Of a stretch of DNA of 64,000 nucleotides, positions 1-64,000 are shown piece by piece. The stretch is from positions 124,001-188,000 of the forward strand of contig NZ_JAHYSG010000002.1 of NCBI RefSeq assembly GCF_022095675.1, given 5' to 3'. Both the position numbers and the translations under genes were made by a program. The notes beneath the pieces were generated by a model that saw only the letters and a program-made list of their open reading frames with translations, was not told the origin of the DNA and made no database searches. Position 1 is the stretch's first letter. Every line of letters begins with the position of its first letter. The stretch is from Dactylosporangium sp. AC04546 (GTDB lineage Bacteria; Actinomycetota; Actinomycetes; Mycobacteriales; Micromonosporaceae).

Positions 1-124
1 ACCCCGCCGGTCGGATCACCATGGTGCCGCGCACCGGCCCGTTGTCAGCGATCTGGGCCTTGGCGAGCAGTTCCTGGTACCAACGGGGGAAGTCCTCCGC
101 GCGCGGAGTGAGCACACGAGCCAT
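1..124 (-). CDS. proS: Proline--tRNA ligase, N-terminal part (runs off window)
   Basis: Only the first 41 codons lie in the window, reading from the ATG at 124 to the left edge. The start MARVLTPRAEDFPRWYQELL matches the N-terminus of the archaeal/eukaryotic-type prolyl-tRNA synthetase found in many actinobacteria, which charges tRNA-Pro in the cytoplasm. An AGGA lies 9 nt upstream of the ATG. It follows the P5C dehydrogenase gene on the same strand after a 69-bp gap. The rest of the enzyme, including the class II catalytic motifs, is outside the window, so the call rests on the N-terminus alone. Confidence 0.8.
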   Translation of the reverse strand, partial: MARVLTPRAEDFPRWYQELLAKAQIADNGPVRGTMVIRPAG

Positions 125-193
125 GGCCGCCAATCCTAGTCAACATTCCGTCGCCGTCGCGGGCGATATTCGGCCGCCCGCGCCGATAAGGGG

Positions 194-1843
194 TCATCTC
201 CTGGCTCCAACCGGCCGGCCGAGGTACGGGTACCGGTAGTCGGTCGGCGGGACGAAGGTCTCCTTGATCGAGCGCGGCGAGGTCCAGCGCAGCAGGTTCA
301 CCGCGGCGCCGGCCTTGTCGTTGGTTCCGGACGCGCGGCCGCCGCCGAACGGCTGCTGGCCCACGACCGCACCGGTCGGCTTGTCGTTGATGTAGAAGTT
401 GCCGGCCGCGAAGCGCAGCTCGTGCTGCGCCCACGCGATCGCCCGGCGGTCCTGGGCGATGATCGAGCCGGTCAGGGCGTACGGCGCGATCGACTCCATC
501 CCGCGCACGACCGTCTCGTAGTCGGCGTCCTCGTAGACGTGGACGGCGAGGATGGGGCCGAAGTACTCGGTCGTGAACATCTGGTCGGTCGGGTCGGTGG
601 ACTCGACGACGGTCGGGTGCACGAAGTAGCCCACCGAGTCGTCGGTGTCGCCGCCGACGATCACGTCGAGCTGCTCCTGCCGCTTCGCGCGGGCGATCAC
701 GGCCTTGTGCCTGGCGAACGCCCGGTCGTCGATGACCGCGCCCATGAAGTTCGAGAAGGTTGCCGGGTCGCCGATGGTGATCGTCTCGATCTCGGCGAGC
801 AGTGAGTCCTTCATCTTCTTCCACACGGAGCGGGCGACGTACGCGCGCGAGGCCGCGGAGCACTTCTGGCCCTGGAACTCGAAGGCGCCGCGGATCATCG
901 CGGTGCGCACGACGTCGGGGTCGGCCGACGGGTGCGCGACGATGAAGTCCTTGCCGCCGGTCTCGCCCACGATGCGCGGGTAGGAGCGGTATCCCCCGAT
1001 GTTGCTGCCGACCTCGCGCCACAGGTGCTGGAAGGTCGGGGTCGAGCCGGTGAAGTGGATGCCGGCCAGGTCCGGGTGGGACAGTGCGACCTGCGAGACC
1101 TCGAGGCCGTCGCCGGGGAGCATGTTGATGACGCCCGGCGGCATGCCGGCCTCCTCGAGCAGCTCCATGGTCAGCGACGCGGCGAGCTGCTGGGTGGGCG
1201 ACGGCTTCCAGATCACCGTGTTGCCCATCAGTGCCGGGGCGGTGGGCAGGTTGCCGGCGATCGCGGTGAAGTTGAACGGCGTGATCGCGTAGACGAAGCC
1301 CTCCAGCGGGCGGTGGTCGGTGCGGTTCCACACGCCCGGGCTGTTCGCGATCGGCTGGTCTTGCAGGATCTCGCGGGCGTAGTGGACGTTGTAGCGCCAG
1401 AAGTCGATGAGCTCGCAGGCGGAGTCGATCTCGGCCTGGAACGGCGTCTTCGACTGGCCGAGCACGGTGGCGGCGTTCAGGCGCTGGCGCCACGGGCCGG
1501 CCAGCAGGTCCGCGGCCTTGAGTAGGATCGCGGCGCGGTCGTCGAAGTCGAGGTCGCGCCAGCCCGGCGCGGCGTCCGCCGCGGCCTTGATCGCGGCGCG
1601 CGCGTCGGCCTGCGTGGAGTTCTTCAGGGTGCCCAGCACGTGCTGATGGTCGTGCGGCTGAACGACCTGGATCTCGTTGCCGCCCCCCGCATCGCGGCGC
1701 CCGCCGATGTGGGCCTTGAGGTCCTTCTGCTGCTGCTCGAGCTTCTCGATCTCCGCGCGGAGGGCCTCCCGTTCGGGGGTGCCGGGCGCGTAGGTCAGGT
1801 TCGGCTCGTTGCTGGGAGCCGGAGGAGTCGTCACTGCGTCCAT
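194..1843 (-). CDS. pruA: L-glutamate gamma-semialdehyde (P5C) dehydrogenase
   Basis: This 549-residue NAD-dependent aldehyde dehydrogenase oxidises glutamate semialdehyde/P5C to glutamate, the last step of proline catabolism. The ALDH hallmarks are visible: GSTPT at about 266-270 in the nucleotide-binding fold, the general-base Glu at about 294 in IVGETGGKDF, and the nucleophilic Cys at about 328 in FQGQKCSA. Length and the charged coiled N-terminal segment (residues 25-45, EKLEQQQKDLK) fit the stand-alone PruA type. The gene follows proline dehydrogenase after a 29-bp gap on the same strand, so the two are almost certainly co-transcribed. Confidence 0.95.
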   Translation of the reverse strand: MDAVTTPPAPSNEPNLTYAPGTPEREALRAEIEKLEQQQKDLKAHIGGRRDAGGGNEIQVVQPHDHQHVLGTLKNSTQADARAAIKAAADAAPGWRDLDFDDRAAILLKAADLLAGPWRQRLNAATVLGQSKTPFQAEIDSACELIDFWRYNVHYAREILQDQPIANSPGVWNRTDHRPLEGFVYAITPFNFTAIAGNLPTAPALMGNTVIWKPSPTQQLAASLTMELLEEAGMPPGVINMLPGDGLEVSQVALSHPDLAGIHFTGSTPTFQHLWREVGSNIGGYRSYPRIVGETGGKDFIVAHPSADPDVVRTAMIRGAFEFQGQKCSAASRAYVARSVWKKMKDSLLAEIETITIGDPATFSNFMGAVIDDRAFARHKAVIARAKRQEQLDVIVGGDTDDSVGYFVHPTVVESTDPTDQMFTTEYFGPILAVHVYEDADYETVVRGMESIAPYALTGSIIAQDRRAIAWAQHELRFAAGNFYINDKPTGAVVGQQPFGGGRASGTNDKAGAAVNLLRWTSPRSIKETFVPPTDYRYPYLGRPVGARR

Positions 1844-1872
1844 GTCTGCATCCGTAGGTTGTGAAGGTTGAT

Positions 1873-2823
1873 TCAGCCGCGAGCCAGCGCTCGCAGAAAG
1901 AAGGTGAGGTTGGCGGGGCGCTCAGCGAGCCGGCGCATGAAGTAGCCGTACCAGTCGGTGCCGAACGGCACATAGATCCTGACCTGACACCCCTGCGTCG
2001 CGTACTCGTCTCGCAGTCTGCCGGCGACTCCATAGAGCATCTGGATCTCCCAGTCGCTGGCCGATCGGTCGTACCTCGCGGCGGCGGTGACCGCCTCGCG
2101 AAGCATGACGGGGTCGTGCGTCGCGATCATCGGATAGCAGGTCGACGCCATCAGGACGCGGAGCCCATGCGCGTAGGCCTCGTCGACCTCGGCCTTGCGC
2201 TGGTGAGCAACACCCTTGGGCTCCCGGTAAGCGCCCTTCACCAGACGTACCCGGACTCCTGACCGCGACAGTGCCGCCAGGTCGCTCGGCGTGCGCCGCA
2301 GATTCGCCTGCAGGACGGTCCCTGTCGTTGGGAACTCGGAGCGCAGCAGGCCTGCGATCTCCAAGGTGGAGTCCACAGTGGTGTGGTCCTCCATGTCCAA
2401 GGTGACCTGGCAGGCAACCGCTTCGGCGGCGACGCAGATCTCGCGCACGTGGCTGAGTGCGATCGTGTGGCCGTCTCCAGGGAGGGCCTGTCCGAGCGCC
2501 GAGAGCTTCACCGAGACCTCCGCGACTTCGGCCGCGCCGGCTTCGTGCATCCTGAGCAACAACGCCAGGTATCGATCACGTACCGCGCGCGCACCCGCGT
2601 GGTCGGTGACGTCCTCCCCGAGGAAGTCGAGCGTGGTCGTCAAGCCTCGTGCATGGAGGTGGCGAGCCGCTGTCACCGCCGCATCATCTTCCTCGCCGGC
2701 GACGAACCTGTTGACCACCTTTCGGGTGATCCCGTTCGCCTCGACCGCACTCCGCAGGCGTGTGCTGCGAGATGCACGGAGCAGGACCGGGCCGAGCACA
2801 TCAACTCCCTTCAGCGGCGCCAC
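1873..2823 (-). CDS. pruB: Proline dehydrogenase (monofunctional)
   Basis: This 316-residue FAD enzyme oxidises proline to P5C at the membrane surface, feeding pruA just downstream. Family motifs are visible: DMEDHTT in the middle of the barrel, LVKGAYREPKG carrying substrate and flavin contacts, and the C-terminal FGTDWYGYFMRRLAERPAN that closes the proline site. Length matches the short PutA-independent PRODH of actinobacteria. The ATG at 2823 is used here, but a GTG a few codons later would also fit the usual N-terminus. A 123-bp gap with an inverted repeat separates it from the PucR-type regulator upstream. Confidence 0.93.
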   Translation of the reverse strand: MAPLKGVDVLGPVLLRASRSTRLRSAVEANGITRKVVNRFVAGEEDDAAVTAARHLHARGLTTTLDFLGEDVTDHAGARAVRDRYLALLLRMHEAGAAEVAEVSVKLSALGQALPGDGHTIALSHVREICVAAEAVACQVTLDMEDHTTVDSTLEIAGLLRSEFPTTGTVLQANLRRTPSDLAALSRSGVRVRLVKGAYREPKGVAHQRKAEVDEAYAHGLRVLMASTCYPMIATHDPVMLREAVTAAARYDRSASDWEIQMLYGVAGRLRDEYATQGCQVRIYVPFGTDWYGYFMRRLAERPANLTFFLRALARG

Positions 2824-2905
2824 TCTGTTCGCAAGCGCAAGAGCACCGTAGGTCGGTCCGCCGCCACCCGACGAGGAACAGATGTCAGCTCACGACGGGC
2901 GAGGA

Positions 2906-2928
2906 TGTGACATTCGTCTGATGACACA
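2906..2928 (-). promoter_or_regulatory. Inverted repeat upstream of proline dehydrogenase
   Basis: TGTGACA at 2906-2912 and TGACACA at 2922-2928 form an inverted repeat with one mismatch around a 9-bp spacer. It lies in the 123-bp gap between the PucR-type regulator and pruB. The position suits an operator for that regulator or an internal promoter for pruBA. This is inference; the repeat could be chance. Confidence 0.35.
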
Positions 2929-2946
2929 CGTCTGCTGCGACACGCC

Positions 2947-4089
2947 TCAGTCGCGACCGAGAAGAAACGGGGCCAGGCGGATCGCGAGGTGGAGCCGAAG
3001 TCTGTCGTCGCCGGATCCGAGGTCAAAACCCGTCTGTCGCTGCATCTGGTCGAGCCGGTGGTACACCGTCTGTCGGTGGATACCCAACCGATCCGCTGTT
3101 CGCGAGACGCTCCCCGCCTCGTCGAGAAAGACCCGCGTCGTCTCGAGCAGCTCGGCGGACGCGCTCGCGAGAAACTGGTCGACCTGCGCCGGGAACAGCG
3201 CCCATCGCAGATCCCGGTCGCGAGCCAGTCCGAGGAGGGACAGAGGTCCCAGATCGGTCCAGGACGTCACCGTTCCAGCTCCGCTTCGACGGGCCACCCG
3301 CAGGGCCACCCAGGCTCCGTCACGCGCCTTGGTGAGATCATCGAAGTTCGGGACAGTCGGCCCGATCCCGACGGTGGCCGGAGCGTGCCGCACCGACAGA
3401 CGTCGTCCGAGACCGAGCGCAGTCAGGATCTCGTCCAACCGCATGGCCGGGTGCACGGTGCCCGGCCGGGTGACCGCGGCGGCGACGCGGTCGTCCTCCC
3501 GTGCCCAGACGAGCCCGGCTCGCGTCGGACGGCTCACCAGCTGTTCCGGCAACCCCGGACAATCGACGAGGACGCAGGTGACAGGCTCGTCCGGCCGCAG
3601 GCCCGCGGCCGTCGCCATCTCCGTCGCGGCCCGGCGCGTGGTCTGCGGCCAGCCCTCGACGAGCGCGCGGTACAGCTCGTCGCGGTGCATCTGGCGCCGC
3701 TCTGCGAGCTCGAGCAGGGCAGCAGCGCTTTCGGCGATCCTCATCGCCTCCGGGAACAACGACTCGTCAATCGACCCGTCGGGGTCGGGCAGCCAGAAGA
3801 ACCCGTGCACGCGTTCAAAACGGCGCGCCGGGATGCAGACGCGAGGAAGGATGCCCCGCTCGTCATCGCCCGGCGTGCGAACCGGGTCGGTCGCCTCATG
3901 GATGCCCTGGCCGCCGAACCAGTCCCGGATCTCGGGCGTAGCGCCCCGCTCCAGGATCGAGCGTTGCCGCACCACGTCGACGTCCCGCTGCCCGGAGAAC
4001 GCGATGAGCTGCAGCTCCGCGTCCTCGAGCACGCACGGCGCCTGCAGCAACCTCGCCATCTCGTCCACCAGGTCGTCGAGCACAGTCAA
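2947..4089 (-). CDS. PucR-family transcriptional regulator
   Basis: This 380-residue protein has the PucR layout: a variable N-terminal sensory part, a GGDEF-like middle, and a C-terminal helix-turn-helix at about 325-360 (SVSRTADRLGIHRQTVYHRL) followed by a short conserved tail. In actinobacteria such regulators next to pruB/pruA activate proline catabolism in response to proline. It sits directly upstream of pruB on the same strand and 29 bp after the CehA-like gene, so it could be the sensor of pathway product for the whole locus. The DNA target is not proven; the inverted repeat at 2906-2928 is a candidate. Confidence 0.88.
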   Translation of the reverse strand: MTVLDDLVDEMARLLQAPCVLEDAELQLIAFSGQRDVDVVRQRSILERGATPEIRDWFGGQGIHEATDPVRTPGDDERGILPRVCIPARRFERVHGFFWLPDPDGSIDESLFPEAMRIAESAAALLELAERRQMHRDELYRALVEGWPQTTRRAATEMATAAGLRPDEPVTCVLVDCPGLPEQLVSRPTRAGLVWAREDDRVAAAVTRPGTVHPAMRLDEILTALGLGRRLSVRHAPATVGIGPTVPNFDDLTKARDGAWVALRVARRSGAGTVTSWTDLGPLSLLGLARDRDLRWALFPAQVDQFLASASAELLETTRVFLDEAGSVSRTADRLGIHRQTVYHRLDQMQRQTGFDLGSGDDRLRLHLAIRLAPFLLGRD

Positions 4090-4118
4090 GGGCTTACCTC
4101 CGCGTCAAGGTCTCCTGC

Positions 4119-6650
4119 TCAGGCCTGGGACCGGATCCGGGCCAGGAGGGCCGCTTCCGCTTCCAGGAGAGGACGCCGCAGGAAGTCGCGATGGCTGTGC
4201 TCACCGTGGTGATGGGTCACCGTCCCGGACGCGTGATAGCGCGGGACCTTGTCCACGTACGTCAGCGATCCCTCGACGAGCGTCAGCAGGTAGCGGGCGA
4301 CCCGATCGTCGTACCGCTCCCACGCGGAGCGCCCGCACGCCAGGTAGATCGGCGAGGAGTGCGCGAAGATCGGGCGGCGCCAGGCATCGTGGTGCCGAGG
4401 TCCGACGCAGCGCGCGGCGATCCACGAGTTCTCGGAGACCCTCACCTCCTCGACGATGGTCAGCCGCCGGCTTCCCGAGCCGCCGGTTCGGGCGACGACC
4501 CGCCCGTTCATCACGAGCTCCAGTGCGTCGATGGGGAGGGCGGACGATGCCGAAGTCTCGACAGTGACGGTGCCGGGCCCCGCAAGCGGCACGGTGTCAC
4601 CGATCTGGTGGCCGTCGACCGTCAGCGTGAGGAGCGCTCCCCCGCTGACGAACGTTCTCCCGCTCCGCAACGCCCGGAGCCAGTTGTCGTAGGTGAACTC
4701 GTCGTCGAGCTGCGCGTAGGTCCGGTAGAGGCCGACCGGCGTCTCGTTGTCCATCTTGTCCGTACCGCCGACGAGCGGCATCCGGTAGCCGCAGTTCAAG
4801 TAGCGGTAGTACTCGTCGATCGAGTCACCGAAATCGGGATCGATGATCTCGACCGCATCCGCCCGCCCGGTGACGATGAGCGATGCCGGCTCACCGTGTG
4901 GCAGCGGGAAGTGCGGCACGATCACCGTGCCGCCCTGCGCGTGGCACGCGTCTGCCCAGGCACTCTCGGTGACCTCGAGGGAGCCCCCGAGATCGGCCTC
5001 CGGCGGACCGTCGCTGCACCACGGCATCACCGGTCGTGTCAGGCCGAGCAACGTGAGGTGGCCGAGGAAGTGCTGCCGGTTCTCTTGACCGAAGTACACG
5101 ATGGTCCGGCCGTCGTCGCTGGTCATCGGGCGGCCGATGAACTCCTCGGTGCCGGCGAACATGTGACCCTGCTGGGTCACCAGCACGTTGACGACGTCGC
5201 AGTCCTCGCCCATCGCCTCGACGAGCGCACCGTGCGAGCTCAGGGCGTGCGCGTGCGGGTCACCGGACCACCAGCCCTGCTCCTTCATGTTCGTCCAACG
5301 CTTCAGCCGGAGGGTCAGCTCGCGCTGGCCGGGCTCGATTCGGACGGCCGCACGCAGCGGCTCGTACTCGAAGCCCCTGGCGACGTCCACGTGGACCTCC
5401 CCCCGGGGCAACCAGCCTTGACAGCTGCCGTCGATGTAGGCGTAGGGCACCTGTCCCAACCGGACGTCCGCGCCTACGTCCAGGAACCAGCTCGACAAGT
5501 CGTCGTTGATGTGGTTCGGGTGGCCGTGCGGCTGGTACGGCACGCCTTCGGGGGAGCGGAAGTGCACGCGGCATGGCACGGGGCGGCCCGTATCGTCGTC
5601 GAGCACGGTGACGTGCACCCAGTTGCGGCCGCTCTCCAGCAGTTCGACCCGCACCGGGCCGTCGGCCGCCGCCCCGCGCTCGACGTCGCTCCACCGTACC
5701 GAGCCCAGCGGCCGGTCGCCGCTCCGCACAGTGAGCGTCGCGGACGGCACAGCGGTCACGTGCCCATAGACCGGGCTGGTCCCGCGGCTCGGCTGCTGGG
5801 CAAGGTACGCCCGTTTCGCCTCGTCAAGCCGATCCACGGCATCCTGCGCAGGCAAGGGCTCGTTGCGCGCCTGCCCGAACCCCGCCATGGGATCACCCAG
5901 GAAGTCGGTGTTCGGCAGCGGCCAGACGTACGACGCCGCTCCCCGATCGACCTCGAGCTCCAAAGGAAGCCCGACCTCTCCGTCGACCACGACCCGGACG
6001 GGGAGCGCCGCCCGCCGAGCCAGCGGATACTCCGGGCCGCGTCCGAGCGTGATGCCGCCGACCAGGACTCGCGACTCGGTACCGCGCAGCACAATGCGAT
6101 CCAGCGGGGTTTCCGGCGACGGGTTCTCCCAGACCCACAGGTACCAATGGGCGCGAGGCGCGCGCTCACCTGCGGCCATCAGGTGGAAGTCGTAGGTCGC
6201 CATCTGCCGAGCGCCGTTGCCGCAGCGCTCGGCGCGATCGAGTAACGCGTCTTCCGTGTCCAGCACGCTCGCGTAGGGCACCCGACCCCACGGCGTCGGA
6301 ATGACCTGGACCTCAAACCCTCTCCGTATCGCGACCTGGTGTGAGCTGCCATCGGCGAGGACGAACTCGTAGGTGGCTACCGAGTGGCCCGCCGAGTCGA
6401 ACGCGTCGCTCGCCGCATTCAGGAGGCGATGCGCGACGATCACCTGACGTGCCGGCTCGCCGACCGCGATCCCGATGGCGTCGCCCTCCCCGAGCACCAG
6501 GGAGTCGGTGATCTCGAACGGCAGCCCCCGGAGCACCTGGGAGCCCACGGGCGATGTCGACCCGACCTCCCCCGCCGCCACGTTGCGGTGCGCCGACAGA
6601 TCCACAGGACGGTAGGGATCCACGGCAACTCCGTCGCCGGGGTGCGTCAC
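4119..6650 (-). CDS. CehA/McbA-like PHP-domain metallohydrolase
   Basis: This is an 843-residue protein. The first ~450 residues are beta-rich and not recognised. A PHP-type metallohydrolase domain follows, starting at the HxH metal pair of GDPHAHALSS (His466 and His468) and continuing through IVPHFPLPHGEP, EIIDPDFGD and PLVGGTDKMD. This is the arrangement of CehA/McbA carbaryl hydrolases and their many uncharacterised homologues, which cleave esters or amides. No signal peptide is visible. The ATG overlaps the stop of the ornithine cyclodeaminase homologue by 4 bp, so translation is coupled. The likely role is hydrolysis of an ester, carbamate or amide intermediate of the locus; the substrate is unknown. 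Confidence 0.75.
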   Translation of the reverse strand: MTHPGDGVAVDPYRPVDLSAHRNVAAGEVGSTSPVGSQVLRGLPFEITDSLVLGEGDAIGIAVGEPARQVIVAHRLLNAASDAFDSAGHSVATYEFVLADGSSHQVAIRRGFEVQVIPTPWGRVPYASVLDTEDALLDRAERCGNGARQMATYDFHLMAAGERAPRAHWYLWVWENPSPETPLDRIVLRGTESRVLVGGITLGRGPEYPLARRAALPVRVVVDGEVGLPLELEVDRGAASYVWPLPNTDFLGDPMAGFGQARNEPLPAQDAVDRLDEAKRAYLAQQPSRGTSPVYGHVTAVPSATLTVRSGDRPLGSVRWSDVERGAAADGPVRVELLESGRNWVHVTVLDDDTGRPVPCRVHFRSPEGVPYQPHGHPNHINDDLSSWFLDVGADVRLGQVPYAYIDGSCQGWLPRGEVHVDVARGFEYEPLRAAVRIEPGQRELTLRLKRWTNMKEQGWWSGDPHAHALSSHGALVEAMGEDCDVVNVLVTQQGHMFAGTEEFIGRPMTSDDGRTIVYFGQENRQHFLGHLTLLGLTRPVMPWCSDGPPEADLGGSLEVTESAWADACHAQGGTVIVPHFPLPHGEPASLIVTGRADAVEIIDPDFGDSIDEYYRYLNCGYRMPLVGGTDKMDNETPVGLYRTYAQLDDEFTYDNWLRALRSGRTFVSGGALLTLTVDGHQIGDTVPLAGPGTVTVETSASSALPIDALELVMNGRVVARTGGSGSRRLTIVEEVRVSENSWIAARCVGPRHHDAWRRPIFAHSSPIYLACGRSAWERYDDRVARYLLTLVEGSLTYVDKVPRYHASGTVTHHHGEHSHRDFLRRPLLEAEAALLARIRSQA

Positions 6651-7630
6651 GGCGCGGCGCTCGCGGTCGCCGACTGCTCTGTTCCGGCCGCCCCTGCTCG
6701 ACGTTCCGCGATGCGGGTCGCGACGAGGCGTGCCACGGCCCAGTCCTGCGGCGCGATCCCGACGCTCTTGAACACCGTTATCGGCGTCCGGGCAAAGGAA
6801 CCCCCCAGCGCTCGACCGATTGGGAGCAGGCGGTGCTCCGCGATGGCGCCGGCCGCGACGGCCTCGATGATCTCCCCGGCCTCGGACAGCGCGGCGACCG
6901 GGTCGTCCACGACCACGGTCGCCCGGGCCAGGAGCTCATTGGGCAACTCGCGCATCCCCGGTGTGAACGCGCCGATCGCGTTGACGTGAACTGTGGGTGG
7001 AACGGAGTCCACCTCGAACAGTTGCCGGCGGGACGTGGTCGCGCAGTTCACGATCTCCGCACCGGCCAGGGCACGCTGAGCGTCGGACGCAACTGAGACC
7101 GTCGCCTCCGGGATCGCGTGGCGAAGCCGGACCGCAAGTCGCTCCGCCTTGCTCGGGTCGAGATCGACGACCGCGACCCGGGCGAGGGGCCGCACCGCGT
7201 TCACCGCCATCACCTGATGGAATGCCTGGGCGCCGGCCCCGAACATCACCAGTTTGGTCGCGTCGGCGGGAGCCATCAGATCGGTCGCGACGCCGACCGC
7301 TGCGCCGGTACGCAAGGCCGTGGTGGCCTCGGCATCGATGATCAGGCTGCGGGCGTGCGCAAACTCGACCCAGGTCACAGTGCCGGCGATGGGGGGCACT
7401 CGCTCGAAGTTCAGGCTCAGCACCTTGACCACCGCAGTTCCGGTCGGAATGTGGCGAGTGGGCATGACGAGGAACTGGCCGCCACCGAGGTGCAGCCGGG
7501 TCGGCAGCTCGAACTTGCCATGTTCGAAGTCGACGAACGCATCACGGACGGCGTCGATGGCGTCCTTGATGCCGACAAGCCTGTGCACGTCGTCGTGGTC
7601 GACTGTCTCGAGTCGCATGCTTGTCTCCAT
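6647..7630 (-). CDS. Ornithine cyclodeaminase / mu-crystallin family protein
   Basis: This 327-residue NAD(P)-binding protein has the family's Rossmann loop MFGAGAQAFHQ at about 128-138. The substrate half holds the Lys of VVKVLSLNFE and the Arg in ALRTGAAVGVATD. True ornithine cyclodeaminases convert ornithine to proline and ammonia; homologues act as ketimine reductases or alanine dehydrogenases. Two facts favour a proline-forming role: pruB and pruA lie a few genes downstream on the same strand, and the gene is coupled by a 4-bp overlap to the CehA-like gene. Substrate specificity cannot be read from the sequence. Confidence 0.85.
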   Translation of the reverse strand: METSMRLETVDHDDVHRLVGIKDAIDAVRDAFVDFEHGKFELPTRLHLGGGQFLVMPTRHIPTGTAVVKVLSLNFERVPPIAGTVTWVEFAHARSLIIDAEATTALRTGAAVGVATDLMAPADATKLVMFGAGAQAFHQVMAVNAVRPLARVAVVDLDPSKAERLAVRLRHAIPEATVSVASDAQRALAGAEIVNCATTSRRQLFEVDSVPPTVHVNAIGAFTPGMRELPNELLARATVVVDDPVAALSEAGEIIEAVAAGAIAEHRLLPIGRALGGSFARTPITVFKSVGIAPQDWAVARLVATRIAERRAGAAGTEQSATASAAP

Positions 7631-7672
7631 CGAATGAGGCTGAGAACGGCAACGAAGGGACGCGGTTCGGTC

Positions 7673-8473
7673 CTACGCCTTGATGGCGGCGACTCGGTCC
7701 AGCAGCCGTGGAGACACTTCGGTCGTCGCCAACACCCGGCCCAGGGCACCGCGGAAGCGGCCGGAGAAGAAGTCCGCGTGAACGGGTCGCCCGGCCTCGA
7801 GCCAGCTCAGGTCGTCGATCTCGGACGGTGCCGGGCGGTAGTTGACCGCGGGCTCAGCCTCGACGGCGGTGAGGTCCGAGGACTGCGACACGTCACGGCT
7901 GATGACCTGCTCGAGGAGGACGGAGTCCGGCGCCTCGACGTCGGCGATCACGTGCAACAGCAGGGTCGGATTGCGCACGGCGAACGCGGGGTCGGCAACG
8001 CTCTCGTCGCCGACGATCACCGATGCCTCGTAGCGTGCGGTGGGGCAGGCGACCCTGCCGGTCATGGCGCGGCCCGTCTTCTGGACGTGCACCTCGGCCG
8101 CCTTGACCGGGAACCCCGCCATCTCGCGGCCCATCGACGCACTGAAGTCCTTGTTCTTGTAGCAATGCGCGTAGTAGCCGCCGTGGACGCCGCCGTAGGA
8201 GGCGGGAACGACCACGCCGAACACCGCGTACTGATCGCCGAACGTGTCGTTGTAGGGCGAGAAGCCGGTGAGCGTGGGGAAGGTGTAGAACTCCACCCAG
8301 GCGTGGCTCGTGACGAAGTCGAACGGGGTCGGCGCCAGCACGGCACGCACGGCGTCCTCGGGCAACTCGAGGAGCACCGAGAGCCCCAAGCAGTCACCCT
8401 CGTACGCGTTGTCCGTGGCGTAGAAGGGCGAATGCAGCGGAATGCTCGGGATGGATGTTGTGCGCGGCTTCAT
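7673..8473 (-). CDS. Acetoacetate decarboxylase-like protein
   Basis: This 266-residue protein belongs to the acetoacetate decarboxylase (ADC) superfamily, shown by the long beta-barrel pattern and GREMAGFPVKAAEV at about 115-128. In classical ADC this segment carries an adjacent Lys pair after the Pro, the first Lys forming the Schiff base. Here the pair reads Val123-Lys124, so either the second Lys serves or the chemistry differs. The ATG at 8473 is chosen because the protein then begins just after the stop of the asparaginase-like gene (8475) and gives the normal family length. It probably works on a keto acid or imine intermediate of the same pathway. Confidence 0.7.
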   Translation of the reverse strand: MKPRTTSIPSIPLHSPFYATDNAYEGDCLGLSVLLELPEDAVRAVLAPTPFDFVTSHAWVEFYTFPTLTGFSPYNDTFGDQYAVFGVVVPASYGGVHGGYYAHCYKNKDFSASMGREMAGFPVKAAEVHVQKTGRAMTGRVACPTARYEASVIVGDESVADPAFAVRNPTLLLHVIADVEAPDSVLLEQVISRDVSQSSDLTAVEAEPAVNYRPAPSEIDDLSWLEAGRPVHADFFSGRFRGALGRVLATTEVSPRLLDRVAAIKA

Positions 8474-8474
8474 G

Positions 8475-9410
8475 TCAGGAGGCTCCCGGCGATGACGGTG
8501 AGGTAGTAGGCATGAACGACGCGAAGGCGTCACGGGGTGCGTTCGGGATCCCGGACGCAAGTGCGACGGCGAGGCGCATCCGCGCCTGCCGGGCCGTGAG
8601 GACGCCGCCGCCGTAGCAACCGGCCGACAGCAGGCCGTGCGACGTTCCCGGGATGCCTGGATAGGTCGGCTCGACCAGTCCCGGGCGGGCAAGCGACGTG
8701 ACCACGACGTGCCCTCCATCGGCCACGTAGGCCCTGACCTGGTCGGCGACGGGAGGCGGCACGTCCCCGGCACCATAAGCCTCCAGGATCAGCCCGTCGG
8801 ACGGCACAAGCTCGAGGAGTGGCCCGATCCAGGTGGCGGCTTCAATGCCTGCCGAGGCGACTGGAATGCGCGGCACCTCTTGGGCAAGCGGACTCGACGA
8901 CGGGAGTCTCCACGGCGGGACGCCGAGGTCACGCGGCTTCGCGAGGAACTGCCAGGCGCCGGATCCGCAGTGCTTCTCGAAGGGGTAGTCGAACGGCGTC
9001 CCGTCCGCGAACAGCCGCAGCCCTCCGGCATGGTCCGCTCGGAGCCACGTGAGGGCGGCGTCGATGCCGGGCGCTCGCCCGCCGCCAGATGCGTCCGCAA
9101 ACGACACGAGCAGTGCGACCCGGGATTCCGCGGGGCCGGCGACGTGCAGGAACGTCGCCACGTCCTCCACGGTGCCGGTCCCGGTGATCACCACAGCCGT
9201 GCGGTTACCGGATTGGGCGAGCCGCACCAACGCTGCTCGGAGAGCGAGCAGGTGGCTCCAGGAGAGCGCATTGCTTTGCACTGGGTCGAGCTCGAACAGT
9301 TCATGGTCCTGGTCGCCGACCAACTCGGACGCGGGCAGTGTCACGGGACGTCCCGACGCGTCATAGCTGAGCGCGATCGTCCCCCCTAGGTTCAGCACGG
9401 CGACCGTCAC
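8475..9410 (-). CDS. Asparaginase-like amidohydrolase, probably leaderless mRNA
   Basis: This 311-residue protein starts MTVAVLNLGGTIAL, the class signature of L-asparaginase/glutaminase I and II with the nucleophilic Thr in GGTI. The second active-site block reads VITGTGTVED, where typical asparaginases have a Thr-Asp pair (TDT), so the usual catalytic Asp appears replaced by Gly. The GTG at 9410 is preferred over an upstream ATG at 9452: the -10 TAAAAT ends 7 nt before the GTG, so transcription should start at the codon itself, and family homology begins there. It is the first gene of a minus-strand run to the ADC-like, cyclodeaminase and CehA-like genes. It may hydrolyse an amide or lactam other than asparagine. 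Confidence 0.78.
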   Translation of the reverse strand: MTVAVLNLGGTIALSYDASGRPVTLPASELVGDQDHELFELDPVQSNALSWSHLLALRAALVRLAQSGNRTAVVITGTGTVEDVATFLHVAGPAESRVALLVSFADASGGGRAPGIDAALTWLRADHAGGLRLFADGTPFDYPFEKHCGSGAWQFLAKPRDLGVPPWRLPSSSPLAQEVPRIPVASAGIEAATWIGPLLELVPSDGLILEAYGAGDVPPPVADQVRAYVADGGHVVVTSLARPGLVEPTYPGIPGTSHGLLSAGCYGGGVLTARQARMRLAVALASGIPNAPRDAFASFMPTTSPSSPGAS

Positions 9411-9411
9411 G

Positions 9412-9449
9412 GGTTCTATTTTAGGTGGTACATATGAGGTCGTGTCAAG
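9412..9449 (-). promoter_or_regulatory. Promoter/operator copy A (asparaginase-like operon)
   Basis: On the minus strand there is a consensus -35 TTGACA (9448-9443), a 19-bp spacer holding CATATG at its exact centre, and a -10 TAAAAT (9423-9418), followed 7 nt later by the GTG of the asparaginase-like gene. Two direct repeats, ACGACCT and ACCACCT, lie 14 bp apart in the spacer. All 38 bp recur identically at 16893-16930 on the plus strand. The 19-bp spacer is long for an unassisted sigma-70-type promoter, which hints at a bound regulator. Confidence 0.8.
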
Positions 9450-9465
9450 CATTGACCGGCCGCCG

Positions 9466-10848
9466 TCACGCCGAGAACACGTGATGTCTGGTGGCGCGCT
9501 GATACGCACCACCAAGCGCCAGCAGTGCGGCCTCGTCTCGGGGCCGCGCCACGAACTGCAGACTCGACGGAAGGCCGTCGATCCGCCCGGCCGGCACGAC
9601 AAGTGCAGGATTCCCGGTGAGGTTGAATGCCACGTTCGGGGTGCATGCGGCATCGAGCCACGGCACTTGCCTGTCACCCAGGTCCGCCATCATCGACTCC
9701 CCCAGCACCGGCGGAAGTGCGGTCAGTCCGGGTGTGACCAGTAGGTCACAACCTTCCATGGCCCGCTCGAGCTCGCCCTGGAAGAACCTGCGCAGACGTA
9801 GAGCGCGCAGGTAGTCCAAGGCACTAACGAACGGCGCGGCGCCGAGAAGACCGGCAGTCATCTCATCCAGTTCCTCAAGCCGATCGAGATGGCTGTGGTG
9901 GGTGGAGAGCGCCTCTGCGTAGATGATGGTCCACGCCGCGGTCAACAACTCGTCGAAGTGCGGCAACGCTACGTCTACGAGCTCGACGCCCAGTTCCTGC
10001 ACTTCCAGCAACGCCAGCTCGTAGGCCTCCGCTACAGCCGGGTGCATCGAACGCTCGAAGGACCTGCGATCCCGGGCGAGGCGCATACCGGCCACGTCCC
10101 TGGTGACGGCGTCGTGGAAGGGACCGTCGTCGGGCAGCTGGAATGTCCGATGCGGATCCGGTCCGGAGAGCACATCCAGCACCCGCGCGCAGTCCTCCAC
10201 CGACCTTGCCATGGGCCCCGCATAGGACATTGACCAGGTCGAGCCGAGGATGCCGCGAGACGGCACCCGCCCGAACGTCGCTTTCAGTCCTGAGATCCCG
10301 CAGAAGGCGCTGGGTATCCGAATCGATCCAGCGGTATCAGTCCCGATGGCCAATGGAACCTGGCCCAGCGCCACGGCGGCGCCCGATCCGCTGGATGACC
10401 CACCCGCGGTACGCGCAGCATCACGGGGATTCGGGACGTTGCCCGTTGATGAGCCGCCCAGACCGAACTCGAATGTCGCGAGCTTCGCGACGAGCACGGC
10501 ACCCGCCTCGGCCAGCCGGCGCTCAAGCACGGCGTCTGCGCTGGGAATATGGTCAGCGTAGAGGCGAGACCCACCTGTGGTCGGGGTCCCGGCGGTGGCA
10601 ATGAGGTCCTTGAGCCCGTACGGCACTCCCTCGAGGGGCCGCGGCGTGCCGTTCGCCCAGCGCGCGTCCGCGACCGCAGCACGGGCGTAGGCCGCTCGTG
10701 CCGTGACCGCCACAACCGACCCGAAGGCAGGGTTGGTCTCCTCGATCCGTTCCAGACAGGAGTCAACGGCCTGTGTCGGCGTCGCCCTCCCCGAAGCGAA
10801 GGCCGTCAGGAGCTCGGTGACCGTCAGATCGATCAGGTCCGCGCTCAC
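9466..10848 (-). CDS. Amidase (amidase signature family)
   Basis: This 460-residue amidase uses the Ser-cisSer-Lys triad. The Lys is in GVPYGLKDLI, the Gly/Ser-rich signature is GGSSSGSGAAVALG, and the nucleophile region is GTDTAGSIRIPSAFCG. The GTG at 10848 is chosen because it overlaps the stop of a small upstream gene (GTGA), giving translational coupling, and because homology starts at LIDLTVTELL. The 73 residues upstream in the same frame do not look like protein. It is the last gene of the ABC-importer operon and ends 17 bp before promoter copy A. It should hydrolyse the imported amide; the substrate is unknown. Confidence 0.92.
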   Translation of the reverse strand: MSADLIDLTVTELLTAFASGRATPTQAVDSCLERIEETNPAFGSVVAVTARAAYARAAVADARWANGTPRPLEGVPYGLKDLIATAGTPTTGGSRLYADHIPSADAVLERRLAEAGAVLVAKLATFEFGLGGSSTGNVPNPRDAARTAGGSSSGSGAAVALGQVPLAIGTDTAGSIRIPSAFCGISGLKATFGRVPSRGILGSTWSMSYAGPMARSVEDCARVLDVLSGPDPHRTFQLPDDGPFHDAVTRDVAGMRLARDRRSFERSMHPAVAEAYELALLEVQELGVELVDVALPHFDELLTAAWTIIYAEALSTHHSHLDRLEELDEMTAGLLGAAPFVSALDYLRALRLRRFFQGELERAMEGCDLLVTPGLTALPPVLGESMMADLGDRQVPWLDAACTPNVAFNLTGNPALVVPAGRIDGLPSSLQFVARPRDEAALLALGGAYQRATRHHVFSA

Positions 10849-11054
10849 GACCGGCCTCCGTTGAGGATCCAGGTGAGGGCGGATTGGGGCTCGGAGTCGA
10901 GTTCCAGGTACGGCAGCGGAAGCGCCCGGAACTTCACCAGGCCCGCGCGCATGCTCACATGAGCTTCGTATGCCTGGCGCAGTCGTCGCTCCGACAGGGA
11001 TATCCCTTGATCGCGAGCCACGTCGGCGAAATGTTCTATCGACGGGAAATGCAC
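10845..11054 (-). CDS. Small AtzG-like protein, probable amidase partner
   Basis: This 69-residue protein starts at a GTG (11054) with a perfect GGAGG 6 nt upstream, and its TGA overlaps the GTG of the amidase. It reads as two helices (SIEHFADVARDQGISLSERR and following) and an extended tail ending in LTWILNGGRS. The size, helix-rich N-terminus, Pro-rich LPLPYLEL stretch and coupling to an amidase recall AtzG, the small subunit of the AtzE amidase complex, which itself resembles GatC. The likely role is to stabilise the amidase or complete its active site. Homology to AtzG is inferred from layout, not from an alignment. Confidence 0.65.
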   Translation of the reverse strand: MHFPSIEHFADVARDQGISLSERRLRQAYEAHVSMRAGLVKFRALPLPYLELDSEPQSALTWILNGGRS

Positions 11055-11113
11055 GGCGTACCTCCAAGCCGCCCTCTCAGGCGGTCGCCGAAACGGGATG
11101 ACGGTGCGGCGGT

Positions 11114-13165
11114 TCAGCCGCTCGCAGCAGCACCTTCGGGACGGGGTCCCGGCGTGGCCAACTGTTCGACGGGCAGGTGGCAACGTACGAACTTTCCCGG
11201 CAGGATCTCCCGGAGCTCCGGCTCGACGCGCTCGCATGTCCCGTCGGCGAGCTTTCGATGACACCTGGTTTGGAATACGCATCCCGAGGGCGGATCGGCC
11301 GGGTTGGGAATCTCGCCGGTCAGCCGGATACGGTCCACGTCGTTGCCGTCCATCGCCGACGCCGCGGACAGGAGGGCCTCGGTATACGGATGGTGCGGCC
11401 CGCCAAAAACGTCCTCCGCCGTTCCGTGCTCCATGACCCGCCCGAGGTACAGGACCACGATTCGGTCGGATACGTACCGGACCACGCCGAGATCGTGTGA
11501 AATGAAGACGTACGTCATGCCCTCCTTGGCCTGCAGGTCCACCAGCAGGTTGAGGATCGCGGCTTGAACCGAGACGTCCAGGGCCGATGTCGGTTCGTCG
11601 CACACGAGCACCCGCGGGGAACCGGCGAACGCCCGAGCAATCGCGACCCGCTGCTTCAGGCCACCGGAGAGTTGCGAGGGGCGCATCGACAGATGACGGT
11701 CCTCCATGCGGACGGAACCGACCACTTCAGCCAACCTGCCGTCAAGTTCCGCACCCTCCAGGCGCGCGAGCTTGCTGAGGGAACGGCTGATGATGTGACG
11801 GACCTTGTGCCGACGGTTGAGGGCGGAGTCCGGATTCTGAAAGACGATCTGCAGCAGACGCTTCTCCTCCGGTGTCCGGTCCCCCGCCTTCGCCCCAACT
11901 TGCCGCCCGGCGACCTCGACCACCGAACCTGGGTCCGCAGGCTCGAGACCGACCAGCAGGCGCGCGAGGGTCGACTTGCCGCACCCCGATTCCCCGACGA
12001 TGCCGAGCGTTTCTCCCGCGAACACATCAAGGTCGACGTCAACCAGGGCATGGATGCGCTCACCGTGCCTGCCCCGGTAGGTCTTCGAGGCTCCCCGCAC
12101 GCTGATCACGGGCTCACTCGATCCTGTGACGGCGTTCGTCACGAGCTCTGCCGTGGTCCACGGCAGTTCGCCGGCCGACGCATGATTGAAGCACCGCGAC
12201 GCGTGCCCTGCTTCCAGAGACAAGAGTGGGGGCATCTGGGTTCGGCACCGAGCGTCTGACAGACCGCATCGCGGCGCGTACACGCAGCCGGCATCGACGT
12301 CGCCTGCCCGCGGTAGAAAGCCGGGGATGGTGTCCAGGCGGTGCAGGTCCTTTCGCTGCCCCCGACGAGGCACGCACCGCAGCAGCCCCACGGTGTACGG
12401 ATGACGAGGGTTGTCAAACACCTGGTCGACAGACCCCTGCTCGACCATCTCACCCGCATACATGACGCCGACCCGATCGCACATCTTCGAGACAACGGCG
12501 AGGTTGTGACTGATCAAGAGCGTGGCCGTTCCGAGCTCCTCGCGCAGACCGGCGATCAGATCGAGGACCTCCGCCTCGACGGTGGCATCAAGAGCGGTGG
12601 TCGGCTCGTCCAGGATCAGCAGGGCCGGGTCGACCGAGATCGCCATGGCGATCACGATTCTTTGCAGCATCCCGCCCGACAGTTGATGCGGATAGGCCCG
12701 CATGACCCGTCCCGGGTCAGCGATATGAACCTTCTTGAGTGCGCTCTCCGCGCGATCGTAGGCTTCGCTGCTGCTCGCGCCCAGCAGTTCGAACGCTTCG
12801 GCAACCTGACGACCGACACGGAGCGACGGGTTCAGCGCCTTCCCGGGCTCCTGATACACCATCGAGATCGACTGTCGTCTGAGTTGCCGGAGGTCGCGCG
12901 ATCCCAGATCCAACATGTCACGACCATCCACCAGGATGCGACCCGCAACGATCCGGCCGTTTCGCGGCAGGTACCGGTTGATGGCGAGGGCAGCAGTCGA
13001 CTTCCCGCAACCGGACTCACCGACGAGGCCGAATGACTCCCCCTGGCCGATCGTGAAGTCGACTTCCCGAAGGGCCGGTCGATCCACTCCCCTGACCCGG
13101 TAGGCAACGCTGAGACGCTCTACCTTGAGCGCCGGCGACGCGTGGTCCGCTCCGTCTGCGTTCAT
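11114..13165 (-). CDS. Dipeptide/oligopeptide-type ABC transporter, fused double ATPase
   Basis: This 683-residue protein contains two complete ABC ATPases in tandem, equivalent to DppD fused to DppF. The first has Walker A GESGCGKST at 49-57, signature LSGGMLQR and Walker B LLILDEPTTALD, then the oligopeptide C-terminal extension with CVYAPRC. The second has its own GESGCGKST, LSGGLKQR and VLVCDEPTSALD and ends with CVFQTRCHRKL. The ATG at 13165 overlaps the stop of the permease gene by 4 bp. It powers the importer whose permeases and binding protein lie upstream on the same strand. Confidence 0.93.
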   Translation of the reverse strand: MNADGADHASPALKVERLSVAYRVRGVDRPALREVDFTIGQGESFGLVGESGCGKSTAALAINRYLPRNGRIVAGRILVDGRDMLDLGSRDLRQLRRQSISMVYQEPGKALNPSLRVGRQVAEAFELLGASSSEAYDRAESALKKVHIADPGRVMRAYPHQLSGGMLQRIVIAMAISVDPALLILDEPTTALDATVEAEVLDLIAGLREELGTATLLISHNLAVVSKMCDRVGVMYAGEMVEQGSVDQVFDNPRHPYTVGLLRCVPRRGQRKDLHRLDTIPGFLPRAGDVDAGCVYAPRCGLSDARCRTQMPPLLSLEAGHASRCFNHASAGELPWTTAELVTNAVTGSSEPVISVRGASKTYRGRHGERIHALVDVDLDVFAGETLGIVGESGCGKSTLARLLVGLEPADPGSVVEVAGRQVGAKAGDRTPEEKRLLQIVFQNPDSALNRRHKVRHIISRSLSKLARLEGAELDGRLAEVVGSVRMEDRHLSMRPSQLSGGLKQRVAIARAFAGSPRVLVCDEPTSALDVSVQAAILNLLVDLQAKEGMTYVFISHDLGVVRYVSDRIVVLYLGRVMEHGTAEDVFGGPHHPYTEALLSAASAMDGNDVDRIRLTGEIPNPADPPSGCVFQTRCHRKLADGTCERVEPELREILPGKFVRCHLPVEQLATPGPRPEGAAASG

Positions 13166-14043
13166 TCGTTCATCACCGTTTCGACTGCGTCTCCGATCAG
13201 GTTGACAGCTGCGATAAGCGAGGCGATCGCGAGCGCCGCGAAGAGCGCCTCCCACCAGTATCCGGCTGCCAGGAACTGATAGTTCGCCGCGATATCGGCG
13301 CCCCAGTCAGGCGTGGGCGGACGCACCCCGAAACCGAGAAATGAAAGGGTGGCCACCGTGAACACCGCGTAACCCAACCGAACGGTGAATTCAACGATGA
13401 TCGGTCCCATGACGTTTGGGAGGATCTCCACGAACATCACATGCAGCCCACTCTCACCTCGCAGATGGGCCGCGGCGACATAATCCAGGTCCCGCTCCGC
13501 CAGAACCGCCGCGCGAACCGTTCTTGAGCTCAGCACGCCGAACACCAGAGCGATGACCAGGATCAGGGTGAGCACTGAGGGACCGATGGCCGCGATCGCC
13601 ATGAAGGCCACGATCACCAGCGGCAGGGCAAGAAAGGCCTCGACCACGCGCCCCGCAATCATGTCCACGGGGCCTCGGTAGTAACCCTGCACCAGACCGA
13701 GGACGGTCCCGAGCAGAACCCCCAACAGGGCTGCACACGGGGCCACGACAAGAATCGTGCGCGCCCCTGCGATGATGCGCGAAAGAACGTCACGGCCGAG
13801 TGCGTCGGTCCCGAGCAGGTGCGCACTCGAGGGTGACTGGTTCGTGCCGAGGAGATCCTGGGCAAGGGGGTCATACGGGCGAAAGAGCTCGCCAAGCGTC
13901 GCGCAGGTGACCCAGGCCAGGAGGATTGCCACCCCGACCATGAAGCCTTGAGATCTGATCAGCATGGCGAATCGCTCACGCTTTTCGCTGGATGCTGCCG
14001 AGCGCCGTCCTCCTGCCCCGGGGCTGCTCGCCGCCACTGCCAT
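13162..14043 (-). CDS. ABC transporter permease, DppC/OppC type
   Basis: This 293-residue inner-membrane permease has the OppC/DppC features: a cytoplasmic N-terminus, the first membrane helix at about 33-52, the periplasm-facing HLLGTDALGRDVLSRII segment, and an EAA-like loop RDLDYVAAAHLRGESG that contacts the ATPase. Its ATG overlaps the stop of the DppB-type gene by one base (TGATG). It forms the channel together with that protein. Confidence 0.92.
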   Translation of the reverse strand: MAVAASSPGAGGRRSAASSEKRERFAMLIRSQGFMVGVAILLAWVTCATLGELFRPYDPLAQDLLGTNQSPSSAHLLGTDALGRDVLSRIIAGARTILVVAPCAALLGVLLGTVLGLVQGYYRGPVDMIAGRVVEAFLALPLVIVAFMAIAAIGPSVLTLILVIALVFGVLSSRTVRAAVLAERDLDYVAAAHLRGESGLHVMFVEILPNVMGPIIVEFTVRLGYAVFTVATLSFLGFGVRPPTPDWGADIAANYQFLAAGYWWEALFAALAIASLIAAVNLIGDAVETVMNE

Positions 14044-14993
14044 CACTCCACCCCCTCCAGACGGAGTCTCGGATTGAGGATTGTCGTCACGACGTCCGCC
14101 ACCAGCGCCGCCACGAGGTAGACCACACCGATGACCAGCACCCCGGCAACCAGCATCGGAAAGTCTTTTTGATTCCCTGCGTCGTAGATCAGCCTTCCGA
14201 GACCCGGGTAGTTGAACAGGGTCTCGATGACGACAAGCCCACCGATCAGGTTTCCCGTCTCGGTGGCAACGACCGCGATCGTCGGCAACATCGAATTTCT
14301 CAGCACGTGCCGAAAGAGCACCACCCGCGGCGGCAGTCCTTTCAACGTTGCGGTTCGCACGTAGTCGGACTCCAGCGCCTCGACCGTGCTCGCCCGAGCC
14401 ATCCTCGCGATGTACCCGAAGAGCATCAGCACGAGAGGGATCGCCGGCAGGATCAAGTGGCGCAGTTGAGTGAGTATGCCGGATCCCTCGGCAGCGCTGG
14501 CGGTCACCGGGAAAATCTTCCAGTGAATCGCGAAGACCACGATGAGTACTACGCCGGAGACAAACTGGGGAATCGTCACGAGCGTCAGTCCACCGGTGCT
14601 GATGATGCGGTCCAACAGCCGGCCCCGATGGAGCGCGGCCAGGACGCCACCGCAGATGGAGAGCGGCACCACGATCAAGAATGCGAGGCCCGCCAGCTGC
14701 AGCGATCGCCACAACGCGGGCAGAAGGAACGTAGACACCGGGGCTTGGTATTGATATGAGGTGCCCAGGTCGCCGTGCAGGCCCGTCACCCAGTGCCAGT
14801 ACTGCACCGGCAAGGGCTTGTCGAGACCCAACTGCTTGTCCATCTGGGCGATCGACTGCTCCGAGGCGAAGTTGCCGAGTATCGACCGACTCGGACTGCC
14901 CGGGAGGACCTGTCCCGCGACGAACACGATGACGCTCAACAGGAACAGGGTCAGCAGAGCAAGCGCGACGCGCTTCGCGAGATACCGGCCCAT
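14043..14993 (-). CDS. ABC transporter permease, DppB/OppB type
   Basis: This 316-residue permease starts MGRYLAKRVALALLTLFLLS, the usual DppB N-terminal membrane helix. It has a long extracytoplasmic loop after helix 1, the QYWHWVTGLHGDLGTS motif of the family, and an EAA-type loop ESDYVRTATLKGLP. It lies 46 bp downstream of the binding-protein gene and is coupled to the next permease. It imports peptide- or amide-like substrates with its partner. Confidence 0.92.
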   Translation of the reverse strand: MGRYLAKRVALALLTLFLLSVIVFVAGQVLPGSPSRSILGNFASEQSIAQMDKQLGLDKPLPVQYWHWVTGLHGDLGTSYQYQAPVSTFLLPALWRSLQLAGLAFLIVVPLSICGGVLAALHRGRLLDRIISTGGLTLVTIPQFVSGVVLIVVFAIHWKIFPVTASAAEGSGILTQLRHLILPAIPLVLMLFGYIARMARASTVEALESDYVRTATLKGLPPRVVLFRHVLRNSMLPTIAVVATETGNLIGGLVVIETLFNYPGLGRLIYDAGNQKDFPMLVAGVLVIGVVYLVAALVADVVTTILNPRLRLEGVE

Positions 14994-15039
14994 CAGCAGA
15001 CCCTCCGCGACACTTGCCCGCGCTTGCGCGAAGCGCTGC

Positions 15040-16719
15040 TCAACTCTTGCTTACCTTGTCCAGGTAGAGCTGCTGGCCCGCGGTCGACACGACGTCGAAG
15101 ACATTTGCACGACTCGCGCTCAGGAAGTCGTAGAAGTACGGGTAGATCACCGGGGTCTCGTCCAGGAGCAGCGCCTGAATCTTGCCCGCGAGCTCACGCT
15201 GCTTGGCCACGTCCACCGTGCCGAGATACTGCCGCGTCAGTGCGTTGTACTCCGGGTTGTCGAAGTGCGCCGCATTCCAGGAACCCTGCCCGACCTTCGC
15301 GTCGATCGACTGGAGTGGTGCCCGCAGGAACGTGCTCGGGCCAGGAACCGCTCCATAGTCGACGAGGCTCATGGCGCCATCCAGCCACGGCGACTTCCCG
15401 AAGACCGCGTCGCCGTAGTAGTCGGCGATGGTGAGGACGTTCAGCTTGATCTCGACGCCGATCTTTGCTGCAGATTCCGCAACGATCTGGGCGAACTGGG
15501 GCATCTCCTGCAACCGCTCGGTGTAGAGCTCTACGGAGAAGCCGCGCGGAACCCCAGCCTGAGCGAGTAGCTCCTTCGCCTTGTCGAGATTCCTTTCTCG
15601 TTGCGGGACGGTCTTGTCAGTCATCGGGAACGAGGGTGCAAACGGACTGTCGTTGCCTACCTGGGCGTTCCCCTTGAACAGGGCCGCGACGATCGCCTGC
15701 CGATCGAGGGTGAGCGCGATCGCTTGACGGACCGCCTTGTCCTTGAGCGGCGACTGGTCGCAGCGCATCGACAGTGCCCGGTGCGAGCTCCCCCGCACCT
15801 TGTTCACGTTGTACTGACCGTTGAGGAGCTGAGGACTGTTCGAGACCGTGAACTGCGCGAGAACATCGATCGCGCCCGCCTGGAGCGCTGCCGAGGCCGG
15901 CTGTTCGTCAGCGTAGAACACGATCTGGACGCTCTCCGGCAACGCCTGGGCACCCCAGTAGTGGGGGTTGCGGACGAAGGTGGCGCCGCTGCTCTGGTTG
16001 AAGGACTTCATCATGAACGGCCCGGTACCGATGAACGACTTCGCCCACTTGTCGTACTCAGTGTTCTTCGGCACGACAACCGCGTTGTAGTTGGCCTGCG
16101 ACACCGTCTCGGGAAAGGCCCCGTACGGTGCCTGAAGATGGAACTGCAGGGTTTCGCCATCGACCTTGACCACGCCCGAGGGGTCGAGCAGGCCGGCGAA
16201 CTTCGACAGTGCCCCGCTGGCATTGGCCTTGTCCGCGTGCGACTGATAGGTGTAGACGATGTCGTCGACGGTCATCGGCGAGCCATCGCTGAACTTGACG
16301 CCTTGGCGGATCTTGAACGTCCACACCGTAGCGTCGGCGTTGGCCTCCCAGCTCGATGCGAGCCAGGGCTGCGGCACGTTGTCGTTGTCGTAGAACACGA
16401 GGCCTTGCGAGACCTGATTCATCATCTGGATCCCGCCGATATCGATCACGGTCAGGGGATTGGGCGCGGCATTCGGTGCGATGCAACCGGCCTTGATGGT
16501 CGCGCCCGCCTTGCCTCGTCCGGGAGAGCTCGGCGTCCCGGCCGAGCCGCACGCCGAGAGGATGGCACCCATCGCCGGCATGCTGAGGCCCACCACAGCC
16601 CCCGTCCTGAGAAACGCGCGGCGCGACAGCCGCCCGGCGAGGAACTCATCAATCACGTGTTCGGAAACCAAGCCGCGCCCGCGACGGAGCGCGTCGAGCC
16701 GCTCGTGGTCGATGTTCAT
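15040..16719 (-). CDS. ABC transporter substrate-binding lipoprotein, family 5
   Basis: This 559-residue extracellular solute-binding protein of the DppA/OppA family is first in its operon. The N-terminus carries a twin-arginine-like RRAFLRTG, a hydrophobic stretch and a lipobox ILSACGS, so it is probably exported folded and lipid-anchored outside the membrane. The body shows typical landmarks such as WTFKIRQGVKFSDGSPMTVD and LTLDRQAIVAALFKGNAQ. A GAGAGG lies 8 nt before the ATG. It would select the compound brought in by the permeases and broken down by the amidase at the end of the operon. Confidence 0.93.
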   Translation of the reverse strand: MNIDHERLDALRRGRGLVSEHVIDEFLAGRLSRRAFLRTGAVVGLSMPAMGAILSACGSAGTPSSPGRGKAGATIKAGCIAPNAAPNPLTVIDIGGIQMMNQVSQGLVFYDNDNVPQPWLASSWEANADATVWTFKIRQGVKFSDGSPMTVDDIVYTYQSHADKANASGALSKFAGLLDPSGVVKVDGETLQFHLQAPYGAFPETVSQANYNAVVVPKNTEYDKWAKSFIGTGPFMMKSFNQSSGATFVRNPHYWGAQALPESVQIVFYADEQPASAALQAGAIDVLAQFTVSNSPQLLNGQYNVNKVRGSSHRALSMRCDQSPLKDKAVRQAIALTLDRQAIVAALFKGNAQVGNDSPFAPSFPMTDKTVPQRERNLDKAKELLAQAGVPRGFSVELYTERLQEMPQFAQIVAESAAKIGVEIKLNVLTIADYYGDAVFGKSPWLDGAMSLVDYGAVPGPSTFLRAPLQSIDAKVGQGSWNAAHFDNPEYNALTRQYLGTVDVAKQRELAGKIQALLLDETPVIYPYFYDFLSASRANVFDVVSTAGQQLYLDKVSKS

Positions 16720-16892
16720 GTGTATGCCTCTCTAGGAACCTGCTGGGTCTGCCTGCATAGCGCCATCGGGCGTACGTACTTCATGTGCATGGGCGACACC
16801 GAGGTGACCGCGCACCGACTCGACCGGCTCGACACGGACACCTCCCGACGAGCCCCACCTCGCTCGCCCGTCCGCGGAGGATTTGAGCCCTC
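16720..16892. promoter_or_regulatory. Divergent intergenic region between ABC operon and SDR unit
   Basis: No protein-coding frame is convincing here. It must hold the minus-strand promoter of the binding-protein operon; the best -10 seen is TATGCA near 16754, with only a weak -35. A GGAGG/CCTCC hairpin with an 8-nt loop (16876-16893) abuts promoter copy B. The sequence of promoter copy A/B does not occur on the minus strand here, so the ABC operon may be controlled differently. Confidence 0.5.
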
Positions 16893-16930
16893 CTTGACAC
16901 GACCTCATATGTACCACCTAAAATAGAACC
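16893..16930 (+). promoter_or_regulatory. Promoter/operator copy B (SDR-GntR unit)
   Basis: TTGACA at 16894-16899, a 19-bp spacer with CATATG at 16906-16911, and TAAAAT at 16919-16924. It is identical over 38 bp to copy A at 9412-9449, and the likeness continues over the next 10 bp with two mismatches, through GTG plus two codons. A GTG begins at 16932, 7 nt after the -10, so a leaderless transcript start is expected there. Confidence 0.8.
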
Positions 16931-16931
16931 T

Positions 16932-17060
16932 GTGAAGGTCACTCCTCAAACTTTTCGATCCGGAGCGTGGGACCTTGACGACCGCAGCGTTGGTCGCGCT
17001 GCCTCAGGGCGCAGAGTGGCCGGCCTCGAACATCGAGACATCTCTACTGATGGAGACTGA
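16932..17060 (+). CDS. Possible leaderless small ORF, 42 residues
   Basis: This GTG-initiated frame lies 7 nt after the -10 of promoter copy B, exactly as the asparaginase-like gene lies after copy A. It encodes 42 residues beginning VKVTPQTFRSGAWDLDD and stops at TGA 17058-17060, 29 bp before the SDR start. There is no Shine-Dalgarno sequence, consistent with leaderless translation. No family is recognised. It could be a real peptide, a leader that couples translation to the SDR gene, or a relic of the duplication that copied the promoter with the first codons of another gene. Confidence 0.4.
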   Translation: MKVTPQTFRSGAWDLDDRSVGRAASGRRVAGLEHRDISTDGD

Positions 17061-17089
17061 GGCCGAGCACGGCCGAGAAGGGAGCTTCG

Positions 17090-17854
17090 ATGGCAGGACG
17101 CCTGAGGTCCAAGACCGCCGTCGTGACGGGCGGCTGCTCAGGCATTGGACTGGCATCCGCGCTCAGGTTGGCCGCCGAGGGAGCGCGGGTCGTGATCGCT
17201 GACATCAACGATGATCGCGGCCATGAGCTGGCCTCCGAGTTCGAGCTCGTCTACATACACGCCGACGTCACCGACGCGGGGCAGGTCCGCGACCTGTTCG
17301 CCAGGACGCACGCGTCCCTCGGCTCGGTGGACGTGCTGTTCAACAACGCCGGTGTCGCCCCGCAACAGGACGGCTCAATCCTCGACGTCGACCTCGCCAC
17401 ATGGCGGCGCGTTCACGAGGTCAATCTCACGAGCGTCTTCCTCTGCTGCAAGGCAGCACTCCCCTACATGGTTCAACAGCGAAGTGGCTCGATCATCAAC
17501 AACTCGTCCGTGGTGGCCGTGATCGGCGCTGCCGACCAGATTTCCTACTCGGCTTCCAAGGGTGGCGTGCTGTCAATGTCCCGGGAACTCGCGGTCGAGT
17601 TCGCGAGCGCAGGCATCCGGGTGAACGCCATCTGCCCGGGTCCGGTGAGCACGCCGCTCCTTGAGCAATACTTCGCCAAAGAACCTGGACATGCACGGAA
17701 GAGGCTGGACCGGATCCCGCTCGGACGGTTCGCCCTGCCCGAGGAGGTAGCCAACGTCGTCGTCTTCCTTGCCTCGGACGAGTCAAGTTACATTACCGCT
17801 GCAACGCTCATGGTGGACGGAGGCGCCTCAGGCGTCTTCACAGGAGCAGCGTGA
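17090..17854 (+). CDS. SDR family oxidoreductase (classical)
   Basis: This 254-residue classical short-chain dehydrogenase has the cofactor loop TGGCSGIG near the N-terminus, NNAG in the middle, the catalytic Ser of INNSSVVAV and the YSASK pair, plus the C-terminal PGPVSTPLL and VDGGAS landmarks. The Asp of VVIADINDD favours NAD(H). A GGGAG lies 6-7 nt before the ATG. It is driven by promoter copy B and followed after 88 bp by the GntR gene. It probably oxidises a hydroxyl group in the pathway encoded on the other strand. Confidence 0.9.
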   Translation: MAGRLRSKTAVVTGGCSGIGLASALRLAAEGARVVIADINDDRGHELASEFELVYIHADVTDAGQVRDLFARTHASLGSVDVLFNNAGVAPQQDGSILDVDLATWRRVHEVNLTSVFLCCKAALPYMVQQRSGSIINNSSVVAVIGAADQISYSASKGGVLSMSRELAVEFASAGIRVNAICPGPVSTPLLEQYFAKEPGHARKRLDRIPLGRFALPEEVANVVVFLASDESSYITAATLMVDGGASGVFTGAA

Positions 17855-17942
17855 AGACGACGAACGCCTCGGGTGACGGACCGATAGATTGTGTCCACGA
17901 TTTCTCGAGGGTCGACGGCACAGGCCGGAAGGAAAGCTCCAC

Positions 17943-18647
17943 ATGAATTCGCCAGTTACACGGCCCGGCCGATGGTCGGGCGCTTCACCGTCGACGGGAG
18001 TGTTGGCCCGGTCAAGTCTGCGCGCCGACGCGACCGACCGACTGCGGGTGTGGATCACCACGGGTGAACTCGTGCAAGGCACCCTCTACACCGTCGGAGA
18101 ACTCGCCGCGCAGTTGGGGACCTCTCAGACCCCAGTACGTGAGGCGCTGATCCAGTTGGCGAACGAGGGTCTGGTCGACGTTGTCCGCAACCGCGGCTTT
18201 CGGGTCAGCGAGATCGCTGACGAGGACCTTGACGAGATCGTGAGCTGCCGACTGCTGCTCGAAGTACCGCTCGTCGCCCAGGTCGCCTCGATGGACGTCA
18301 CCGGGAGCATCGCAGATCTCCGACGACTCGCGGACGAGACGGTCGCGGCCGCCGAGCGCAAGGACATGGAGACCTTCCTGACGGCCGATCGCGAGTTTCA
18401 TCTCGCGCTGCTCAGGCTGGCGGGCAACCGGCGGGTGGTCGACATCGTCGCAAGGCTCCGGGATCAGACCCGTCTGTACGGCATCCGGTCCCTGGCCGAG
18501 GAGGACAACCTGTTGGCGAGTGCCAACGAACACGGGAAGATCTTGGATGCGGTCGAAGCGGGCGACGCTTCCGCCAGTGACCTGATGGAGCGGCACATCC
18601 GACACGCCCGCGGCATCTGGGCCGGTCGCGTGGAGGCGCAGGGGTAG
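17943..18647 (+). CDS. GntR-family regulator, FadR/FCD type
   Basis: This 234-residue protein has an N-terminal winged helix (LAAQLGTSQTPVREALIQLANEG at about 43-65) and an all-helical FCD domain with the metal-binding Asp/His pattern (DREFHLALLRLAGN, then ANEHGKILDAV and ERHIRHARG). The ATG at 17943 is chosen over an upstream in-frame ATG because GGAAGGAAAG lies just ahead of it. It is co-directional with the SDR and is the best candidate to bind the twin promoters at 9412-9449 and 16893-16930, responding to a small organic acid. Confidence 0.9.
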   Translation: MNSPVTRPGRWSGASPSTGVLARSSLRADATDRLRVWITTGELVQGTLYTVGELAAQLGTSQTPVREALIQLANEGLVDVVRNRGFRVSEIADEDLDEIVSCRLLLEVPLVAQVASMDVTGSIADLRRLADETVAAAERKDMETFLTADREFHLALLRLAGNRRVVDIVARLRDQTRLYGIRSLAEEDNLLASANEHGKILDAVEAGDASASDLMERHIRHARGIWAGRVEAQG

Positions 18648-18779
18648 GCGTCCCCGCCCGGCCGTCACGCGCGGCCGTTCGACGTCCTGTCCCAGCAGTG
18701 GTTGCGCACCGCCCTGCGCGACCGTGCCGCCGCGATCGCCGCCCGCTCCGAAGGGTCGTCTGCGCCCGGGACGTCCTGA
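18648..18779 (+). pseudogene. Coding-like remnant, unidentified
   Basis: Directly after the GntR stop, the same frame stays open for 43 codons with coding-like base use and includes RPFDVLSQQWLRTALRDRAA before a TGA at 18777. It has no start codon or ribosome site of its own. It looks like the tail of a lost gene, but no family is recognised. Confidence 0.25.
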
Positions 18780-18788
18780 GCCCCACAG

Positions 18789-18820
18789 CCCCTCCGCCGG
18801 GAACGAGTCCGGCGAAGGGG
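18789..18820 (-). terminator. Hairpin terminator for metallophosphoesterase gene
   Basis: CCCCTCCGCCGG at 18789-18800 pairs with CCGGCGAAGGGG at 18809-18820 (11 of 12 positions) around an 8-nt loop. It starts 20 bp beyond the metallophosphoesterase stop and faces the end of the GntR gene, so it may serve both convergent transcripts. Confidence 0.7.
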
Positions 18821-18839
18821 TGCGGGTTCAGGGGTACCG

Positions 18840-20480
18840 TCAGCGGCCGGCGGCCGGGTTGGCCACCTCGACCTGGTTGATCTGCTCGCCCGTCAGCACG
18901 TCGAAGGCGCGCACGATCGTGCGGTCCGGGTACACCGCGATGGTCAGCACCGCCGGGGACTCGGGCCGGTCGGTGGCCGAGTCCTCGTCCCACGGGTCGT
19001 CCGGGCTCGGGGCGAACTCCATCGCCAGCGCGCCCGTGTTGATCGCGGTGTAGCCGTCCGGGCTGCCGCCCTCGGTGACGACCCGGGCGGCCCAGTCCCG
19101 GCGGTACGGGGACCAGTGCGTGTGGCCGCTCAGGTAGATCACGTTCGAGTACTTGCCGACGACCGCCTCGAGTTCGAACTCGCGGGGGCCGTTCTCGTAG
19201 AAGTTGCCGTACGTGCCCGACACCGTCCACTCGAACGGGTAGTGGCGCATCACCAGGACCTGCTTGCGCTGGCCCGCCCAGTAGGCCAGGCGCTGCTGCA
19301 GGAACGCCATCTGGGCGTCGCTGATGTCCTGCTTCTCCTCACCGGTGACGCCGGCCTCCGGGCCGATCGCGATGACCGGGACGCCGCCGACGACCTTCTC
19401 GTAGTAGGTCTTGTCGATGCCCGCACCCCATTTGTTGGCGAACGCGAGGAAGTTGGCCTGCTGCTGCTCCCGGGTCAGGACCCGGCTGCGCACGTCGTGG
19501 TTGCCGATGGCGGGCAGGACGGTGGGCAGCCGGTGACGGGCGAACGCGGCGCTCACGTCGGCGTACTCCTGGACCTGCTGCTCCTGGGTCTGGTCACGCG
19601 GCCCGGAGATGATGTCACCGTCGAGCAGCAGCGCCTTCGCGCCCGGGGCCTGGCGGCGCAGGAGCTCGAGCGCACCGTCGGTGTACGGCAGGCCCTCCAC
19701 CTGGATGTCGCTGAGCACCTGGAACGTGGTCGCCTTGGCGTTGCGGGCCAGCACCGGCAGCGGCGTGCGGACCACGACGTCGTCGACCGCCCAGTACAGC
19801 TGCGGCCGGTTGCTGCTGTACCCGAACCGGAAGACAGCGGTGCGGGCCCGCGCGGGCACGTCGACGCGGAGCACCTCCTGGCCGGAGATGACGTCGCCGC
19901 CGCCGTTGGCGCTGGTGCGGGCCGCGGAGTACCGCAGGATCTCCCGCTCCGCCCCGCCGTCGAACGCCACCGTCACGCGGCCCACGGCCTTGTGCGCCTG
20001 GCGGTACTGCGAGGAGAAGACCAGCTCGACCGCGCGCTTGCCGCCGACCGGCACACCGGGGCTGACCAGCGTGCTGTTGACCGGGTGGTCCCCGTCGACG
20101 GTGGCGCCCTTGGCCGCCGCGATGCCGTTGTCGGCGACCGCGAGCACGCCGCGGGCGCGCGAGAACTGGTTGCGCTGGTCGAGGAAGCAGCGCTGGTCGA
20201 GCGGCCGGTTCTTCTCGGGGTCGCACCCGACGCCGGCCGGGGCGGCCGCCGCGAACCAGTCGTCGCGCTGGGTGAACGTCCAGCCGCGCCAGCCGGCCGC
20301 GGTGCCGTCGGTCTCGACCTTCCAGGCGTTGCTGGCACCGTCGAAGTTGCCGCGCCAGACCGTCTCCTGCCCCGACTGGCCGTGCCCGGGCTCACCGGCC
20401 TGCGCGGCGGAGGGCACGAGGGCGATCACGGCGGCGGCAAGGACCAGCAGACGGCGTTTCTTGAGTAGCGGGTGGGCCAT
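18840..20480 (-). CDS. Secreted metallophosphoesterase
   Basis: This 546-residue protein has an N-terminal Sec signal (LLKKRRLLVLAAAVIALVPS, probable cleavage after AAQA). A beta-sandwich-like region of about 200 residues follows, then a calcineurin-like phosphoesterase domain. The metal ligands are visible in order: LSDIQVEG, LLDGDIISG, IGNHDVR, MRHYPFEW and LSGHTHW. The ATG at 20480 follows GGGAGA at a good distance. An iron-box-like palindrome lies 22 bp upstream, so the gene is probably iron-regulated. It should release phosphate from an extracellular phosphoester; the substrate is unknown. Confidence 0.88.
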   Translation of the reverse strand: MAHPLLKKRRLLVLAAAVIALVPSAAQAGEPGHGQSGQETVWRGNFDGASNAWKVETDGTAAGWRGWTFTQRDDWFAAAAPAGVGCDPEKNRPLDQRCFLDQRNQFSRARGVLAVADNGIAAAKGATVDGDHPVNSTLVSPGVPVGGKRAVELVFSSQYRQAHKAVGRVTVAFDGGAEREILRYSAARTSANGGGDVISGQEVLRVDVPARARTAVFRFGYSSNRPQLYWAVDDVVVRTPLPVLARNAKATTFQVLSDIQVEGLPYTDGALELLRRQAPGAKALLLDGDIISGPRDQTQEQQVQEYADVSAAFARHRLPTVLPAIGNHDVRSRVLTREQQQANFLAFANKWGAGIDKTYYEKVVGGVPVIAIGPEAGVTGEEKQDISDAQMAFLQQRLAYWAGQRKQVLVMRHYPFEWTVSGTYGNFYENGPREFELEAVVGKYSNVIYLSGHTHWSPYRRDWAARVVTEGGSPDGYTAINTGALAMEFAPSPDDPWDEDSATDRPESPAVLTIAVYPDRTIVRAFDVLTGEQINQVEVANPAAGR

Positions 20481-20501
20481 CACGTCTCCCTGACTGAGAC
20501 A

Positions 20502-20520
20502 ACAGGTAAGGCTCACCTTG
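20502..20520 (-). promoter_or_regulatory. Iron box (DmdR/IdeR-type operator)
   Basis: The 19-bp site has the palindromic core AGGTAAGGCTCACCT and matches the Streptomyces-type iron box TTAGGTTAGGCTCACCTAA at 14 of 19 positions. It lies 22-40 bp upstream of the metallophosphoesterase start, where an iron-loaded DtxR-family repressor would block transcription. Confidence 0.6.
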
Positions 20521-20603
20521 CCGACATTGATCAACACCTCGGTGAACACGGCACGTTGGCCGGATGAGAAGCCGACGATGGGCGGGCTGGAGGTCAGGCG
20601 CAT

Positions 20604-20726
20604 GCACAGCGAGAGCGCCCGTGCGGCCCGCGACGACGCGATGCGGTTGACCTTCTCGCGCGCGGCGAGCAGCTGATCCTCCGTCAGCGCCTCCCAGTCC
20701 TGGCTGTCCCGGAGGATCCGGGTGCC
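20604..20726 (-). pseudogene. N-terminal fragment resembling an alpha/beta hydrolase
   Basis: An open minus-strand frame reads [20 protein letters not shown], then AAREKVNRIASSRAARAL, which resembles the N-terminal lead of actinobacterial alpha/beta-hydrolase-fold esterases. It breaks off before any catalytic motif and runs into the metallophosphoesterase promoter. It lies just downstream of the TetR remnant on the same strand. Family assignment is from memory of the N-terminal pattern only. Confidence 0.35.
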
Positions 20727-20741
20727 CAGCGGGGCTTGCCA

Positions 20742-21026
20742 CTATGCGGTCGGTTCCTCCCCCGCGCCGCAGAGGCGCAGCGCGCTGGCCTGCAGTGTGG
20801 TCGCCGCCTTCCTGGCGGTGAGGCGTCCCGCGGCGACCTGTTCGGCGGCGGTCCGGGCGAGCCCCAGGATCGCGTCGGTGAGCCAGGCGGCGGAGAACGT
20901 GCGGTCGAAGTCGCCGGTGCGCTGGCCGCGCCGGACGATCCGTTCGAGCTGGGCGGTGCCGGCGTCGTGCGGGTCCTCGGAGCCGGGCGGGGTCCGGCTG
21001 AGGGCGGAGGCGAGCAGGAAGGGCAT
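20742..21026 (-). pseudogene. TetR-family regulator, C-terminal fragment
   Basis: The frame encodes an all-helical segment ([38 protein letters not shown]) typical of TetR ligand-binding domains. The N-terminal helix-turn-helix half is missing: recognisable sequence stops at about 21026, exactly where the drrA remnant begins on the other strand. Only a non-regulatory tail is left. Confidence 0.6.
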
Positions 21027-21683
21027 GTCAGAGTTAGCGGTCGAGGCGCGTGGTCTGGTCAAGGTCTACGGCAGGACCAGGGCGCTGGACGAAATCGACC
21101 TCACGGTCCGGCGCGGTCAGGTGTTCGGGTTCCTCGGCCCGAACGGAGCCGGCAAGACCACCACCATCCGCATCCTGGCCACCTTGATCCGGCCGGACGG
21201 CGGCACCGCGGGCGCGGCGCCCTCGTGCTCGGCGGCCTGCTCGGCGACGCCGGCCGCTACCTGCTCGCCGCCACGATCGTGGTGACCCTCGGCGTCGTCA
21301 TCGGCTACCGCCCCGACGGCGGTGCCCTGGGCGTGCTCGCCGCCGTGGCCCTCGTCATCGCATTCGGCCTCTCGCTGTCCTGGTTGTGGGCCGCGACCGC
21401 CCTGCTCGTCCGCGACCCGGCGACCGTCATGAGCCTCGGCCTCGCGGTGCTGATGCCGCCCACGTTCGCCAGCAACATCTTCGTCGACCCCCGTACCATG
21501 CCCGGCTGGCTCCAGGCCTTCGTCGACGTCAACCCGATCAGCCACGTCGCCGACGCGGCCCGCGACCTGATGAACGACACCGGCGGCGCCGGCGGCCACG
21601 TCGCCTGGTCCCTCGCCGCGATCGCCGCGATCACCCTCGCGTTCGCGCCGCTCACCCTCCACCTGTACAGCAAGCAAGGCTGA
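21025..21683 (+). pseudogene. Drug-efflux ABC genes drrA/drrB fused by internal deletion
   Basis: From ATG 21025 (AGGAAGG just upstream) the frame gives a DrrA-type ATPase start: [13 protein letters not shown], Walker [11 protein letters not shown], then ATLIRPDGG. At about 21205-21216 it jumps to a DrrB-type permease in a different frame, from [17 protein letters not shown] through TFASNIFVDPRTMPGW to the normal C-terminus at 21683. The DrrA frame itself stops at 21285. The signature, Walker B and most of DrrB are gone, so a deletion of well over a kilobase fused the two genes and no working transporter remains. Confidence 0.8.
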
Positions 21684-21790
21684 CGCGCCCCGGAACGCAC
21701 CCGCCGGGTCGAACTGGCTTGTCGCGACCCGCGTCGCAAGTCAGGCGTTGCGGGCGATTGTGCCCGGCACTGGATGGGTACGGGCCGACT

Positions 21791-23641
21791 ATGTGCGGAA
21801 TTGTCGGATGGGTCGCGTATGACCGGAACCTTGTCCATGAGCAGGCGGCGCTCCGGGCCATGACGGCCACCGCCGCGCTCCGCGGACCCGATGCCGAAGG
21901 GCTCTGGCTCGATCGGCACTGCGGCTTCGGCCATCGCCGCCTGGCCGTGATCGACCTGGCGGGCGGCGTCCAGCCCATGCTCGCCGATGAGGACCGGCAG
22001 CCGACCGTCGCCATCACCTACAGCGGGGAGGTCTACAACTACCGGGAGCTGCGCGCGGAGCTGCGCGCGCTCGGACACGACTTCCGGACCGACTCCGACA
22101 CCGAGGTCGTGCTCCACGCCTACCTCGAGTGGGGCGAGGATCTCGCCGAACGGCTCAACGGCATGTACGCCTTCGGCGTGTGGGACGGCCGCCAGCAGCG
22201 CCTGTTGCTGGTCCGGGACCGGATGGGGGTGAAGCCGCTGTGCTTCCATCCGACGCCGGACGGGGTGCTCTTCGCCTCGGAGCCGAAGAGCATTCTGGCC
22301 CATCCGGACGTGTCGGCCGAGGTGGACCTGGACGGGCTGCGGGAGCTGCTGGCGCTGGTGAAGACGCCCGGGCACGGCGTGTATCGCGGAGTGCACGAGG
22401 TCCGGCCGGGCCACATTGTCGTCGTCGACCGGGACGGGACCCGGACGCGCCGCTACTGGGGGCTGTCGGCGCGGCCGCATCCGGACGACCTCGACACGAC
22501 CGTACACACCGTGCGAGACCTGCTGGAAGACATCATTCGCCGGCAGTTGATCGCGGATGTACCGCTGTGCACCCTGCTGTCCGGCGGGCTCGACTCGTCG
22601 GCGGTCACCGCGCTCGCCGCTCTCGGGTCGCGAGCGCAGGGGCTCGGGCCGGTGCGCTCGTTCGCGGTCGACTTCGTCGGGCAGACCGAGCACTTCCACC
22701 CGGACGCGCTGCGGCCGGAGCCGGACACGCCCTACGTCCACGAGGTCGCCAAGCACGTCGGCTCCCAGCACGCCGACATCGTGTTGAACAGCGGCGAGCT
22801 GACGGATTCGTTGTACCGCACGGAGGTCATGGCCGCCAACGACGTCCCGACCGGCCTCGGCGACCTCTACACCTCCTTGTTCCTGCTCTTCCGCGCGGTG
22901 CGGGAGCACTCCACCGTCGCGTTGTCCGGCGAGTCGGCGGACGAGGTGTTCGGCGGGTACCGCTGGTTCCACGACCCCGCCGCGGTCAACGCCGACGGGT
23001 TCCCCTGGCTGACCGCGCTGCCGGATCGATCGGGCAGCGCACAGGGGCTGTTCGCCCCTGAGCTGGAGCGCGCGCTGGATCTGCACGGGTACCGCGACGC
23101 CGCCTACCGGCAGGCACTGACCGAGGTCGATCACCTGCCCGACGAGTCGCCGGCCGAGCACCGGATGCGCGAGATCTCCTATCTGCACCTGACCCGGTTC
23201 CTGCAGACCCTGCTGGACCGCAAGGACCGGATGAGCATGGCGCACGGGCTGGAGGTCCGGGTGCCGTACTGCGACCACCGGCTGGTGGAGTACGTCTACA
23301 ACACACCGTGGTCGATGAAGGCATTCGACGGCCGGGAGAAGAGCGTGCTGCGCGCCGCCGTCGCCGACCTGCTGCCCGAGTCGGTGCTGCGCCGGCAGAA
23401 GAGCCCGTACCCGTCGACGCAGGATCCGGTGTACGAACGGACGCTGCGCCAGTCGTTGACCGAGGTCGTCGACGACCCGCAGGCACCGATCGCGGAGCTG
23501 ATCAACCCGCCGCGGGTCCGGGAGACGCTGGCCGCCCCGCTGGAGGAGAGCGGGTTCGGGATGAGCCGGCGCTCGGTCGAGCTGCTGCTCGGCCTCAACC
23601 TGTGGCTGCGCCGCTACCCGGTCCGGCTGGCGCTCACCTGA
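21791..23641 (+). CDS. asnB: Asparagine synthase (glutamine-hydrolysing)
   Basis: This 616-residue enzyme makes asparagine from aspartate, glutamine and ATP. The start MCGIVGWVAY exposes Cys2, the nucleophile of the glutaminase domain (about 1-200, with RGPDAEGLW and YSGEVYNYRELR). The synthetase half carries the pyrophosphate loop LSGGLDSS at 263-270, SGESADEVFGGYRWF and RKDRMSMAHGLEVRVP. The ATG at 21791 is fixed by the need for Cys at position 2; the ribosome site is weak. It stands alone between remnants, so it may serve general nitrogen metabolism or a lost biosynthetic cluster. Confidence 0.93.
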   Translation: MCGIVGWVAYDRNLVHEQAALRAMTATAALRGPDAEGLWLDRHCGFGHRRLAVIDLAGGVQPMLADEDRQPTVAITYSGEVYNYRELRAELRALGHDFRTDSDTEVVLHAYLEWGEDLAERLNGMYAFGVWDGRQQRLLLVRDRMGVKPLCFHPTPDGVLFASEPKSILAHPDVSAEVDLDGLRELLALVKTPGHGVYRGVHEVRPGHIVVVDRDGTRTRRYWGLSARPHPDDLDTTVHTVRDLLEDIIRRQLIADVPLCTLLSGGLDSSAVTALAALGSRAQGLGPVRSFAVDFVGQTEHFHPDALRPEPDTPYVHEVAKHVGSQHADIVLNSGELTDSLYRTEVMAANDVPTGLGDLYTSLFLLFRAVREHSTVALSGESADEVFGGYRWFHDPAAVNADGFPWLTALPDRSGSAQGLFAPELERALDLHGYRDAAYRQALTEVDHLPDESPAEHRMREISYLHLTRFLQTLLDRKDRMSMAHGLEVRVPYCDHRLVEYVYNTPWSMKAFDGREKSVLRAAVADLLPESVLRRQKSPYPSTQDPVYERTLRQSLTEVVDDPQAPIAELINPPRVRETLAAPLEESGFGMSRRSVELLLGLNLWLRRYPVRLALT

Positions 23642-23881
23642 TCGAGGCATGGGCAAGGGCTCCCGTCGGCGGCCATCGTCACCGACGGCGCGGCCCTGTT
23701 GTGCAGCGGCCGCGACAGTGGACCAGGTTTAGTCGGACGATTGCCGGGCATCGCGCGGCCGTCCTGCTGCGCGAGACCGTCGACGTGGCGCTGCGCGGGG
23801 CGCTGGTCCGCGACGGCGGGACGCCCGCGCGGGGCGACCGGTCATTGCGCCGGGCAGGTTCAAACACCCCGGGAGGCCGGC

Positions 23882-24637
23882 ATGACGAACGTTCAGCAGG
23901 GCGGCAGGGTCGCCCTCGTCACGGGTGCGAGCAGGGGCATCGGCGCGGCCGTGGCCCGGTTGCTGGCATCGCAGGGGATGCGGGTCGTGGTCAACTACCA
24001 CAGCAGCCGCGACAAGGCCGACGATGTGGTCGCGTCGATCGGGCCCGCCGGCCGGGCGATGGCCGTGCAGGCCGACGTGCGCGACGGGGACGCCGTGCTC
24101 GGCATGGTCGAGCAGGTCCGGGCCACCATGGGCGAGGTGGAGGTCCTGGTCCACAACGCCTTGATCCCGTACGCCATCAAGTCCTTCGAGGAGATCTCGG
24201 TCGACGAACTGGGCAGCAAGGTGGAACAGGAGATCCGAGCGGCCTTCCTGGTGACGAAGGCCGTTGTCCCCGGCATGATCTCGCGCGGCTACGGACGGAT
24301 CGTCTACCTCGGCGCCGTGTTGAGCCGGCGCCCGGATGAGGGAATGATCGCGCTCGGAACCGCGAAGGCGGCGTTGAGCTCGTTCGCCCGCTTTGTGGCG
24401 CAGGAGCTGGGGCCTCACGGGATTACCGTCAACGTGGTGGCCCCCGGGCCGGTGGGTGGCCTCCTCCATGCCACCCTCGATCAGGAGCAGCAGCAGCGCA
24501 TGGCGGCACAGACGGCGCTGGGCCGCATCGCCTCCCCCGACGACGTGGCCCGGGCCGTCGCCTTCTACGCCGGCGACGACAGCGCATTCATCACTGGCAC
24601 GACCGCGCCGGTCAACGGCGGACTGACCATGGACTGA
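23882..24637 (+). CDS. Atypical SDR family protein, FabG-like
   Basis: This 251-residue short-chain dehydrogenase fold has an intact cofactor loop TGASRGIG and PGPVGGLL and NGGLTMD landmarks. The catalytic centre departs from the rule: NNAG is replaced by HNAL, and the YxxxK motif reads LGTAK, so the proton-relaying Tyr is Leu while the Lys remains. GGGAGG lies 6 nt before the ATG at 23882. It may be a binding or scaffold protein, or use another residue. It has no clear operon partner; asnB ends 240 bp upstream. Confidence 0.82.
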   Translation: MTNVQQGGRVALVTGASRGIGAAVARLLASQGMRVVVNYHSSRDKADDVVASIGPAGRAMAVQADVRDGDAVLGMVEQVRATMGEVEVLVHNALIPYAIKSFEEISVDELGSKVEQEIRAAFLVTKAVVPGMISRGYGRIVYLGAVLSRRPDEGMIALGTAKAALSSFARFVAQELGPHGITVNVVAPGPVGGLLHATLDQEQQQRMAAQTALGRIASPDDVARAVAFYAGDDSAFITGTTAPVNGGLTMD

Positions 24638-24791
24638 CGCCGTCTCGCCCGGCAACACCAGTCCGGCGAACGCCGCGGACTCGCCGAACGCGAGCGCCGC
24701 TGTCACGACGTCGGCTTCATGGCTCGTCGTCGGGGCCGCCCGCCGCCGTGCTGCTGGGGGTCGTGGCGGTCGGACACGCGGTTGGTGCGGC

Positions 24792-25259
24792 TCAGTTGCT
24801 CGCGCTGGGCGACGGGACGAGGGGCGTGGTCGTGCCCGGGGTCGGCACGGTGGTGGAGGTCGGGCCGGTGTCAGCGGGCCGCTGGTCGCGGTCGCCGCGC
24901 TCCGTGCCGTTCTCGCCGTTCTCGCCGCGGCCGTCGGCCTCGTCGTCGTGGCCCCGACCGTCGCCGTGCTCGCCGCCGTCGCCGTAGCCGTGTTCGCCGA
25001 CGACGACCGCGCCGATCGCGGCGCCGGCCACGGTGCAGGGGACCACGCCGAAGACCAGCGTGGCGGCGACGGCCACGGCGGCGGCCCGACCGGGGGTGGA
25101 CACGAGCCGTCGCAGGCCACCGGAGCGGCCGATCGTGGCCGGGCCAGCCGAGGCAGGGGGCGGCGGCGCGGACGAGGCGACGGGGGCCGCCCCGACCGGC
25201 TCCGCTGCGGGCCGGGCGGGAGCGGCATCGGGGAGGTTGGTGTCGGGGTTGTCAGTCAT
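24792..25259 (-). CDS. Small single-pass membrane protein of unknown function
   Basis: The 155-residue product has a Pro/Ala-rich cytoplasmic start, one membrane helix (AAAVAVAATLVFGVVPCTVA, about 60-85), then a Gly/His/Glu/Asp-rich acidic tail and a Thr/Pro-rich end. No family is recognised. The ATG at 25259 has only a weak AGGA 3 nt away and overlaps the end of a frame containing a sigma-factor fragment. The original neighbour was thus probably a sigma factor gene, and this protein may have been its membrane partner. Confidence 0.5.
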   Translation of the reverse strand: MTDNPDTNLPDAAPARPAAEPVGAAPVASSAPPPPASAGPATIGRSGGLRRLVSTPGRAAAVAVAATLVFGVVPCTVAGAAIGAVVVGEHGYGDGGEHGDGRGHDDEADGRGENGENGTERGDRDQRPADTGPTSTTVPTPGTTTPLVPSPSASN

Positions 25260-25312
25260 GTCCTGGGACGGTAGGGACCCGAGGCCTGAGGATTCGTTGA
25301 AAGCGCGGAGCG

Positions 25313-25423
25313 GGGGTAAAGCTTGACCATGACAGTGGCCACCACGTCGTCGGCCAGGTGCCAGTCCCCGCAGATCAGGTAGCCGATACGTCGAAGCGGG
25401 TCCAGCCGGGCGGCGGCGTACTC
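25313..25423 (-). pseudogene. ECF sigma factor (SigE-like), N-terminal fragment
   Basis: The frame reads EYAAARLDPLRRIGYLICGD, then WHLADDVVATVMVKLYP, which is sigma region 2.1-2.2 of actinobacterial SigE-type ECF factors. It breaks off right after this block. It begins only a few codons after the stop of the beta-propeller gene and has no start codon. Regions 2.3 to 4 are missing, so it cannot function. Confidence 0.65.
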
Positions 25424-25435
25424 GTGGAAAACCGC

Positions 25436-26671
25436 TCACAGCAGCCACACCGACACCCGCTCGCGGTGGCAGGCCAGCAGTCTGGCGGTGGCAAGGCACT
25501 TCGGCGGGGCCGGCCAGTGCTCCGTGCGACCCAGCACCGTCACCGCGCCCGTGGTGAGGTCCAGGCGGGCGACCAGCGAGCCGCCGGGGTTGCGGTCGGT
25601 CACCAGGGCGGCGTGGCCCGGCAGCGCCGCGACGACGTCCCACGCGCCGAACCGGCGCACGACCTGGCCGGTCACCGCGTCCAGCACAACGGCGCCGAGC
25701 GCCGGATCGGCGGCGTTCGGGGTAGGCTCGGTCGCCCACATGTGGCCGGCGTCGAACGGGCCGAGGTCCGTCCAGCCCGAGATGCTCCACCGCGCGTCGC
25801 CGGTGTCGGGGTCCACCACCGTGGTCCGGCCGACGCTGCCGGTGCACAGCAGGGTCCCGCACCACCACAGGCCGCCGGCCGCCGCCATGTCGGTGTGCCG
25901 CCACAGGCGACGGCCCGTCGTCAGGTCGAACACGGAGCTGTCCAGCAGCGTGCTGCGCTCGAAGTGGTAGACGAGCAGCCGGTCGCCGGAGATGTCGAAG
26001 CCGTCGACCGCACCGAGGCCGGGCAGAGCGACCGTGCGCACGACCGCGGCCGAGCCGGCGTCGCGGATGAGCAGCGTGCCGCCGGGGTCGAGGTCGGCGA
26101 TCTCGGGCCGGCCGTCACCCGCCGGCAGCACGCGGCGGACCGAGGACGTGCCGAGCTCCCAGCGCACCGCGCCCGTGCCGATGTCCAGGCCGAGCAGGCG
26201 CCCGTCGATCACACCGTCCGCGCGGGCGATCAGCACCCCCGGCGGGCCCTCGCCGGACGGGAGCGACGGCAGGTACCCGTCGCGCCGCCACACCTGGGCG
26301 CCGGTGGCGGCGTCGAGGCCGACGAGGGCCGCCGCGCCGGTCGCCGGTCCCTCGACCGACAGCACCACCCGGCCCTGCGACGCGGCCAGCAGCCGCCCGC
26401 CCGGCTCGACCGGGACGCTCCAGCGGCGGGCGCCGCCCGGCATCCGGTACGCCGCCACGGCGGTGCGCATCAGCAGGTACAGCCCGTCGCCGTCGGCGCG
26501 CACGTCGGCGATCCCGTCACCGTCCAGCACCACCGACGGGGCCGGCGGCATCGTCGGGTCGCCGCTGGGCAGCAGCAGCACGACGAGCAACCCCAGCAGC
26601 CACCAGCGCCAGCGTGACGGCGGCGCCGATGTCGGCCCGATCGGGCCGGAGACGTCGAGGTCGATCACCAC
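25436..26671 (-). CDS. Membrane-anchored PQQ-like beta-propeller protein
   Basis: This 411-residue protein has an N-terminal signal anchor (WRWWLLGLLVVLLLP, about 21-36). Its body is made of repeated blades of the PQQ-quinoprotein type, each with a variant of the sequence 'DAATGAQVWRRDG', 'DIGTGAVRWELG', 'DLTTGRRLWRH' or 'DPDTGDARWSI'. This is an extracytoplasmic WD-like propeller, not necessarily binding PQQ; catalytic residues of alcohol dehydrogenases are not seen. It may be a surface scaffold or sensor. It lies 42 bp from the aconitase stop on the same strand and could be read by transcription from that operon. Confidence 0.8.
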   Translation of the reverse strand: MVIDLDVSGPIGPTSAPPSRWRWWLLGLLVVLLLPSGDPTMPPAPSVVLDGDGIADVRADGDGLYLLMRTAVAAYRMPGGARRWSVPVEPGGRLLAASQGRVVLSVEGPATGAAALVGLDAATGAQVWRRDGYLPSLPSGEGPPGVLIARADGVIDGRLLGLDIGTGAVRWELGTSSVRRVLPAGDGRPEIADLDPGGTLLIRDAGSAAVVRTVALPGLGAVDGFDISGDRLLVYHFERSTLLDSSVFDLTTGRRLWRHTDMAAAGGLWWCGTLLCTGSVGRTTVVDPDTGDARWSISGWTDLGPFDAGHMWATEPTPNAADPALGAVVLDAVTGQVVRRFGAWDVVAALPGHAALVTDRNPGGSLVARLDLTTGAVTVLGRTEHWPAPPKCLATARLLACHRERVSVWLL

Positions 26672-26713
26672 CTCAGTTTCACTCAGTACACGTCGCGCAG
26701 GTACCGCTTCGTG

Positions 26714-29320
26714 CTACCGGGCGTGGGCGGTGCGGCGTACGACGTACGGCATGATGCCGCCGTGCCGGAAGTACTCCGCCTCGCGCGGGGTGTCGAGGCG
26801 GGCCTTGGCCGGGAACGTCCGGTGTTCGGTGTGGATCGTGACGGTGTCCGGGATCGGGTCGCTCAACCCGGTGACGGTGAAGGTCTCGTGGCCGGTGAGG
26901 CCGAGGGTGTCGGCGCTGTCGCCGTCGAGGAACTGCAGGGGCAGGATGCCCATGCCGATCAGGTTCGAGCGGTGGATGCGTTCGAAGGACTCGGCGAGGA
27001 CGGCGCGGACGCCGAGCAGGGCGGGGCCTTTGGCGGCCCAGTCGCGGGACGAGCCCGCACCGTACTCCTTGCCGGCCAGTACCAGCAGCGGTACGCCGGC
27101 GGCCCGGTAGGCTGCGGCCGCGTCGTAGATCGTCGTGAGGGATCCGTTGTGGACGGTGCATCCTCCCTCGGTGTCCGGCACGAGTTGGTTGCGCAGCCGG
27201 ACGTTGGCGAAGGTACCGCGCATCATCACCTCGTGGTTGCCGCGGCGGGACGCGTAGGTGTTGAGGTCGGCGGGCTCGACGCCGTGCCGCCGCAGGTACT
27301 GTCCGGCCGGGGTGTGCGGCGGGATGGCGCCGGCGGGTGAGATGTGGTCGGTGGTGACGGAGTCGCCGAGCTTGACCAGGACTCGGGCGCCGGTGATGTC
27401 GGCCACGGCGGGCGGCTCGGGTGTCATGGAGTCCAGGTAGGGCGGCCGGCGCAGGTAGGTGGACGCGGCGTCCCAGCCGAACGTCGCTCCTTCCGGGGCG
27501 GCGAGCTGCTGCCACCGCTCGTCCCCGGCGAACACGTCCGCATACGCACGGGCGAACATCGCGGGGTCCAGGGTCGTGTCGATGAGGTCCTGGACTTCTC
27601 GGGGGCTCGGCCAGATGTCGCGCAGGTACACGGGCCGGCCGGCGTGGTCGGTGCCGAGCGGTTCGGTGGTCAGGTCGATGTCCATGGTGCCGGCCAGGGC
27701 ATAGGCGACGACGAGCGGCGGCGAGGCGAGGTAGTTCATGCGCACGTCGGGGTTGATGCGGCTGTCGAAGTTGCGGTTGCCCGACAGCACCGCGGCGACG
27801 GCGAGGTCATGGTCACGGACGGCCTGCGTGACCTCGGGGATGAGTGGGCCGGAGGCGCCGATGCAGGTCATGCAGCCGTAGCCGGTGAGATGGAAGCCGA
27901 GTGCCTCCAGGTGTGGGGTGAGGCCGGCCTTGTCGTAGTAGTCGGTGACGACCCGGGAGCCCGGGGACAGACTGGTCTTGACCCAGGGCTTGGTGCGCAA
28001 CCCGCGGGTGGCGGCGTTGCGGGCGAGCAGCGCCGCGGCGACCATCACCGAGGGGTTGGAGGTGTTGGTGCAGGAGGTGATGGCCGCGATGGCCACGCTG
28101 CCATGGTCGATGCGGTGGGTACCGCCGTCGAGCGCGACCGTCGTGGGGGCGCTGGGCCGGCCGACCACGCCGCGGAAGCCGGCCTTGGCACGGTCGAGGG
28201 GCACGCGGTCCTGGGGCCGGCGGGGGCCGGCCAGCGACGCGACGACGGTGCCCAGGTCGAGGTCGAGCGTTTCGGTGTACCGGGGGGTGGCGCCGGGCTC
28301 GTGCCAGAGGCCCTGCTCCTTGGCGTAGGCCTCGACCAGGGCCACGGTCGCGTCCGGGCGGCCGGTGAAGCGTAGGTATCGCAGCGTCTCGGCGTCGATC
28401 GGGAAGTACGCGCACGTGGAGCCGAACTCCGGGCTCATGTTGGCGATGGTGGCCCGGTCGGCCAGGGTGATCTCGGCGACCCCGGGGCCCGAGAACTCGA
28501 CGAACTTGCCGACGACACCGTGCCCGCGCATCAGTTCCGTGATGGTGAGGACCAGGTCGGTCGCCGTCGCACCGTGCGGCAGCACACCGTGCAGCCGGAC
28601 ACCGACGACCTGGGGAATGCGCATGGACACCGGCTGGCCGAGCATGGCGGCCTCGGCTTCGATGCCGCCGATGCCCCAGCCGAGCACACCGAGGCCGTTC
28701 ACCATGGTGGTGTGCGAGTCGGTCCCGAGGCACACGTCCGGGTAGGCCCAGCCACCGTCGGCCACGACGACGCGGGCGAGGTGTTCGACGTTGACCTGGT
28801 GCATGATGCCGGTGCCGGGCGGGACGACCGCGAGGCCGCGCAGCGCCGCCTGACCCCACTTGAGGAACCGGTAGCGTTCGGCGTTCCGGGCGTACTCGAG
28901 CTCGGCGTTGCGGACGAAGGCGTCCGCGCGGCCGAACACGTCGGCGATGACGGAGTGGTCGACGACCAGTTCGGCGGGGATGACCGGGTTGACGCCGGCG
29001 GGGTCGCCACCGAGTGCGGTGACGGCGTCGCGCATGGCGGCCAGGTCGACGAGGGCGGGCACGCCGTTGGTGTCGTGCAGGAAGATCCTGGCCGGGTGCA
29101 GGTCGATGGCGTGCGCGAACGACGCCGGCTCGCCCCAGCCGAGCAGCGCCTGGATCTGGTCGGTGGTGACGAGTGCTCCGTCCTCGTGGCGCAGGAGGTT
29201 CTCCAGCACGATCCGGAGGCTGTAGGGCAGGTCAGGCGGGGCGATGCCCGCCAGCCGGTGGATGGTGTGCCGGCTGCCGTCAACCGTCAGCGTGCCGGTC
29301 GTGCCGAAGCTATTGCCCAT
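26714..29320 (-). CDS. acnA: Aconitate hydratase family protein
   Basis: This 868-residue AcnA-type aconitase isomerises citrate and isocitrate through a 4Fe-4S cluster. Cluster ligands are visible: Cys417 in [11 protein letters not shown] and Cys483/Cys486 in [11 protein letters not shown]. Other landmarks are [22 protein letters not shown], [15 protein letters not shown] and [19 protein letters not shown]. The ATG at 29320 gives the standard length and overlaps the upstream monooxygenase gene by 11 bp. It is the last gene of a ten-gene sugar-acid operon. It may therefore be a dedicated hydro-lyase for that pathway or a second copy of the TCA enzyme. Confidence 0.9.
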
Positions 29321-29642
29321 GACCGGTGCCTTCCGGGATGTCCCGGGGAAACATCGGGACGCAGAACGTGTTGACGTGCCCGCCCGGCCGCACGAACCGG
29401 GCCGCGGCCTCCCGCCAGGCCGCGTAGTGCGGCGCGGCGCGGTGCTGCCGGTAGAACGCGTCCTCGTCGGCGTAGATCTCATACAGGACGAAGCGGTACG
29501 GGTCGTCGACCGACCGGTGCACGTCGAACCGCAGGCAGCCGGGTTCGTCCCGCACGGATGCGCGGGCGTTCTCACCGATCGCGGTCAGGAAGGCGTCGAC
29601 GTGCTCCGGGTGGACGTCGAGCGTGACGATCACGGTGAACAT
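29310..29642 (-). CDS. Antibiotic biosynthesis monooxygenase (ABM) domain protein
   Basis: This 110-residue single ABM ferredoxin-fold domain resembles YgiN-type quinol monooxygenases: [19 protein letters not shown], the [12 protein letters not shown] strand and the [17 protein letters not shown] helix are all characteristic. In operons for sugar-acid use these small dimers occur as lactone or aldehyde processing partners of unknown activity. Its ATG overlaps the stop of the dehydrogenase gene by one base, and its end overlaps acnA. Confidence 0.82.
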
Positions 29643-30673
29643 CAGGCCGACTCGACAGGCTCGAACGCAATGCCGCAGGAGGCGCCCAGCTCCCGCAGGT
29701 CGTGGATGGTCTTGCCGGGCAGTGACAGGCCCCCACCGGCGGTGCGGTCCTCGATCTCTCCGGGGTAGAAGATCTCGCCGGCGCCGGGTGCCAACGGTAC
29801 GGCCTTGGTCGTGCTGATCAGGTCGTCGACGCGGCGGGCGTACTCAGCCGGGTCCATGAGCGCGTCGATCCGGATGGCCATCGCCAGGTGGCCGCAGCCG
29901 CTGCGCCGGTCGGGTACGTAGGGGCCGGCGACGCCGGCGGCGTATGAGCTGCCGGTGAGGACGCCGGAGAGCAGGTCCATCATGAACGCGACGCCGTATC
30001 CCTTGTGTCCGGCCATCGGCAGCAGGATGCCCTCGATCGCCGCGCGCGGGTCGGTCGTCGGTATGCCCTTGGCGTCGGTGGCCCAGTCGCCGGGGATGGC
30101 TTCGCCGCGCTGCAGCGCGGCGTAGATCTTGCCGCGGGCCACCCCCGTGTTGGCGATGTCGAGGACGACCGAGCCGTGGCTGCCACCCGGCGCGGCGATG
30201 GACCAGGGGTTGGCGCCCACCGTCTTGACCCGCCCGCCCCAGGGCGCCATCGCCGGGCTGCCGTTCGTCGTCAGGATGCCGACGCAGCCGGCGGCGGCCA
30301 TGCGCCGGGTCCAGTAGGCGGCGGTGCCGAAGTGGTTGCTGTTGCGGACCGCGACGATGCCGACGCCGTGCCGTTCGGCGCGCGACACGGCGTCCTGGCA
30401 CGCCGTGTCGGCGATCACCTGTCCCACTCCCTCGCGGCCGTCCATGACGGACACCGCGCCCCCGTCCACGACGGTGACAGGCTCGGTGACGGCCGTCATG
30501 GCACCGGACCGGATTCTGGCGACATACCAGCCCAGGCGCAGCATGCCGTGCGAGGGGTGACCCCAGCGGTCGGCGGTGACGAGGCTGTCGGCGACCAGCC
30601 GGGCGTCGGTCTCCGGCACGCCGACGGAGCGCAGCACGCTGGTGCCGAAGGTGGTGAGGTGTTCGGGGTTCAT
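29642..30673 (-). CDS. Ldh-family (malate/L-lactate/ureidoglycolate) NAD(P) dehydrogenase
   Basis: This 343-residue protein belongs to the type-2 malate/L-lactate dehydrogenase family. Evidence is the DRWGHPSHGMLRL active-site His region, RNSNHFGTAAYW, TNGSPAMAPWGG and GHKGYGVAFMMDLLSGVL. Members oxidise 2-hydroxy acids or reduce 2-keto acids with NAD(P). The ATG at 30673 overlaps the aldolase stop by 4 bp. In this operon it probably oxidises the hydroxy acid at C2 or C3 of the imported four-carbon sugar acid. Confidence 0.9.
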   Translation of the reverse strand: MNPEHLTTFGTSVLRSVGVPETDARLVADSLVTADRWGHPSHGMLRLGWYVARIRSGAMTAVTEPVTVVDGGAVSVMDGREGVGQVIADTACQDAVSRAERHGVGIVAVRNSNHFGTAAYWTRRMAAAGCVGILTTNGSPAMAPWGGRVKTVGANPWSIAAPGGSHGSVVLDIANTGVARGKIYAALQRGEAIPGDWATDAKGIPTTDPRAAIEGILLPMAGHKGYGVAFMMDLLSGVLTGSSYAAGVAGPYVPDRRSGCGHLAMAIRIDALMDPAEYARRVDDLISTTKAVPLAPGAGEIFYPGEIEDRTAGGGLSLPGKTIHDLRELGASCGIAFEPVESA

Positions 30674-31287
30674 CGGCTGGCCCTTTCGGTCAGGTCCGTG
30701 ACCTGCTGCAGGGTGAGCGGCCGGGACCGGTGCCCGTGCAGGAGCAGGAACAGGCGGGCGGTCTCCTCCAGTTCCTCGATGGCGTCGGCGGCGGCCGCGA
30801 GGTCGGCGCCGGCGACGACCGGTCCGTGGTTGGCCAGCAGGAGCGCGTGGTGGGCGGCCGCGAACTGTTCGGCGGCCGGGCCGAGGGTGGTGTCGCCGGG
30901 CGCGTGGTACGGCAGCAGCGGCAGGCGCCCGACCCGCATCACGTAGTAGGCGGTCAGCGGCGGCAGCACGTCGGCCGGGTCGAGGCCGGCCAGGCACGAC
31001 ACCGCGACCGCGTGGGTGCTGTGCAGGTGCACCACGGCAGCGGCCGACGGCCGGGCGCGGTAGACGGCGGCGTGCAGGAACGCCTCCTTCGAGGGCGCCG
31101 GGCCCGCCACGTGCCGGCCCTCGATGTCCACGGTGGACAGCGCGTCCGGACGCAGCGTGCCGAGGCTCGCCCCGGTCGGGGTGACGAGGATGTCGTCGCC
31201 GTCCCGGACGCTGATGTTTCCGGTACGGCCGAACGTCAGCCGCCGCGTGAACAGCGACCGGCCGAGGTCGACAACCTGTTGCCTCAT
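30670..31287 (-). CDS. otnC: Class II aldolase: 3-oxo-tetronate 4-phosphate decarboxylase
   Basis: This 205-residue class II aldolase/adducin protein has zinc ligands in VVHLHSTHAVA and in the later HHALLLANHGPVV, an acidic catalytic residue in PAPSKEAFLHAAVY, and TGNISVRDGDDILVTPTG near the start. Next to an OtnK kinase such proteins are OtnC, which decarboxylates 3-oxo-tetronate 4-phosphate to dihydroxyacetone phosphate. Its start overlaps the otnK stop by 4 bp, supporting that partnership. Confidence 0.87.
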   Translation of the reverse strand: MRQQVVDLGRSLFTRRLTFGRTGNISVRDGDDILVTPTGASLGTLRPDALSTVDIEGRHVAGPAPSKEAFLHAAVYRARPSAAAVVHLHSTHAVAVSCLAGLDPADVLPPLTAYYVMRVGRLPLLPYHAPGDTTLGPAAEQFAAAHHALLLANHGPVVAGADLAAAADAIEELEETARLFLLLHGHRSRPLTLQQVTDLTERASR

Positions 31288-32543
31288 GGGGTGGTTCCTC
31301 TCATGGCACGCACGAGCAGGTCGGGCGCGCCGAAGTTTCCGGACTTCAGCAGCAGGGCGATGGTCGGCCGGTCAGTGGTGTGGCACCAGGGCACGCCGTG
31401 GTCCTCCTCCGCGGCGATGACGACCGAGGTGACGCCGAGTGCCGAGACGACGGCGCCGGAGGTCTCCCCGCCGGCCACGGCGATGCGCCGGACACCGGCG
31501 CTGACCGCCGCCCGGGCGAGGGCGCCGAGTGTTGCCTCGAGGACGTCCGCCGTCTGCGGGCCCATCGCCGCGATGCCGGCCTGCCGCTGCGCGGCGGGGG
31601 CGGACGAGTAGATGAGGACCGGACCGTGGCGCAGGTTGTCCCCGAGCCAGCCGAGGGCGGTGGCCAGGAGCTGGTCGGGGTCGGGCGTGGCGGCCGGGTC
31701 GAGCTGGTGGGACGCGAACACGGCGCGGGCTTGGTCGACCTGGGCGAGGGTGGCAGCGGAGCAGCTGCCGGCGAGGACGATGCCAGGTCCTTCGGGCAGC
31801 TCGGCGTGCTCGACGCGTTCGGCGGCGGGGGTCGCGGGGCCGGTCACGGCGCCGAGGGCGCGGGCGAGTCCCGCGCCACCGGTCAGCAGCGCCCGGCGGT
31901 GACCTGCGGCGGCGACGGTGTCCAGGTCGCTGTCGCAGGTGGCGTCGACGATCACGTGCCGCACGCCGCGGCCGGCCAGGGCGGTCAGCCGGTCCCGGAC
32001 CGGTTCCACACCGGCGCGCACCACGTCGAGCGGGAGCAGGCCGACGGCATGCGGGCTCTGGCGACCCATCAGCGTGGCCAGGTTGGACTCGGTCATCGGG
32101 GTGAGCGGGTGGTGGCGCATGGGCGAGCCGGACAGCAGTGTGTCGCCGACGAACAGGTGGCCCTGGTAGGTGGTGCGCCCGTGTTCGGGGGACGCCGGGC
32201 AGACCAGGGCGAGGCGGCCGTGGCCCGCGTCGAGCAGGGCGTCGGTGACCGGGCCGATGTTGCCCTCGTCGGTGGAGTCGAACGTCGAGCAGTACTTGAA
32301 GTAGATCCGCCGGGCGCCGCGGGCGGCGAGCCAGTCGTGGACGGCCAGCGACTCGGCAACGGCGTCCGCAGCGGGGATCGTCCGGGTCTTGAGCGCCACC
32401 ACGACGGCGTCGCATGGCGGCACCGTCTCCTGCGGGCCGGGCGCGCCGAACCTGAGCACCGTGCGCAGCCCGATCCGGCGCAGGGCCGCTGCCACGTCGG
32501 TGGCCCCGGTGTAGTCGTCGGCGATGCACCCCAGCACGGTCAT
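31284..32543 (-). CDS. otnK: Four-carbon acid sugar kinase (3-oxo-tetronate kinase)
   Basis: This 419-residue protein of the former DUF1537 family has the N-terminal IADDYTGATDVAAALRRIG motif with its substrate Asp pair, YFKYCSTFDSTDEGNIGP, and a C-terminal nucleotide-binding half with GGETSGAVV and GVPW. The family phosphorylates C4 of four-carbon acid sugars derived from threonate or erythronate. Its stop overlaps otnC and its start overlaps the racemase-like gene, each by 4 bp. Confidence 0.92.
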   Translation of the reverse strand: MTVLGCIADDYTGATDVAAALRRIGLRTVLRFGAPGPQETVPPCDAVVVALKTRTIPAADAVAESLAVHDWLAARGARRIYFKYCSTFDSTDEGNIGPVTDALLDAGHGRLALVCPASPEHGRTTYQGHLFVGDTLLSGSPMRHHPLTPMTESNLATLMGRQSPHAVGLLPLDVVRAGVEPVRDRLTALAGRGVRHVIVDATCDSDLDTVAAAGHRRALLTGGAGLARALGAVTGPATPAAERVEHAELPEGPGIVLAGSCSAATLAQVDQARAVFASHQLDPAATPDPDQLLATALGWLGDNLRHGPVLIYSSAPAAQRQAGIAAMGPQTADVLEATLGALARAAVSAGVRRIAVAGGETSGAVVSALGVTSVVIAAEEDHGVPWCHTTDRPTIALLLKSGNFGAPDLLVRAMRGTTP

Positions 32544-33205
32544 CGCGGCTGCCCGCCGGTGAGGACGTCGCGAAGCGTGTCGGCGGCCAGGTGGGGCGGG
32601 CTCAGCACCGGCACCGGCACGGCGGCGCTGACCGCGGCATGGACCAGACTGATCGAGTACTGGCCGAGCACGATCATGTCCACCTCGGGCGCTGCGCGCC
32701 GGGCCGCGTCAACGACGAGGTCCCGCAGTTGCGCATGGTCGTCGGCGCGGCTCGCCGCGGCGGCGCCCTCGACGACGACACCCTCGACGCGGACGCCCGC
32801 GCCGCCGAGGAACTCGCGCAGCCGGCGTGTGGTGTCGGCTACCCCGGTGCTCAGCGGTCCGAGGACCGCGACCCGGTGCGGCCGGTCGGCGCGGATGCGG
32901 GTGAACATCGCGGCGTCGGAGGCATGGACCGGCACCGCCCAGTCGCCGTCCTGGGTCACCGGCCCGTACATGGAACAGGTGAGCTGAACGGCGTCGGCGC
33001 CGCCGCCGACGGCGTACCGGATCAGCGCGGCCATGCGCTGCCCCAGGGCCGGGGTCAGGCCACCGGCGGCGTCGGCCTCGGTGATGAGCCGGTCGTCGAG
33101 CAGGTTCCACAGTCTCGCGTCCGGAAACCGTTCGGCGAACGCGGTGTGCGCCGGGGGCATGGACGTGGGCGTGGCGTGGATGAGGGCGACGGTGGGGGCA
33201 GCCAT
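32540..33205 (-). CDS. Aspartate/glutamate racemase-like protein
   Basis: This 221-residue protein is of the Asp/Glu/hydantoin racemase superfamily. Two catalytic Cys would be expected: one is seen in ADAVQLTCSMYGP, but the second half reads VDMIVLGQYSISLVH, where the usual Cys is absent. It may be an isomerase or decarboxylase of the one-Cys kind rather than a true racemase. It sits between the dehydrogenase and otnK. Since no OtnI isomerase gene is present, it is a candidate to fill that step. Confidence 0.75.
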   Translation of the reverse strand: MAAPTVALIHATPTSMPPAHTAFAERFPDARLWNLLDDRLITEADAAGGLTPALGQRMAALIRYAVGGGADAVQLTCSMYGPVTQDGDWAVPVHASDAAMFTRIRADRPHRVAVLGPLSTGVADTTRRLREFLGGAGVRVEGVVVEGAAAASRADDHAQLRDLVVDAARRAAPEVDMIVLGQYSISLVHAAVSAAVPVPVLSPPHLAADTLRDVLTGGQPR

Positions 33206-33209
33206 CGGG

Positions 33210-34286
33210 TCAGCCCGCCCGGACCGCGTCGACGACCGCGGCGGTGAACTCGGTGGTGGTCGCCGTCCCGCCCATGTCCCGGGTGCGCACTCCGCCGCGT
33301 ACGGCCGTCTCGATGCCGCGGTCGAGCCGGGCGGCGGCGTCGGCGGCCCTCGGGTCGTCGTGCTTGGCCGCCAGCCAGTTCAGCAGCATGCCGCTGGAGA
33401 GCATCATCGCGATCGGGTTGGCCAGGTCGCGGCCGGCAATGTCGGGGGCGGAGCCGTGGGCGGCCTGGGCCATCGCCCGGTGGTCGGAGGCGTTGATCGA
33501 CGGTGCGATCCCGAGTGAGCCGGCGACCTCGCCGGCGAGGTCGGACAGGATGTCGCCGAACATGTTCTCGGTGACGATGACGTCGAACTGGTCGGCCCGC
33601 CGAACCAGGTGGACCGTCATGGCGTCGATGTGGAAGTCGTCGACGGTGACGTCGGGGTAGCCTGCTCCGACCTCGCGGCACACGTCGCGGAACAGGCCGG
33701 TGGTCATCTTGAGCACGTTGGCCTTGTGCACGATGGTGACTCGCTTGCTGCGCCGGCGGGCCAGCTCGAACGCCTCGCGGGCGATGCGCTCGACGGCCGG
33801 CCTGGTGATGATGCCCAGTGCGACGGCGACGTCCGGGGACGGCATGAACTCGCCGGTGCCGGCATAGGTGCTGCGGTCGGCGTAGAAGCCCTGCGTGTTC
33901 TCCCGGACGATGACCAGGTCGGTGCCCGGGACGATGGCGTTGCCGGCCTCGAACGCCTTCGCCGGGCGGATGTTGGCGAACAGGTCGAAGTGCTTGCGGA
34001 TGGTGCCGCTCGGGTTGAGCTTCGAGCGGTGTGGTTGCGGGTACGCGGCGCTGTCGTGCGGGCCCAGCAGCCATCCGTCGAGCTCGGCGAGGGCCGTGAG
34101 TGTCTGTGGTGGTACGGCGTCGCCGTACGCTTCGATCGCCGCGGCCCCGAGGGGCAGGTCGACCCACGAGATCGGGTCCGTGCCGGCGGCCGCGCACGCG
34201 GCGTCGACGACCGCGACGGAGGCGGGCACGATCTCCGGTCCGATCCCGTCGCCGTGCAGGACGCCGAGGGTGTAGCTGGTGGCCAT
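33210..34286 (-). CDS. Isopropylmalate/tartrate-type NAD dehydrogenase
   Basis: This 358-residue beta-decarboxylating dehydrogenase has GDGIGPEIVPASVAVVDAA at the N-terminus, the RKHFDLFANIRPAKAF and VIVRENTQGFYADRS substrate loops, the catalytic Lys of HKANVLKMTTGLFRD, and the metal-binding DAMTVHLVRRADQFDVIVTE-like block. Loops resemble tartrate/D-malate dehydrogenases more than LeuB. It should oxidise a 2-hydroxy diacid or sugar acid with NAD and Mg/Mn. It lies 30 bp after the transporter ATPase gene and 4 bp before the racemase-like gene. Confidence 0.88.
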   Translation of the reverse strand: MATSYTLGVLHGDGIGPEIVPASVAVVDAACAAAGTDPISWVDLPLGAAAIEAYGDAVPPQTLTALAELDGWLLGPHDSAAYPQPHRSKLNPSGTIRKHFDLFANIRPAKAFEAGNAIVPGTDLVIVRENTQGFYADRSTYAGTGEFMPSPDVAVALGIITRPAVERIAREAFELARRRSKRVTIVHKANVLKMTTGLFRDVCREVGAGYPDVTVDDFHIDAMTVHLVRRADQFDVIVTENMFGDILSDLAGEVAGSLGIAPSINASDHRAMAQAAHGSAPDIAGRDLANPIAMMLSSGMLLNWLAAKHDDPRAADAAARLDRGIETAVRGGVRTRDMGGTATTTEFTAAVVDAVRAG

Positions 34287-34316
34287 GAGGGTCCTTCCGA
34301 GGCTGGAGTCGCGGTT

Positions 34317-35441
34317 TCAGGCAGTCAGGGCGAGCAGTTCGTCGGCCTCTGAGGAGGGCACCGCCGCCTTGGGGTAGAGCAGGGCGGTCTCGGGACGGAA
34401 GGTGAGCCTCGCGGTGCCGGTCAGCCCGCTGCGCGGGCTTTCGACCTGGACGACCTGGGTGCCGAGCTTGACCTGGTACTCGTACCGGGAGCCCACGTAC
34501 GAGCTGGTCACCACCTCGGTCGAGAGCACGTTCCCGGCGCCGGCCTCGGCGGCGGGCAGCACCTCCAGCCGCTCCGGCCGGATCGCCACCGTGACCTCCT
34601 GGCCCGCCGCGATCTGCTGGTCGGTGGCCACCTGGACGACGTCGCCGCTGCACTCCAGCCGGACCCGGCTGTGGCCGTCACGGTGCTGCTCGACCCGGCC
34701 GACCAGGAAGTTGCAGCGGCCCACGAACGCCGCCACCTCCGGGGTCGCCGGGGTCTCGTAGATGTCCCGCGGCGTGCCGACCTGCAGCATGCTGCCTTCT
34801 GACATCACCGCGATCCGGTCGCTCAACGCCAGGGCCTCGTCCTGGTCGTGGGTGACGTAGACGGTGGTGATGCCGAGGTCCTCCTGGAGTCGTTTGAGCC
34901 AGGCGCGGGCCTGTTCGCGCAGCTTGGCGTCCAGGTTGGACAGCGGTTCGTCCAGCAGGAGCACCGACGGCGAGTAGACCAGCGCCCGGGCCAGCGCGAC
35001 CCGCTGCTGCTGTCCGCCGGAGAGCTGGTGCGGGTAGCGGCCGCGCAGGTGGGCGAGCCCGACCTTCTCCAGGGCTTCGCCGATCCGGACCGCCCGCTCC
35101 TGCTTGCCGACTTTGCGCAGCTTGAGCGGGAGTGCCAGGTTGGCCTCGACGGACATGTGCGGCCACAGCGCGTACGACTGGAAGACCATGCCGAGGTTGC
35201 GTTCCTCGGTGGGCAGGTAGACCTTCCCGGCGACGTCGACGAACGTGGTCTGGCCCACGTCGATCCGGCCACCGCTCGGTCGTTCCAGGCCGGCGACGCA
35301 GTTCAGCGTGGTGGACTTGCCGCACCCGCTCGGGCCGAGCAGCGTGAAGAACTCTCCGTCCCGGACGGTGAAGCTGACCTGGCCCAGCACGGTGGTGGGC
35401 CCGAACTGCTTGACCAGGTTGGTGACGGTGACCTCAGGCAT
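34317..35441 (-). CDS. ABC transporter ATPase, PotA/FbpC type
   Basis: This 374-residue ATPase has Walker A GPSGCGKST near residue 40, the LSGGQQQRVALARAL signature, Walker B VLLLDEPLSNLD and a C-terminal TOBE domain. It energises the permease encoded just upstream, whose end it overlaps by 8 bp. Together with the binding protein it forms the importer of the sugar-acid operon. Confidence 0.93.
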   Translation of the reverse strand: MPEVTVTNLVKQFGPTTVLGQVSFTVRDGEFFTLLGPSGCGKSTTLNCVAGLERPSGGRIDVGQTTFVDVAGKVYLPTEERNLGMVFQSYALWPHMSVEANLALPLKLRKVGKQERAVRIGEALEKVGLAHLRGRYPHQLSGGQQQRVALARALVYSPSVLLLDEPLSNLDAKLREQARAWLKRLQEDLGITTVYVTHDQDEALALSDRIAVMSEGSMLQVGTPRDIYETPATPEVAAFVGRCNFLVGRVEQHRDGHSRVRLECSGDVVQVATDQQIAAGQEVTVAIRPERLEVLPAAEAGAGNVLSTEVVTSSYVGSRYEYQVKLGTQVVQVESPRSGLTGTARLTFRPETALLYPKAAVPSSEADELLALTA

Positions 35442-37203
35442 CGTTGTGCCCCTTCATGAGTAGCCCGGCGATGCCGACGAACGCCGCGGTGATGGCGATC
35501 TGGAGGGTGGCCAGCGCGGCCACGGAGCCGGTGTTGCCCTGCACCCAGAGCTCGAGCATGGTGGTGCCGATGACGTTGGAGTCGGCGGACTTCAGGAAGA
35601 TCGCCGGCGAGTACTCCTTGAGCATGGTGACGAAGGTGAGCACCATCGCACCGACGAACGCCGGGGTGAGCAGTCTGCCGAGAATCCGGGTGAAGGTGAG
35701 CAGCCAGTCCGCGCCGGAGACCCGCGCGGCCTGATCGAGCTCCTGGCCGATCTGCATGATCGACGGTGCGATCGAGCCGAATCCGCTGGGCAGCGCCCGC
35801 AGGCCGAAGCCGATGATGATCGCGATCAGGGTGCCCTGGACAAGACCGCCGAGGCCGAACGGGGCGTAGGCGAACGCCCAGAACAGCCCGACGCCGACGA
35901 TGATGCCCGGCATCGCCTGCGGGGCGAGCGACAGGTACTCCACGGCACGGGCGAACCGGAAGCTGGAGCGCCGGGCCACCACCACGGCCAGCACCGCCAG
36001 CGCGCTGACCAGCACGGCGCCGGCACCGGCCACGATGAGGCTGTTGGAGATGGACTGGACGTAGGCGTCGTAGTGGAAGATCCGCTCGTAGTTGGCGGTG
36101 GTCAGCGTCTTGAACGGCGACTGCAGCGGGGTGAACACGAGCGTGAACGAGCGGAACACGAGCCCACCGATCGGCAGCAGCGCGCCGAACACGACGTAGC
36201 AGCTGATGGCGGCGACGCTGACCCACTTGAGCCAGCCGATGTCCAGCGGGCGGGGCCGGGTGGCCTTGCCCCGCACGGACACGAACCGCCGGGCGTGCTT
36301 GAGCAGTTTGGCCTGGACGGCCACCAGGCTCACCGTCACCACCAGGATGATCGTGGAGGCGGCGCCGAGGATGCCGTAGCTGGGATTGATGGACTGCAGG
36401 CCGTTGCGGTAGAGGAAGGTGGAGAACACGTCGATGCCGACCGGCTGGCCGTACAGCAGCGGCACGCTCAGCGTCTCCACCGACATGCTGAACACCAGGA
36501 TCGAGCTGTACACGATCGGCGGTCGCAGCAGCGGAACCACCACGGAGAGCAGAATGCGCAACGGTCCCGCTCCGCACACCTGGGCGGCGCTCTCCAGCGA
36601 CGCGTCGCTCTGGCGCAGCGCGTTGGCGCAGAACACATACGCGATCGGCGCCAACGCGACCGCCTCGGTGACCGCCATGCCGGGAATCGAGTACAGGTTC
36701 CACGGCACGGAGCCGACCAGCTGGCGCACCTGGACGCTGACGAACCCGGCCGGCCCGTACATGGTGATCCAGCCGAAGCCCAGGATCAGCGACGAGATGA
36801 AGAACGGCCACTGCATCGCCGCGGCGAACACCCGCCGGCCGGGCAGCTTCGTGCGTACCACGACCACGGCCATCGGCACGGCGATGAGCAGCGTCAGCAC
36901 CGTGGTGCCGACCGCGAACAGCGCGGTGTTGAGCACCACCAGGCCGAAGCCGGCCTCGGTGAACAGGTGCACGTAGTTGTCCGCGGTGAAGATGCCGCCG
37001 GCTTCGTACAGCGGCCGGTCCAGCACGGACTGGTACAGGGTGGGGACGACCGGCGCCAGCACGAGCACCGCGAGCAGGCCGAGCGTGGCGTACTGTATCC
37101 AGGCCTCCCGGCCGACGCCGAGGGGGCGCCGGTACCGGGGCCGGCGCGCCGGAGGACCCGGCGCGGGTGTGGGTGGCGGGGCCGCCGTGGCGAGCGATGT
37201 CAT
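35434..37203 (-). CDS. ABC transporter permease, double-domain FbpB type
   Basis: This 589-residue permease fuses two six-helix domains in one chain, as in FbpB/ThiP-type importers. Each half has an EAA loop: DASLESAAQVCGAGPLRIL in the first and GQELDQAARVSGADWLLTF in the second. The N-terminal 40 residues are Pro/Arg-rich and cytoplasmic. The ATG at 37203 is chosen because the longer upstream frame does not look like protein. The gene lies 29 bp after the binding-protein stop. Confidence 0.92.
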   Translation of the reverse strand: MTSLATAAPPPTPAPGPPARRPRYRRPLGVGREAWIQYATLGLLAVLVLAPVVPTLYQSVLDRPLYEAGGIFTADNYVHLFTEAGFGLVVLNTALFAVGTTVLTLLIAVPMAVVVVRTKLPGRRVFAAAMQWPFFISSLILGFGWITMYGPAGFVSVQVRQLVGSVPWNLYSIPGMAVTEAVALAPIAYVFCANALRQSDASLESAAQVCGAGPLRILLSVVVPLLRPPIVYSSILVFSMSVETLSVPLLYGQPVGIDVFSTFLYRNGLQSINPSYGILGAASTIILVVTVSLVAVQAKLLKHARRFVSVRGKATRPRPLDIGWLKWVSVAAISCYVVFGALLPIGGLVFRSFTLVFTPLQSPFKTLTTANYERIFHYDAYVQSISNSLIVAGAGAVLVSALAVLAVVVARRSSFRFARAVEYLSLAPQAMPGIIVGVGLFWAFAYAPFGLGGLVQGTLIAIIIGFGLRALPSGFGSIAPSIMQIGQELDQAARVSGADWLLTFTRILGRLLTPAFVGAMVLTFVTMLKEYSPAIFLKSADSNVIGTTMLELWVQGNTGSVAALATLQIAITAAFVGIAGLLMKGHNDA

Positions 37204-37232
37204 GTCGTTCCGTTCTTCGTCTGTGTCGCCGG

Positions 37233-38399
37233 TCAGCGGGCCAGCAGGCCGTTCCAGCGCTCGACGAACGCCTTCTCGTCGCCGTCGGACACCAGCGCGT
37301 ACTTGACCAGGACCACGTTCTTCTCGCCGACCTTCTCGACGATCTCCTGGTAGGTGTGCAGGCCCTTGGCCGGCTGGACGCTGTCGCGGTACGAGGTCAG
37401 GCCGCCTTCGGCGACCGCCCGCTGGCCCTCGGCGGACAGCACGAAGTCCACGAACAGCTTGGCGGTGTTCGAGTGCGGGGCCTTCGGCGCGATGCCGATG
37501 CCGCGCGGCAGCACCACCGTGCCGTCGTCGAGGAACGTCACCTGGAACAGTCCGCCGCTCTTGTCCACCACCGGGTACGCCGGAGCGCCGCTGATGAAGA
37601 AGCCGGCCAGGTACTCCCCCGCCAGGATCTTCTCGGTCTGCGTCCCGGACGAGGTCTCCGGCCGGGCCAGGGGCAGCAGCGTCTCCAAGGTGTTCCACGC
37701 GGCCGGGTTCGCCTGGGTGTAGGTGTAGGAGACGGTGAACCCGAAGGCGCCCTTCACGTCGCGGGTCGTGATCTTGTTGTTGAACTTGCCCGGGTCGGCG
37801 GCCACGATCTCCGCCAGGCTCTTGAGACCGGTCGGCGCCTTCGGCATCAGCGAGGTGTTGTAGGCGATCGTCATCGGGTCGGCGGACATCGCGTACACGT
37901 TGGGCATCAGCGTCGCGAACGGCGGCAGCTTCGGCAGTTCCGGCGACTGGTATGCCAGCAGCCGGTCCGCGCCGGCGACGTACTCCGCCCAGGCCTGCGC
38001 CGCGTTGGACACCAGCAGATCCGCGGGCGAACTCCCGGTGGCCTGCTCGGCGAGCACTCGCTGGAAGACCTCGTCACTGTCCAGGTTGTTGGCGTTGATC
38101 TTCTTGACCCACGGGTACTTCTTCTGGAAGTCCCGGAAGATCGGCGCCCAGTTCTCCTGGTCGGTGTTCGAGTAGATGGTCAGTTCGCCGCCCTCGTTCC
38201 TGGCGGCGGCGATGGTGTCGGCGTATGCCGGTGGGTAGTAGTCGGGAGCCGTACCCTCGGCGATCTGGTTCGGCGCAGGCCCGTCGTCGCTGCCGCCGCA
38301 CGCGCCGAGGGCTCCGGCGGCGGCGACAGCGCCGAACGCGGCGAGCATCTGCCGGCGGCTTGGTGTCCAGGTGCGGAGCGCGGGGGTGTCGTTGCTCAT
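37233..38399 (-). CDS. ABC transporter substrate-binding lipoprotein, family 1
   Basis: This 388-residue iron/polyamine-type solute-binding protein has a twin-arginine motif SRRQMLAAFG followed by the lipobox GALGACGG, so it is exported and anchored outside. Body motifs include EGGELTIYSNTDQENW and VSYTYTQANPAAWN. With a two-domain permease and a PotA-like ATPase it resembles importers of phosphonates and small organic acids as much as iron. Gene context argues for an acid-sugar ligand. The start follows an operator-covered promoter at 38449-38476. Confidence 0.9.
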   Translation of the reverse strand: MSNDTPALRTWTPSRRQMLAAFGAVAAAGALGACGGSDDGPAPNQIAEGTAPDYYPPAYADTIAAARNEGGELTIYSNTDQENWAPIFRDFQKKYPWVKKINANNLDSDEVFQRVLAEQATGSSPADLLVSNAAQAWAEYVAGADRLLAYQSPELPKLPPFATLMPNVYAMSADPMTIAYNTSLMPKAPTGLKSLAEIVAADPGKFNNKITTRDVKGAFGFTVSYTYTQANPAAWNTLETLLPLARPETSSGTQTEKILAGEYLAGFFISGAPAYPVVDKSGGLFQVTFLDDGTVVLPRGIGIAPKAPHSNTAKLFVDFVLSAEGQRAVAEGGLTSYRDSVQPAKGLHTYQEIVEKVGEKNVVLVKYALVSDGDEKAFVERWNGLLAR

Positions 38400-38448
38400 C
38401 AATGTACCGCTCCTTGACGTGGGGGAAACGTCCGTGACGCTGACCAAG

Positions 38449-38476
38449 ACTGTAGGTTATAAGCTATGTCCGTCAA
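38449..38476 (-). promoter_or_regulatory. Promoter of acid-sugar operon with operator O1
   Basis: On the minus strand there is TTGACG (38476-38471), a 16-bp spacer and TACAGT (38454-38449). The spacer is filled by an imperfect palindrome read on the plus strand as TGTAGGTTATAAGCTATG (38451-38468), a relative of operator O2 at 38533-38549. A GntR-type repressor bound here would block the promoter. Confidence 0.65.
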
Positions 38477-38532
38477 GAGGTCCCACAGAGACAGTTCGGG
38501 AAAGCCCGGGAAGACAGCACACCCGAGGCTCC

Positions 38533-38549
38533 TGTAGGCTATAGCCTCA
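38533..38549 (+). promoter_or_regulatory. Operator O2 ahead of GntR gene
   Basis: TGTAGGCTATAGCCTCA contains the perfect 12-bp palindrome AGGCTATAGCCT. It shares TGTAGG(T/C)TATA with O1, 82 bp away, and lies 16 bp before the GntR start codon, next to its GGGGAGG ribosome site. Negative autoregulation by the divergent GntR protein is likely. Confidence 0.7.
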
Positions 38550-38564
38550 ACCAGGGGAGGCCAG

Positions 38565-39257
38565 ATGGGTGCGCCGGCAGAGCCATTCACGACGAAGAGC
38601 GACTTCGCGTACCTGACGCTGCGAAACCGGATCCTCTCCGGCGAACTGGAGCCAGGCGCGACCCTCAACCAGGCGACACTCGCTCCGGCCATCGGCGTGA
38701 GCACCACCCCGCTGCGTGAAGCCCTGCGGCGCCTCAAGTCGGAAGGTCTCGTCGAGCTGGACGCCCACCGTGACGCCCGGGTCACGCCACTGACCGCCGA
38801 GGAGGCCCGCGACCTGCTGGAAGTCCGCCGCTCGCTGGACCCCCTCGCCGCCGCGCTGGCGGCGGAGCGCCGCACCCGCGACGACATCCGGGCGATGCGG
38901 GCCGCCGTCGAAGGGTTGCAGCCGCTGCCCAGCGATCCCAACGTGTTCGACCTGGTCGCCCACCGGCGCTTCCACACCGCGGTCTACCTGGCCTCGCACA
39001 ACGAACTGCTGATCGGCACCCTGGACGGGCTGTGGGACAAGGCCGACCGGTACCGTCGCCTCGGTCTGGTGGTCGAGCGCGGCCAGGCCGAACGCGACCA
39101 GAAGGCGGCCGAGCACACTGCCCTGCTCGAATGCGTCATCGCAGGCGACTCGGCCGGTGCCGAGGAGGTCATGCGGCTGCACATCGACACCAGCCTCGGC
39201 GCCAAGGCGGCGTCGCAGCTCGGCGCGCGCCCGACGGCGGCGACGTCGCGACCCTGA
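38565..39257 (+). CDS. GntR-family regulator, FCD type
   Basis: This 230-residue protein has a winged helix at about 10-75 (LAPAIGVSTTPLREALRRLKSEG) and a helical FCD ligand domain with VAHRRFHTAVYLASHN and AEHTALLECVIAG, the latter carrying metal-binding His/Glu. The two operator palindromes in the 165-bp gap to the divergent importer operon make it the likely local repressor, released by a sugar-acid intermediate. Confidence 0.92.
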   Translation: MGAPAEPFTTKSDFAYLTLRNRILSGELEPGATLNQATLAPAIGVSTTPLREALRRLKSEGLVELDAHRDARVTPLTAEEARDLLEVRRSLDPLAAALAAERRTRDDIRAMRAAVEGLQPLPSDPNVFDLVAHRRFHTAVYLASHNELLIGTLDGLWDKADRYRRLGLVVERGQAERDQKAAEHTALLECVIAGDSAGAEEVMRLHIDTSLGAKAASQLGARPTAATSRP

Positions 39258-39266
39258 ACATCGGGC

Positions 39267-40430
39267 ATGCGAGCGCACTCCGGGCGCGGCCGGGCACAGA
39301 TCGCTGCGCTGCTGACCCATACCGTGCTGGTGCAAGCGGTCACCTTCGTGCTGCGCCCCACGAGCACCTACCGCGCCATCGAGTTGCATGTTCCCGCGCT
39401 GTGGCTCGGGCTGCTCTCGGCGAGTTTCGCCGCCGCTCCCCTGCTCCTCGCCGTCCCCGCCGGTCACGCGGCCGACCGCTTCGGTGAACGCCGGGTGCTG
39501 GTGGCGGGCTCGGTGCTCCTGTGCGCCAGCGCGGCCACGTTCCTGGTGCTCGGGCACACCGTCACCGGGCTGCTCGCCGCCAGCGTCATCCTCGGCACCG
39601 GCCATCTGTGTGCCGTCGTCGGGCAACAGGCGCTGGTCGCCAACGACAGCCCCGCACACCGCTACGACACGACGTTCGGGCACTACACCTTTGCCGCATC
39701 GCTGGGACAGGCGGTCGGGCCGGCGCTGATCATCATGTTCGGCGGCGACCGGACGGTCCCGCACACCGGCGCCATCTTCACCGCCACCGCCCTGCTCACC
39801 GCCGTCCCGCTCGCCGTCGCACTCCTGCTGCGACCGGCGGAGCGGCCCTCGACAGCCCCGGCCGTCGAGCGGCCCGGCGTGCGGGACCTGTTGCGTCGCC
39901 CCGGCCTGCTGCGCGTCCTGACGGTCAGCTGCGTCGTCCTCGCGGCGGTCGACATCACCCTCGCGTACCTGCCCGCGCTCGGCGTCGAACGGGGCATCAC
40001 GTCCGGCGCCGTCGGCGTCCTGCTCGCCCTGCGCGCGGCCGCCTCCATGATGTCCCGGCTCTTCCTGGGCCGCCTCGCCGGCACGCTGGGCCGGCGCCGG
40101 CTGCTCGTCGGCAGCATCGGACTCTCCGCCGCGAGTCTGGCCGTCGCGGCGGCCCCCATGCCACTGTGGACACTCGCCGTTGTGGTCGCAGCCGCCGGAC
40201 TCGGACTGGGTGTCGGTCAGCCACTCACCATGTCCTGGCTCGCCGAGTCCAGCCCACCGGGCCTCCGCGGGCGCGCGATGTCACTGCGCCTGATCGGCAA
40301 CCGCTTCGGCCAGGTCCTGCTTCCCGGTGCCGCCGGCCTGCTCGCCGCCGGCACCGGCGCCGGCGGCGTCCTCGCCCTCACCGCGGCCGGCCTCGCCGCT
40401 GTCGGTGTGGCCGCCCGACGCCTGCACTGA
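39267..40430 (+). CDS. MFS transporter
   Basis: This 387-residue major facilitator protein has about twelve membrane helices, the loop 2-3 motif [16 protein letters not shown] and its half-repeat [16 protein letters not shown]. It begins 9 bp after the GntR stop and is followed 23 bp later by the RraA-like gene, so the three are one transcript. It may import or export an acid related to the divergent operon. The direction is unknown. Confidence 0.87.
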
Positions 40431-40453
40431 CCCGACGACCGACGGAGGACACC

Positions 40454-40933
40454 ATGCCTGACGATGATGCCCAGTTCACCACCGCCGACCTGTACGACCA
40501 GCACGGCGACAAACTCTCCTCCTGCGACCTCCAGCTCCACCAGTACGGCAGCGTCCCGCGGTTCCACGGTCGCGCCGTCACGGTCCGCTGCTTCGAGGAC
40601 AACGCCCTGCTGAAGTCCGTCGTGGCCGAGCCCGGCGCCGGTCAGGTCCTGGTCGTCGACGGCGGCGGGTCCGTCCACCGTGCGCTCATGGGCGACATGA
40701 TCGCCGCCATCGCCCGCGACAACGGCTGGAACGGCGTCATCATCAACGGCGCGGTCCGCGACGTCGCCGTGCTTCGCACCCTCGGCATCGGCGTCAAGGC
40801 ACTCGGCTCCAACCCCCGCAAGAGCACCAAGACCGGCAGCGGCGAACGCGACGTGCCGGTCACCTTCGGGGGCTGCACCTTCACCCCCGGCGCCGAGGTG
40901 TACAGCGACGACGACGGGATCGTCGTCCTGTGA
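40454..40933 (+). CDS. RraA-like / HMG aldolase family protein
   Basis: The 159-residue protein fits the RraA/4-hydroxy-4-methyl-2-oxoglutarate aldolase class II family. The metal and pyruvate-enolate motif [20 protein letters not shown] followed by AVRD is intact, and [20 protein letters not shown] matches the N-terminus of the short RraA type. GGAGGAC precedes the ATG. Such proteins are either RNase E inhibitors or aldolase/oxaloacetate decarboxylases; next to an acid-sugar locus the enzymatic role is more attractive. Confidence 0.82.
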
Positions 40934-41013
40934 CCACGTCCAGTTCGACGCCGATCGAGTGGGCCGGTTCCGCCACCGCCACCCACAGCCGGGACCGGGG
41001 CTGACAGGGCGAT

Positions 41014-42078
41014 TCAGTCGATGAGGGGGACGGCCCTCTTCCAGTCGAAGGTGAGGTCGGCCGGGATACCGACGGCCACCCCTTCGCCGGGTGCGAGGAC
41101 CACCTGGACGGTCGTACCGTCCGGCAGTCGCACGTCGTGCAGGACGCCGCCGGGCTGGTACTCGAGCGCGGAGACGACGCCGCGGTGTACACCGGCGGCG
41201 GCGCCCGCACCCGGGTCGGCTTCCACCATTCGGATCCCATCCGGCCGTACCGCGACCGCGACCACCGGCGCCCCGGTGTCGGAGCGGGCGTCGATCTCGA
41301 TCACGTCGCCGAACCCCGTGCGCAGGTGGCGTCCGTGCGGCGTTACCGGGATGACGTTGGCGAACCCAAGGAACTCGGCGGTATACCGGTGTCGGGGCCG
41401 GCTGAACACGTCGATCGGGGTGCCGGCCTCGACCACCTGTCCGGCGTCCATCACCGCGATCCGGTCGCCGAGCGCGAGCGCCTCGGTGTGGTCGTGTGTG
41501 ACGTACACACCGGTGAGGCCGAGCTCCCGCTGCAGCCGCTTGAGCTGCCCGCGCAGTTGGACGCGGATGCGCTGGTCCAGGCTGCTCAGCGGCTCGTCCA
41601 GCAGCATGACGGTGGGCCTGGTGACGATCGCCCGGGCCAGTGCGACCCGTTGCTGCTGACCGCCGGAGAGCTGCTTGGGCTTGCGGCCGGCGAAGTCGGT
41701 GAGCCCGACCAGCGCGAGGGCGTCGTCGACCCGCTGCTGCCGCTCCGCGCGCGGTACCCGCCGCATGCGCAGCCCGAACCCGACGTTGTCGCGGACCGAC
41801 ATGGTCGGGAACAGTGCCCAGGTCTGGAACACCATGGAGATGTTGCGCCTGTGGGTCGGTACGGCGGTGAGGTCGCGGCCGTCCAGCAGGACGCTGCCGG
41901 CGTCCGGCTCGAGCAGGCCGGCCAGCACGCGCAGCAAGGTCGTCTTGCCGCATCCGCTGGGCCCGAGCAGGACGAGCATCTCTCCGCGTGGCAGCGTCAG
42001 GTCGACTCCGGTCACGCCGCCGCCGGTGGGGTACTGCTTGCTGATGCCCGAGATGGTCAGGTAGTCGGACCCGGTCAT
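41014..42078 (-). CDS. ABC transporter ATPase, PotA type
   Basis: This 354-residue ATPase has GPSGCGKTTLLRVLAG as Walker A, LSGGQQQRVALARAI as signature, VMLLDEPLSSLD as Walker B, and a TOBE domain. Its ATG overlaps the preceding permease stop by 4 bp. It energises the polyamine-type importer encoded from 44868 down to here. Confidence 0.93.
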   Translation of the reverse strand: MTGSDYLTISGISKQYPTGGGVTGVDLTLPRGEMLVLLGPSGCGKTTLLRVLAGLLEPDAGSVLLDGRDLTAVPTHRRNISMVFQTWALFPTMSVRDNVGFGLRMRRVPRAERQQRVDDALALVGLTDFAGRKPKQLSGGQQQRVALARAIVTRPTVMLLDEPLSSLDQRIRVQLRGQLKRLQRELGLTGVYVTHDHTEALALGDRIAVMDAGQVVEAGTPIDVFSRPRHRYTAEFLGFANVIPVTPHGRHLRTGFGDVIEIDARSDTGAPVVAVAVRPDGIRMVEADPGAGAAAGVHRGVVSALEYQPGGVLHDVRLPDGTTVQVVLAPGEGVAVGIPADLTFDWKRAVPLID

Positions 42079-42926
42079 CGGCGTCTCCTTTCGGCGCCGC
42101 CCGCCAGGTGACCGAGGCCGCCGAGCCGCCCGAGGAGGAGGGCGGCGGCGATGCCGACGATGACGAGGATCGTGGACATGGCGGCCACGGTTGGATCGGC
42201 GTTGTGCTCCAGGTACTGGAAGAGGGTGATCGGCAGCGTCGTCTGGCCCGGCGACGACAGGAACAGCGAGATCGACACGTTGTCGAACGAGAAGATGAAG
42301 AGGAAGACCGCCGCGCTGCCGATCGCGGGCAGCATGCTGGGCAGCGTGACGCAGGCGAACGCGCGCATCCGGGAGGCGCCGAGTGTGGCGGCCGCGGACT
42401 CGAGGTCCGAGTCGACCGCGGCAAGACCCGCGACGAGTACCTGGAGCGCGATCGGCAGGCCGACGAGCACGTGTCCCAGCACGAGCCCGACCAGGCCGTT
42501 CGACAGCGACAGCTGGCTCAGCATGATGAGCAGGCCGAGCGCCAGCAGGATGTCCGGGGTGACGAGCGGCGTGGCCGTGGCGAGCTGGACGGTCCGCTGG
42601 ATCCGCCGGCTCCCCCGGGTGAGCGCGACAGCCGCGGGGACCGTGATGAGCAGGCCCACCGCCACCACGATCGACGCGATCCGGAGGCTGAGGGTGAGCG
42701 AGGTCCGGAAGCTCGGGTACGCGAATGCCTCGCTGAACCAGCGCAGCGAGAGTCTCTCCGGCGGGAACAGCAGGTACGGGTCGGGGTTCAGGGACGCGAA
42801 GGCCACGACCACCAGGGGCAGGAGCAGCAGCACGGTGATCACCAGGGTGAACACCGAGACCTTCGGCCGCGCTGTGCGGGCGGGGCGCCGCTGCGGGCCG
42901 ACCCGGGTTTGCGCAGCGGTGGCCAT
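42075..42926 (-). CDS. ABC transporter permease, PotC type
   Basis: This 283-residue permease has about six helices and the EAA loop DSDLESAAATLGASRMRAF. It begins at an ATG sharing its last base with the stop of the PotB-type gene. It forms the channel with that protein. Confidence 0.91.
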   Translation of the reverse strand: MATAAQTRVGPQRRPARTARPKVSVFTLVITVLLLLPLVVVAFASLNPDPYLLFPPERLSLRWFSEAFAYPSFRTSLTLSLRIASIVVAVGLLITVPAAVALTRGSRRIQRTVQLATATPLVTPDILLALGLLIMLSQLSLSNGLVGLVLGHVLVGLPIALQVLVAGLAAVDSDLESAAATLGASRMRAFACVTLPSMLPAIGSAAVFLFIFSFDNVSISLFLSSPGQTTLPITLFQYLEHNADPTVAAMSTILVIVGIAAALLLGRLGGLGHLAGGAERRRR

Positions 42927-43810
42927 CAGCGCGCCCCCGAGGTGTCCCGGCCGCCGAAATGGGTGCCGAGCATGATGGGGATGACCAGGACGACGACGAG
43001 GATCACGGCGAACGCGGAGGCGGTCGCCCAGAGCTGGGACTGGCTCAATGACGTGTAGACCATCTGGGGCACGGTGTTCACCCGGCCGCCGCCCATCATC
43101 GCGGGCACGATGAACGTGCCCGCGGCCGCCGCGAAGGTCAGCACACCGCCGGCGACCAGGCCCGGCACGGCGAGCGGGAAGACCACCCGGACCAGCACCG
43201 ACAGCCTGTCCGCACCGAGCGTCCGTGCCGCCTCCACGAGTGTGGTGTCCAGTCTGGACAGGCTCGCGTACACGGCCATCGCCATGAACGGGAACTGGAA
43301 CATGACCAGGGCGATGACGATGCCGGCGAGCGAGTAGTTGAGGCCGAGCGGCGAGTCGATCAGGTCGGCTCGCATCAGCAGGTCGTCCACCGAGATCAGC
43401 CCGAGTTGCAGACCGAAGATCCGTACCACGCCGTTGACGAGCAGCGGTGTGAGGAGCAGCGCGAGCTGGAGCTGGCGCAGTCCTGGTCGCACGGTGAGCT
43501 GGTAGGCGTAGAGCAGACCGATCGCACCGGTGATGACCGTGGTCAGCACCGCGATGAGCAGCGTGTTGGTCAGCGCCTTGAGGTACAGCTCGTCGGAGAA
43601 GAAGGAGATGTAGTGGCTGAACGTGAAGCCGCCCGCGTCCACGTCGTTGCTCCTGGCCAGGCTGGTGCGGATCACGGTGGTCGCCGGGTAGAGGAACATG
43701 CATGCGGTGAACAGCAGCAGCGGGGCGGCGAGCAGCCAGCCGCCCTGCTCGTTCCGGGTGCCGCTTGCCGTCGGCGCCTCGGTCCGACGGATCGCGGGAG
43801 TGGCCGTCAC
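42926..43810 (-). CDS. ABC transporter permease, PotB type
   Basis: This 294-residue permease has six predicted helices and an EAA loop DTTLVEAARTLGADRLSVL. The GTG at 43810 is chosen because it overlaps the TGA of the binding-protein gene and because homology begins shortly after. The longer upstream frame is only a shadow of the binding protein. Confidence 0.9.
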   Translation of the reverse strand: MTATPAIRRTEAPTASGTRNEQGGWLLAAPLLLFTACMFLYPATTVIRTSLARSNDVDAGGFTFSHYISFFSDELYLKALTNTLLIAVLTTVITGAIGLLYAYQLTVRPGLRQLQLALLLTPLLVNGVVRIFGLQLGLISVDDLLMRADLIDSPLGLNYSLAGIVIALVMFQFPFMAMAVYASLSRLDTTLVEAARTLGADRLSVLVRVVFPLAVPGLVAGGVLTFAAAAGTFIVPAMMGGGRVNTVPQMVYTSLSQSQLWATASAFAVILVVVLVIPIMLGTHFGGRDTSGAR

Positions 43811-44868
43811 CTGCTGAAGATCCTCTGCCAGCGGGTCGTCCACTCGGTGATGTTGTCGCCGAACTCGTACCAGTCGATCGGCCACAGGCGGTCGGCGATC
43901 TGCGGGGTCTCGACCAGGTTGGCCGCCAGGTCCGCCGGCAGCCGCACGGTCGTGGACCCCGGCGCCGCCTTGCCCTCCCTCGCCCATTGGACCTGGGTCT
44001 CGTCCTTGAGCATGTAGTTGATGAAGTCGTACGCCTGGTCCTTGTTCTTGGCGGCGGCTGGGATCGTGAGGTTCTGCACGCTCCAGGTCGAGCCCTCCGC
44101 CGGCACCACGGTCTCGACGCCCCGGCTTTTCAGCGGGATGCCCTGGTCGGCGATGGTGACGACGGCTGCGACGCTGCCGGCGGCCAGCTTGTTGACGCCG
44201 TCGGTGCTGGTGGTGAAGAGGAACTGGATGTTGTCCTTGAGCCGCTCCAGGGCCGCCCAACCGGCCTCGTAGTCGGCCGGGCCGTTGCCGAACAGCCGCG
44301 CACCGATGAAGACGAGGAAGAGCCCCCCGATGGACGGCGCGTTCTGCAGCGCGAGCTGACCCTTGAGCTCGGGCCGCCAGAGGTCCGTCCAGGAGGTGAT
44401 CCTGAATGGAACCTTGTCCGTCTTGTAGAGGATTCCGGACGCGGTGTAGCTGATCGGGACGGCGCTGACCCTGCCATCCCTCGTCTGCCCCTCGGTCAGC
44501 CGCTTGACGATCGAGTCCCACTGCTCGATGCGGGATGTGTCGATGGGTTCGAGCACACCGCTGGTCACGCCGCGGGCCGCCTCGCTGCCGATCAGCCACG
44601 CCAGGTCGTACTGCCCGGGCTTCTGCTGCAGCAGGGGCAAGGTGTCGCTGCCGGGGTCGTTGAGCACCTCCACGCCGGTGGCGGCGGTGAACCCGGGGGA
44701 GATCTTCCGCAGGGCGGTTTCCCAGACGCCACCCCAGCATCGGGCCACGATGCGGGTGTTGCCTGCGGCCCCGGGGGACTCCCCGCTGCCGCACGCGGCC
44801 AGCAGTGTGCCCGTGCCGACGCCCAGGCCCAGGGAGAGCAGACCGCGCCGACTGAGCGTAGTTCCCAT
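43807..44868 (-). CDS. Substrate-binding lipoprotein, spermidine/putrescine type
   Basis: This 353-residue PotD-like protein has a Tat/lipoprotein leader (LSRRGLLSLGLGVGTGTLL, lipobox LLAACGS). The body shows IVARCWGGVWETALRKISPGF and VSYTASGILY-like landmarks (PISYTASGILYKTD). AGGAGGAG lies just before the ATG at 44868. It is first in the four-gene importer operon. The true ligand could be a polyamine or another small amine or acid. Confidence 0.9.
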   Translation of the reverse strand: MGTTLSRRGLLSLGLGVGTGTLLAACGSGESPGAAGNTRIVARCWGGVWETALRKISPGFTAATGVEVLNDPGSDTLPLLQQKPGQYDLAWLIGSEAARGVTSGVLEPIDTSRIEQWDSIVKRLTEGQTRDGRVSAVPISYTASGILYKTDKVPFRITSWTDLWRPELKGQLALQNAPSIGGLFLVFIGARLFGNGPADYEAGWAALERLKDNIQFLFTTSTDGVNKLAAGSVAAVVTIADQGIPLKSRGVETVVPAEGSTWSVQNLTIPAAAKNKDQAYDFINYMLKDETQVQWAREGKAAPGSTTVRLPADLAANLVETPQIADRLWPIDWYEFGDNITEWTTRWQRIFSR

Positions 44869-45238
44869 GACTCCTCCTGCAGGTGGCCGAGCTGACATCC
44901 GCCGACGCTGCGGCATCGTCCCCTTTGATGTTGAGGATCGACCATCGACCGAAGGTGCAGCTAGAGCCACCGTGATGCCCCCGACAGCTGGACCGACGTA
45001 CCCACGCGTCGACCGCCATCGCTGCATGGAGCGCCCGCGCGATCATCGCCGAACGGCGGCCCGACGGCGCCTGCCTGCGGGAAGGGGAGATATCCGGGCG
45101 GTCGCGCCCGAGGCGTTCGTCGTGCGGCGGGATGCCCGCCGTGAGCTGCAGGGCGAGATCAGCGCGGACACCGAAGTGGCCTACTTCACTGCCAAGGCCG
45201 CCGACCGGGACCAGAGGTCAGCAGACGGTGCCGGGTGC
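44869..45238. other. Gene-free stretch between ABC operon and XRE gene
   Basis: This 370-bp stretch must carry the promoter of the polyamine-type operon; no strong -35/-10 pair was found. On the plus strand, 45099-45230 has coding-like third positions and reads AVAPEAFVVRRDARRELQGE followed by ISADTEVAYFTAKAADRDQ. It has no start, ribosome site or recognised family. It may be a gene remnant. Confidence 0.4.
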
Positions 45239-46471
45239 CTACACGCCGACGCTCAGGTGCCTGGCAAGTTCGGCAACCGAGGCTGGCGGGGTGCCCTGGC
45301 TGCGGCGCAGCACGTCGGTGAGCATCTCGCGGGCGATCGGCCGGCAGCGGACCTCGGACGGAGCGTGCCGGTCGGCCTCCAGCAGCATCTCGCCGGCCAC
45401 GTCGATGTCGCCGATCAGCACTCGGGCGCGGGCCTGGGTGAGGAAGTGCTGCGCCCGGCGCTCCGGCAGCAGCGCGTTGAACCCTCCGAGGTCCAGCCGT
45501 TCGTGTACCCCCACTGCCGTACGGCCCTCGCCGAGCTGGAGGGCCACGGCGGCGCGGTACAACTGTACGTTCGTCGGCCCGAAGCTGGTGCGGTAGTAGT
45601 TGTGGTCGCCGTTCAGGGCCAGCGCCGCCTCCTCCGCGCCGCCCAGCAGGTCGCGGGCGGTGGCGCTGTCACCGAGGCGCGCCGCGGCAAGGGCGGCCTG
45701 CAGCAGGAGCAGGCCGTAGACGGAGAGCCGCTCCGGCGAGCTGTCGCTGCCGTTGGTACCGGGTGCCAGCCGGTTGGCGAGGTTGATGGTGACTTCCAGC
45801 GCGGGCCGGACCCGGCCGAGGGAGTACATCGCCATCGATACCCGGGTGGTGGCGACACCGGCGAGCAACTGGTCGCCGGCACGCTGCGAAACGGTGAGCG
45901 ACCGGTCCGCGGCGATCCAGGACAGCTCGTGCTCGCCGAGCTTGCGCAGCACCGCCGACGAGATCTGGTAGACCTGTCCGAGCACGTGGGCGGCCTCCCG
46001 CGCGTGCGGGCCGTCGCCGTACGCGGTGTCGGCGGCCTGCGCCTCCCGCAGCAGGCGCGGCAGGCTCCGCCCGAGCGTGCCGTACTTCGCATGCTGGAAG
46101 GACAGCCAGGCATGAGCGACCGCCTTGCCCATCTCGCTCAGCGGCGGCGGCTCCGCAGGGGCAGAGCAGAAGGCGCTGATCTGGTCGTAGCGCTCCAGGG
46201 CCGCGCGAATCTCCTCGACCTCGACCCGGTCGACACCGTTGGGGTTCTCGGGACGGCGCTCCGGGTCCTTGCCGAGCAGGATCTGCACGTCGACCTTCAG
46301 CACCTCGGCGATCTCGTACACGACGGAGAACTTGTCGAGCCGGCGCACACCGCGCTCGACCTTGTCGACCCAGCTCTTCGACTTGCTGAGCCGATCGGCG
46401 AAGACCTGCTGGGACATCTTGCGCCGGTTCCGCCAGTACGCCACACGACGACCGATGGGCAATTCGTCCAC
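45239..46471 (-). CDS. XRE-type regulator with TPR-like C-terminal domain
   Basis: This 410-residue protein has an N-terminal Cro/C1-type helix-turn-helix (RKMSQQVFADRLSKSKSWVD, about 18-37) followed by about 330 residues of helical repeats resembling TPRs. The layout is common in actinomycete regulators of development and secondary metabolism. The GTG at 46471 is chosen: GGAGG lies 9 nt upstream and homologues start at DELPIGRRVAYWR. It ends 370 bp before the ABC operon and is divergent from the repeat membrane protein. Its ligand is unknown. Confidence 0.87.
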   Translation of the reverse strand: MDELPIGRRVAYWRNRRKMSQQVFADRLSKSKSWVDKVERGVRRLDKFSVVYEIAEVLKVDVQILLGKDPERRPENPNGVDRVEVEEIRAALERYDQISAFCSAPAEPPPLSEMGKAVAHAWLSFQHAKYGTLGRSLPRLLREAQAADTAYGDGPHAREAAHVLGQVYQISSAVLRKLGEHELSWIAADRSLTVSQRAGDQLLAGVATTRVSMAMYSLGRVRPALEVTINLANRLAPGTNGSDSSPERLSVYGLLLLQAALAAARLGDSATARDLLGGAEEAALALNGDHNYYRTSFGPTNVQLYRAAVALQLGEGRTAVGVHERLDLGGFNALLPERRAQHFLTQARARVLIGDIDVAGEMLLEADRHAPSEVRCRPIAREMLTDVLRRSQGTPPASVAELARHLSVGV

Positions 46472-46740
46472 GCCGCTCACCCTCCGAACAAGCGGGATCC
46501 CTGCGCGACCATCACCCACAGGCATCGCGAATTACCTAAACGTAGCTGCAACATTGCTCCATGTCGACAGGTCTACACCCCACGGTGTACTCACACCTAT
46601 GCCAGGCATGCAAGATCCGCTCAGCTTCGGTTCCATCGACGAGCCGACCATCGCACCCACATCCAGGTCCTCGAAGGCGGTGAGGAAGCGTTCATGCGTC
46701 GGATCGAGCACGCTCCGGACCAGATGCCGGTCACGGGCTC

Positions 46741-48147
46741 ATGCACATGCATGTCGACCTGTACGGTGCTCGGGTGACAACGCCGCCCTCCCCTGCCGGC
46801 CCGAACCCGGACTTTCCTGCGTGGAGCACGCCTGACGCCCCTGCACCTGGCATGCCGGCCTCCGGCACGCCTTCGTATGGGCCGCCGGCCTCCGGCATGC
46901 CTGCATACGGGCCGCCGACCTCAGGCATGCCTACGTCTGGGCCGCCGACCTCCGGCATGCCCGCGTACGGGGCGCCGACCACCGGCATGCCTGCATACGG
47001 GCCGCCGACCTCAGGCATGCCCGCGTACGGGCCGCCGACCACCGGCATGCCCGCGTACGGGGCGCCGGACGCGTCCGGAATGCCGCCCGCCGGTGCTCCC
47101 AACTGGGGCGCGCCAGCCACCGGTGCCGTCATCGGCGGCCCGGGCACGGGGTGGCCGAACGGTGCCCCGGTCGCGCCCGCGAGGTCGAGGAACAAGCTGG
47201 TCGTCGGCGTCGTCGCCGTCGTGCTCCTGCTGCTGTGCGGTGTCGGTGGGGTCGCGGCCTTCGTCGTCGGCGGTGACCCCGAGCAGAACCCGACCTCCCA
47301 GGGTGGCGGCTCATCGGCGAGCCGGAAGCCGAGCAAGGCGCCGGAGCCGTTGACGGCCACCGCGTATCAGACGCTCCTGACCGACGTCGACGGGCTGATG
47401 GGGCCGGCGTGGCAGAAGGTCGTCGCGGCGAAGAACCAGACGGCGACGGCCGAGGCCGCGCAGGCGTTGGCCGAGGCGGTCAAGACGAGCGGGCCCAAGT
47501 TCGCGGACGTCACCCCGCCGAACGAGGCGGCCGCCGGCCACGAGCAGATCAAGCGGGCGTTCGAGTCGTTGAGCAGCGACTTCAGCGCCCTGGCCGGGTC
47601 CGCGAAGTCGGGCGAGATCTGCGCCGGCTCCTCGGCGGTCGCCCAGGTGACCGGGTCACAGTCGGCGACCTATCTCCGGGAGGCGGTCAAGGCCTTCGGG
47701 TCCGCCTTCAAGTTCGGCGCATGGCTGCCGGCACCGGTCGCCCAGCAGACCCGCACACTGGCCAACGGCACCATGGTGAAGAAGGGGACCCTCAACGGCT
47801 CGGGCGAATTCACGATCAACAACAGCGGCAGCCCGACCGACGTGGTCGTGAGCCTCGTACCGAACGGCACCAAGGTCGCGGCCTGGACGGTCTACGTCTC
47901 GGCCGGCAAGACCTTCAAGGTCAAGCGGGTCAAGGACGGCACCTACCAGGTGTACATGGCCACCGGCGTCGACTGGGACGCGGGCGCCGCCGGCTTCACC
48001 CGTTCCTGCGACTTCGAGAAGTTCGAGGACATCTTCGAGTTCACGACCACGAGCAGGCAGTACACCACCTGGGAGATCACCCTCAAGGCCAGCGTCGGCG
48101 GCAACGCCGACACCGACACGGTCAACCCCGGCGACTTCCCGCAGTGA
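46741..48147 (+). CDS. Membrane protein with decapeptide repeats and secreted domain
   Basis: The 468-residue product starts with a Pro/Gly-rich region carrying seven tandem ten-residue units of the kind GPPTSGMPAY (37-109), then a membrane helix VVGVVAVVLLLLCGVGGVAA (about 153-178). A Ser/Gly linker and an exposed domain with a helical part (TAYQTLLTDVDGLMGPAWQK) and a beta-rich part follow. It is a type II membrane protein facing outward. No family is recognised for the outer domain. The start could also be the GTG at 46774. A strong hairpin terminator follows. Confidence 0.75.
   Translation: MHMHVDLYGARVTTPPSPAGPNPDFPAWSTPDAPAPGMPASGTPSYGPPASGMPAYGPPTSGMPTSGPPTSGMPAYGAPTTGMPAYGPPTSGMPAYGPPTTGMPAYGAPDASGMPPAGAPNWGAPATGAVIGGPGTGWPNGAPVAPARSRNKLVVGVVAVVLLLLCGVGGVAAFVVGGDPEQNPTSQGGGSSASRKPSKAPEPLTATAYQTLLTDVDGLMGPAWQKVVAAKNQTATAEAAQALAEAVKTSGPKFADVTPPNEAAAGHEQIKRAFESLSSDFSALAGSAKSGEICAGSSAVAQVTGSQSATYLREAVKAFGSAFKFGAWLPAPVAQQTRTLANGTMVKKGTLNGSGEFTINNSGSPTDVVVSLVPNGTKVAAWTVYVSAGKTFKVKRVKDGTYQVYMATGVDWDAGAAGFTRSCDFEKFEDIFEFTTTSRQYTTWEITLKASVGGNADTDTVNPGDFPQ
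46849..47067 (+). repeat. 30-bp in-frame tandem repeat array
   Basis: About seven units of 30 bp, each encoding a version of G(P/A)P(T/A)(S/T)GMPAY, lie in frame in the cytoplasmic part of the membrane protein. Units differ by a few synonymous and conservative changes. Such arrays vary in copy number by slippage. They are coding and not a CRISPR array. Confidence 0.85.
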
Positions 48148-48156
48148 CCAGGGTGC

Positions 48157-48193
48157 GCGGCGGCTGCTCACTGCCATGCTGAGCGGCCGCCGC
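48157..48193 (+). terminator. Strong hairpin terminator
   Basis: GCGGCGGCTGCTCA (48157-48170) pairs with TGAGCGGCCGCCGC (48180-48193) over 14 positions, with one G-T pair, around a 9-nt loop. It starts 10 bp after the stop of the repeat membrane protein. Confidence 0.8.
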
Positions 48194-48221
48194 CGGCCCG
48201 CCGGGAAGGGCGGCCGCGTCG

Positions 48222-48646
48222 TTGCCGGCAATCGCCTCGGTGGTGCGCCGCCGCGCCACGGCCGGGCTGGCCGAGCGCAGCTGGGTGGTGGAGAGCGACT
48301 TCCTGCACCCGGAGGGCACCGGCCAGACCCAGGGTGTCGCCGTGCCGTGCCGTACCCGGCGCGGCCCGGGCACCGGCCGTTCCGTTACCTCGGCCGAGTC
48401 CTCGCCCGGGAGCTCTGGCCGGCTCGACCGGCCGGCGAACACGTCGACGTCCTGACCGCCGTCGGCTTCGGGCTCACCGGCGGCAACGGCGCGCTGCGGC
48501 TGCGGCGGCTGGTGGACACCTTCGGCCAGACCCGCGACGTGGACTGCGGCACGGTCGTGCCCGCCGAGAGCCGCACCGTGCCGGGAAACCCGGACCTGGT
48601 CGCGATGCCACCGCGGATCAGCCGCCGCGGCCTGGCAGTCCGGTGA
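48222..48646 (+). pseudogene. Probable frameshifted gene remnant, unidentified
   Basis: Two adjoining plus-strand frames show strong coding base use. The first runs from 48222 (LAERSWVVESDFLHPEGTGQ) to about 48370. Another frame then continues with FRYLGRVLARELWP and VDVLTAVGFGLTGGNGALRL to a TGA at 48644. A frameshift near 48360-48375 would join them. No ribosome site or family is recognised. It lies between the terminator of the membrane protein and the convergent DUF885 gene. Confidence 0.35.
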
Positions 48647-48756
48647 CCGGATGGTCGATGTGGCCGCGGTCGCCCGCGAGCGGATCGGCGCCGCGGCGGC
48701 CGCGGCCGGCGCCTCGGCGAGCTTCGCGGCGACGATGCTCGCCACCGCCTCGACGG

Positions 48757-50430
48757 TCACCGTGGCCCGGTCCTGATCAGCCCCCGGGACCAGGCGGTGA
48801 CCCGCTCGGCGAGGATGTCCAGCGGCAGTGGGCCACAGGTCAGTACCGTGTCGTGGAAGGCGCGGATGTCGAACCGGTCGCCGAGCGCGGCCCGGGCATC
48901 CTCGCGCAGCCGGCGGATCTCCAGGCGGCCGACCATGTACGCCAGGGCCTGGCCCGGGTCGGCGATGTACCGGTCGGTCTCGGACTGGATCTCGACCTCC
49001 GGCATCACGGTGTTGGCCCGCAGGTAGTCCACGACCTGCTCGCGGCTCCAGCCCTTGGCGTGGATGCCGGTGTCCACGACGAGCCGGGCGGCGCGCATCG
49101 AGTCGGTGGCGAGCATGCCCAGGCGGGCGAGCGGGCCCGAGTACAGCCCCATCTCGTCGGCGAGGCGCTCCGCGTAGAGGCCCCAGCCCTCGCCGTACGC
49201 GGTGAACATGCCGATCCGGCGCAGCAACGGCAGCCCGGTCAGCTCGAGGGCGAGACTGATCTGCAGGTGGTGGCCGGGGACGCCCTCGTGGAAGGCGGTC
49301 GCCTCGCTGAGGGTGCGGTCACGGCCGCCCGGCTGGGACGTATTGGCGAAGTAGATGCCCGGGCGGCTGCCGTCGACCGCCGGGGCGAGATAGTAGGCGG
49401 CGGGCGCGCCCGGGGCCTCGTCGGCCGGGACCGCCGCGACCGTGCACCGCTGCGCCGGCAGCGTGCCGAACCAGTCCGGTGCGGCCTTCTCGGCGCGCTC
49501 GATCGTCTGCCGTGCGGCGTCGAGGATCTCCTCGCCGTCGCGCCAGCGCAGCGCCGGATCGGTCCGCAGGCGCCGCATGACGGCGTCGGTGTCGTCCGTG
49601 CCGAACGCCTCCGCGCCGATTTCCGCGAACTCGCTGCGCAGCCCGGCGATCAGGTCGAGCCCGATGGCGTGCAGTTCGTCCGGGGTGCGGCCGGTCGTGG
49701 TGTGCAGGCGCACCTGCCGCGCGTACAGGTCGTCGCCGCCGGGCAGAAAGCACATGCCGGCCTCGTCCAGGCCGCGGGAGGCGGGCGCGATCTCGCCGGC
49801 GAGCACCTCCCGGTAGGCGGCGATGGCGGGCCGGACGACCTCGGCGACGAGGCGGTCCCGCTCGGCGGCGAACCCGTCGTCCTCGGCGGCCGGTTTGCGC
49901 AGTGGGTCGCCGTCGGGGTTGGCCAGATACCGGTCCAGGTGGGCGACGGCCCCCTCGACCAGATGCCGCACCGGCCGCCGGCCCGCGGCGATCCCGTCGC
50001 GGTGCCGCTGGGCGATCTGGGCCAGGGACTCCGGCAGCTGCTTGAGCCGGGCGAGGTAGCCGTGGGCCCGGTCGGTGTCGCTCAGGGCCACCATCGGCAG
50101 CTGGACCAGCAGCGCCGCGGCCGGTGCCGTCCAGGTGTCGGTGATCGCGTACTCGGTGGCGCGCACCTCGACGGTGTCCACGATCGACTGTGCCTGCTGC
50201 ACGACGACGCCGAGGGTCAGCCGGTCGTCGTCGCCGAGGCCGGCCGGATCCAGTTCGCCGGCGCGGCCGGCGATCGCGAGCGCGCGCTCCTTGATGGCGG
50301 TGTCGCCGGCCTCCGTGTAGTCCCGCATCCGGTCGTCGCGGCCGGGGATGCCGAGCAGCGACGCGCCGATGGGGAAGAAGTCGAGCATCACCTCGAGCAG
50401 TTCGTCAGCGAGCTGGTTGACAGTGGACAT
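48757..50430 (-). CDS. DUF885 family protein, predicted metal-dependent hydrolase
   Basis: This 557-residue protein is of the DUF885 family. The metallopeptidase-like motif AFHEGVPGHHLQ and the later EGWGLYAERLADEMG supply His and Glu ligands for a zinc site. Family members are thought to be carboxypeptidase-like or ester hydrolases; few are characterised. No signal peptide is visible. It directly follows, on the same strand, a fragment of sigma region 4, showing that an ECF sigma gene once preceded it. Confidence 0.85.
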   Translation of the reverse strand: MSTVNQLADELLEVMLDFFPIGASLLGIPGRDDRMRDYTEAGDTAIKERALAIAGRAGELDPAGLGDDDRLTLGVVVQQAQSIVDTVEVRATEYAITDTWTAPAAALLVQLPMVALSDTDRAHGYLARLKQLPESLAQIAQRHRDGIAAGRRPVRHLVEGAVAHLDRYLANPDGDPLRKPAAEDDGFAAERDRLVAEVVRPAIAAYREVLAGEIAPASRGLDEAGMCFLPGGDDLYARQVRLHTTTGRTPDELHAIGLDLIAGLRSEFAEIGAEAFGTDDTDAVMRRLRTDPALRWRDGEEILDAARQTIERAEKAAPDWFGTLPAQRCTVAAVPADEAPGAPAAYYLAPAVDGSRPGIYFANTSQPGGRDRTLSEATAFHEGVPGHHLQISLALELTGLPLLRRIGMFTAYGEGWGLYAERLADEMGLYSGPLARLGMLATDSMRAARLVVDTGIHAKGWSREQVVDYLRANTVMPEVEIQSETDRYIADPGQALAYMVGRLEIRRLREDARAALGDRFDIRAFHDTVLTCGPLPLDILAERVTAWSRGLIRTGPR

Positions 50431-50449
50431 GTCGCCTCCGCTATGGGGT

Positions 50450-50557
50450 TCAGCCGCCGTCCAGGCTGGCGCGGACGTGCCGGCGGGCGTCGTGGATGCG
50501 GGACTTCAGGGTGCCCGCCGGGATGTCCAGGTGGTCGGCGATCTCCTTCGACACAGA
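50450..50557 (-). pseudogene. ECF sigma factor, region 4 fragment
   Basis: The last 35 codons before a TGA at 50452-50450 read SVSKEIADHLDIPAGTLKSR followed by IHDARRHVRASLDGG. This is the DNA-binding helix-turn-helix of sigma region 4.2 and a normal C-terminus. Upstream the sequence no longer resembles a sigma factor. It ends 19 bp before the DUF885 gene. Confidence 0.7.
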
Positions 50558-50908
50558 TTCGTGGCATGCCTGCCGGATGTGACGCAGCCGGGTTCGAGGG
50601 CACTCGAACACCCCACTGAAGCACACATGCTGTGCCACGCCAATCGGCGGTGGCGCCCGTGAGTGCGGCCGCGGCCTGCCTTCGCCGGTGCTGAGCCCGA
50701 CGGCCCGGCCAGGTCGAGAGAACGGCGGATGCCGAGCGGACCGCCTCGGTGGCTTCCTGCCTGAGACGCCGGGCAGCGTCACGACACCCAGGTCACACGG
50801 CTCGAGCGGCGACACTGGCGTTCAAACTATGCTGATAATCATCTTACTATGGTGTTCTAGCCGCGTTCGAAGGTAGGATCGCGAAGCCTGACCTTGACTG
50901 GAGGAACC
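50558..50908 (+). promoter_or_regulatory. Gene-free region and promoter of the oxidative cluster
   Basis: 50558-50820 holds no convincing gene on either strand. 50821-50879 is an AT-rich island with the palindrome TGATAATCA (50833-50841) and -10 candidates TACTAT (50845-50850) and TAGGAT (50874-50879). A ribosome site GGAGGA then leads to the ATG of the Baeyer-Villiger monooxygenase. The palindrome is a candidate operator, but no regulator gene is present nearby. Confidence 0.5.
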
Positions 50909-52561
50909 ATGACCGAGACCGCGTCCAGGCCCACGACGGCAGCCGCCAGCCCGGAGGACAACAGCGGCGTCCGCTCGTACGACGTCGTGATCGTGGGTGC
51001 GGGGCTGACCGGCATGTACCAGCTCAAGCTGGTCCGGGAGCTCGGCCTGTCCGTCCGGGTCCTGGAGGCCGGGGACGGCGTCGGCGGCACATGGTTCTGG
51101 AATCGCTACCCGGGCGCACGGCTCGACTCGGAGTCGTACTCGTACCAGTACTCGTGGGACGAGGAGCTGCTGCAGGAGTGGAAGTGGGAGGAGATGTTCG
51201 CCGGCCAGCCCGAGCTGGAGGCGTACTACAACCGGGTCGCCGACAAGCACGACCTCCGCAAGGACATCGACCTCGGCGCGCGGGTGGAGGGCATGGTCTT
51301 CGACGAGGAGACCGACGACTGGACGTTGCGCTGCACCGACGGCCGGACCTACCGCGCTCACGTGGTCGTGATGGCCAGCGGCATCCTCTCCGACCCGAAC
51401 TTCCCGAAGATCCCCGGGCTCGAGAACTTCAAGGGCGAGTGGTACCACACCTCGCTCTGGCCCAAGGAGAAGATCGACTTCGCCGGCAAGCGGATCGCCG
51501 TCATCGGTACCGGCGCCACCGGAGTCCAGGTGATCCCTGAGGTGGCCAGGACCGCCGGGCACCTGACCGTGTTCCAGCGCACCGCCAACTGGGCCGTCCC
51601 GCTGCGCAACCGTCCGCTGTCCGAGCAGGACATGGACGAGATCCGCGCGGGTTACCCGGAGATGTTCCCGTTCCTTCGCAACTCCTTCAGCGGCTTCCTG
51701 CACACCTGGGACAAGACCAAGTCCACCGAGGTCACCCCCGAGGAGCGGGACGCCCGCTACGAGGAGGCGTTCAACTCCCCCGGGTTCACCAAGTGGATCG
51801 GGCTCTACAACGACCTGGCCTACGACGCCGAGGCGAACAGGATCTACTGCGACTTCCTCGCCTCGAAGGTCCGTCAGCGGGTCAACGACCCGGAGACGGC
51901 CGAGAAGCTGATCCCGAACGACCACTACTTCGGCACCAAGCGGGTCCCCTGCGAGACCAACTACTACGAGACCTACAACCGCGACAATGTCGACCTCGTC
52001 CTGCTCAAGGAGAACCCGATCAAGGCGTTCACCGAGAAGGGCATCCTCACCGCCGAGGGTGAGCTCGAGGTGGACATGATCATCTTGGCCACCGGGTTCG
52101 ACGCCTTCACCGGCGCCCTGAACAAGATCGACATTCGCGGACTGGGCGGCCAGACCTTGCGCGACAAGTGGAAGGACGGCCCGCTCACGTACCTGGGCAT
52201 GCAGGTCTCCGGGTTCCCGAACATGTTCGTCGTCGGCGGCCCGCACGGCAAGGGCGGCCACGGCAACGGCCCCCGATGCTCCGAGCCCGTCGTCGAGTGG
52301 GTCGCCCACGTCGTCGGCGACATCTTCACCCACCCGTGGCGCCGCGTGGAGGCCGATCCCCAAGCTGAGCAGGAGTGGACCGCCGGCGTGATCTCCACCG
52401 CCGCCGGCACGCTCCAGGCCTCGGCCAAGTCGATCTTCTTCGGCGACAACATCGAGGGCAAGCCGCGCGTCTACGTCGCCTACCTCGGGGCCCTGCCCGA
52501 GTTCGTCGACAAGCTCTACGACGCCCGCCAGGCCGGCTACCGCGGCTTCATCCTGAGCTGA
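50909..52561 (+). CDS. Flavin-dependent Baeyer-Villiger monooxygenase
   Basis: This 550-residue class B flavoprotein has an FAD loop GAGLTG at 30-35, the Baeyer-Villiger fingerprint FKGEWYHTSLWP at 174-185 and an NADPH loop GTGATG at 200-205. GGTWFWNRYPGARLDSES is typical of the cyclohexanone/phenylacetone monooxygenase branch. It would insert oxygen next to a ketone to give an ester or lactone. GGAGGAACC precedes the ATG at 50909, chosen over an upstream in-frame ATG. It opens the plus-strand part of the cluster. Confidence 0.93.
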   Translation: MTETASRPTTAAASPEDNSGVRSYDVVIVGAGLTGMYQLKLVRELGLSVRVLEAGDGVGGTWFWNRYPGARLDSESYSYQYSWDEELLQEWKWEEMFAGQPELEAYYNRVADKHDLRKDIDLGARVEGMVFDEETDDWTLRCTDGRTYRAHVVVMASGILSDPNFPKIPGLENFKGEWYHTSLWPKEKIDFAGKRIAVIGTGATGVQVIPEVARTAGHLTVFQRTANWAVPLRNRPLSEQDMDEIRAGYPEMFPFLRNSFSGFLHTWDKTKSTEVTPEERDARYEEAFNSPGFTKWIGLYNDLAYDAEANRIYCDFLASKVRQRVNDPETAEKLIPNDHYFGTKRVPCETNYYETYNRDNVDLVLLKENPIKAFTEKGILTAEGELEVDMIILATGFDAFTGALNKIDIRGLGGQTLRDKWKDGPLTYLGMQVSGFPNMFVVGGPHGKGGHGNGPRCSEPVVEWVAHVVGDIFTHPWRRVEADPQAEQEWTAGVISTAAGTLQASAKSIFFGDNIEGKPRVYVAYLGALPEFVDKLYDARQAGYRGFILS

Positions 52562-52699
52562 CGTGACGCGTCGCGTCGCGTCGTGCTCGGGCGCGGCGTC
52601 GCGGCCGTCGCGCCTGAGCTCCCGTACACCGCGTCGCAGACCAGACCGCCGCCGGCGTGACCGCCAACTGGACGGCCGCGCCCGATCTGGAGGTACCGA

Positions 52700-53881
52700 A
52701 TGAAGCCGGAGCCGTTCGTCCTCGATGTGCCTGAGGCGGACCTGGAGGACCTTGATCGCCGGCTGGCGCAGACGCGGTTCCCGCTCGACGTCGACAACGC
52801 CGACGGACGCTACGGCATCTCCACCGAGCGGTTGCGCGGGCTCGTCGAGTACTGGCGGCACGACTTCGACTGGCGGGCGCAGGAGCGGGCGATCAACGCC
52901 CTGACGATGTTCACCGTGGAGATCGACGGCCTGCCGATCCACTACGTCCACGTACGGGGGAAGGGGCCGGCGCCGGCGCCGCTGGTGCTCAGCCACGGAT
53001 TCCCGTGGACGTTCTGGGACTTCCACCGCGTGATCGGGCAGCTCACCGACCCGGCGGCGCACGGCGGCGACCCGGCCGACGCGTTCGACGTCGTCGTCCC
53101 GTCCCTGCCGGGATTCGGCTTCTCCTCGCCGCTGCCGCGCTCCGGCGTCAACTTCCTGACCACGGCGGACGTGTGGGTCACGCTGATGACCGAGGTGCTG
53201 GGCTACGACCGGTTCGCCGCACACGGCGGGGACTGGGGCGCGCAGGTCACCGCACAGCTCGGCCACAAGTATGCCGACCGCCTGCTCGGCATCCACCTGA
53301 CCAGTCTGATCTCGTTCCCGGCGGGGTGGAACTCCGACCGGCCGTGGAACCTGCTGCAGAAGGCGGCCGACGCCGCGAGCCCCGAGCACCGGGCCGCCGT
53401 CGTCGCGTGGGAGAAGCGGCGCGTCGGGCACCTGGTGCCGCAGATCGTGCACCCGCAGACGATCTCCCACGGCCTCAACGACTCCCCGGCCGGACTCCTG
53501 GCCTGGCTCACCGAGCGGCGGCTGGCCTGGATGGACCACCGGCAGCCGGTCGACGACATCTTCCCACCGGACTTCCTGATCACGACGGCGGCGCTCTACT
53601 GGTTCACGCAGACCTACCCGAGCGCGGCGCGGTACTACGCCGAGGCGGCCACCCACCCGTGGCAGCCCTCGCATGACCGGACACCGGTGATCCAGGCCCC
53701 GGCCGGGCTCTCCGTGTTCCTCGACGACAACCCGCCCGGGGCCCGCTTCGACTGGCTGCCCGCGATGTACGCCGACATCGTGCACCAGGCCGAACACAAG
53801 GTCGGTGGCCACTTCGGCGCCATGGAACGCCCGGACGACGTGGTGGCCGACCTCCGCGCCACCTTCCGAACCTTGCGTTGA
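52700..53881 (+). CDS. Epoxide hydrolase (alpha/beta fold, EHN type), copy 1
   Basis: This 393-residue microsomal-type epoxide hydrolase has the N-terminal EHN lid region, the oxyanion motif HGFPWTF, nucleophile Asp178 in GGDWGAQ, and the C-terminal His at about 371 in KVGGHFGAMERPDD. It opens epoxides to diols, or may cleave the lactone made by the monooxygenase. It lies 138 bp after that gene and 39 bp before the GMC oxidoreductase gene on the same strand. A second family member lies at 60297-61469. Confidence 0.92.
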   Translation: MKPEPFVLDVPEADLEDLDRRLAQTRFPLDVDNADGRYGISTERLRGLVEYWRHDFDWRAQERAINALTMFTVEIDGLPIHYVHVRGKGPAPAPLVLSHGFPWTFWDFHRVIGQLTDPAAHGGDPADAFDVVVPSLPGFGFSSPLPRSGVNFLTTADVWVTLMTEVLGYDRFAAHGGDWGAQVTAQLGHKYADRLLGIHLTSLISFPAGWNSDRPWNLLQKAADAASPEHRAAVVAWEKRRVGHLVPQIVHPQTISHGLNDSPAGLLAWLTERRLAWMDHRQPVDDIFPPDFLITTAALYWFTQTYPSAARYYAEAATHPWQPSHDRTPVIQAPAGLSVFLDDNPPGARFDWLPAMYADIVHQAEHKVGGHFGAMERPDDVVADLRATFRTLR

Positions 53882-53906
53882 AGCGCATCGAGCTGAAGCG
53901 CATCGA
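53879..53906 (+). repeat. 13-bp direct repeat over a stop codon
   Basis: TGAAGCGCATCGA occurs at 53879-53891 and again at 53894-53906. The first copy supplies the stop codon of the epoxide hydrolase. The second lies just before the ribosome site of the GMC gene. It looks like a small tandem duplication. Confidence 0.8.
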
Positions 53907-53920
53907 AAGGAACGACGAGC

Positions 53921-55543
53921 ATGGCCCGAACCCCGAAGAACACGACCTTCGACTACGTCATCGTCGGGGCCGGTGCCGCTGGCTGTGTGTTGGCCAACCG
54001 GCTCTCGGCCGACCCGCGCACCAGCGTCCTGCTGATCGAGGCCGGCGGCGGTGACGCCCACCCCATGCACCTCGTGCCCAAGGGCTTCTACTTCACGCTG
54101 GTCAATCCCAGGTACGCCAAGACCTTCGCCACCGTGGCGTTCCCGGACGGCCACGTCGAGCGGCTCCCCCGCGGCAGGGTGGTCGGCGGCTCGACGACCA
54201 TCAACGGCATGGTCTGGAACCGCGGCTGGGCCAACCACTACGACGGCTGGGCGAAGGCCGGCAACAGCGGCTGGAACTGGGCCCGCTTCCTCGACGCGTT
54301 CAAGCACATCGAGCGTCACCAGCTGGGCGGCAACGAGGTCCGCGGCGGCAGCGGCGCGGTCGACGTCGAGATCGCCGGCCCGCCCGAGGAGGCCTGCGAC
54401 GCCCTGATCGCCTCGTTCGCGGCGCACGGTATCCCGTTCGAGCGGGACATGAACGCCAGCGGCGGTGAGCGCGCGTCCTACGTCGCGTCCAACACCCGCA
54501 AGGGCACCCGGATGAGCGCCGCCCGCGCCTACCTGCGCCCGGCCCGACGGCGTCGCAACCTGACCGTCGTCACCCACACCGAGGCCGAGCGGCTGGCCCT
54601 GGACGGCACGCGCGTCACCGGAGTCCTGTGCCGGACGCCGGGCGGGCGGGTCACCTACACCGCCACCCGCGAGGTGCTGGTCTGCGGCGGCGCGTTCGAC
54701 TCCCCGCTCCTGCTGGAGCGCTCCGGGATCGGGAACCCCGATGTGCTGGCCGCGGCCGGCGTCCCCGTCCGGGTGGCCAGCCCCAGGGTCGGCGAGAACT
54801 TCAAGGAGCACCGGGGCATCCTGCTGCAGTACCGGCTGACCGGGGTGAAGGGCTACAACGCCGAAGCCGCCTCTGCCCCGCGCTACCTGTGGACCGGGCT
54901 CAAGTACCTGTTCAGCCGCAGCGGGATGGTCGCTCACGGCGGGTACGCCGTCAGCGGGATCTACAAGTCCGACCCGGCCTCGGAGTTCCCGGACACCCAG
55001 TGCTTCTTCACACCGATCTCGACATCGGCGGTGAATCCCATGACCGGGCGGATGGTGGTCGACAAGTTCCCGGGCGCGAAGTACGTCGCCCTGCCCATGT
55101 ACCCGACCAGCCAGGGCTCGCTGCACATCACCGGCCCGAGCCTCGATGACGCCCCGCGCCTGGAGCCGAACTTCCTCAGTACCGAGGAGGACCGCCAGAT
55201 GCTGGTCAAGGTGCTGCGCCGAGCCCGGGAGATCGTCGCCACCGAGCCGTTCACGAAGTTCGTCGTCGAGGAGCTGCAGCCCGGGCCGCAGATCGCCGAG
55301 GACGACGACATCATCGAGTACGGGATCAACAAGGGCAACGCCGGCGCCCACGGACTGGGTACCTGCGCCATGGGACCGGACGCGGACGACGTCGTCGACG
55401 CCTCGCTGCGGGTCCGCGGCACCCAGGGCCTCCGGGTGGTCGACGCCTCGGTGTTCCGCGACCAGCCCTCGGGCAACAACAACGCCCCGACCATGGCCCT
55501 GGCCTGGATCGCAGCCGACATCATCCTGGCCGAGCGCAGCTGA
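53921..55543 (+). CDS. GMC-family FAD oxidoreductase
   Basis: This 540-residue glucose-methanol-choline family protein has the N-terminal FAD loop VGAGAAGCVLANRLS, the GMC signature GRVVGGSTTINGMVW, and the C-terminal catalytic pair His (GAHGLGTCAMG) and Asn (SGNNNAPTMALAW). It oxidises alcohols to aldehydes or ketones. In this cluster it probably acts on an alcohol made by hydroxylation or epoxide opening. A perfect palindromic terminator follows. Confidence 0.93.
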   Translation: MARTPKNTTFDYVIVGAGAAGCVLANRLSADPRTSVLLIEAGGGDAHPMHLVPKGFYFTLVNPRYAKTFATVAFPDGHVERLPRGRVVGGSTTINGMVWNRGWANHYDGWAKAGNSGWNWARFLDAFKHIERHQLGGNEVRGGSGAVDVEIAGPPEEACDALIASFAAHGIPFERDMNASGGERASYVASNTRKGTRMSAARAYLRPARRRRNLTVVTHTEAERLALDGTRVTGVLCRTPGGRVTYTATREVLVCGGAFDSPLLLERSGIGNPDVLAAAGVPVRVASPRVGENFKEHRGILLQYRLTGVKGYNAEAASAPRYLWTGLKYLFSRSGMVAHGGYAVSGIYKSDPASEFPDTQCFFTPISTSAVNPMTGRMVVDKFPGAKYVALPMYPTSQGSLHITGPSLDDAPRLEPNFLSTEEDRQMLVKVLRRAREIVATEPFTKFVVEELQPGPQIAEDDDIIEYGINKGNAGAHGLGTCAMGPDADDVVDASLRVRGTQGLRVVDASVFRDQPSGNNNAPTMALAWIAADIILAERS

Positions 55544-55550
55544 GCACGCG

Positions 55551-55582
55551 AGAGGCCCCGGCGCCGCGGCGCCGGGGCCTCT
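55551..55582. terminator. Bidirectional terminator, perfect 32-bp palindrome
   Basis: AGAGGCCCCGGCGCCG followed by its exact reverse complement fills 55551-55582, between the stop of the GMC gene (55543) and the convergent stop of the ferredoxin gene (55598). It can end transcription from both sides. Confidence 0.85.
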
Positions 55583-55597
55583 GCTCGTGTTCGGGGC

Positions 55598-55822
55598 TCA
55601 GCCCTGCAGCAGGCTGATCGCGCCCTCCGGGCAGGCGGTGGCGACGTCCTCGGCGTGGGCGCGCTCGTCATCGCCGATCGCGACGTCCTTGACCTCGGGG
55701 TAGCCGACGTCGTCGCAGTCGAACCATTGCGAAGCAAGGCTGTAGCAGCGTCCGTGGCCGACACACACGGCGGTGTCGATCTTGAAGTGCAGCCCGGTCT
55801 TCTGCTCGGTGCTCTCGGACAT
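55598..55822 (-). CDS. Ferredoxin (3Fe-4S type), P450 partner
   Basis: This 74-residue ferredoxin has the P450-associated 3Fe-4S pattern: CVGHGRC (Cys20, Cys26) and the distal ACPEGAI with the last Cys before Pro. It delivers electrons to the P450 whose gene lies 11 bp upstream. AGAGG precedes the ATG. A ferredoxin reductase gene is not in the window. Confidence 0.93.
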   Translation of the reverse strand: MSESTEQKTGLHFKIDTAVCVGHGRCYSLASQWFDCDDVGYPEVKDVAIGDDERAHAEDVATACPEGAISLLQG

Positions 55823-55833
55823 GGTGGTTCCTC

Positions 55834-57039
55834 TCAGCGGGCGGCTGGCTCGATCTCGAGCGGCAGGTGGAAGAGCTGCTGCATGAAGCTGCCGTAGCGG
55901 TACTGCTCGACGAAGTCGTCGGGGATCCGGTACTTCGCGATCCGCTCGTGCCAGACCTCGAGGCCGATCCGCATCTCCAGCCGGGCGACGTGTGAGCCCA
56001 GGCAGCGGTGGACACCGAGGCCGAACGCCGAGTGCGGGACGCCGGTGCGGGACAGCTGCACTTCGGGGGCGAGTTGGCGGTCGGCGCCACAGCGAGCGAT
56101 GAAGATCCGGTCGCCGGCCTTCACCGGGAAGCCGTTGAGCTCGGTGTCCTGCCTGGCCACGCGTCCGGCCGAGCCACCGGTGTTGTAGAAGCGCATCAGC
56201 TCCTCGATCGCGCCGGGGATGCGGCTGGTGTCCTCGATCAGGAACTGACGGTCGTCCCTGTTGCGGGCCAGGTGCCACATGATGAACCCGAGCTGGCTCG
56301 AGGTCGTCTCCTGGCCGGCGATGAAGGCGAGCTTGGCCATGCCGACCAGCAGGTCCTCCGGGATCGGCTCGCCGTCGACCTCCATGTTGACGAATGCCGT
56401 GGCCAGGTCGCCCGGGTTGGGGTTGGTCCGCCGGTCGGTCATCGCGCCGCGGACGATCGTGTCGATCTGCCGCTCGATGTCGTTGCGCTCCTCCTGGGTC
56501 GGGAAGTCGAAGGTGGCCCGCTCGGCCAGGTGGAACATCCGGTCGACGTCCTCGGTGCCGATCCCCAGCCATTCCAGGAAGAACAAGGCCGGCAGCTTGG
56601 CCGCGAAGTCCTTGGCGAAGTCGCAGGTGCCCTTCTCCAGGATGCCGTCGATGAGCTCGTGGCAGATCTCGCCGATCCGCGGCTCCAGGTGGGCCACGGC
56701 CTTCGGGCCGAACAACGGTGCCAGGGCCCTGCGGTACTTGGTGTGCACGGGCGGGTCCATCGTGATCGGCGGGACGTCGAGGATGACCTCCTGCTTGGTG
56801 TACACGATCGAGCTCGGCAGGTTGGACCAGGTGTGCGGGTCCTGCAGGACGTGCTTGACCGTGTCGTAGTCGGCCGCCACCAGATAGCCCCGGTTGACCG
56901 GGCTGTAGAACAGCCCGCCGACATCGGTCATCTCGTCCCACACCGCGAACGGGTCGACGCCGAGCCGCTCGTCCCCCTCGAGGTCCAGCCTGTGGATCGG
57001 GAGGCCGTGGGCCTCGGCGCGCTCCTGCATCGTTGTCAT
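55834..57039 (-). CDS. Cytochrome P450
   Basis: This 401-residue bacterial class I P450 has the oxygen-activating helix AGQETTSS at 241-248, the ExxR pair Glu280-Arg283 in EELMRF, and the heme loop FGLGVHRCLG with Cys346. The ATG at 57039 is chosen because GGAGAAGG lies 7 nt upstream. It probably hydroxylates or epoxidises the substrate of the cluster, using the adjacent ferredoxin. The I-helix has Gln-Glu before the Thr pair, where many P450s have Ala-Gly-X-(Asp/Glu)-Thr. Confidence 0.93.
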   Translation of the reverse strand: MTTMQERAEAHGLPIHRLDLEGDERLGVDPFAVWDEMTDVGGLFYSPVNRGYLVAADYDTVKHVLQDPHTWSNLPSSIVYTKQEVILDVPPITMDPPVHTKYRRALAPLFGPKAVAHLEPRIGEICHELIDGILEKGTCDFAKDFAAKLPALFFLEWLGIGTEDVDRMFHLAERATFDFPTQEERNDIERQIDTIVRGAMTDRRTNPNPGDLATAFVNMEVDGEPIPEDLLVGMAKLAFIAGQETTSSQLGFIMWHLARNRDDRQFLIEDTSRIPGAIEELMRFYNTGGSAGRVARQDTELNGFPVKAGDRIFIARCGADRQLAPEVQLSRTGVPHSAFGLGVHRCLGSHVARLEMRIGLEVWHERIAKYRIPDDFVEQYRYGSFMQQLFHLPLEIEPAAR

Positions 57040-57069
57040 GTCCGAACCTTCTCCATCCACTGCCCAAGG

Positions 57070-57105
57070 ATTCTAACATCAGAGTATGACGCAATGAGCA
57101 TCATT
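57070..57105 (-). promoter_or_regulatory. AT-rich promoter and inverted repeat upstream of P450
   Basis: On the minus strand, TAGAAT (57075-57070) is a -10 candidate about 30 bp ahead of the P450 start. AATGA-gca-TCATT (57093-57105) is an inverted repeat upstream of it. The -35 is weak, so activation or repression through the repeat is plausible. Confidence 0.4.
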
Positions 57106-57156
57106 TGCTATCGCATTGAGGGTGACCTGGCCGATCCCGGTCGCGACGCGAGGCCA

Positions 57157-58209
57157 TCAGCGAGCGATCCGCTCGAACATGCCACCGGAGCGGAACGACC
57201 GAGCCATCGAGCTGGCCAGGTACGGGTGCGGGTAGGCGAGCGGTACGGCGCTGGCCTCGTCGAGGCGGGCGACCTGCCCTGCGGTGAGCTCGAGCTCGGC
57301 GCTGCGGAGGTTCTCGGCCAGTTGGGCGACGCTGGTCGCGCCGAGGATCGGCACGACGTGGACCGGTCGATGCCGCAACCAGGCGAGGGCGAGCTGAGCC
57401 GGCGTGACGTCGAGCTCGACGGCCAGCGCGCCCAGCGCGTCGAGCACGGTCTCGACGCCGGCGCCGTGCTGGCCGCTCCAGGCCATGGTGGGCGAGCTCC
57501 AGACCTCGGCGGACAGGCGCGAGCCCTCGCCCCCACCCGCGGCGTACTTGCCGGTGAGCAGGCCGTTCTTGAGCGGCGACCAGGCCAGCACGGACAGGCC
57601 GAACTCCTGGGCCATCGGGAAGAACTCCGCCTCGGCGCTGCGGCCGAGCAGGTTGTACTCGATCTGCAGGCCGACGTAGCGGGACCAGCCGCGAAGCTCA
57701 GCCATCGTGTTGGCCTGGGCGACCACCCAGGCCGGCGTGTTGGAGACCCCGACGTGCAGCACCTTGCCCGCGCGGACCAGGTCGTCCAGGCCGCGCATCA
57801 CCTCGTCGACCGGCGTGAGCAGGTCCCAGGAATGCACCACGTAGAGGTCCAGGTAGTCGGTGTGCAACCGGCGCAACGAACCCTCGACCGACTGGACCAT
57901 GTTCTTGCGCTGGTTGCCGCCGGCGTTGGCGTCGCCGTTGCGCGGCGCGGAGTTCGTGTACTTCGAGGCGATCACCACCTCCTCGCGATGCCCGGCGACC
58001 AGCCCGCCGATGATCCGCTCGCTCTCGCCGCCGGCGTACTGGTTGGCGGTGTCGAGATAGTTGCCGCCCTCGGCGCGGAAGGTGTCGTAGAGCTCCTTGG
58101 CCGTTTCGGCGCTGACGCCCCAGCCGTTGGTGGCACCGAACAGCATCGTCCCGAGCGCGGCGTCGGAGACCCGCAGCCCGCTGCGACCCATCAGCCGATA
58201 ATTGAGCAC
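57157..58209 (-). CDS. Aldo/keto reductase
   Basis: This 350-residue TIM-barrel reductase belongs to the actinobacterial AKR group near the Kv-beta/YajO branch. The catalytic Asp and Tyr lie in NYLDTANQYAGGESE, the Lys in VVIASKYTN, and the catalytic His in DLYVVHSWD. The GTG at 58209 is used: a TATGAT -10 ends 6 nt upstream, so the mRNA should be leaderless. It reduces an aldehyde or ketone with NADPH. It stands 42 bp downstream of the MaoC gene but appears to have its own promoter. Confidence 0.9.
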   Translation of the reverse strand: MLNYRLMGRSGLRVSDAALGTMLFGATNGWGVSAETAKELYDTFRAEGGNYLDTANQYAGGESERIIGGLVAGHREEVVIASKYTNSAPRNGDANAGGNQRKNMVQSVEGSLRRLHTDYLDLYVVHSWDLLTPVDEVMRGLDDLVRAGKVLHVGVSNTPAWVVAQANTMAELRGWSRYVGLQIEYNLLGRSAEAEFFPMAQEFGLSVLAWSPLKNGLLTGKYAAGGGEGSRLSAEVWSSPTMAWSGQHGAGVETVLDALGALAVELDVTPAQLALAWLRHRPVHVVPILGATSVAQLAENLRSAELELTAGQVARLDEASAVPLAYPHPYLASSMARSFRSGGMFERIAR

Positions 58210-58215
58210 GATTTC

Positions 58216-58221
58216 ATCATA
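58216..58221 (-). promoter_or_regulatory. -10 element for leaderless aldo/keto reductase mRNA
   Basis: TATGAT on the minus strand is followed by six bases and the GTG start codon. No Shine-Dalgarno sequence is present. The surrounding 58201-58240 is AT-rich compared with the rest of the cluster; the -35 is not clear. Confidence 0.5.
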
Positions 58222-58251
58222 ACAGCAACACGATTAAATTGTGGGCGTCGG

Positions 58252-58659
58252 CTACCGCTGAGCGGGCGCGGAGACGGTGGCGGTGCCCGGCGCCGAGACG
58301 ACGCCGTCGCCGTCCTCCACCCATACCTCGAGATCGGCGAACACCCGCTCGGTCCCGGACCGCACCGCGAGCACCCGCGCCTTCACGTCGAACACAGCGT
58401 TGCGCAGCGTCGGCGCCCGGAACCGCAGGGCCACCGCCTCGATCCTGCCCTCCGGCGGCAGCCACTCGCGCAGCAGCCGGTGCACGTAGGACCACTGCAA
58501 CCGGCCCATGATGATCGCGCCCGGGTAGCCCGCCGCGCGACCGGCGTCGTCGTCCATGTGGATCGGGACGAACTCGTCGTTGACGGCGGCGAACCGGTTC
58601 CACTCGGGGAAGCCGCTGCGCCGCGGCCCGGCGGCCACCTCCTGGCCCACGCTGAACAT
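58252..58659 (-). CDS. MaoC-like hot-dog dehydratase
   Basis: This 135-residue single hot-dog domain has the hydratase-2 motif pattern NDEFVPIHMDDDAGRAAGYP with the catalytic Asp and His retained. It begins 10 bp after the next gene, which encodes the FAS1-like N-terminal hot-dog half. The two proteins probably pair as an enoyl-CoA hydratase/dehydratase acting on ring-opened CoA esters. Confidence 0.85.
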   Translation of the reverse strand: MFSVGQEVAAGPRRSGFPEWNRFAAVNDEFVPIHMDDDAGRAAGYPGAIIMGRLQWSYVHRLLREWLPPEGRIEAVALRFRAPTLRNAVFDVKARVLAVRSGTERVFADLEVWVEDGDGVVSAPGTATVSAPAQR

Positions 58660-58669
58660 CGCGTCTCCG

Positions 58670-59167
58670 TCAGTAGCGGATGGCGGTCTGGCGCTCGACC
58701 CGCACGCGCTCGCCGTCCTGGTTGGTCCACACCGACTCGGTGACCGAGATGAGCATCGGGCCCATCCGGCCGGTCTTCTCGACGTACGAGACCAGCCGGG
58801 TCTCGGAGCGGATCACGTCTCCCGGCCGGATCGGGACCCCGTAGCGCACCTCGGTGCCGCCGTTCACCTGGTTGCGCAGACCGGGACCGGCGATGCCGAT
58901 CGCCTTCTCCATCCGGTCGGTGTCCCTCAGCTCCGGCGCGACCAGCGGCTCCCGTTGCGCCGCCACCATCCACGCGAACGGATTGAACTCCTCGGGTGCG
59001 ACGACGCCGCCCGGCGTCGTCTCCTCGCAGAACCGGCGCGGTGGCGGGTCGGGGTAGTGCACCGCGATCGCCCACCGGCGAATGTCCGAGGCCGCGACCG
59101 GGTAGGAGACCTTCCAGTCGATGACCGACCCGACGGCGTCCGCCATCTCCGCGCTGACCAGGCTCAT
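58670..59167 (-). CDS. MaoC N-terminal (FAS1-like dehydratase) domain protein
   Basis: This 165-residue protein matches the MaoC_dehydrat_N-type hot-dog: VSYPVAASDIRRWAIAVHYP, GGTEVRYGVPIRPGDVIRSE and a central helix. It lacks the catalytic Asp-His set and would be the structural half of a heterodimeric hydratase with the following gene. It starts 2 bp before the stop of the epimerase-like gene upstream. Confidence 0.85.
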   Translation of the reverse strand: MSLVSAEMADAVGSVIDWKVSYPVAASDIRRWAIAVHYPDPPPRRFCEETTPGGVVAPEEFNPFAWMVAAQREPLVAPELRDTDRMEKAIGIAGPGLRNQVNGGTEVRYGVPIRPGDVIRSETRLVSYVEKTGRMGPMLISVTESVWTNQDGERVRVERQTAIRY

Positions 59168-59169
59168 GG

Positions 59170-60300
59170 CTACCGGTCCCGGTGATCGCTACGTCCAGCG
59201 ACCTTGGGATGGGCGTACGGGTGGGCGGCGACGACGGCCGGCGGCTGCTCGGCCAGCAGTCCCGCGGTGGCCCGCCGGTAGGCCTCGACCACACGGTCCT
59301 CCTCGGCGTAGTCGAACGCGTCGACCAGATTCCCGGCGGCGCCCTCGTCCGGCGGATGGTCGAGGTACCAGCGCACGGTCTCGACCAGCGCCCGGGCCGC
59401 CGGAACCGGCTCGACGTAACCGAGCCGGTCGGCTGCCTTGTGGGTGTTCACCAGGAGGTGGGCGTCGTGGGAGATCGGGAACAGCCCCCGCCCCGGGCCG
59501 GCCAGCTCGAACGGCATCGACACGGGCTGCAGCGCGCCGCCCGCCGCCGCCGCGCAGATCTCGACCCACTGTCGCACCGTGAACTGGTCCCGGTCGCCGA
59601 CGTTGAAGATCTCCCCCGCCGCCGCCTCGGGCCGGTCGACCGCGGCCAGCAGGTGGGCCGCCGCGTTGACCGCTGCACAGCGCGTGGTGATGGTCAGCCC
59701 GGCGTCGGGGACGATGATCCGGTCCCGGCCGTCGCGCACCCGGCGCACCACCGACCACTCGCGTGGGTAGACCTGCCGCGGGCCGTAGATCGTGGGGTAG
59801 CGGAACAGCGAGGCGCGGAAGGCGCCTTCGGCGTGCAACGCCATGACGTACTGCTCGGTGGCCCTCACCTTGCGGGCGAACCCTTCGCCGGTGGTCTCCT
59901 CCACCGGCTCGGCCCGTCCGACGTCGGCCATGTCTTCCCGGGCGAGTACCGGCATCCCGTGCGGCTGGAGCCGCCCCGGCTCGTGGTAGCCGGCGTAGAC
60001 GGGCAGGCCACTGACGGCGACCAGGTCCCCGCAGCGCCCGACCAGGGCGTCGGCCACCAGGCGCAGCCGGCCGTAGGTCGCGACGACGACGTCGAACGAC
60101 CGCCCCGCCAGCGCCTCGTCCAGCGGCTCACGGAAGTGGGGGTCGGCGTGCACGTGCTCGTAGCCGTCCAGCTCGGGAGCCTCGTGGGTGCCGCGGTGCA
60201 GCAGGGTGACGGCGTACCCGCGCGCGGCCAGCCCGGCGGCGACGTGCGGGCCGGTGGGGCCGCTGCCGCCGACCAGCAGCGCGGTCCTCGCTTCCATCAC
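59170..60300 (-). CDS. NAD-dependent epimerase/dehydratase family protein
   Basis: This 376-residue extended SDR has the NAD loop GGSGPTGPHVAAGLAARG and a Rossmann core, SLFRYPTIYGPRQVYP as the usual conserved strand, and NVGDRDQFTVRQW. The classical YxxxK is not clear; ARKVRATEQYV may supply a Lys. The start overlaps the epoxide hydrolase stop by 4 bp. It is possibly a reductase or isomerase of a carbonyl intermediate; the function is not certain. Confidence 0.8.
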   Translation of the reverse strand: MMEARTALLVGGSGPTGPHVAAGLAARGYAVTLLHRGTHEAPELDGYEHVHADPHFREPLDEALAGRSFDVVVATYGRLRLVADALVGRCGDLVAVSGLPVYAGYHEPGRLQPHGMPVLAREDMADVGRAEPVEETTGEGFARKVRATEQYVMALHAEGAFRASLFRYPTIYGPRQVYPREWSVVRRVRDGRDRIIVPDAGLTITTRCAAVNAAAHLLAAVDRPEAAAGEIFNVGDRDQFTVRQWVEICAAAAGGALQPVSMPFELAGPGRGLFPISHDAHLLVNTHKAADRLGYVEPVPAARALVETVRWYLDHPPDEGAAGNLVDAFDYAEEDRVVEAYRRATAGLLAEQPPAVVAAHPYAHPKVAGRSDHRDR

Positions 60301-61469
60301 AGCCCAGTGGGGCCGGCCGCCTCGACGGCACGGAACGACGCCCGGACCTCATCGAGGAAGATGTCCGGCTCCTCCAGCGCGGCGAAGTGCCCGCCGCGGT
60401 CGGTCTTCGCGTAGTATCGCAGCTCGGGGAACCGCAGCCGGGCCCAGCGCTCGGAGGCCCCCAGGATCTCGGCCGGGAAGACCGAGTAGCCGACCGGGAC
60501 CGTGACGGCCGAGTGGTCGGCCACCGCGGCGTTGGTGCTCTCCCAATACAGCCGGGCGGAGGAGGCCCCGAGATTGCCGAACCAGTAGAGCCCGATGATG
60601 TCCAGGATCCGGTCGCGGGCGACGGCGTCTTCCGGCAGGCCGGAGTTGTCGGTCCAGCCGTGGAACTTCTCGACGATCCACGCTGCCTGCCCGATCGGGG
60701 TGCCGGCCAGCGCGTAGCCGATGGTCTGCGGCTTGCTCGACTGCAACATCGAGTAGGCGACCTCCTGCGACCACAGCTTGTGGGCCTTGGCCACGTAGCC
60801 GTGCTCCTCCTCGGTCAGCTCGCCGAACCCGGCCAGCTCGGCCGCCGGGTCGGCCCCGGAGACCCAGAAGTTCAGGTGGATCGCCCGGACCTGCTCCGGG
60901 TGCTGCTTCGCCAGCGCCAGCGAGACGACGAACCCCATGTCACCGCCCTGGGCGTAGAACCGCTCGTAACCCAGCCGGCGCATCAGCTCGACCCAGGCCG
61001 TGGCGATCCGCGGTGCACCCCAGCCCGGCCCGGACGGCTTCCCGCTGAAACCGAACCCCGGCAGCGACGGGACGACGACGTGGAACGCGTCGGCCGGGTC
61101 GCCGCCGAACCGCTCCGGGTCTGCCAGGGGTTCGGCCACCTCCAGGAACTCCAGGTAGGCGCCGGGCCAGCCGTGGGTGAGGATCAGCGGCCGGGCCGTG
61201 GGGACCGGCGAGGGCAGGTGGGCGAAGTGGATGTCGAGCCCGTCGATCGACGTCGTGTACTGGGGCAGCCGCCGCAGCCGCGAGTTGGCGGCGGTCCAGT
61301 CGTACCCGTCGGCCCAGTAGCCGACGAGGTCGCGCAGGTAGTCCTCCGGGACGCCCTGCTCCCAGCCGGCCACCGTCTGCGGCTCGGGCCAGCGTGCACC
61401 GGCGACGCGGCGCCGCAGGTCCGCGACCGCCTCGGCGTCGAACTCCGGCGTGAACGGCCTGATCTCCAT
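60297..61469 (-). CDS. Epoxide hydrolase (alpha/beta fold, EHN type), copy 2
   Basis: This 390-residue protein has the same family layout as copy 1: EHN lid, HGWPGAYLEF oxyanion motif, nucleophile Asp177 in GGDMGFVV and C-terminal His in GGHFAALEEPD. It differs enough in the core (GDMG against GDWG) to suggest a different substrate. Its ATG shares a base with the stop of the SDR gene. Confidence 0.92.
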   Translation of the reverse strand: MEIRPFTPEFDAEAVADLRRRVAGARWPEPQTVAGWEQGVPEDYLRDLVGYWADGYDWTAANSRLRRLPQYTTSIDGLDIHFAHLPSPVPTARPLILTHGWPGAYLEFLEVAEPLADPERFGGDPADAFHVVVPSLPGFGFSGKPSGPGWGAPRIATAWVELMRRLGYERFYAQGGDMGFVVSLALAKQHPEQVRAIHLNFWVSGADPAAELAGFGELTEEEHGYVAKAHKLWSQEVAYSMLQSSKPQTIGYALAGTPIGQAAWIVEKFHGWTDNSGLPEDAVARDRILDIIGLYWFGNLGASSARLYWESTNAAVADHSAVTVPVGYSVFPAEILGASERWARLRFPELRYYAKTDRGGHFAALEEPDIFLDEVRASFRAVEAAGPTGL

Positions 61470-62215
61470 CAGCTCTCCTGCTCCGTCGGGCGGACGATCA
61501 TCTCGTTGACCGCCATCCGGGCCGGCCGGGTGACGATGAACTCGACGGCGCCTGCGATGTCATCGACGTCGAGGTAGGGCGCCGGCGCGTCGGGGGTGTC
61601 CCGCCCGGCCCGGCGCGAGGCGAGCACCGCGGCCTCGGTGCGCACCGCACCGGGCAGGATCGTGCCGACCCGCACATGGCGGGCGGTGACCTCCTGCCGC
61701 AGTGACTCGCTGAAGGCCAGGACCGCCGCCTTGGTCGCGGCGTACACCCCCGCCCCGGCCTGCACCCGGCGCCCGGCGATCGAGGCGACCGATACGAGGT
61801 CGGCCACGCCTCGCGGCCCGCGCGCGGCGTCCAGCAGGTGCGGTAACGCGGCCCAGGACAGGGCCATCGTCGCCTCGAGGTTGAGCTCGACCATCCGGGC
61901 CCAGTCCCCCCGGTCGGCCCCGACGATCGGCCCGACCCGGGCCTCGCCGGCGTTGTTGACCAGGACGTCGAGGCGGCCGCACTCGTCGATGACCCGGCGG
62001 ACTACGGCCTCGGCCGCCCCGGTCACGGTGAGGTCGGCCGGGACGCGCAACGCGCCGCCCGGGATCCGGGCCGCCACCCCGGCCAGGGCGTCGGGTCGCC
62101 GCGCGACCAGGGCAACCCGCGCCCCGGCCGTGGCCAACCGGAACGCGACGGCCGCCCCGATGCCGCTCGAGGCCCCGCTGACGACGGCGACGCTGCCACT
62201 CAGGCTGCCCATCAC
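61469..62215 (-). CDS. SDR family oxidoreductase
   Basis: This 248-residue classical SDR has cofactor loop SGASSGIG, NNAGEAR, catalytic Ser of LVSVASIAG and YAATK. It carries an Arg after the second strand (ALVARRPDAL), which favours NADP(H). It may start at the first or second of two adjacent Met codons. It lies 10 bp downstream of the flavin monooxygenase gene and would interconvert an alcohol and ketone. Confidence 0.92.
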   Translation of the reverse strand: MMGSLSGSVAVVSGASSGIGAAVAFRLATAGARVALVARRPDALAGVAARIPGGALRVPADLTVTGAAEAVVRRVIDECGRLDVLVNNAGEARVGPIVGADRGDWARMVELNLEATMALSWAALPHLLDAARGPRGVADLVSVASIAGRRVQAGAGVYAATKAAVLAFSESLRQEVTARHVRVGTILPGAVRTEAAVLASRRAGRDTPDAPAPYLDVDDIAGAVEFIVTRPARMAVNEMIVRPTEQES

Positions 62216-62225
62216 GACGGCGGGC

Positions 62226-63989
62226 TCAGCCCGCCAGCTCCTGCTTCTTGTCGACGTTGATCTGCGGGTCGATGATCCCCTCGTTCATCGCCTTGATCAG
62301 CAGGGCGACGTGCTGCGAGTAGAACCGGGCCAGCCGCAGACCGGTGGCCATGAACCAGAGCTTCTGGTGGCCGGAGTGGCGCAGCGTCGTCCGCAGCTCG
62401 CCGCGGTCGTCGACGTTCCACACCGTCGCCAACTGATCGGTCACCTCGTCGCCGACGACAGGTCGGACGACCTCGCGCATGTTGCTGTAGCCGGTGCAGA
62501 ACACGACCACGTCGGCGGCCTCCTCGGTACCGTCGCGGTAGATCACACCGTGCGGGGTGAACCGTTCGATCTCGCCCGGCTGGATCCGGATGTCGCCGTC
62601 GATGATGAGCTGGCAGTTGCCCTTGTCGATGTAGACGGCGCCGCCGCCACGGGTGGTCAGATGCGCCTGCCCGGCGTCGCCCGGCCCGAGCGTGGTGCGG
62701 AAGCCGGCCTTCTCCATCCCGGCGATCAGATCGGCGTCGAGCTCGGCGATCCGACGGGTGACCGTCGGCGCGAGCTGCAGGCCGAGGGCCATCGGGTTGG
62801 CCGCCGAGAGCAGGTCGGCGGTGGAGATCTCCGGGCCGTTCTCGTTGTACAGCGCGCCGAAGAGCAGCTTCAGCCCGTTGCGCTGAGAGAACACCAGCAC
62901 CGGGCTGCGCTGCACCATCGTGATGGCGGCGGCCTCGTTCTCATAGGCGTCCTGGGCGATGTCGTGCGCGCTCGCCCCGGCCCCGACGACGACCACACGC
63001 TTCCCACGCACCGACTCCCCGCCGGGGTGCTCGCTGGAGTGGGCGATGGTCCCCTCGAACAGCTCCTCGCCCTCGACCTCGGGGCGATAGGGGATGCCGT
63101 CCTTGCCGGTGGCGAACACGAGATGCTGGGGGCGCAGGGTGCGACGCTCGCCGTCGTGGTCGAGCTCGACGCTCCAGCGGGCCTCGGCCTCGTCGTAGCT
63201 CGCGGACTGGACGGTGGTGCTGGTCCACAGGTCCAGGTCGAGGAGGTTGACGTATGCCTCCATCCAGTCGGCCAGCATCTCCTTGGGCGTGAACAGCGGC
63301 CACGTCTTCGGGTAGGGCAGGTACGGGAACTCGGTGGACCATTTGAAGTCGTGCAGCAGCAGGCCGTTGTAGCGCAGCCGCCAGTTGTCACCGGCGCGCG
63401 CGTAGCGGTCGACCAGGAGCGTCGGGACCCCGAGCTGGCCCAGCCGGGCGGCCAGGAACAGCCCGGAGTGGCCGGCTCCGACGATCAGGACGCTCGGGTC
63501 GGCGTCCCGGTACTGCCGTCGTTCGGCCCGCAGGTCGCTCAGCGACCGACGGGCGCCGGGAGTGGACGGCGAGTTGTTGGCCTCGCTGGCGGCGTCGTCG
63601 ACGGAGATCACCGGCTCGGGGAAGTCGCGCAGCCCCTCGAGGCTGGTCGAGACGACCCACGATCGCCACGCACCGTCCTCCTCGCGGACCAGGCGGATCA
63701 CGCCGCGGCCGACCGACGCGCGGGTGGCGAAGTGGTAGATCGCCTCGATGTAGCGGCCGTTGAAGGCGACCGGCCACGTCTCGTCCAGTCTCAGGTCGCC
63801 GAAGCCCGTCTCGTCCAGGGCGGTGGCGAGGTGCCCGACGATGTCGTCGGCGCCGTGCATGCCGACCAGGTCCCAGGTGAGCGCGTAGATGTCGCGCCAC
63901 CACGGGTCGGCCGACAGCAGTCCACGGACACCGGGGAGGTCGCGCTCGGTCAGGGCGCGCTCCAGTGTGGTCAGCCACTGCTCGGCCAC
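62226..63989 (-). CDS. Flavin monooxygenase with N-terminal NTF2-like domain
   Basis: The 587-residue protein begins with about 130 residues of SnoaL/NTF2-like fold (WWRDIYALTWDLVGMHGADD, FNGRYIEAIYHFATRASVG). A flavin monooxygenase follows, with FAD loop VGAGHSGLFLAARL at about 170 and NADPH loop VVVGAGASAHDIAQDA. The block FEGTIAHSSEHPGG is the FMO/YUCCA-type counterpart of the Baeyer-Villiger fingerprint. It is the first gene of the minus-strand operon and complete, ending 11 bp from the window edge. It may oxygenate a ketone or heteroatom. Confidence 0.9.
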   Translation of the reverse strand: MAEQWLTTLERALTERDLPGVRGLLSADPWWRDIYALTWDLVGMHGADDIVGHLATALDETGFGDLRLDETWPVAFNGRYIEAIYHFATRASVGRGVIRLVREEDGAWRSWVVSTSLEGLRDFPEPVISVDDAASEANNSPSTPGARRSLSDLRAERRQYRDADPSVLIVGAGHSGLFLAARLGQLGVPTLLVDRYARAGDNWRLRYNGLLLHDFKWSTEFPYLPYPKTWPLFTPKEMLADWMEAYVNLLDLDLWTSTTVQSASYDEAEARWSVELDHDGERRTLRPQHLVFATGKDGIPYRPEVEGEELFEGTIAHSSEHPGGESVRGKRVVVVGAGASAHDIAQDAYENEAAAITMVQRSPVLVFSQRNGLKLLFGALYNENGPEISTADLLSAANPMALGLQLAPTVTRRIAELDADLIAGMEKAGFRTTLGPGDAGQAHLTTRGGGAVYIDKGNCQLIIDGDIRIQPGEIERFTPHGVIYRDGTEEAADVVVFCTGYSNMREVVRPVVGDEVTDQLATVWNVDDRGELRTTLRHSGHQKLWFMATGLRLARFYSQHVALLIKAMNEGIIDPQINVDKKQELAG

Positions 63990-64000
63990 GGCGCGATGGT

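Follow-up and report, generated by a model that had tools for sequence, protein, structure and literature searches.

A candidate GntR-FCD-controlled amide uptake and catabolic cassette with a ketimine reductase-like enzyme in Dactylosporangium sp. AC04546

A 64-kb stretch of DNA from Dactylosporangium sp. AC04546, referred to here as the window, carries at 194 to 18647 what on balance appears to be a mosaic uptake and catabolic cassette for an amide, controlled by a GntR-FCD regulator and ending in the reduction of a ketimine. A core of its genes is conserved together in one second genome, locus L004 of an Acidimicrobiaceae MAG. Three of the core proteins have changes at active-site positions of the families whose names they carry, and an operator-like sequence is shared by the two loci.

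The reactions that we infer would run in the following order. A peptide/nickel-class ABC importer would take up a small amide- or lactam-bearing compound, apparently rich in nitrogen, and an asparaginase-fold enzyme would hydrolyse an amide. An acetoacetate decarboxylase (ADC)-fold enzyme would convert the product by decarboxylation, dehydration or aldol chemistry without the normal Lys115 Schiff base. An ornithine cyclodeaminase (OCD)-family enzyme would use NAD(P)H to turn an alpha-imino acid, probably a cyclic ketimine, into an amino acid. An AtzG-amidase pair and a CehA hydrolase would be accessory hydrolases gained in this host. Should the reduction yield proline, the OCD-family enzyme would be a pyrroline-2-carboxylate reductase and the adjacent PucR-pruBA genes would take proline to glutamate; such entry into proline oxidation is plausible. 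A more ambitious version, which we consider rather unlikely, is a new route in which an asparaginase fold without the Asp of its TD pair, a Lys115-less ADC fold and an OCD-family ketimine reductase, each re-purposed, successively process a single imported amide or lactam, with a GntR operator unique to the locus and the product passing into proline oxidation. If true, three familiar folds, misleadingly annotated as asparaginase, acetoacetate decarboxylase and ornithine cyclodeaminase, would make up a single coherent and rare pathway. The locus is small and open to testing, with an importer for the ligand and a candidate operator for the inducer.

Gene content and base composition

The features are as follows (identities are to L004).

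15040..16719, minus: importer substrate-binding protein (SBP) family 5, NikA/DppA-like; PF00496 284.2 bits; 60% identity
14043..14993, minus: OppB-type permease; PF00528/PF19300; 71% identity
13162..14049, minus: OppC-type permease, start approximate; PF00528; 70% identity
11114..13168, minus: fused OppD-OppF ATPase, start approximate; two ABC_tran and two oligo_HPY stretches; 72% identity
10845..11054, minus: AtzG-like small protein, 69 aa; GTG start after GGAGG; 4-bp overlap with the amidase start
9466..10848, minus: AtzE/GatA-type amidase, 460 aa; PF01425 319.4 bits; Lys-Ser-Ser motifs
9412..9449, minus: 38-bp promoter-like repeat, copy 1, directly upstream of the asparaginase-like GTG; TGGTACATATGA at 9426-9437 (plus strand)
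8475..9410, minus: asparaginase-fold protein, 311 aa, GTG start; PF17763/PF00710
7673..8473, minus: ADC-fold protein, 266 aa; PF06314 and fold search
6647..7630, minus: OCD/mu-crystallin family oxidoreductase with ketimine-reductase-like residues; PF02423
4119..6650, minus: CehA/McbA-type metallohydrolase; NF038032; start overlaps the OCD-family stop by 4 bp
2947..4089, minus: PucR-type regulator preceding pruBA; PF13556 and PF17853
1873..2823, minus: proline dehydrogenase (PRODH, pruB); PF01619 118.6 bits
194..1843, minus: P5C dehydrogenase (P5CDH, pruA); TIGR01236 805.3 bits, cut-off 613.6
16893..16930, plus: 38-bp promoter-like repeat, copy 2, between SBP and SDR-GntR; TGGTACATATGA at 16905-16916 (minus strand)
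17090..17854, plus: short-chain dehydrogenase/reductase (SDR); PF13561 242.1 bits; no L004 match
17889..18647, plus: GntR-FCD regulator, candidate regulator of the cassette; PF07729/PF00392; 47% relative beside the L004 importer

The Pfam/NCBIfam-annotated genes from 16719 down to 194 are all on the minus strand with gaps of no more than 123 bp. The families given in the preliminary description for the importer, amidase, asparaginase-like, ADC-like, OCD-family, CehA-like, PRODH and P5CDH genes are borne out by Pfam and NCBIfam. The contiguous, co-directional arrangement it described also stands, but the PucR gene between CehA and PRODH had been missed, and the plus-strand part of what it took as one catabolic locus (17090-18647) consists of the SDR and the GntR-FCD regulator. 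Scans of the 64-kb window for tRNAs and Rfam families were empty.

The CehA/McbA domain scores 171.3 bits with NF038032 against a cut-off of 80. The amidase falls below the AtzE cut-offs (TIGR02715, 251.4 vs 425.75; NF006631, 267.3 vs 461); its Lys-Ser-Ser motifs are presumed to have the roles of the amidase signature. The pairing of an AtzG-like protein with the amidase, as described earlier, holds in part. The amidase family is confirmed, the two genes are coupled by their overlap, and AtzG-like relatives (44-45%) stand before amidase relatives in two other genomes (L034 and L035). The small protein itself, queried as an 81-aa frame, has no Pfam or NCBIfam match.

The 14 cassette genes have a mean GC3 of 0.809, compared with 0.922 in the right flank (26 genes, p 1.5e-6) and 0.876 in the left flank (11 genes, p 0.0016). 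The flank genes were chosen by a codon-position filter that several cassette genes would fail; they are 26 ORFs of the window and 11 of the 16 L025 ORFs that passed, with overlapping or short ORFs omitted. P5CDH (0.962) is unlike the rest of the cassette, which includes PRODH (0.814) and PucR (0.835). The composition is in line with a cassette that was probably acquired horizontally. The host assembly has an estimated contamination of 11.54%.

A conserved core and a shared 12-mer

L004 is the one other genomic copy found, and it matches eight genes at 47-73% identity. The core set that it defines consists of the GntR regulator, the SBP-OppB-OppC-OppDF importer, and the asparaginase-like, ADC-like and OCD-family proteins. 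AtzG/amidase, CehA and pruBA have no match in L004, which may be because the contig ends there or the MAG is incomplete. On the other side, the following 20 kb hold a 31% GntR as the sole match. The MAG assembly has nine amidase matches, none of them on contig C29, which bears L004. PRODH has no match in the MAG assembly, so proline as the product of the core is not favoured. Comparison of gene neighbourhoods, proposed at the outset as a check, thus gave a divided result: the OCD-family gene is co-conserved with the importer, asparaginase-like and ADC-like genes, and pruBA is not.

Amidase, CehA and pruBA were also considered as core members. They are rejected for now, being unmatched in L004, the one readable core comparator, and found in other contexts elsewhere.

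The 38-bp repeat is present as two inverted copies, identical over 38 bp, and these are the only copies in the host assembly at up to three mismatches. A direct-repeat search missed them because the copies are inverted. The 13.0-Mb host assembly has exactly two occurrences of the 12-mer TGGTACATATGA, both within these repeats, and the 2.9-Mb MAG assembly has one, likewise before the asparaginase-like gene; the reversed-pattern control gave 0 in the same exact genome-wide counts. Since it is found solely at this locus in both assemblies, TGGTACATATGA is likely to be an operator, to which the GntR-FCD protein would bind. The weight placed on it rests on these exact counts and not on shuffles, which are weak controls: 8 of 100 window shuffles reach two matches at up to two mismatches, and 49 of 200 L004 shuffles reach one. 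A shared 12-mer appeared in 4 of 5000 shuffles, an optimistic figure because these were single-base shuffles of 301 bases picked after the match had been seen. A consensus sigma-70 scan of 1-20000 gave no site; the repeat is promoter-like by eye only, because its TTGACA-TAAAAT spacing of 19 nt is outside the spacing of the scan. Between the genes, a palindrome search turned up nothing beyond weak candidates, and no sequence matched the FCD consensus.

It is very improbable that unrelated catabolic genes, sharing no pathway, lie side by side here by chance. Relatives of AtzG/amidase (L034, L035) and of CehA (L036-L038) do occupy other settings, but the core stands together in a second, distant genome, and both loci carry, at equivalent positions, a 12-mer that is unique to the locus. 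An ADC-like relative lies on a contig of exactly equal size in 5 of 13 close non-self asparaginase-like clusters, an indirect measure in which each cluster reports its longest contig only. One of the five, a contig of 39777 bases, also has a 76% amidase, among the best 120 of 4063 amidase matches. Two asparaginase-like relatives, each known from a single long contig (62874 and 108037 bases), have no ADC relative on a contig of the same length, so the linkage either is not universal or sometimes escapes notice.

The gene set looks rare. The asparaginase-like query matched 1 of 298 genomes of the order, its own; the ADC profile matched 1 of 396 genomes of the phylum, again its own, and 1 of 395 of the MAG's class, the MAG. 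Plasmids gave one weak record for the asparaginase-like query, 24 records for the ADC-like protein (28-32% identity among 20 matches listed) and 717 for the OCD-family protein, all below 60% identity. A plasmid DNA search with 6700-9450 found no match, and the ADC profile found none among viral contigs.

Residue changes in the core enzymes

The asparaginase-like protein scores 46.5 bits with PF17763 and 25.8 bits with PF00710. Its AlphaFold model (pLDDT 86.9) resembles asparaginases, which make up the best-listed 50 of 294 PDB matches at E <= 0.001 (rmsd 4.6-7.0). No NCBIfam family matched at E <= 0.01, and the L004 protein reaches 18-20 bits in NCBIfam, far under the cut-offs. The Thr of GGTI and the Thr of TGT are kept and the Asp of the TD pair is Gly; we take the two Thr and this Asp to belong to the catalytic set of type I/II L-asparaginases. 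The position is Gly in 11 and Asp in 4 of the 15 proteins aligned out of 20 hits (P0015 and P0017-P0020 omitted).

In the ADC-like protein the position of Lys115, presumably the Schiff-base lysine of acetoacetate decarboxylase, is Val123, and that of Lys116 is Lys124. The fold is supported by a structure search, in which all 24 PDB chains at E <= 0.001 belong to the ADC superfamily; the AlphaFold model has a pLDDT of 79.6, falling below 50 at residues 111-119, beside Lys124. In an alignment of 16 of 19 hits (P0029, P0030 and P0038 omitted), the Lys115 position is Val or Ile in 15 of 16 and the Lys116 equivalent is kept in all 16, the window protein included. In such ADC-fold proteins Lys116 may substitute for Lys115, or Schiff-base chemistry may have been abandoned. 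Why Lys116 but not Lys115 is retained is left unaccounted for by the best explanation.

The OCD-family protein belongs to the OCD/mu-crystallin superfamily (PF02423, 156.8 bits; NAD(P) glycine motif GAGAQA). Arg45 and Arg107, at positions expected to bind carboxylate, are kept in the alignment. A Lys occupies the Lys69 position in alignments to 6t3e and to alanine dehydrogenase, and stands two columns off in a three-row alignment. The claim that this "cyclodeaminase forms proline" is not supported as written, because the protein is under the cut-off of each NCBIfam model matched. With the curated OCD model NF005762 it scores 109.7 bits against a cut-off of 350 (L004 protein, 89 bits). The equivalents of the catalytic Glu56 and Asp228 are Leu54 and Phe222, and Leu and Phe in L004 too, the columns having been assigned through the OCD of another genomic locus, L069, and lysine cyclodeaminase and not through P. 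putida OCD itself. Glu and Asp occupy these columns in the true OCD of L069. Asp228 of OCD touches the leaving amine, as described in PMC3497308 and PMC3840593. Ornithine cyclodeamination was rejected on the model score and these residues; a family name alone (OCD = proline) can yield a wrong pathway.

By its residues the protein bears more resemblance to a ketimine (pyrroline-2-carboxylate) reductase. Its best match among PDB sequences is such a reductase, 6t3e, with non-acidic residues at both columns as well. The pyrroline-2-carboxylate reductase models all score below cut-off: NF004793, 158.2/322; NF005603, 135.8/266; NF045512 (LhpI), 106.4/400. It is possible, if on the improbable side, that the enzyme makes not proline but another amino acid, such as pipecolate or an alanine-like or N-alkyl one, and that the core pathway stops there. 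The models for AlaDH, BhcD, SbnB, LhpI and EutC all match below cut-off, so the specificity is not fixed, and the L004 core lacks pruBA. However, archaeal alanine dehydrogenase has Asp at the Phe222 column, and the neighbouring pruBA in the window favours proline.

The proline unit and known systems

The PucR-pruBA unit consists of a P5CDH equivalog, a PRODH-domain protein and the adjacent PucR regulator. A bystander role for pruBA is a serious possibility, somewhat short of even: it would be an ordinary proline-use unit that has a regulator of its own and is transcribed from a promoter in the 123 bp between PucR and pruB, and this is compatible with the core reading. PRODH is present in 138 of 150 genomes of the order. 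Of the 30 best PRODH loci, the window among them, 27 have P5CDH next to PRODH and 14 have PucR no more than about 1.5 kb away. That pruBA has no match in L004 and PRODH none in the MAG assembly fits as well. On the other side, PRODH and PucR have a low GC3 like that of the cassette, PucR begins 29 bp after CehA on the same strand, and the host carries a further pruB (C42) and pruA (C75), which makes the window pair extra.

The pathway first proposed, in which an imported amide or lactam would yield an ornithine- or proline-like unit, cyclodeamination would form proline and pruBA would give glutamate, now seems highly improbable. The genes do run co-directionally over 16.5 kb, and L069 has a true OCD (NF005762, 523.5 bits, over the cut-off of 350) near PucR-pruBA together with the citrulline hydrolase CtlX, so OCD beside PucR-pruBA exists as an arrangement. 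The OCD score and residues are against it, however, as is the absence of an ornithine-producing family among the annotated locus proteins and of a match to pruBA in L004. L069, a citrulline/ornithine-type locus, resembles the window in PucR (56% identity), PRODH (65%), P5CDH (85%) and the adjoining OCD-family gene. It differs in its true OCD and CtlX, and its 20 kb have no matches to the importer, asparaginase-like, ADC-like, amidase and CehA queries.

The preferred reading, a cassette ending in ketimine reduction, can be set beside other known systems. Ectoine eut clusters combine an importer, hydrolases and the OCD-family EutC in one locus; the window OCD-family protein scores 89.2 against the EutC cut-off of 471.65. 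The pathway looks undescribed: across the open PMC literature, five of the families taken together led to one paper, with four of them and not acetoacetate decarboxylase.

The trans-3-hydroxy-L-proline pathway, as outlined in PMC4113996, uses an OCD-superfamily pyrroline-2-carboxylate reductase. There too a ketimine reductase of this superfamily lies in a catabolic cluster with transporters, and its proline product can enter PRODH/P5CDH. Unlike that pathway, the window has no proline racemase-superfamily dehydratase among the annotated locus proteins and is far below the LhpI cut-off; conversely, nothing in that pathway as outlined there corresponds to the asparaginase-like and ADC-like genes. 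The AtzG-AtzE pair of the cyanuric acid operon of Pseudomonas sp. ADP and its relatives, described in PMC6219798, likewise couples a small protein to a GatA/AtzE-type amidase near ABC transporters, but AtzD, AtzH and AtzF are absent among the annotated locus proteins and the amidase is below the AtzE cut-off. CehA/McbA carbamate hydrolases, as presented in PMC8292978, share the CehA_McbA domain found here over cut-off; the window gene differs in forming part of an operon-like run that includes an OCD-family gene.

Gene layout and the conserved core

The locus is a rare, mosaic cassette for uptake and catabolism, probably under GntR control, with a conserved core that two genomes share. Its genes and a repeated sequence are arranged in the window as follows.

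16719 to 194, minus strand: in this order, SBP, OppB, OppC and fused OppDF (the importer), AtzG-like small protein, amidase, asparaginase-fold protein, acetoacetate decarboxylase (ADC)-fold protein, ornithine cyclodeaminase (OCD)-family protein, CehA/McbA hydrolase, PucR-type regulator, PRODH (pruB) and P5CDH (pruA)
From 17090, plus strand: SDR, then GntR-FCD regulator
16893-16930, plus strand: 38-bp sequence with TTGACA and TAAAAT, preceding SDR-GntR
9412-9449, minus strand: inverted copy of the 38-bp sequence, preceding the GTG of the asparaginase-like gene

The amidase and asparaginase-like genes are 55 bp apart, followed by gaps of 1 bp to the ADC-like and 42 bp to the OCD-family gene. The OCD-family and CehA genes overlap by 4 bp, and 29 bp separate CehA from PucR, 123 bp PucR from PRODH and 29 bp PRODH from P5CDH. 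The host assembly, 348 contigs totalling 13.02 Mb, has a completeness of 99.75 and a contamination of 11.54.

Among 298 order genomes, only the host's own gave a match to the asparaginase-like gene, and the genome_contigs collection, from which the window's own genome may be absent, gave one locus. This second locus, L004, belongs to an Acidimicrobiaceae MAG. Its tblastn matches (E 1e-5) to all eight core genes lie inside 13 kb, with identities of 60% for SBP, 71% for OppB, 70% for OppC, 72% for OppDF, 47% for GntR, 59% for the asparaginase-like, 73% for the ADC-like and 67% for the OCD-family protein. At the same threshold AtzG, amidase, CehA, PucR, PRODH, P5CDH and SDR had no match in L004, where the OCD side is a contig end; in the 20 kb beyond the core on the opposite side the sole match was a GntR at 31%. 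An IstB-type (IS21) gene, a possible sign of mobility, lies between the L004 GntR and asparaginase-like genes (8736-9413).

A preliminary description had proposed an undescribed amide-to-proline catabolic locus. The families it named are present, though its list missed the PucR gene and the plus-strand SDR/GntR-FCD pair, and it was right to regard the locus as unusual. L004 upholds its grouping of the importer with the asparaginase-like, ADC-like and OCD-family genes. The link to proline is unproven, and so is the place of amidase, CehA and pruBA in the set, none of them matched there. A PMC search on five of these families listed one paper with four of the family terms, a survey of haloarchaeal genomes in which the ADC term is missing (PMC3102087).

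Of the 13 close asparaginase-like clusters in the protein collection, self excluded, 5 have a contig exactly as long as that of an ADC-like cluster (3787, 3498, 39777, 17743, 6630). A 76% amidase also lies on the 39777 contig; on the 11356 contig a 44% amidase accompanies a 51% asparaginase-like protein. Two asparaginase-like clusters, each known from a single long contig (62874, 108037), have no ADC partner on a contig of equal length, which counts against a universal asparaginase-ADC linkage.

A candidate operator

The 38-bp sequence has no further copy in the host assembly when up to 3 mismatches are allowed. Exact matches to its inner 12-mer, TGGTACATATGA, number two in the host assembly and one in that of the MAG, the latter 43 bp upstream of the asparaginase-like gene start. 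Reversed-pattern controls gave 0 occurrences. This distribution is the strongest evidence for one regulon comprising GntR and the asparaginase-ADC-OCD unit, and the sequence is a candidate operator to which GntR would bind. The TAAAAT box ends 7 nt upstream of the asparaginase-like GTG, a spacing that would suit a leaderless transcript.

Enzymes of the core

The OCD-family protein scored under the cut-off of all 16 NCBIfam models matched. Residue columns were assigned with the true OCD of L069 (523.5 bits, cut-off 350) as the reference in place of the P. putida enzyme. The catalytic Glu and Asp columns are Leu and Phe in the window and L004 proteins, and Arg45 and Arg107 are retained in both. 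The Lys69 equivalent pairs with the Lys of 6t3e and alanine dehydrogenase, but the three-row alignment shifts it by two columns. In OCD, Asp228 is in contact with the amine that leaves (PMC3497308, PMC3840593). Among PDB sequences the best match, 6t3e, is a pyrroline-2-carboxylate reductase with Leu and Val at the two catalytic columns; the second is Asp in alanine dehydrogenase and lysine cyclodeaminase. OCD-superfamily members serve as proline-ketimine reductases in catabolic clusters, according to the part of the source consulted (PMC4113996). On this basis ketimine reduction is the most likely activity, on a substrate that we infer, although the protein falls short of the cut-offs of the reductase models too. 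The earlier assignment as ornithine cyclodeaminase is very probably wrong, given the sub-threshold scores and the Leu and Phe replacements. The window differs from L069, where PucR-pruBA lies near a true OCD and the citrulline hydrolase CtlX, as expected of an ornithine-to-glutamate locus. That stretch (L069 7231-9328), from the same order as the host, is likely a citrulline-ornithine-proline-glutamate locus.

The ADC-like structure model (pLDDT 79.6, falling below 50 next to the lysine, at residues 111-119) matches 24 PDB chains (E <= 0.001), all of the ADC superfamily, including MppR and aldolase-dehydratases. In the alignment to 3bh2, Lys115, which we take to be the Schiff-base lysine of ADC, corresponds to Val123 and Lys116 to Lys124. 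The first position is V or I in 15 of 16 aligned ADC-like proteins and the second K in all 16. The asparaginase-like model (pLDDT 86.9) resembles asparaginases, with TM-scores (to the model) of 0.62-0.73 among the 50 matches listed. Among the presumed catalytic positions, the GGTI and TGT threonines are retained. In the TD pair of the window protein Gly replaces Asp, as it does in 11 of 15 aligned proteins; 4 have Asp.

Genes outside the core and origin of the DNA

For the AtzG-amidase pair, 3 of 298 order genomes were matched at E 1e-110, the host among them; in the other two (L034, L035) the relatives lie beside other Opp importers and more amidases. In L035, seven amidase matches follow an Opp importer in succession (9280-19984), the last reaching the end of the analysed stretch. 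CehA was matched in 4 of 298 at E 1e-40, the host again counted. Its relatives have as neighbours, in L036, an N-acetyltransferase, a phosphotransferase and a molybdopterin-domain enzyme; in L037, a rhamnosidase with a sugar-type transporter; and in L038, an amino acid permease together with a dimethylformamidase-like protein. PRODH is present in 138 of 150 order genomes, host included. Of the best 30 PRODH loci, the window among them, 27 have P5CDH next to the gene and 14 have PucR no more than about 1.5 kb away; two of the three without P5CDH sit at contig ends. The host assembly has a second PRODH (contig 42, 50% identical) and a second P5CDH (contig 75, 67% identical).

The 14 genes from PRODH to GntR average a GC3 of 0.809; the average is 0.922 over 26 right-flank genes (p 1.5e-6) and 0.876 over 11 left-flank genes (p 0.0016). 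The flank genes were picked by a codon-position filter, which may bias the comparison. Since the left flank is itself lower, the left border is not sharp. P5CDH (194-1843) has a GC3 of 0.962 and looks native, whereas the adjoining PRODH (1873-2823) has 0.814. PRODH and PucR, low like the cassette, may have come with it. Identity to the L069 copies is 85% for P5CDH and 65% for PRODH; together with the GC3 contrast, this may place the border of the acquired DNA between pruB and pruA. Elsewhere the window encodes an aconitase-family protein at 26714-29575 and, at 31284-32543, a protein that has SBD_N and NBD_C domains; ABC transporter genes lie near this stretch (26714-32543).
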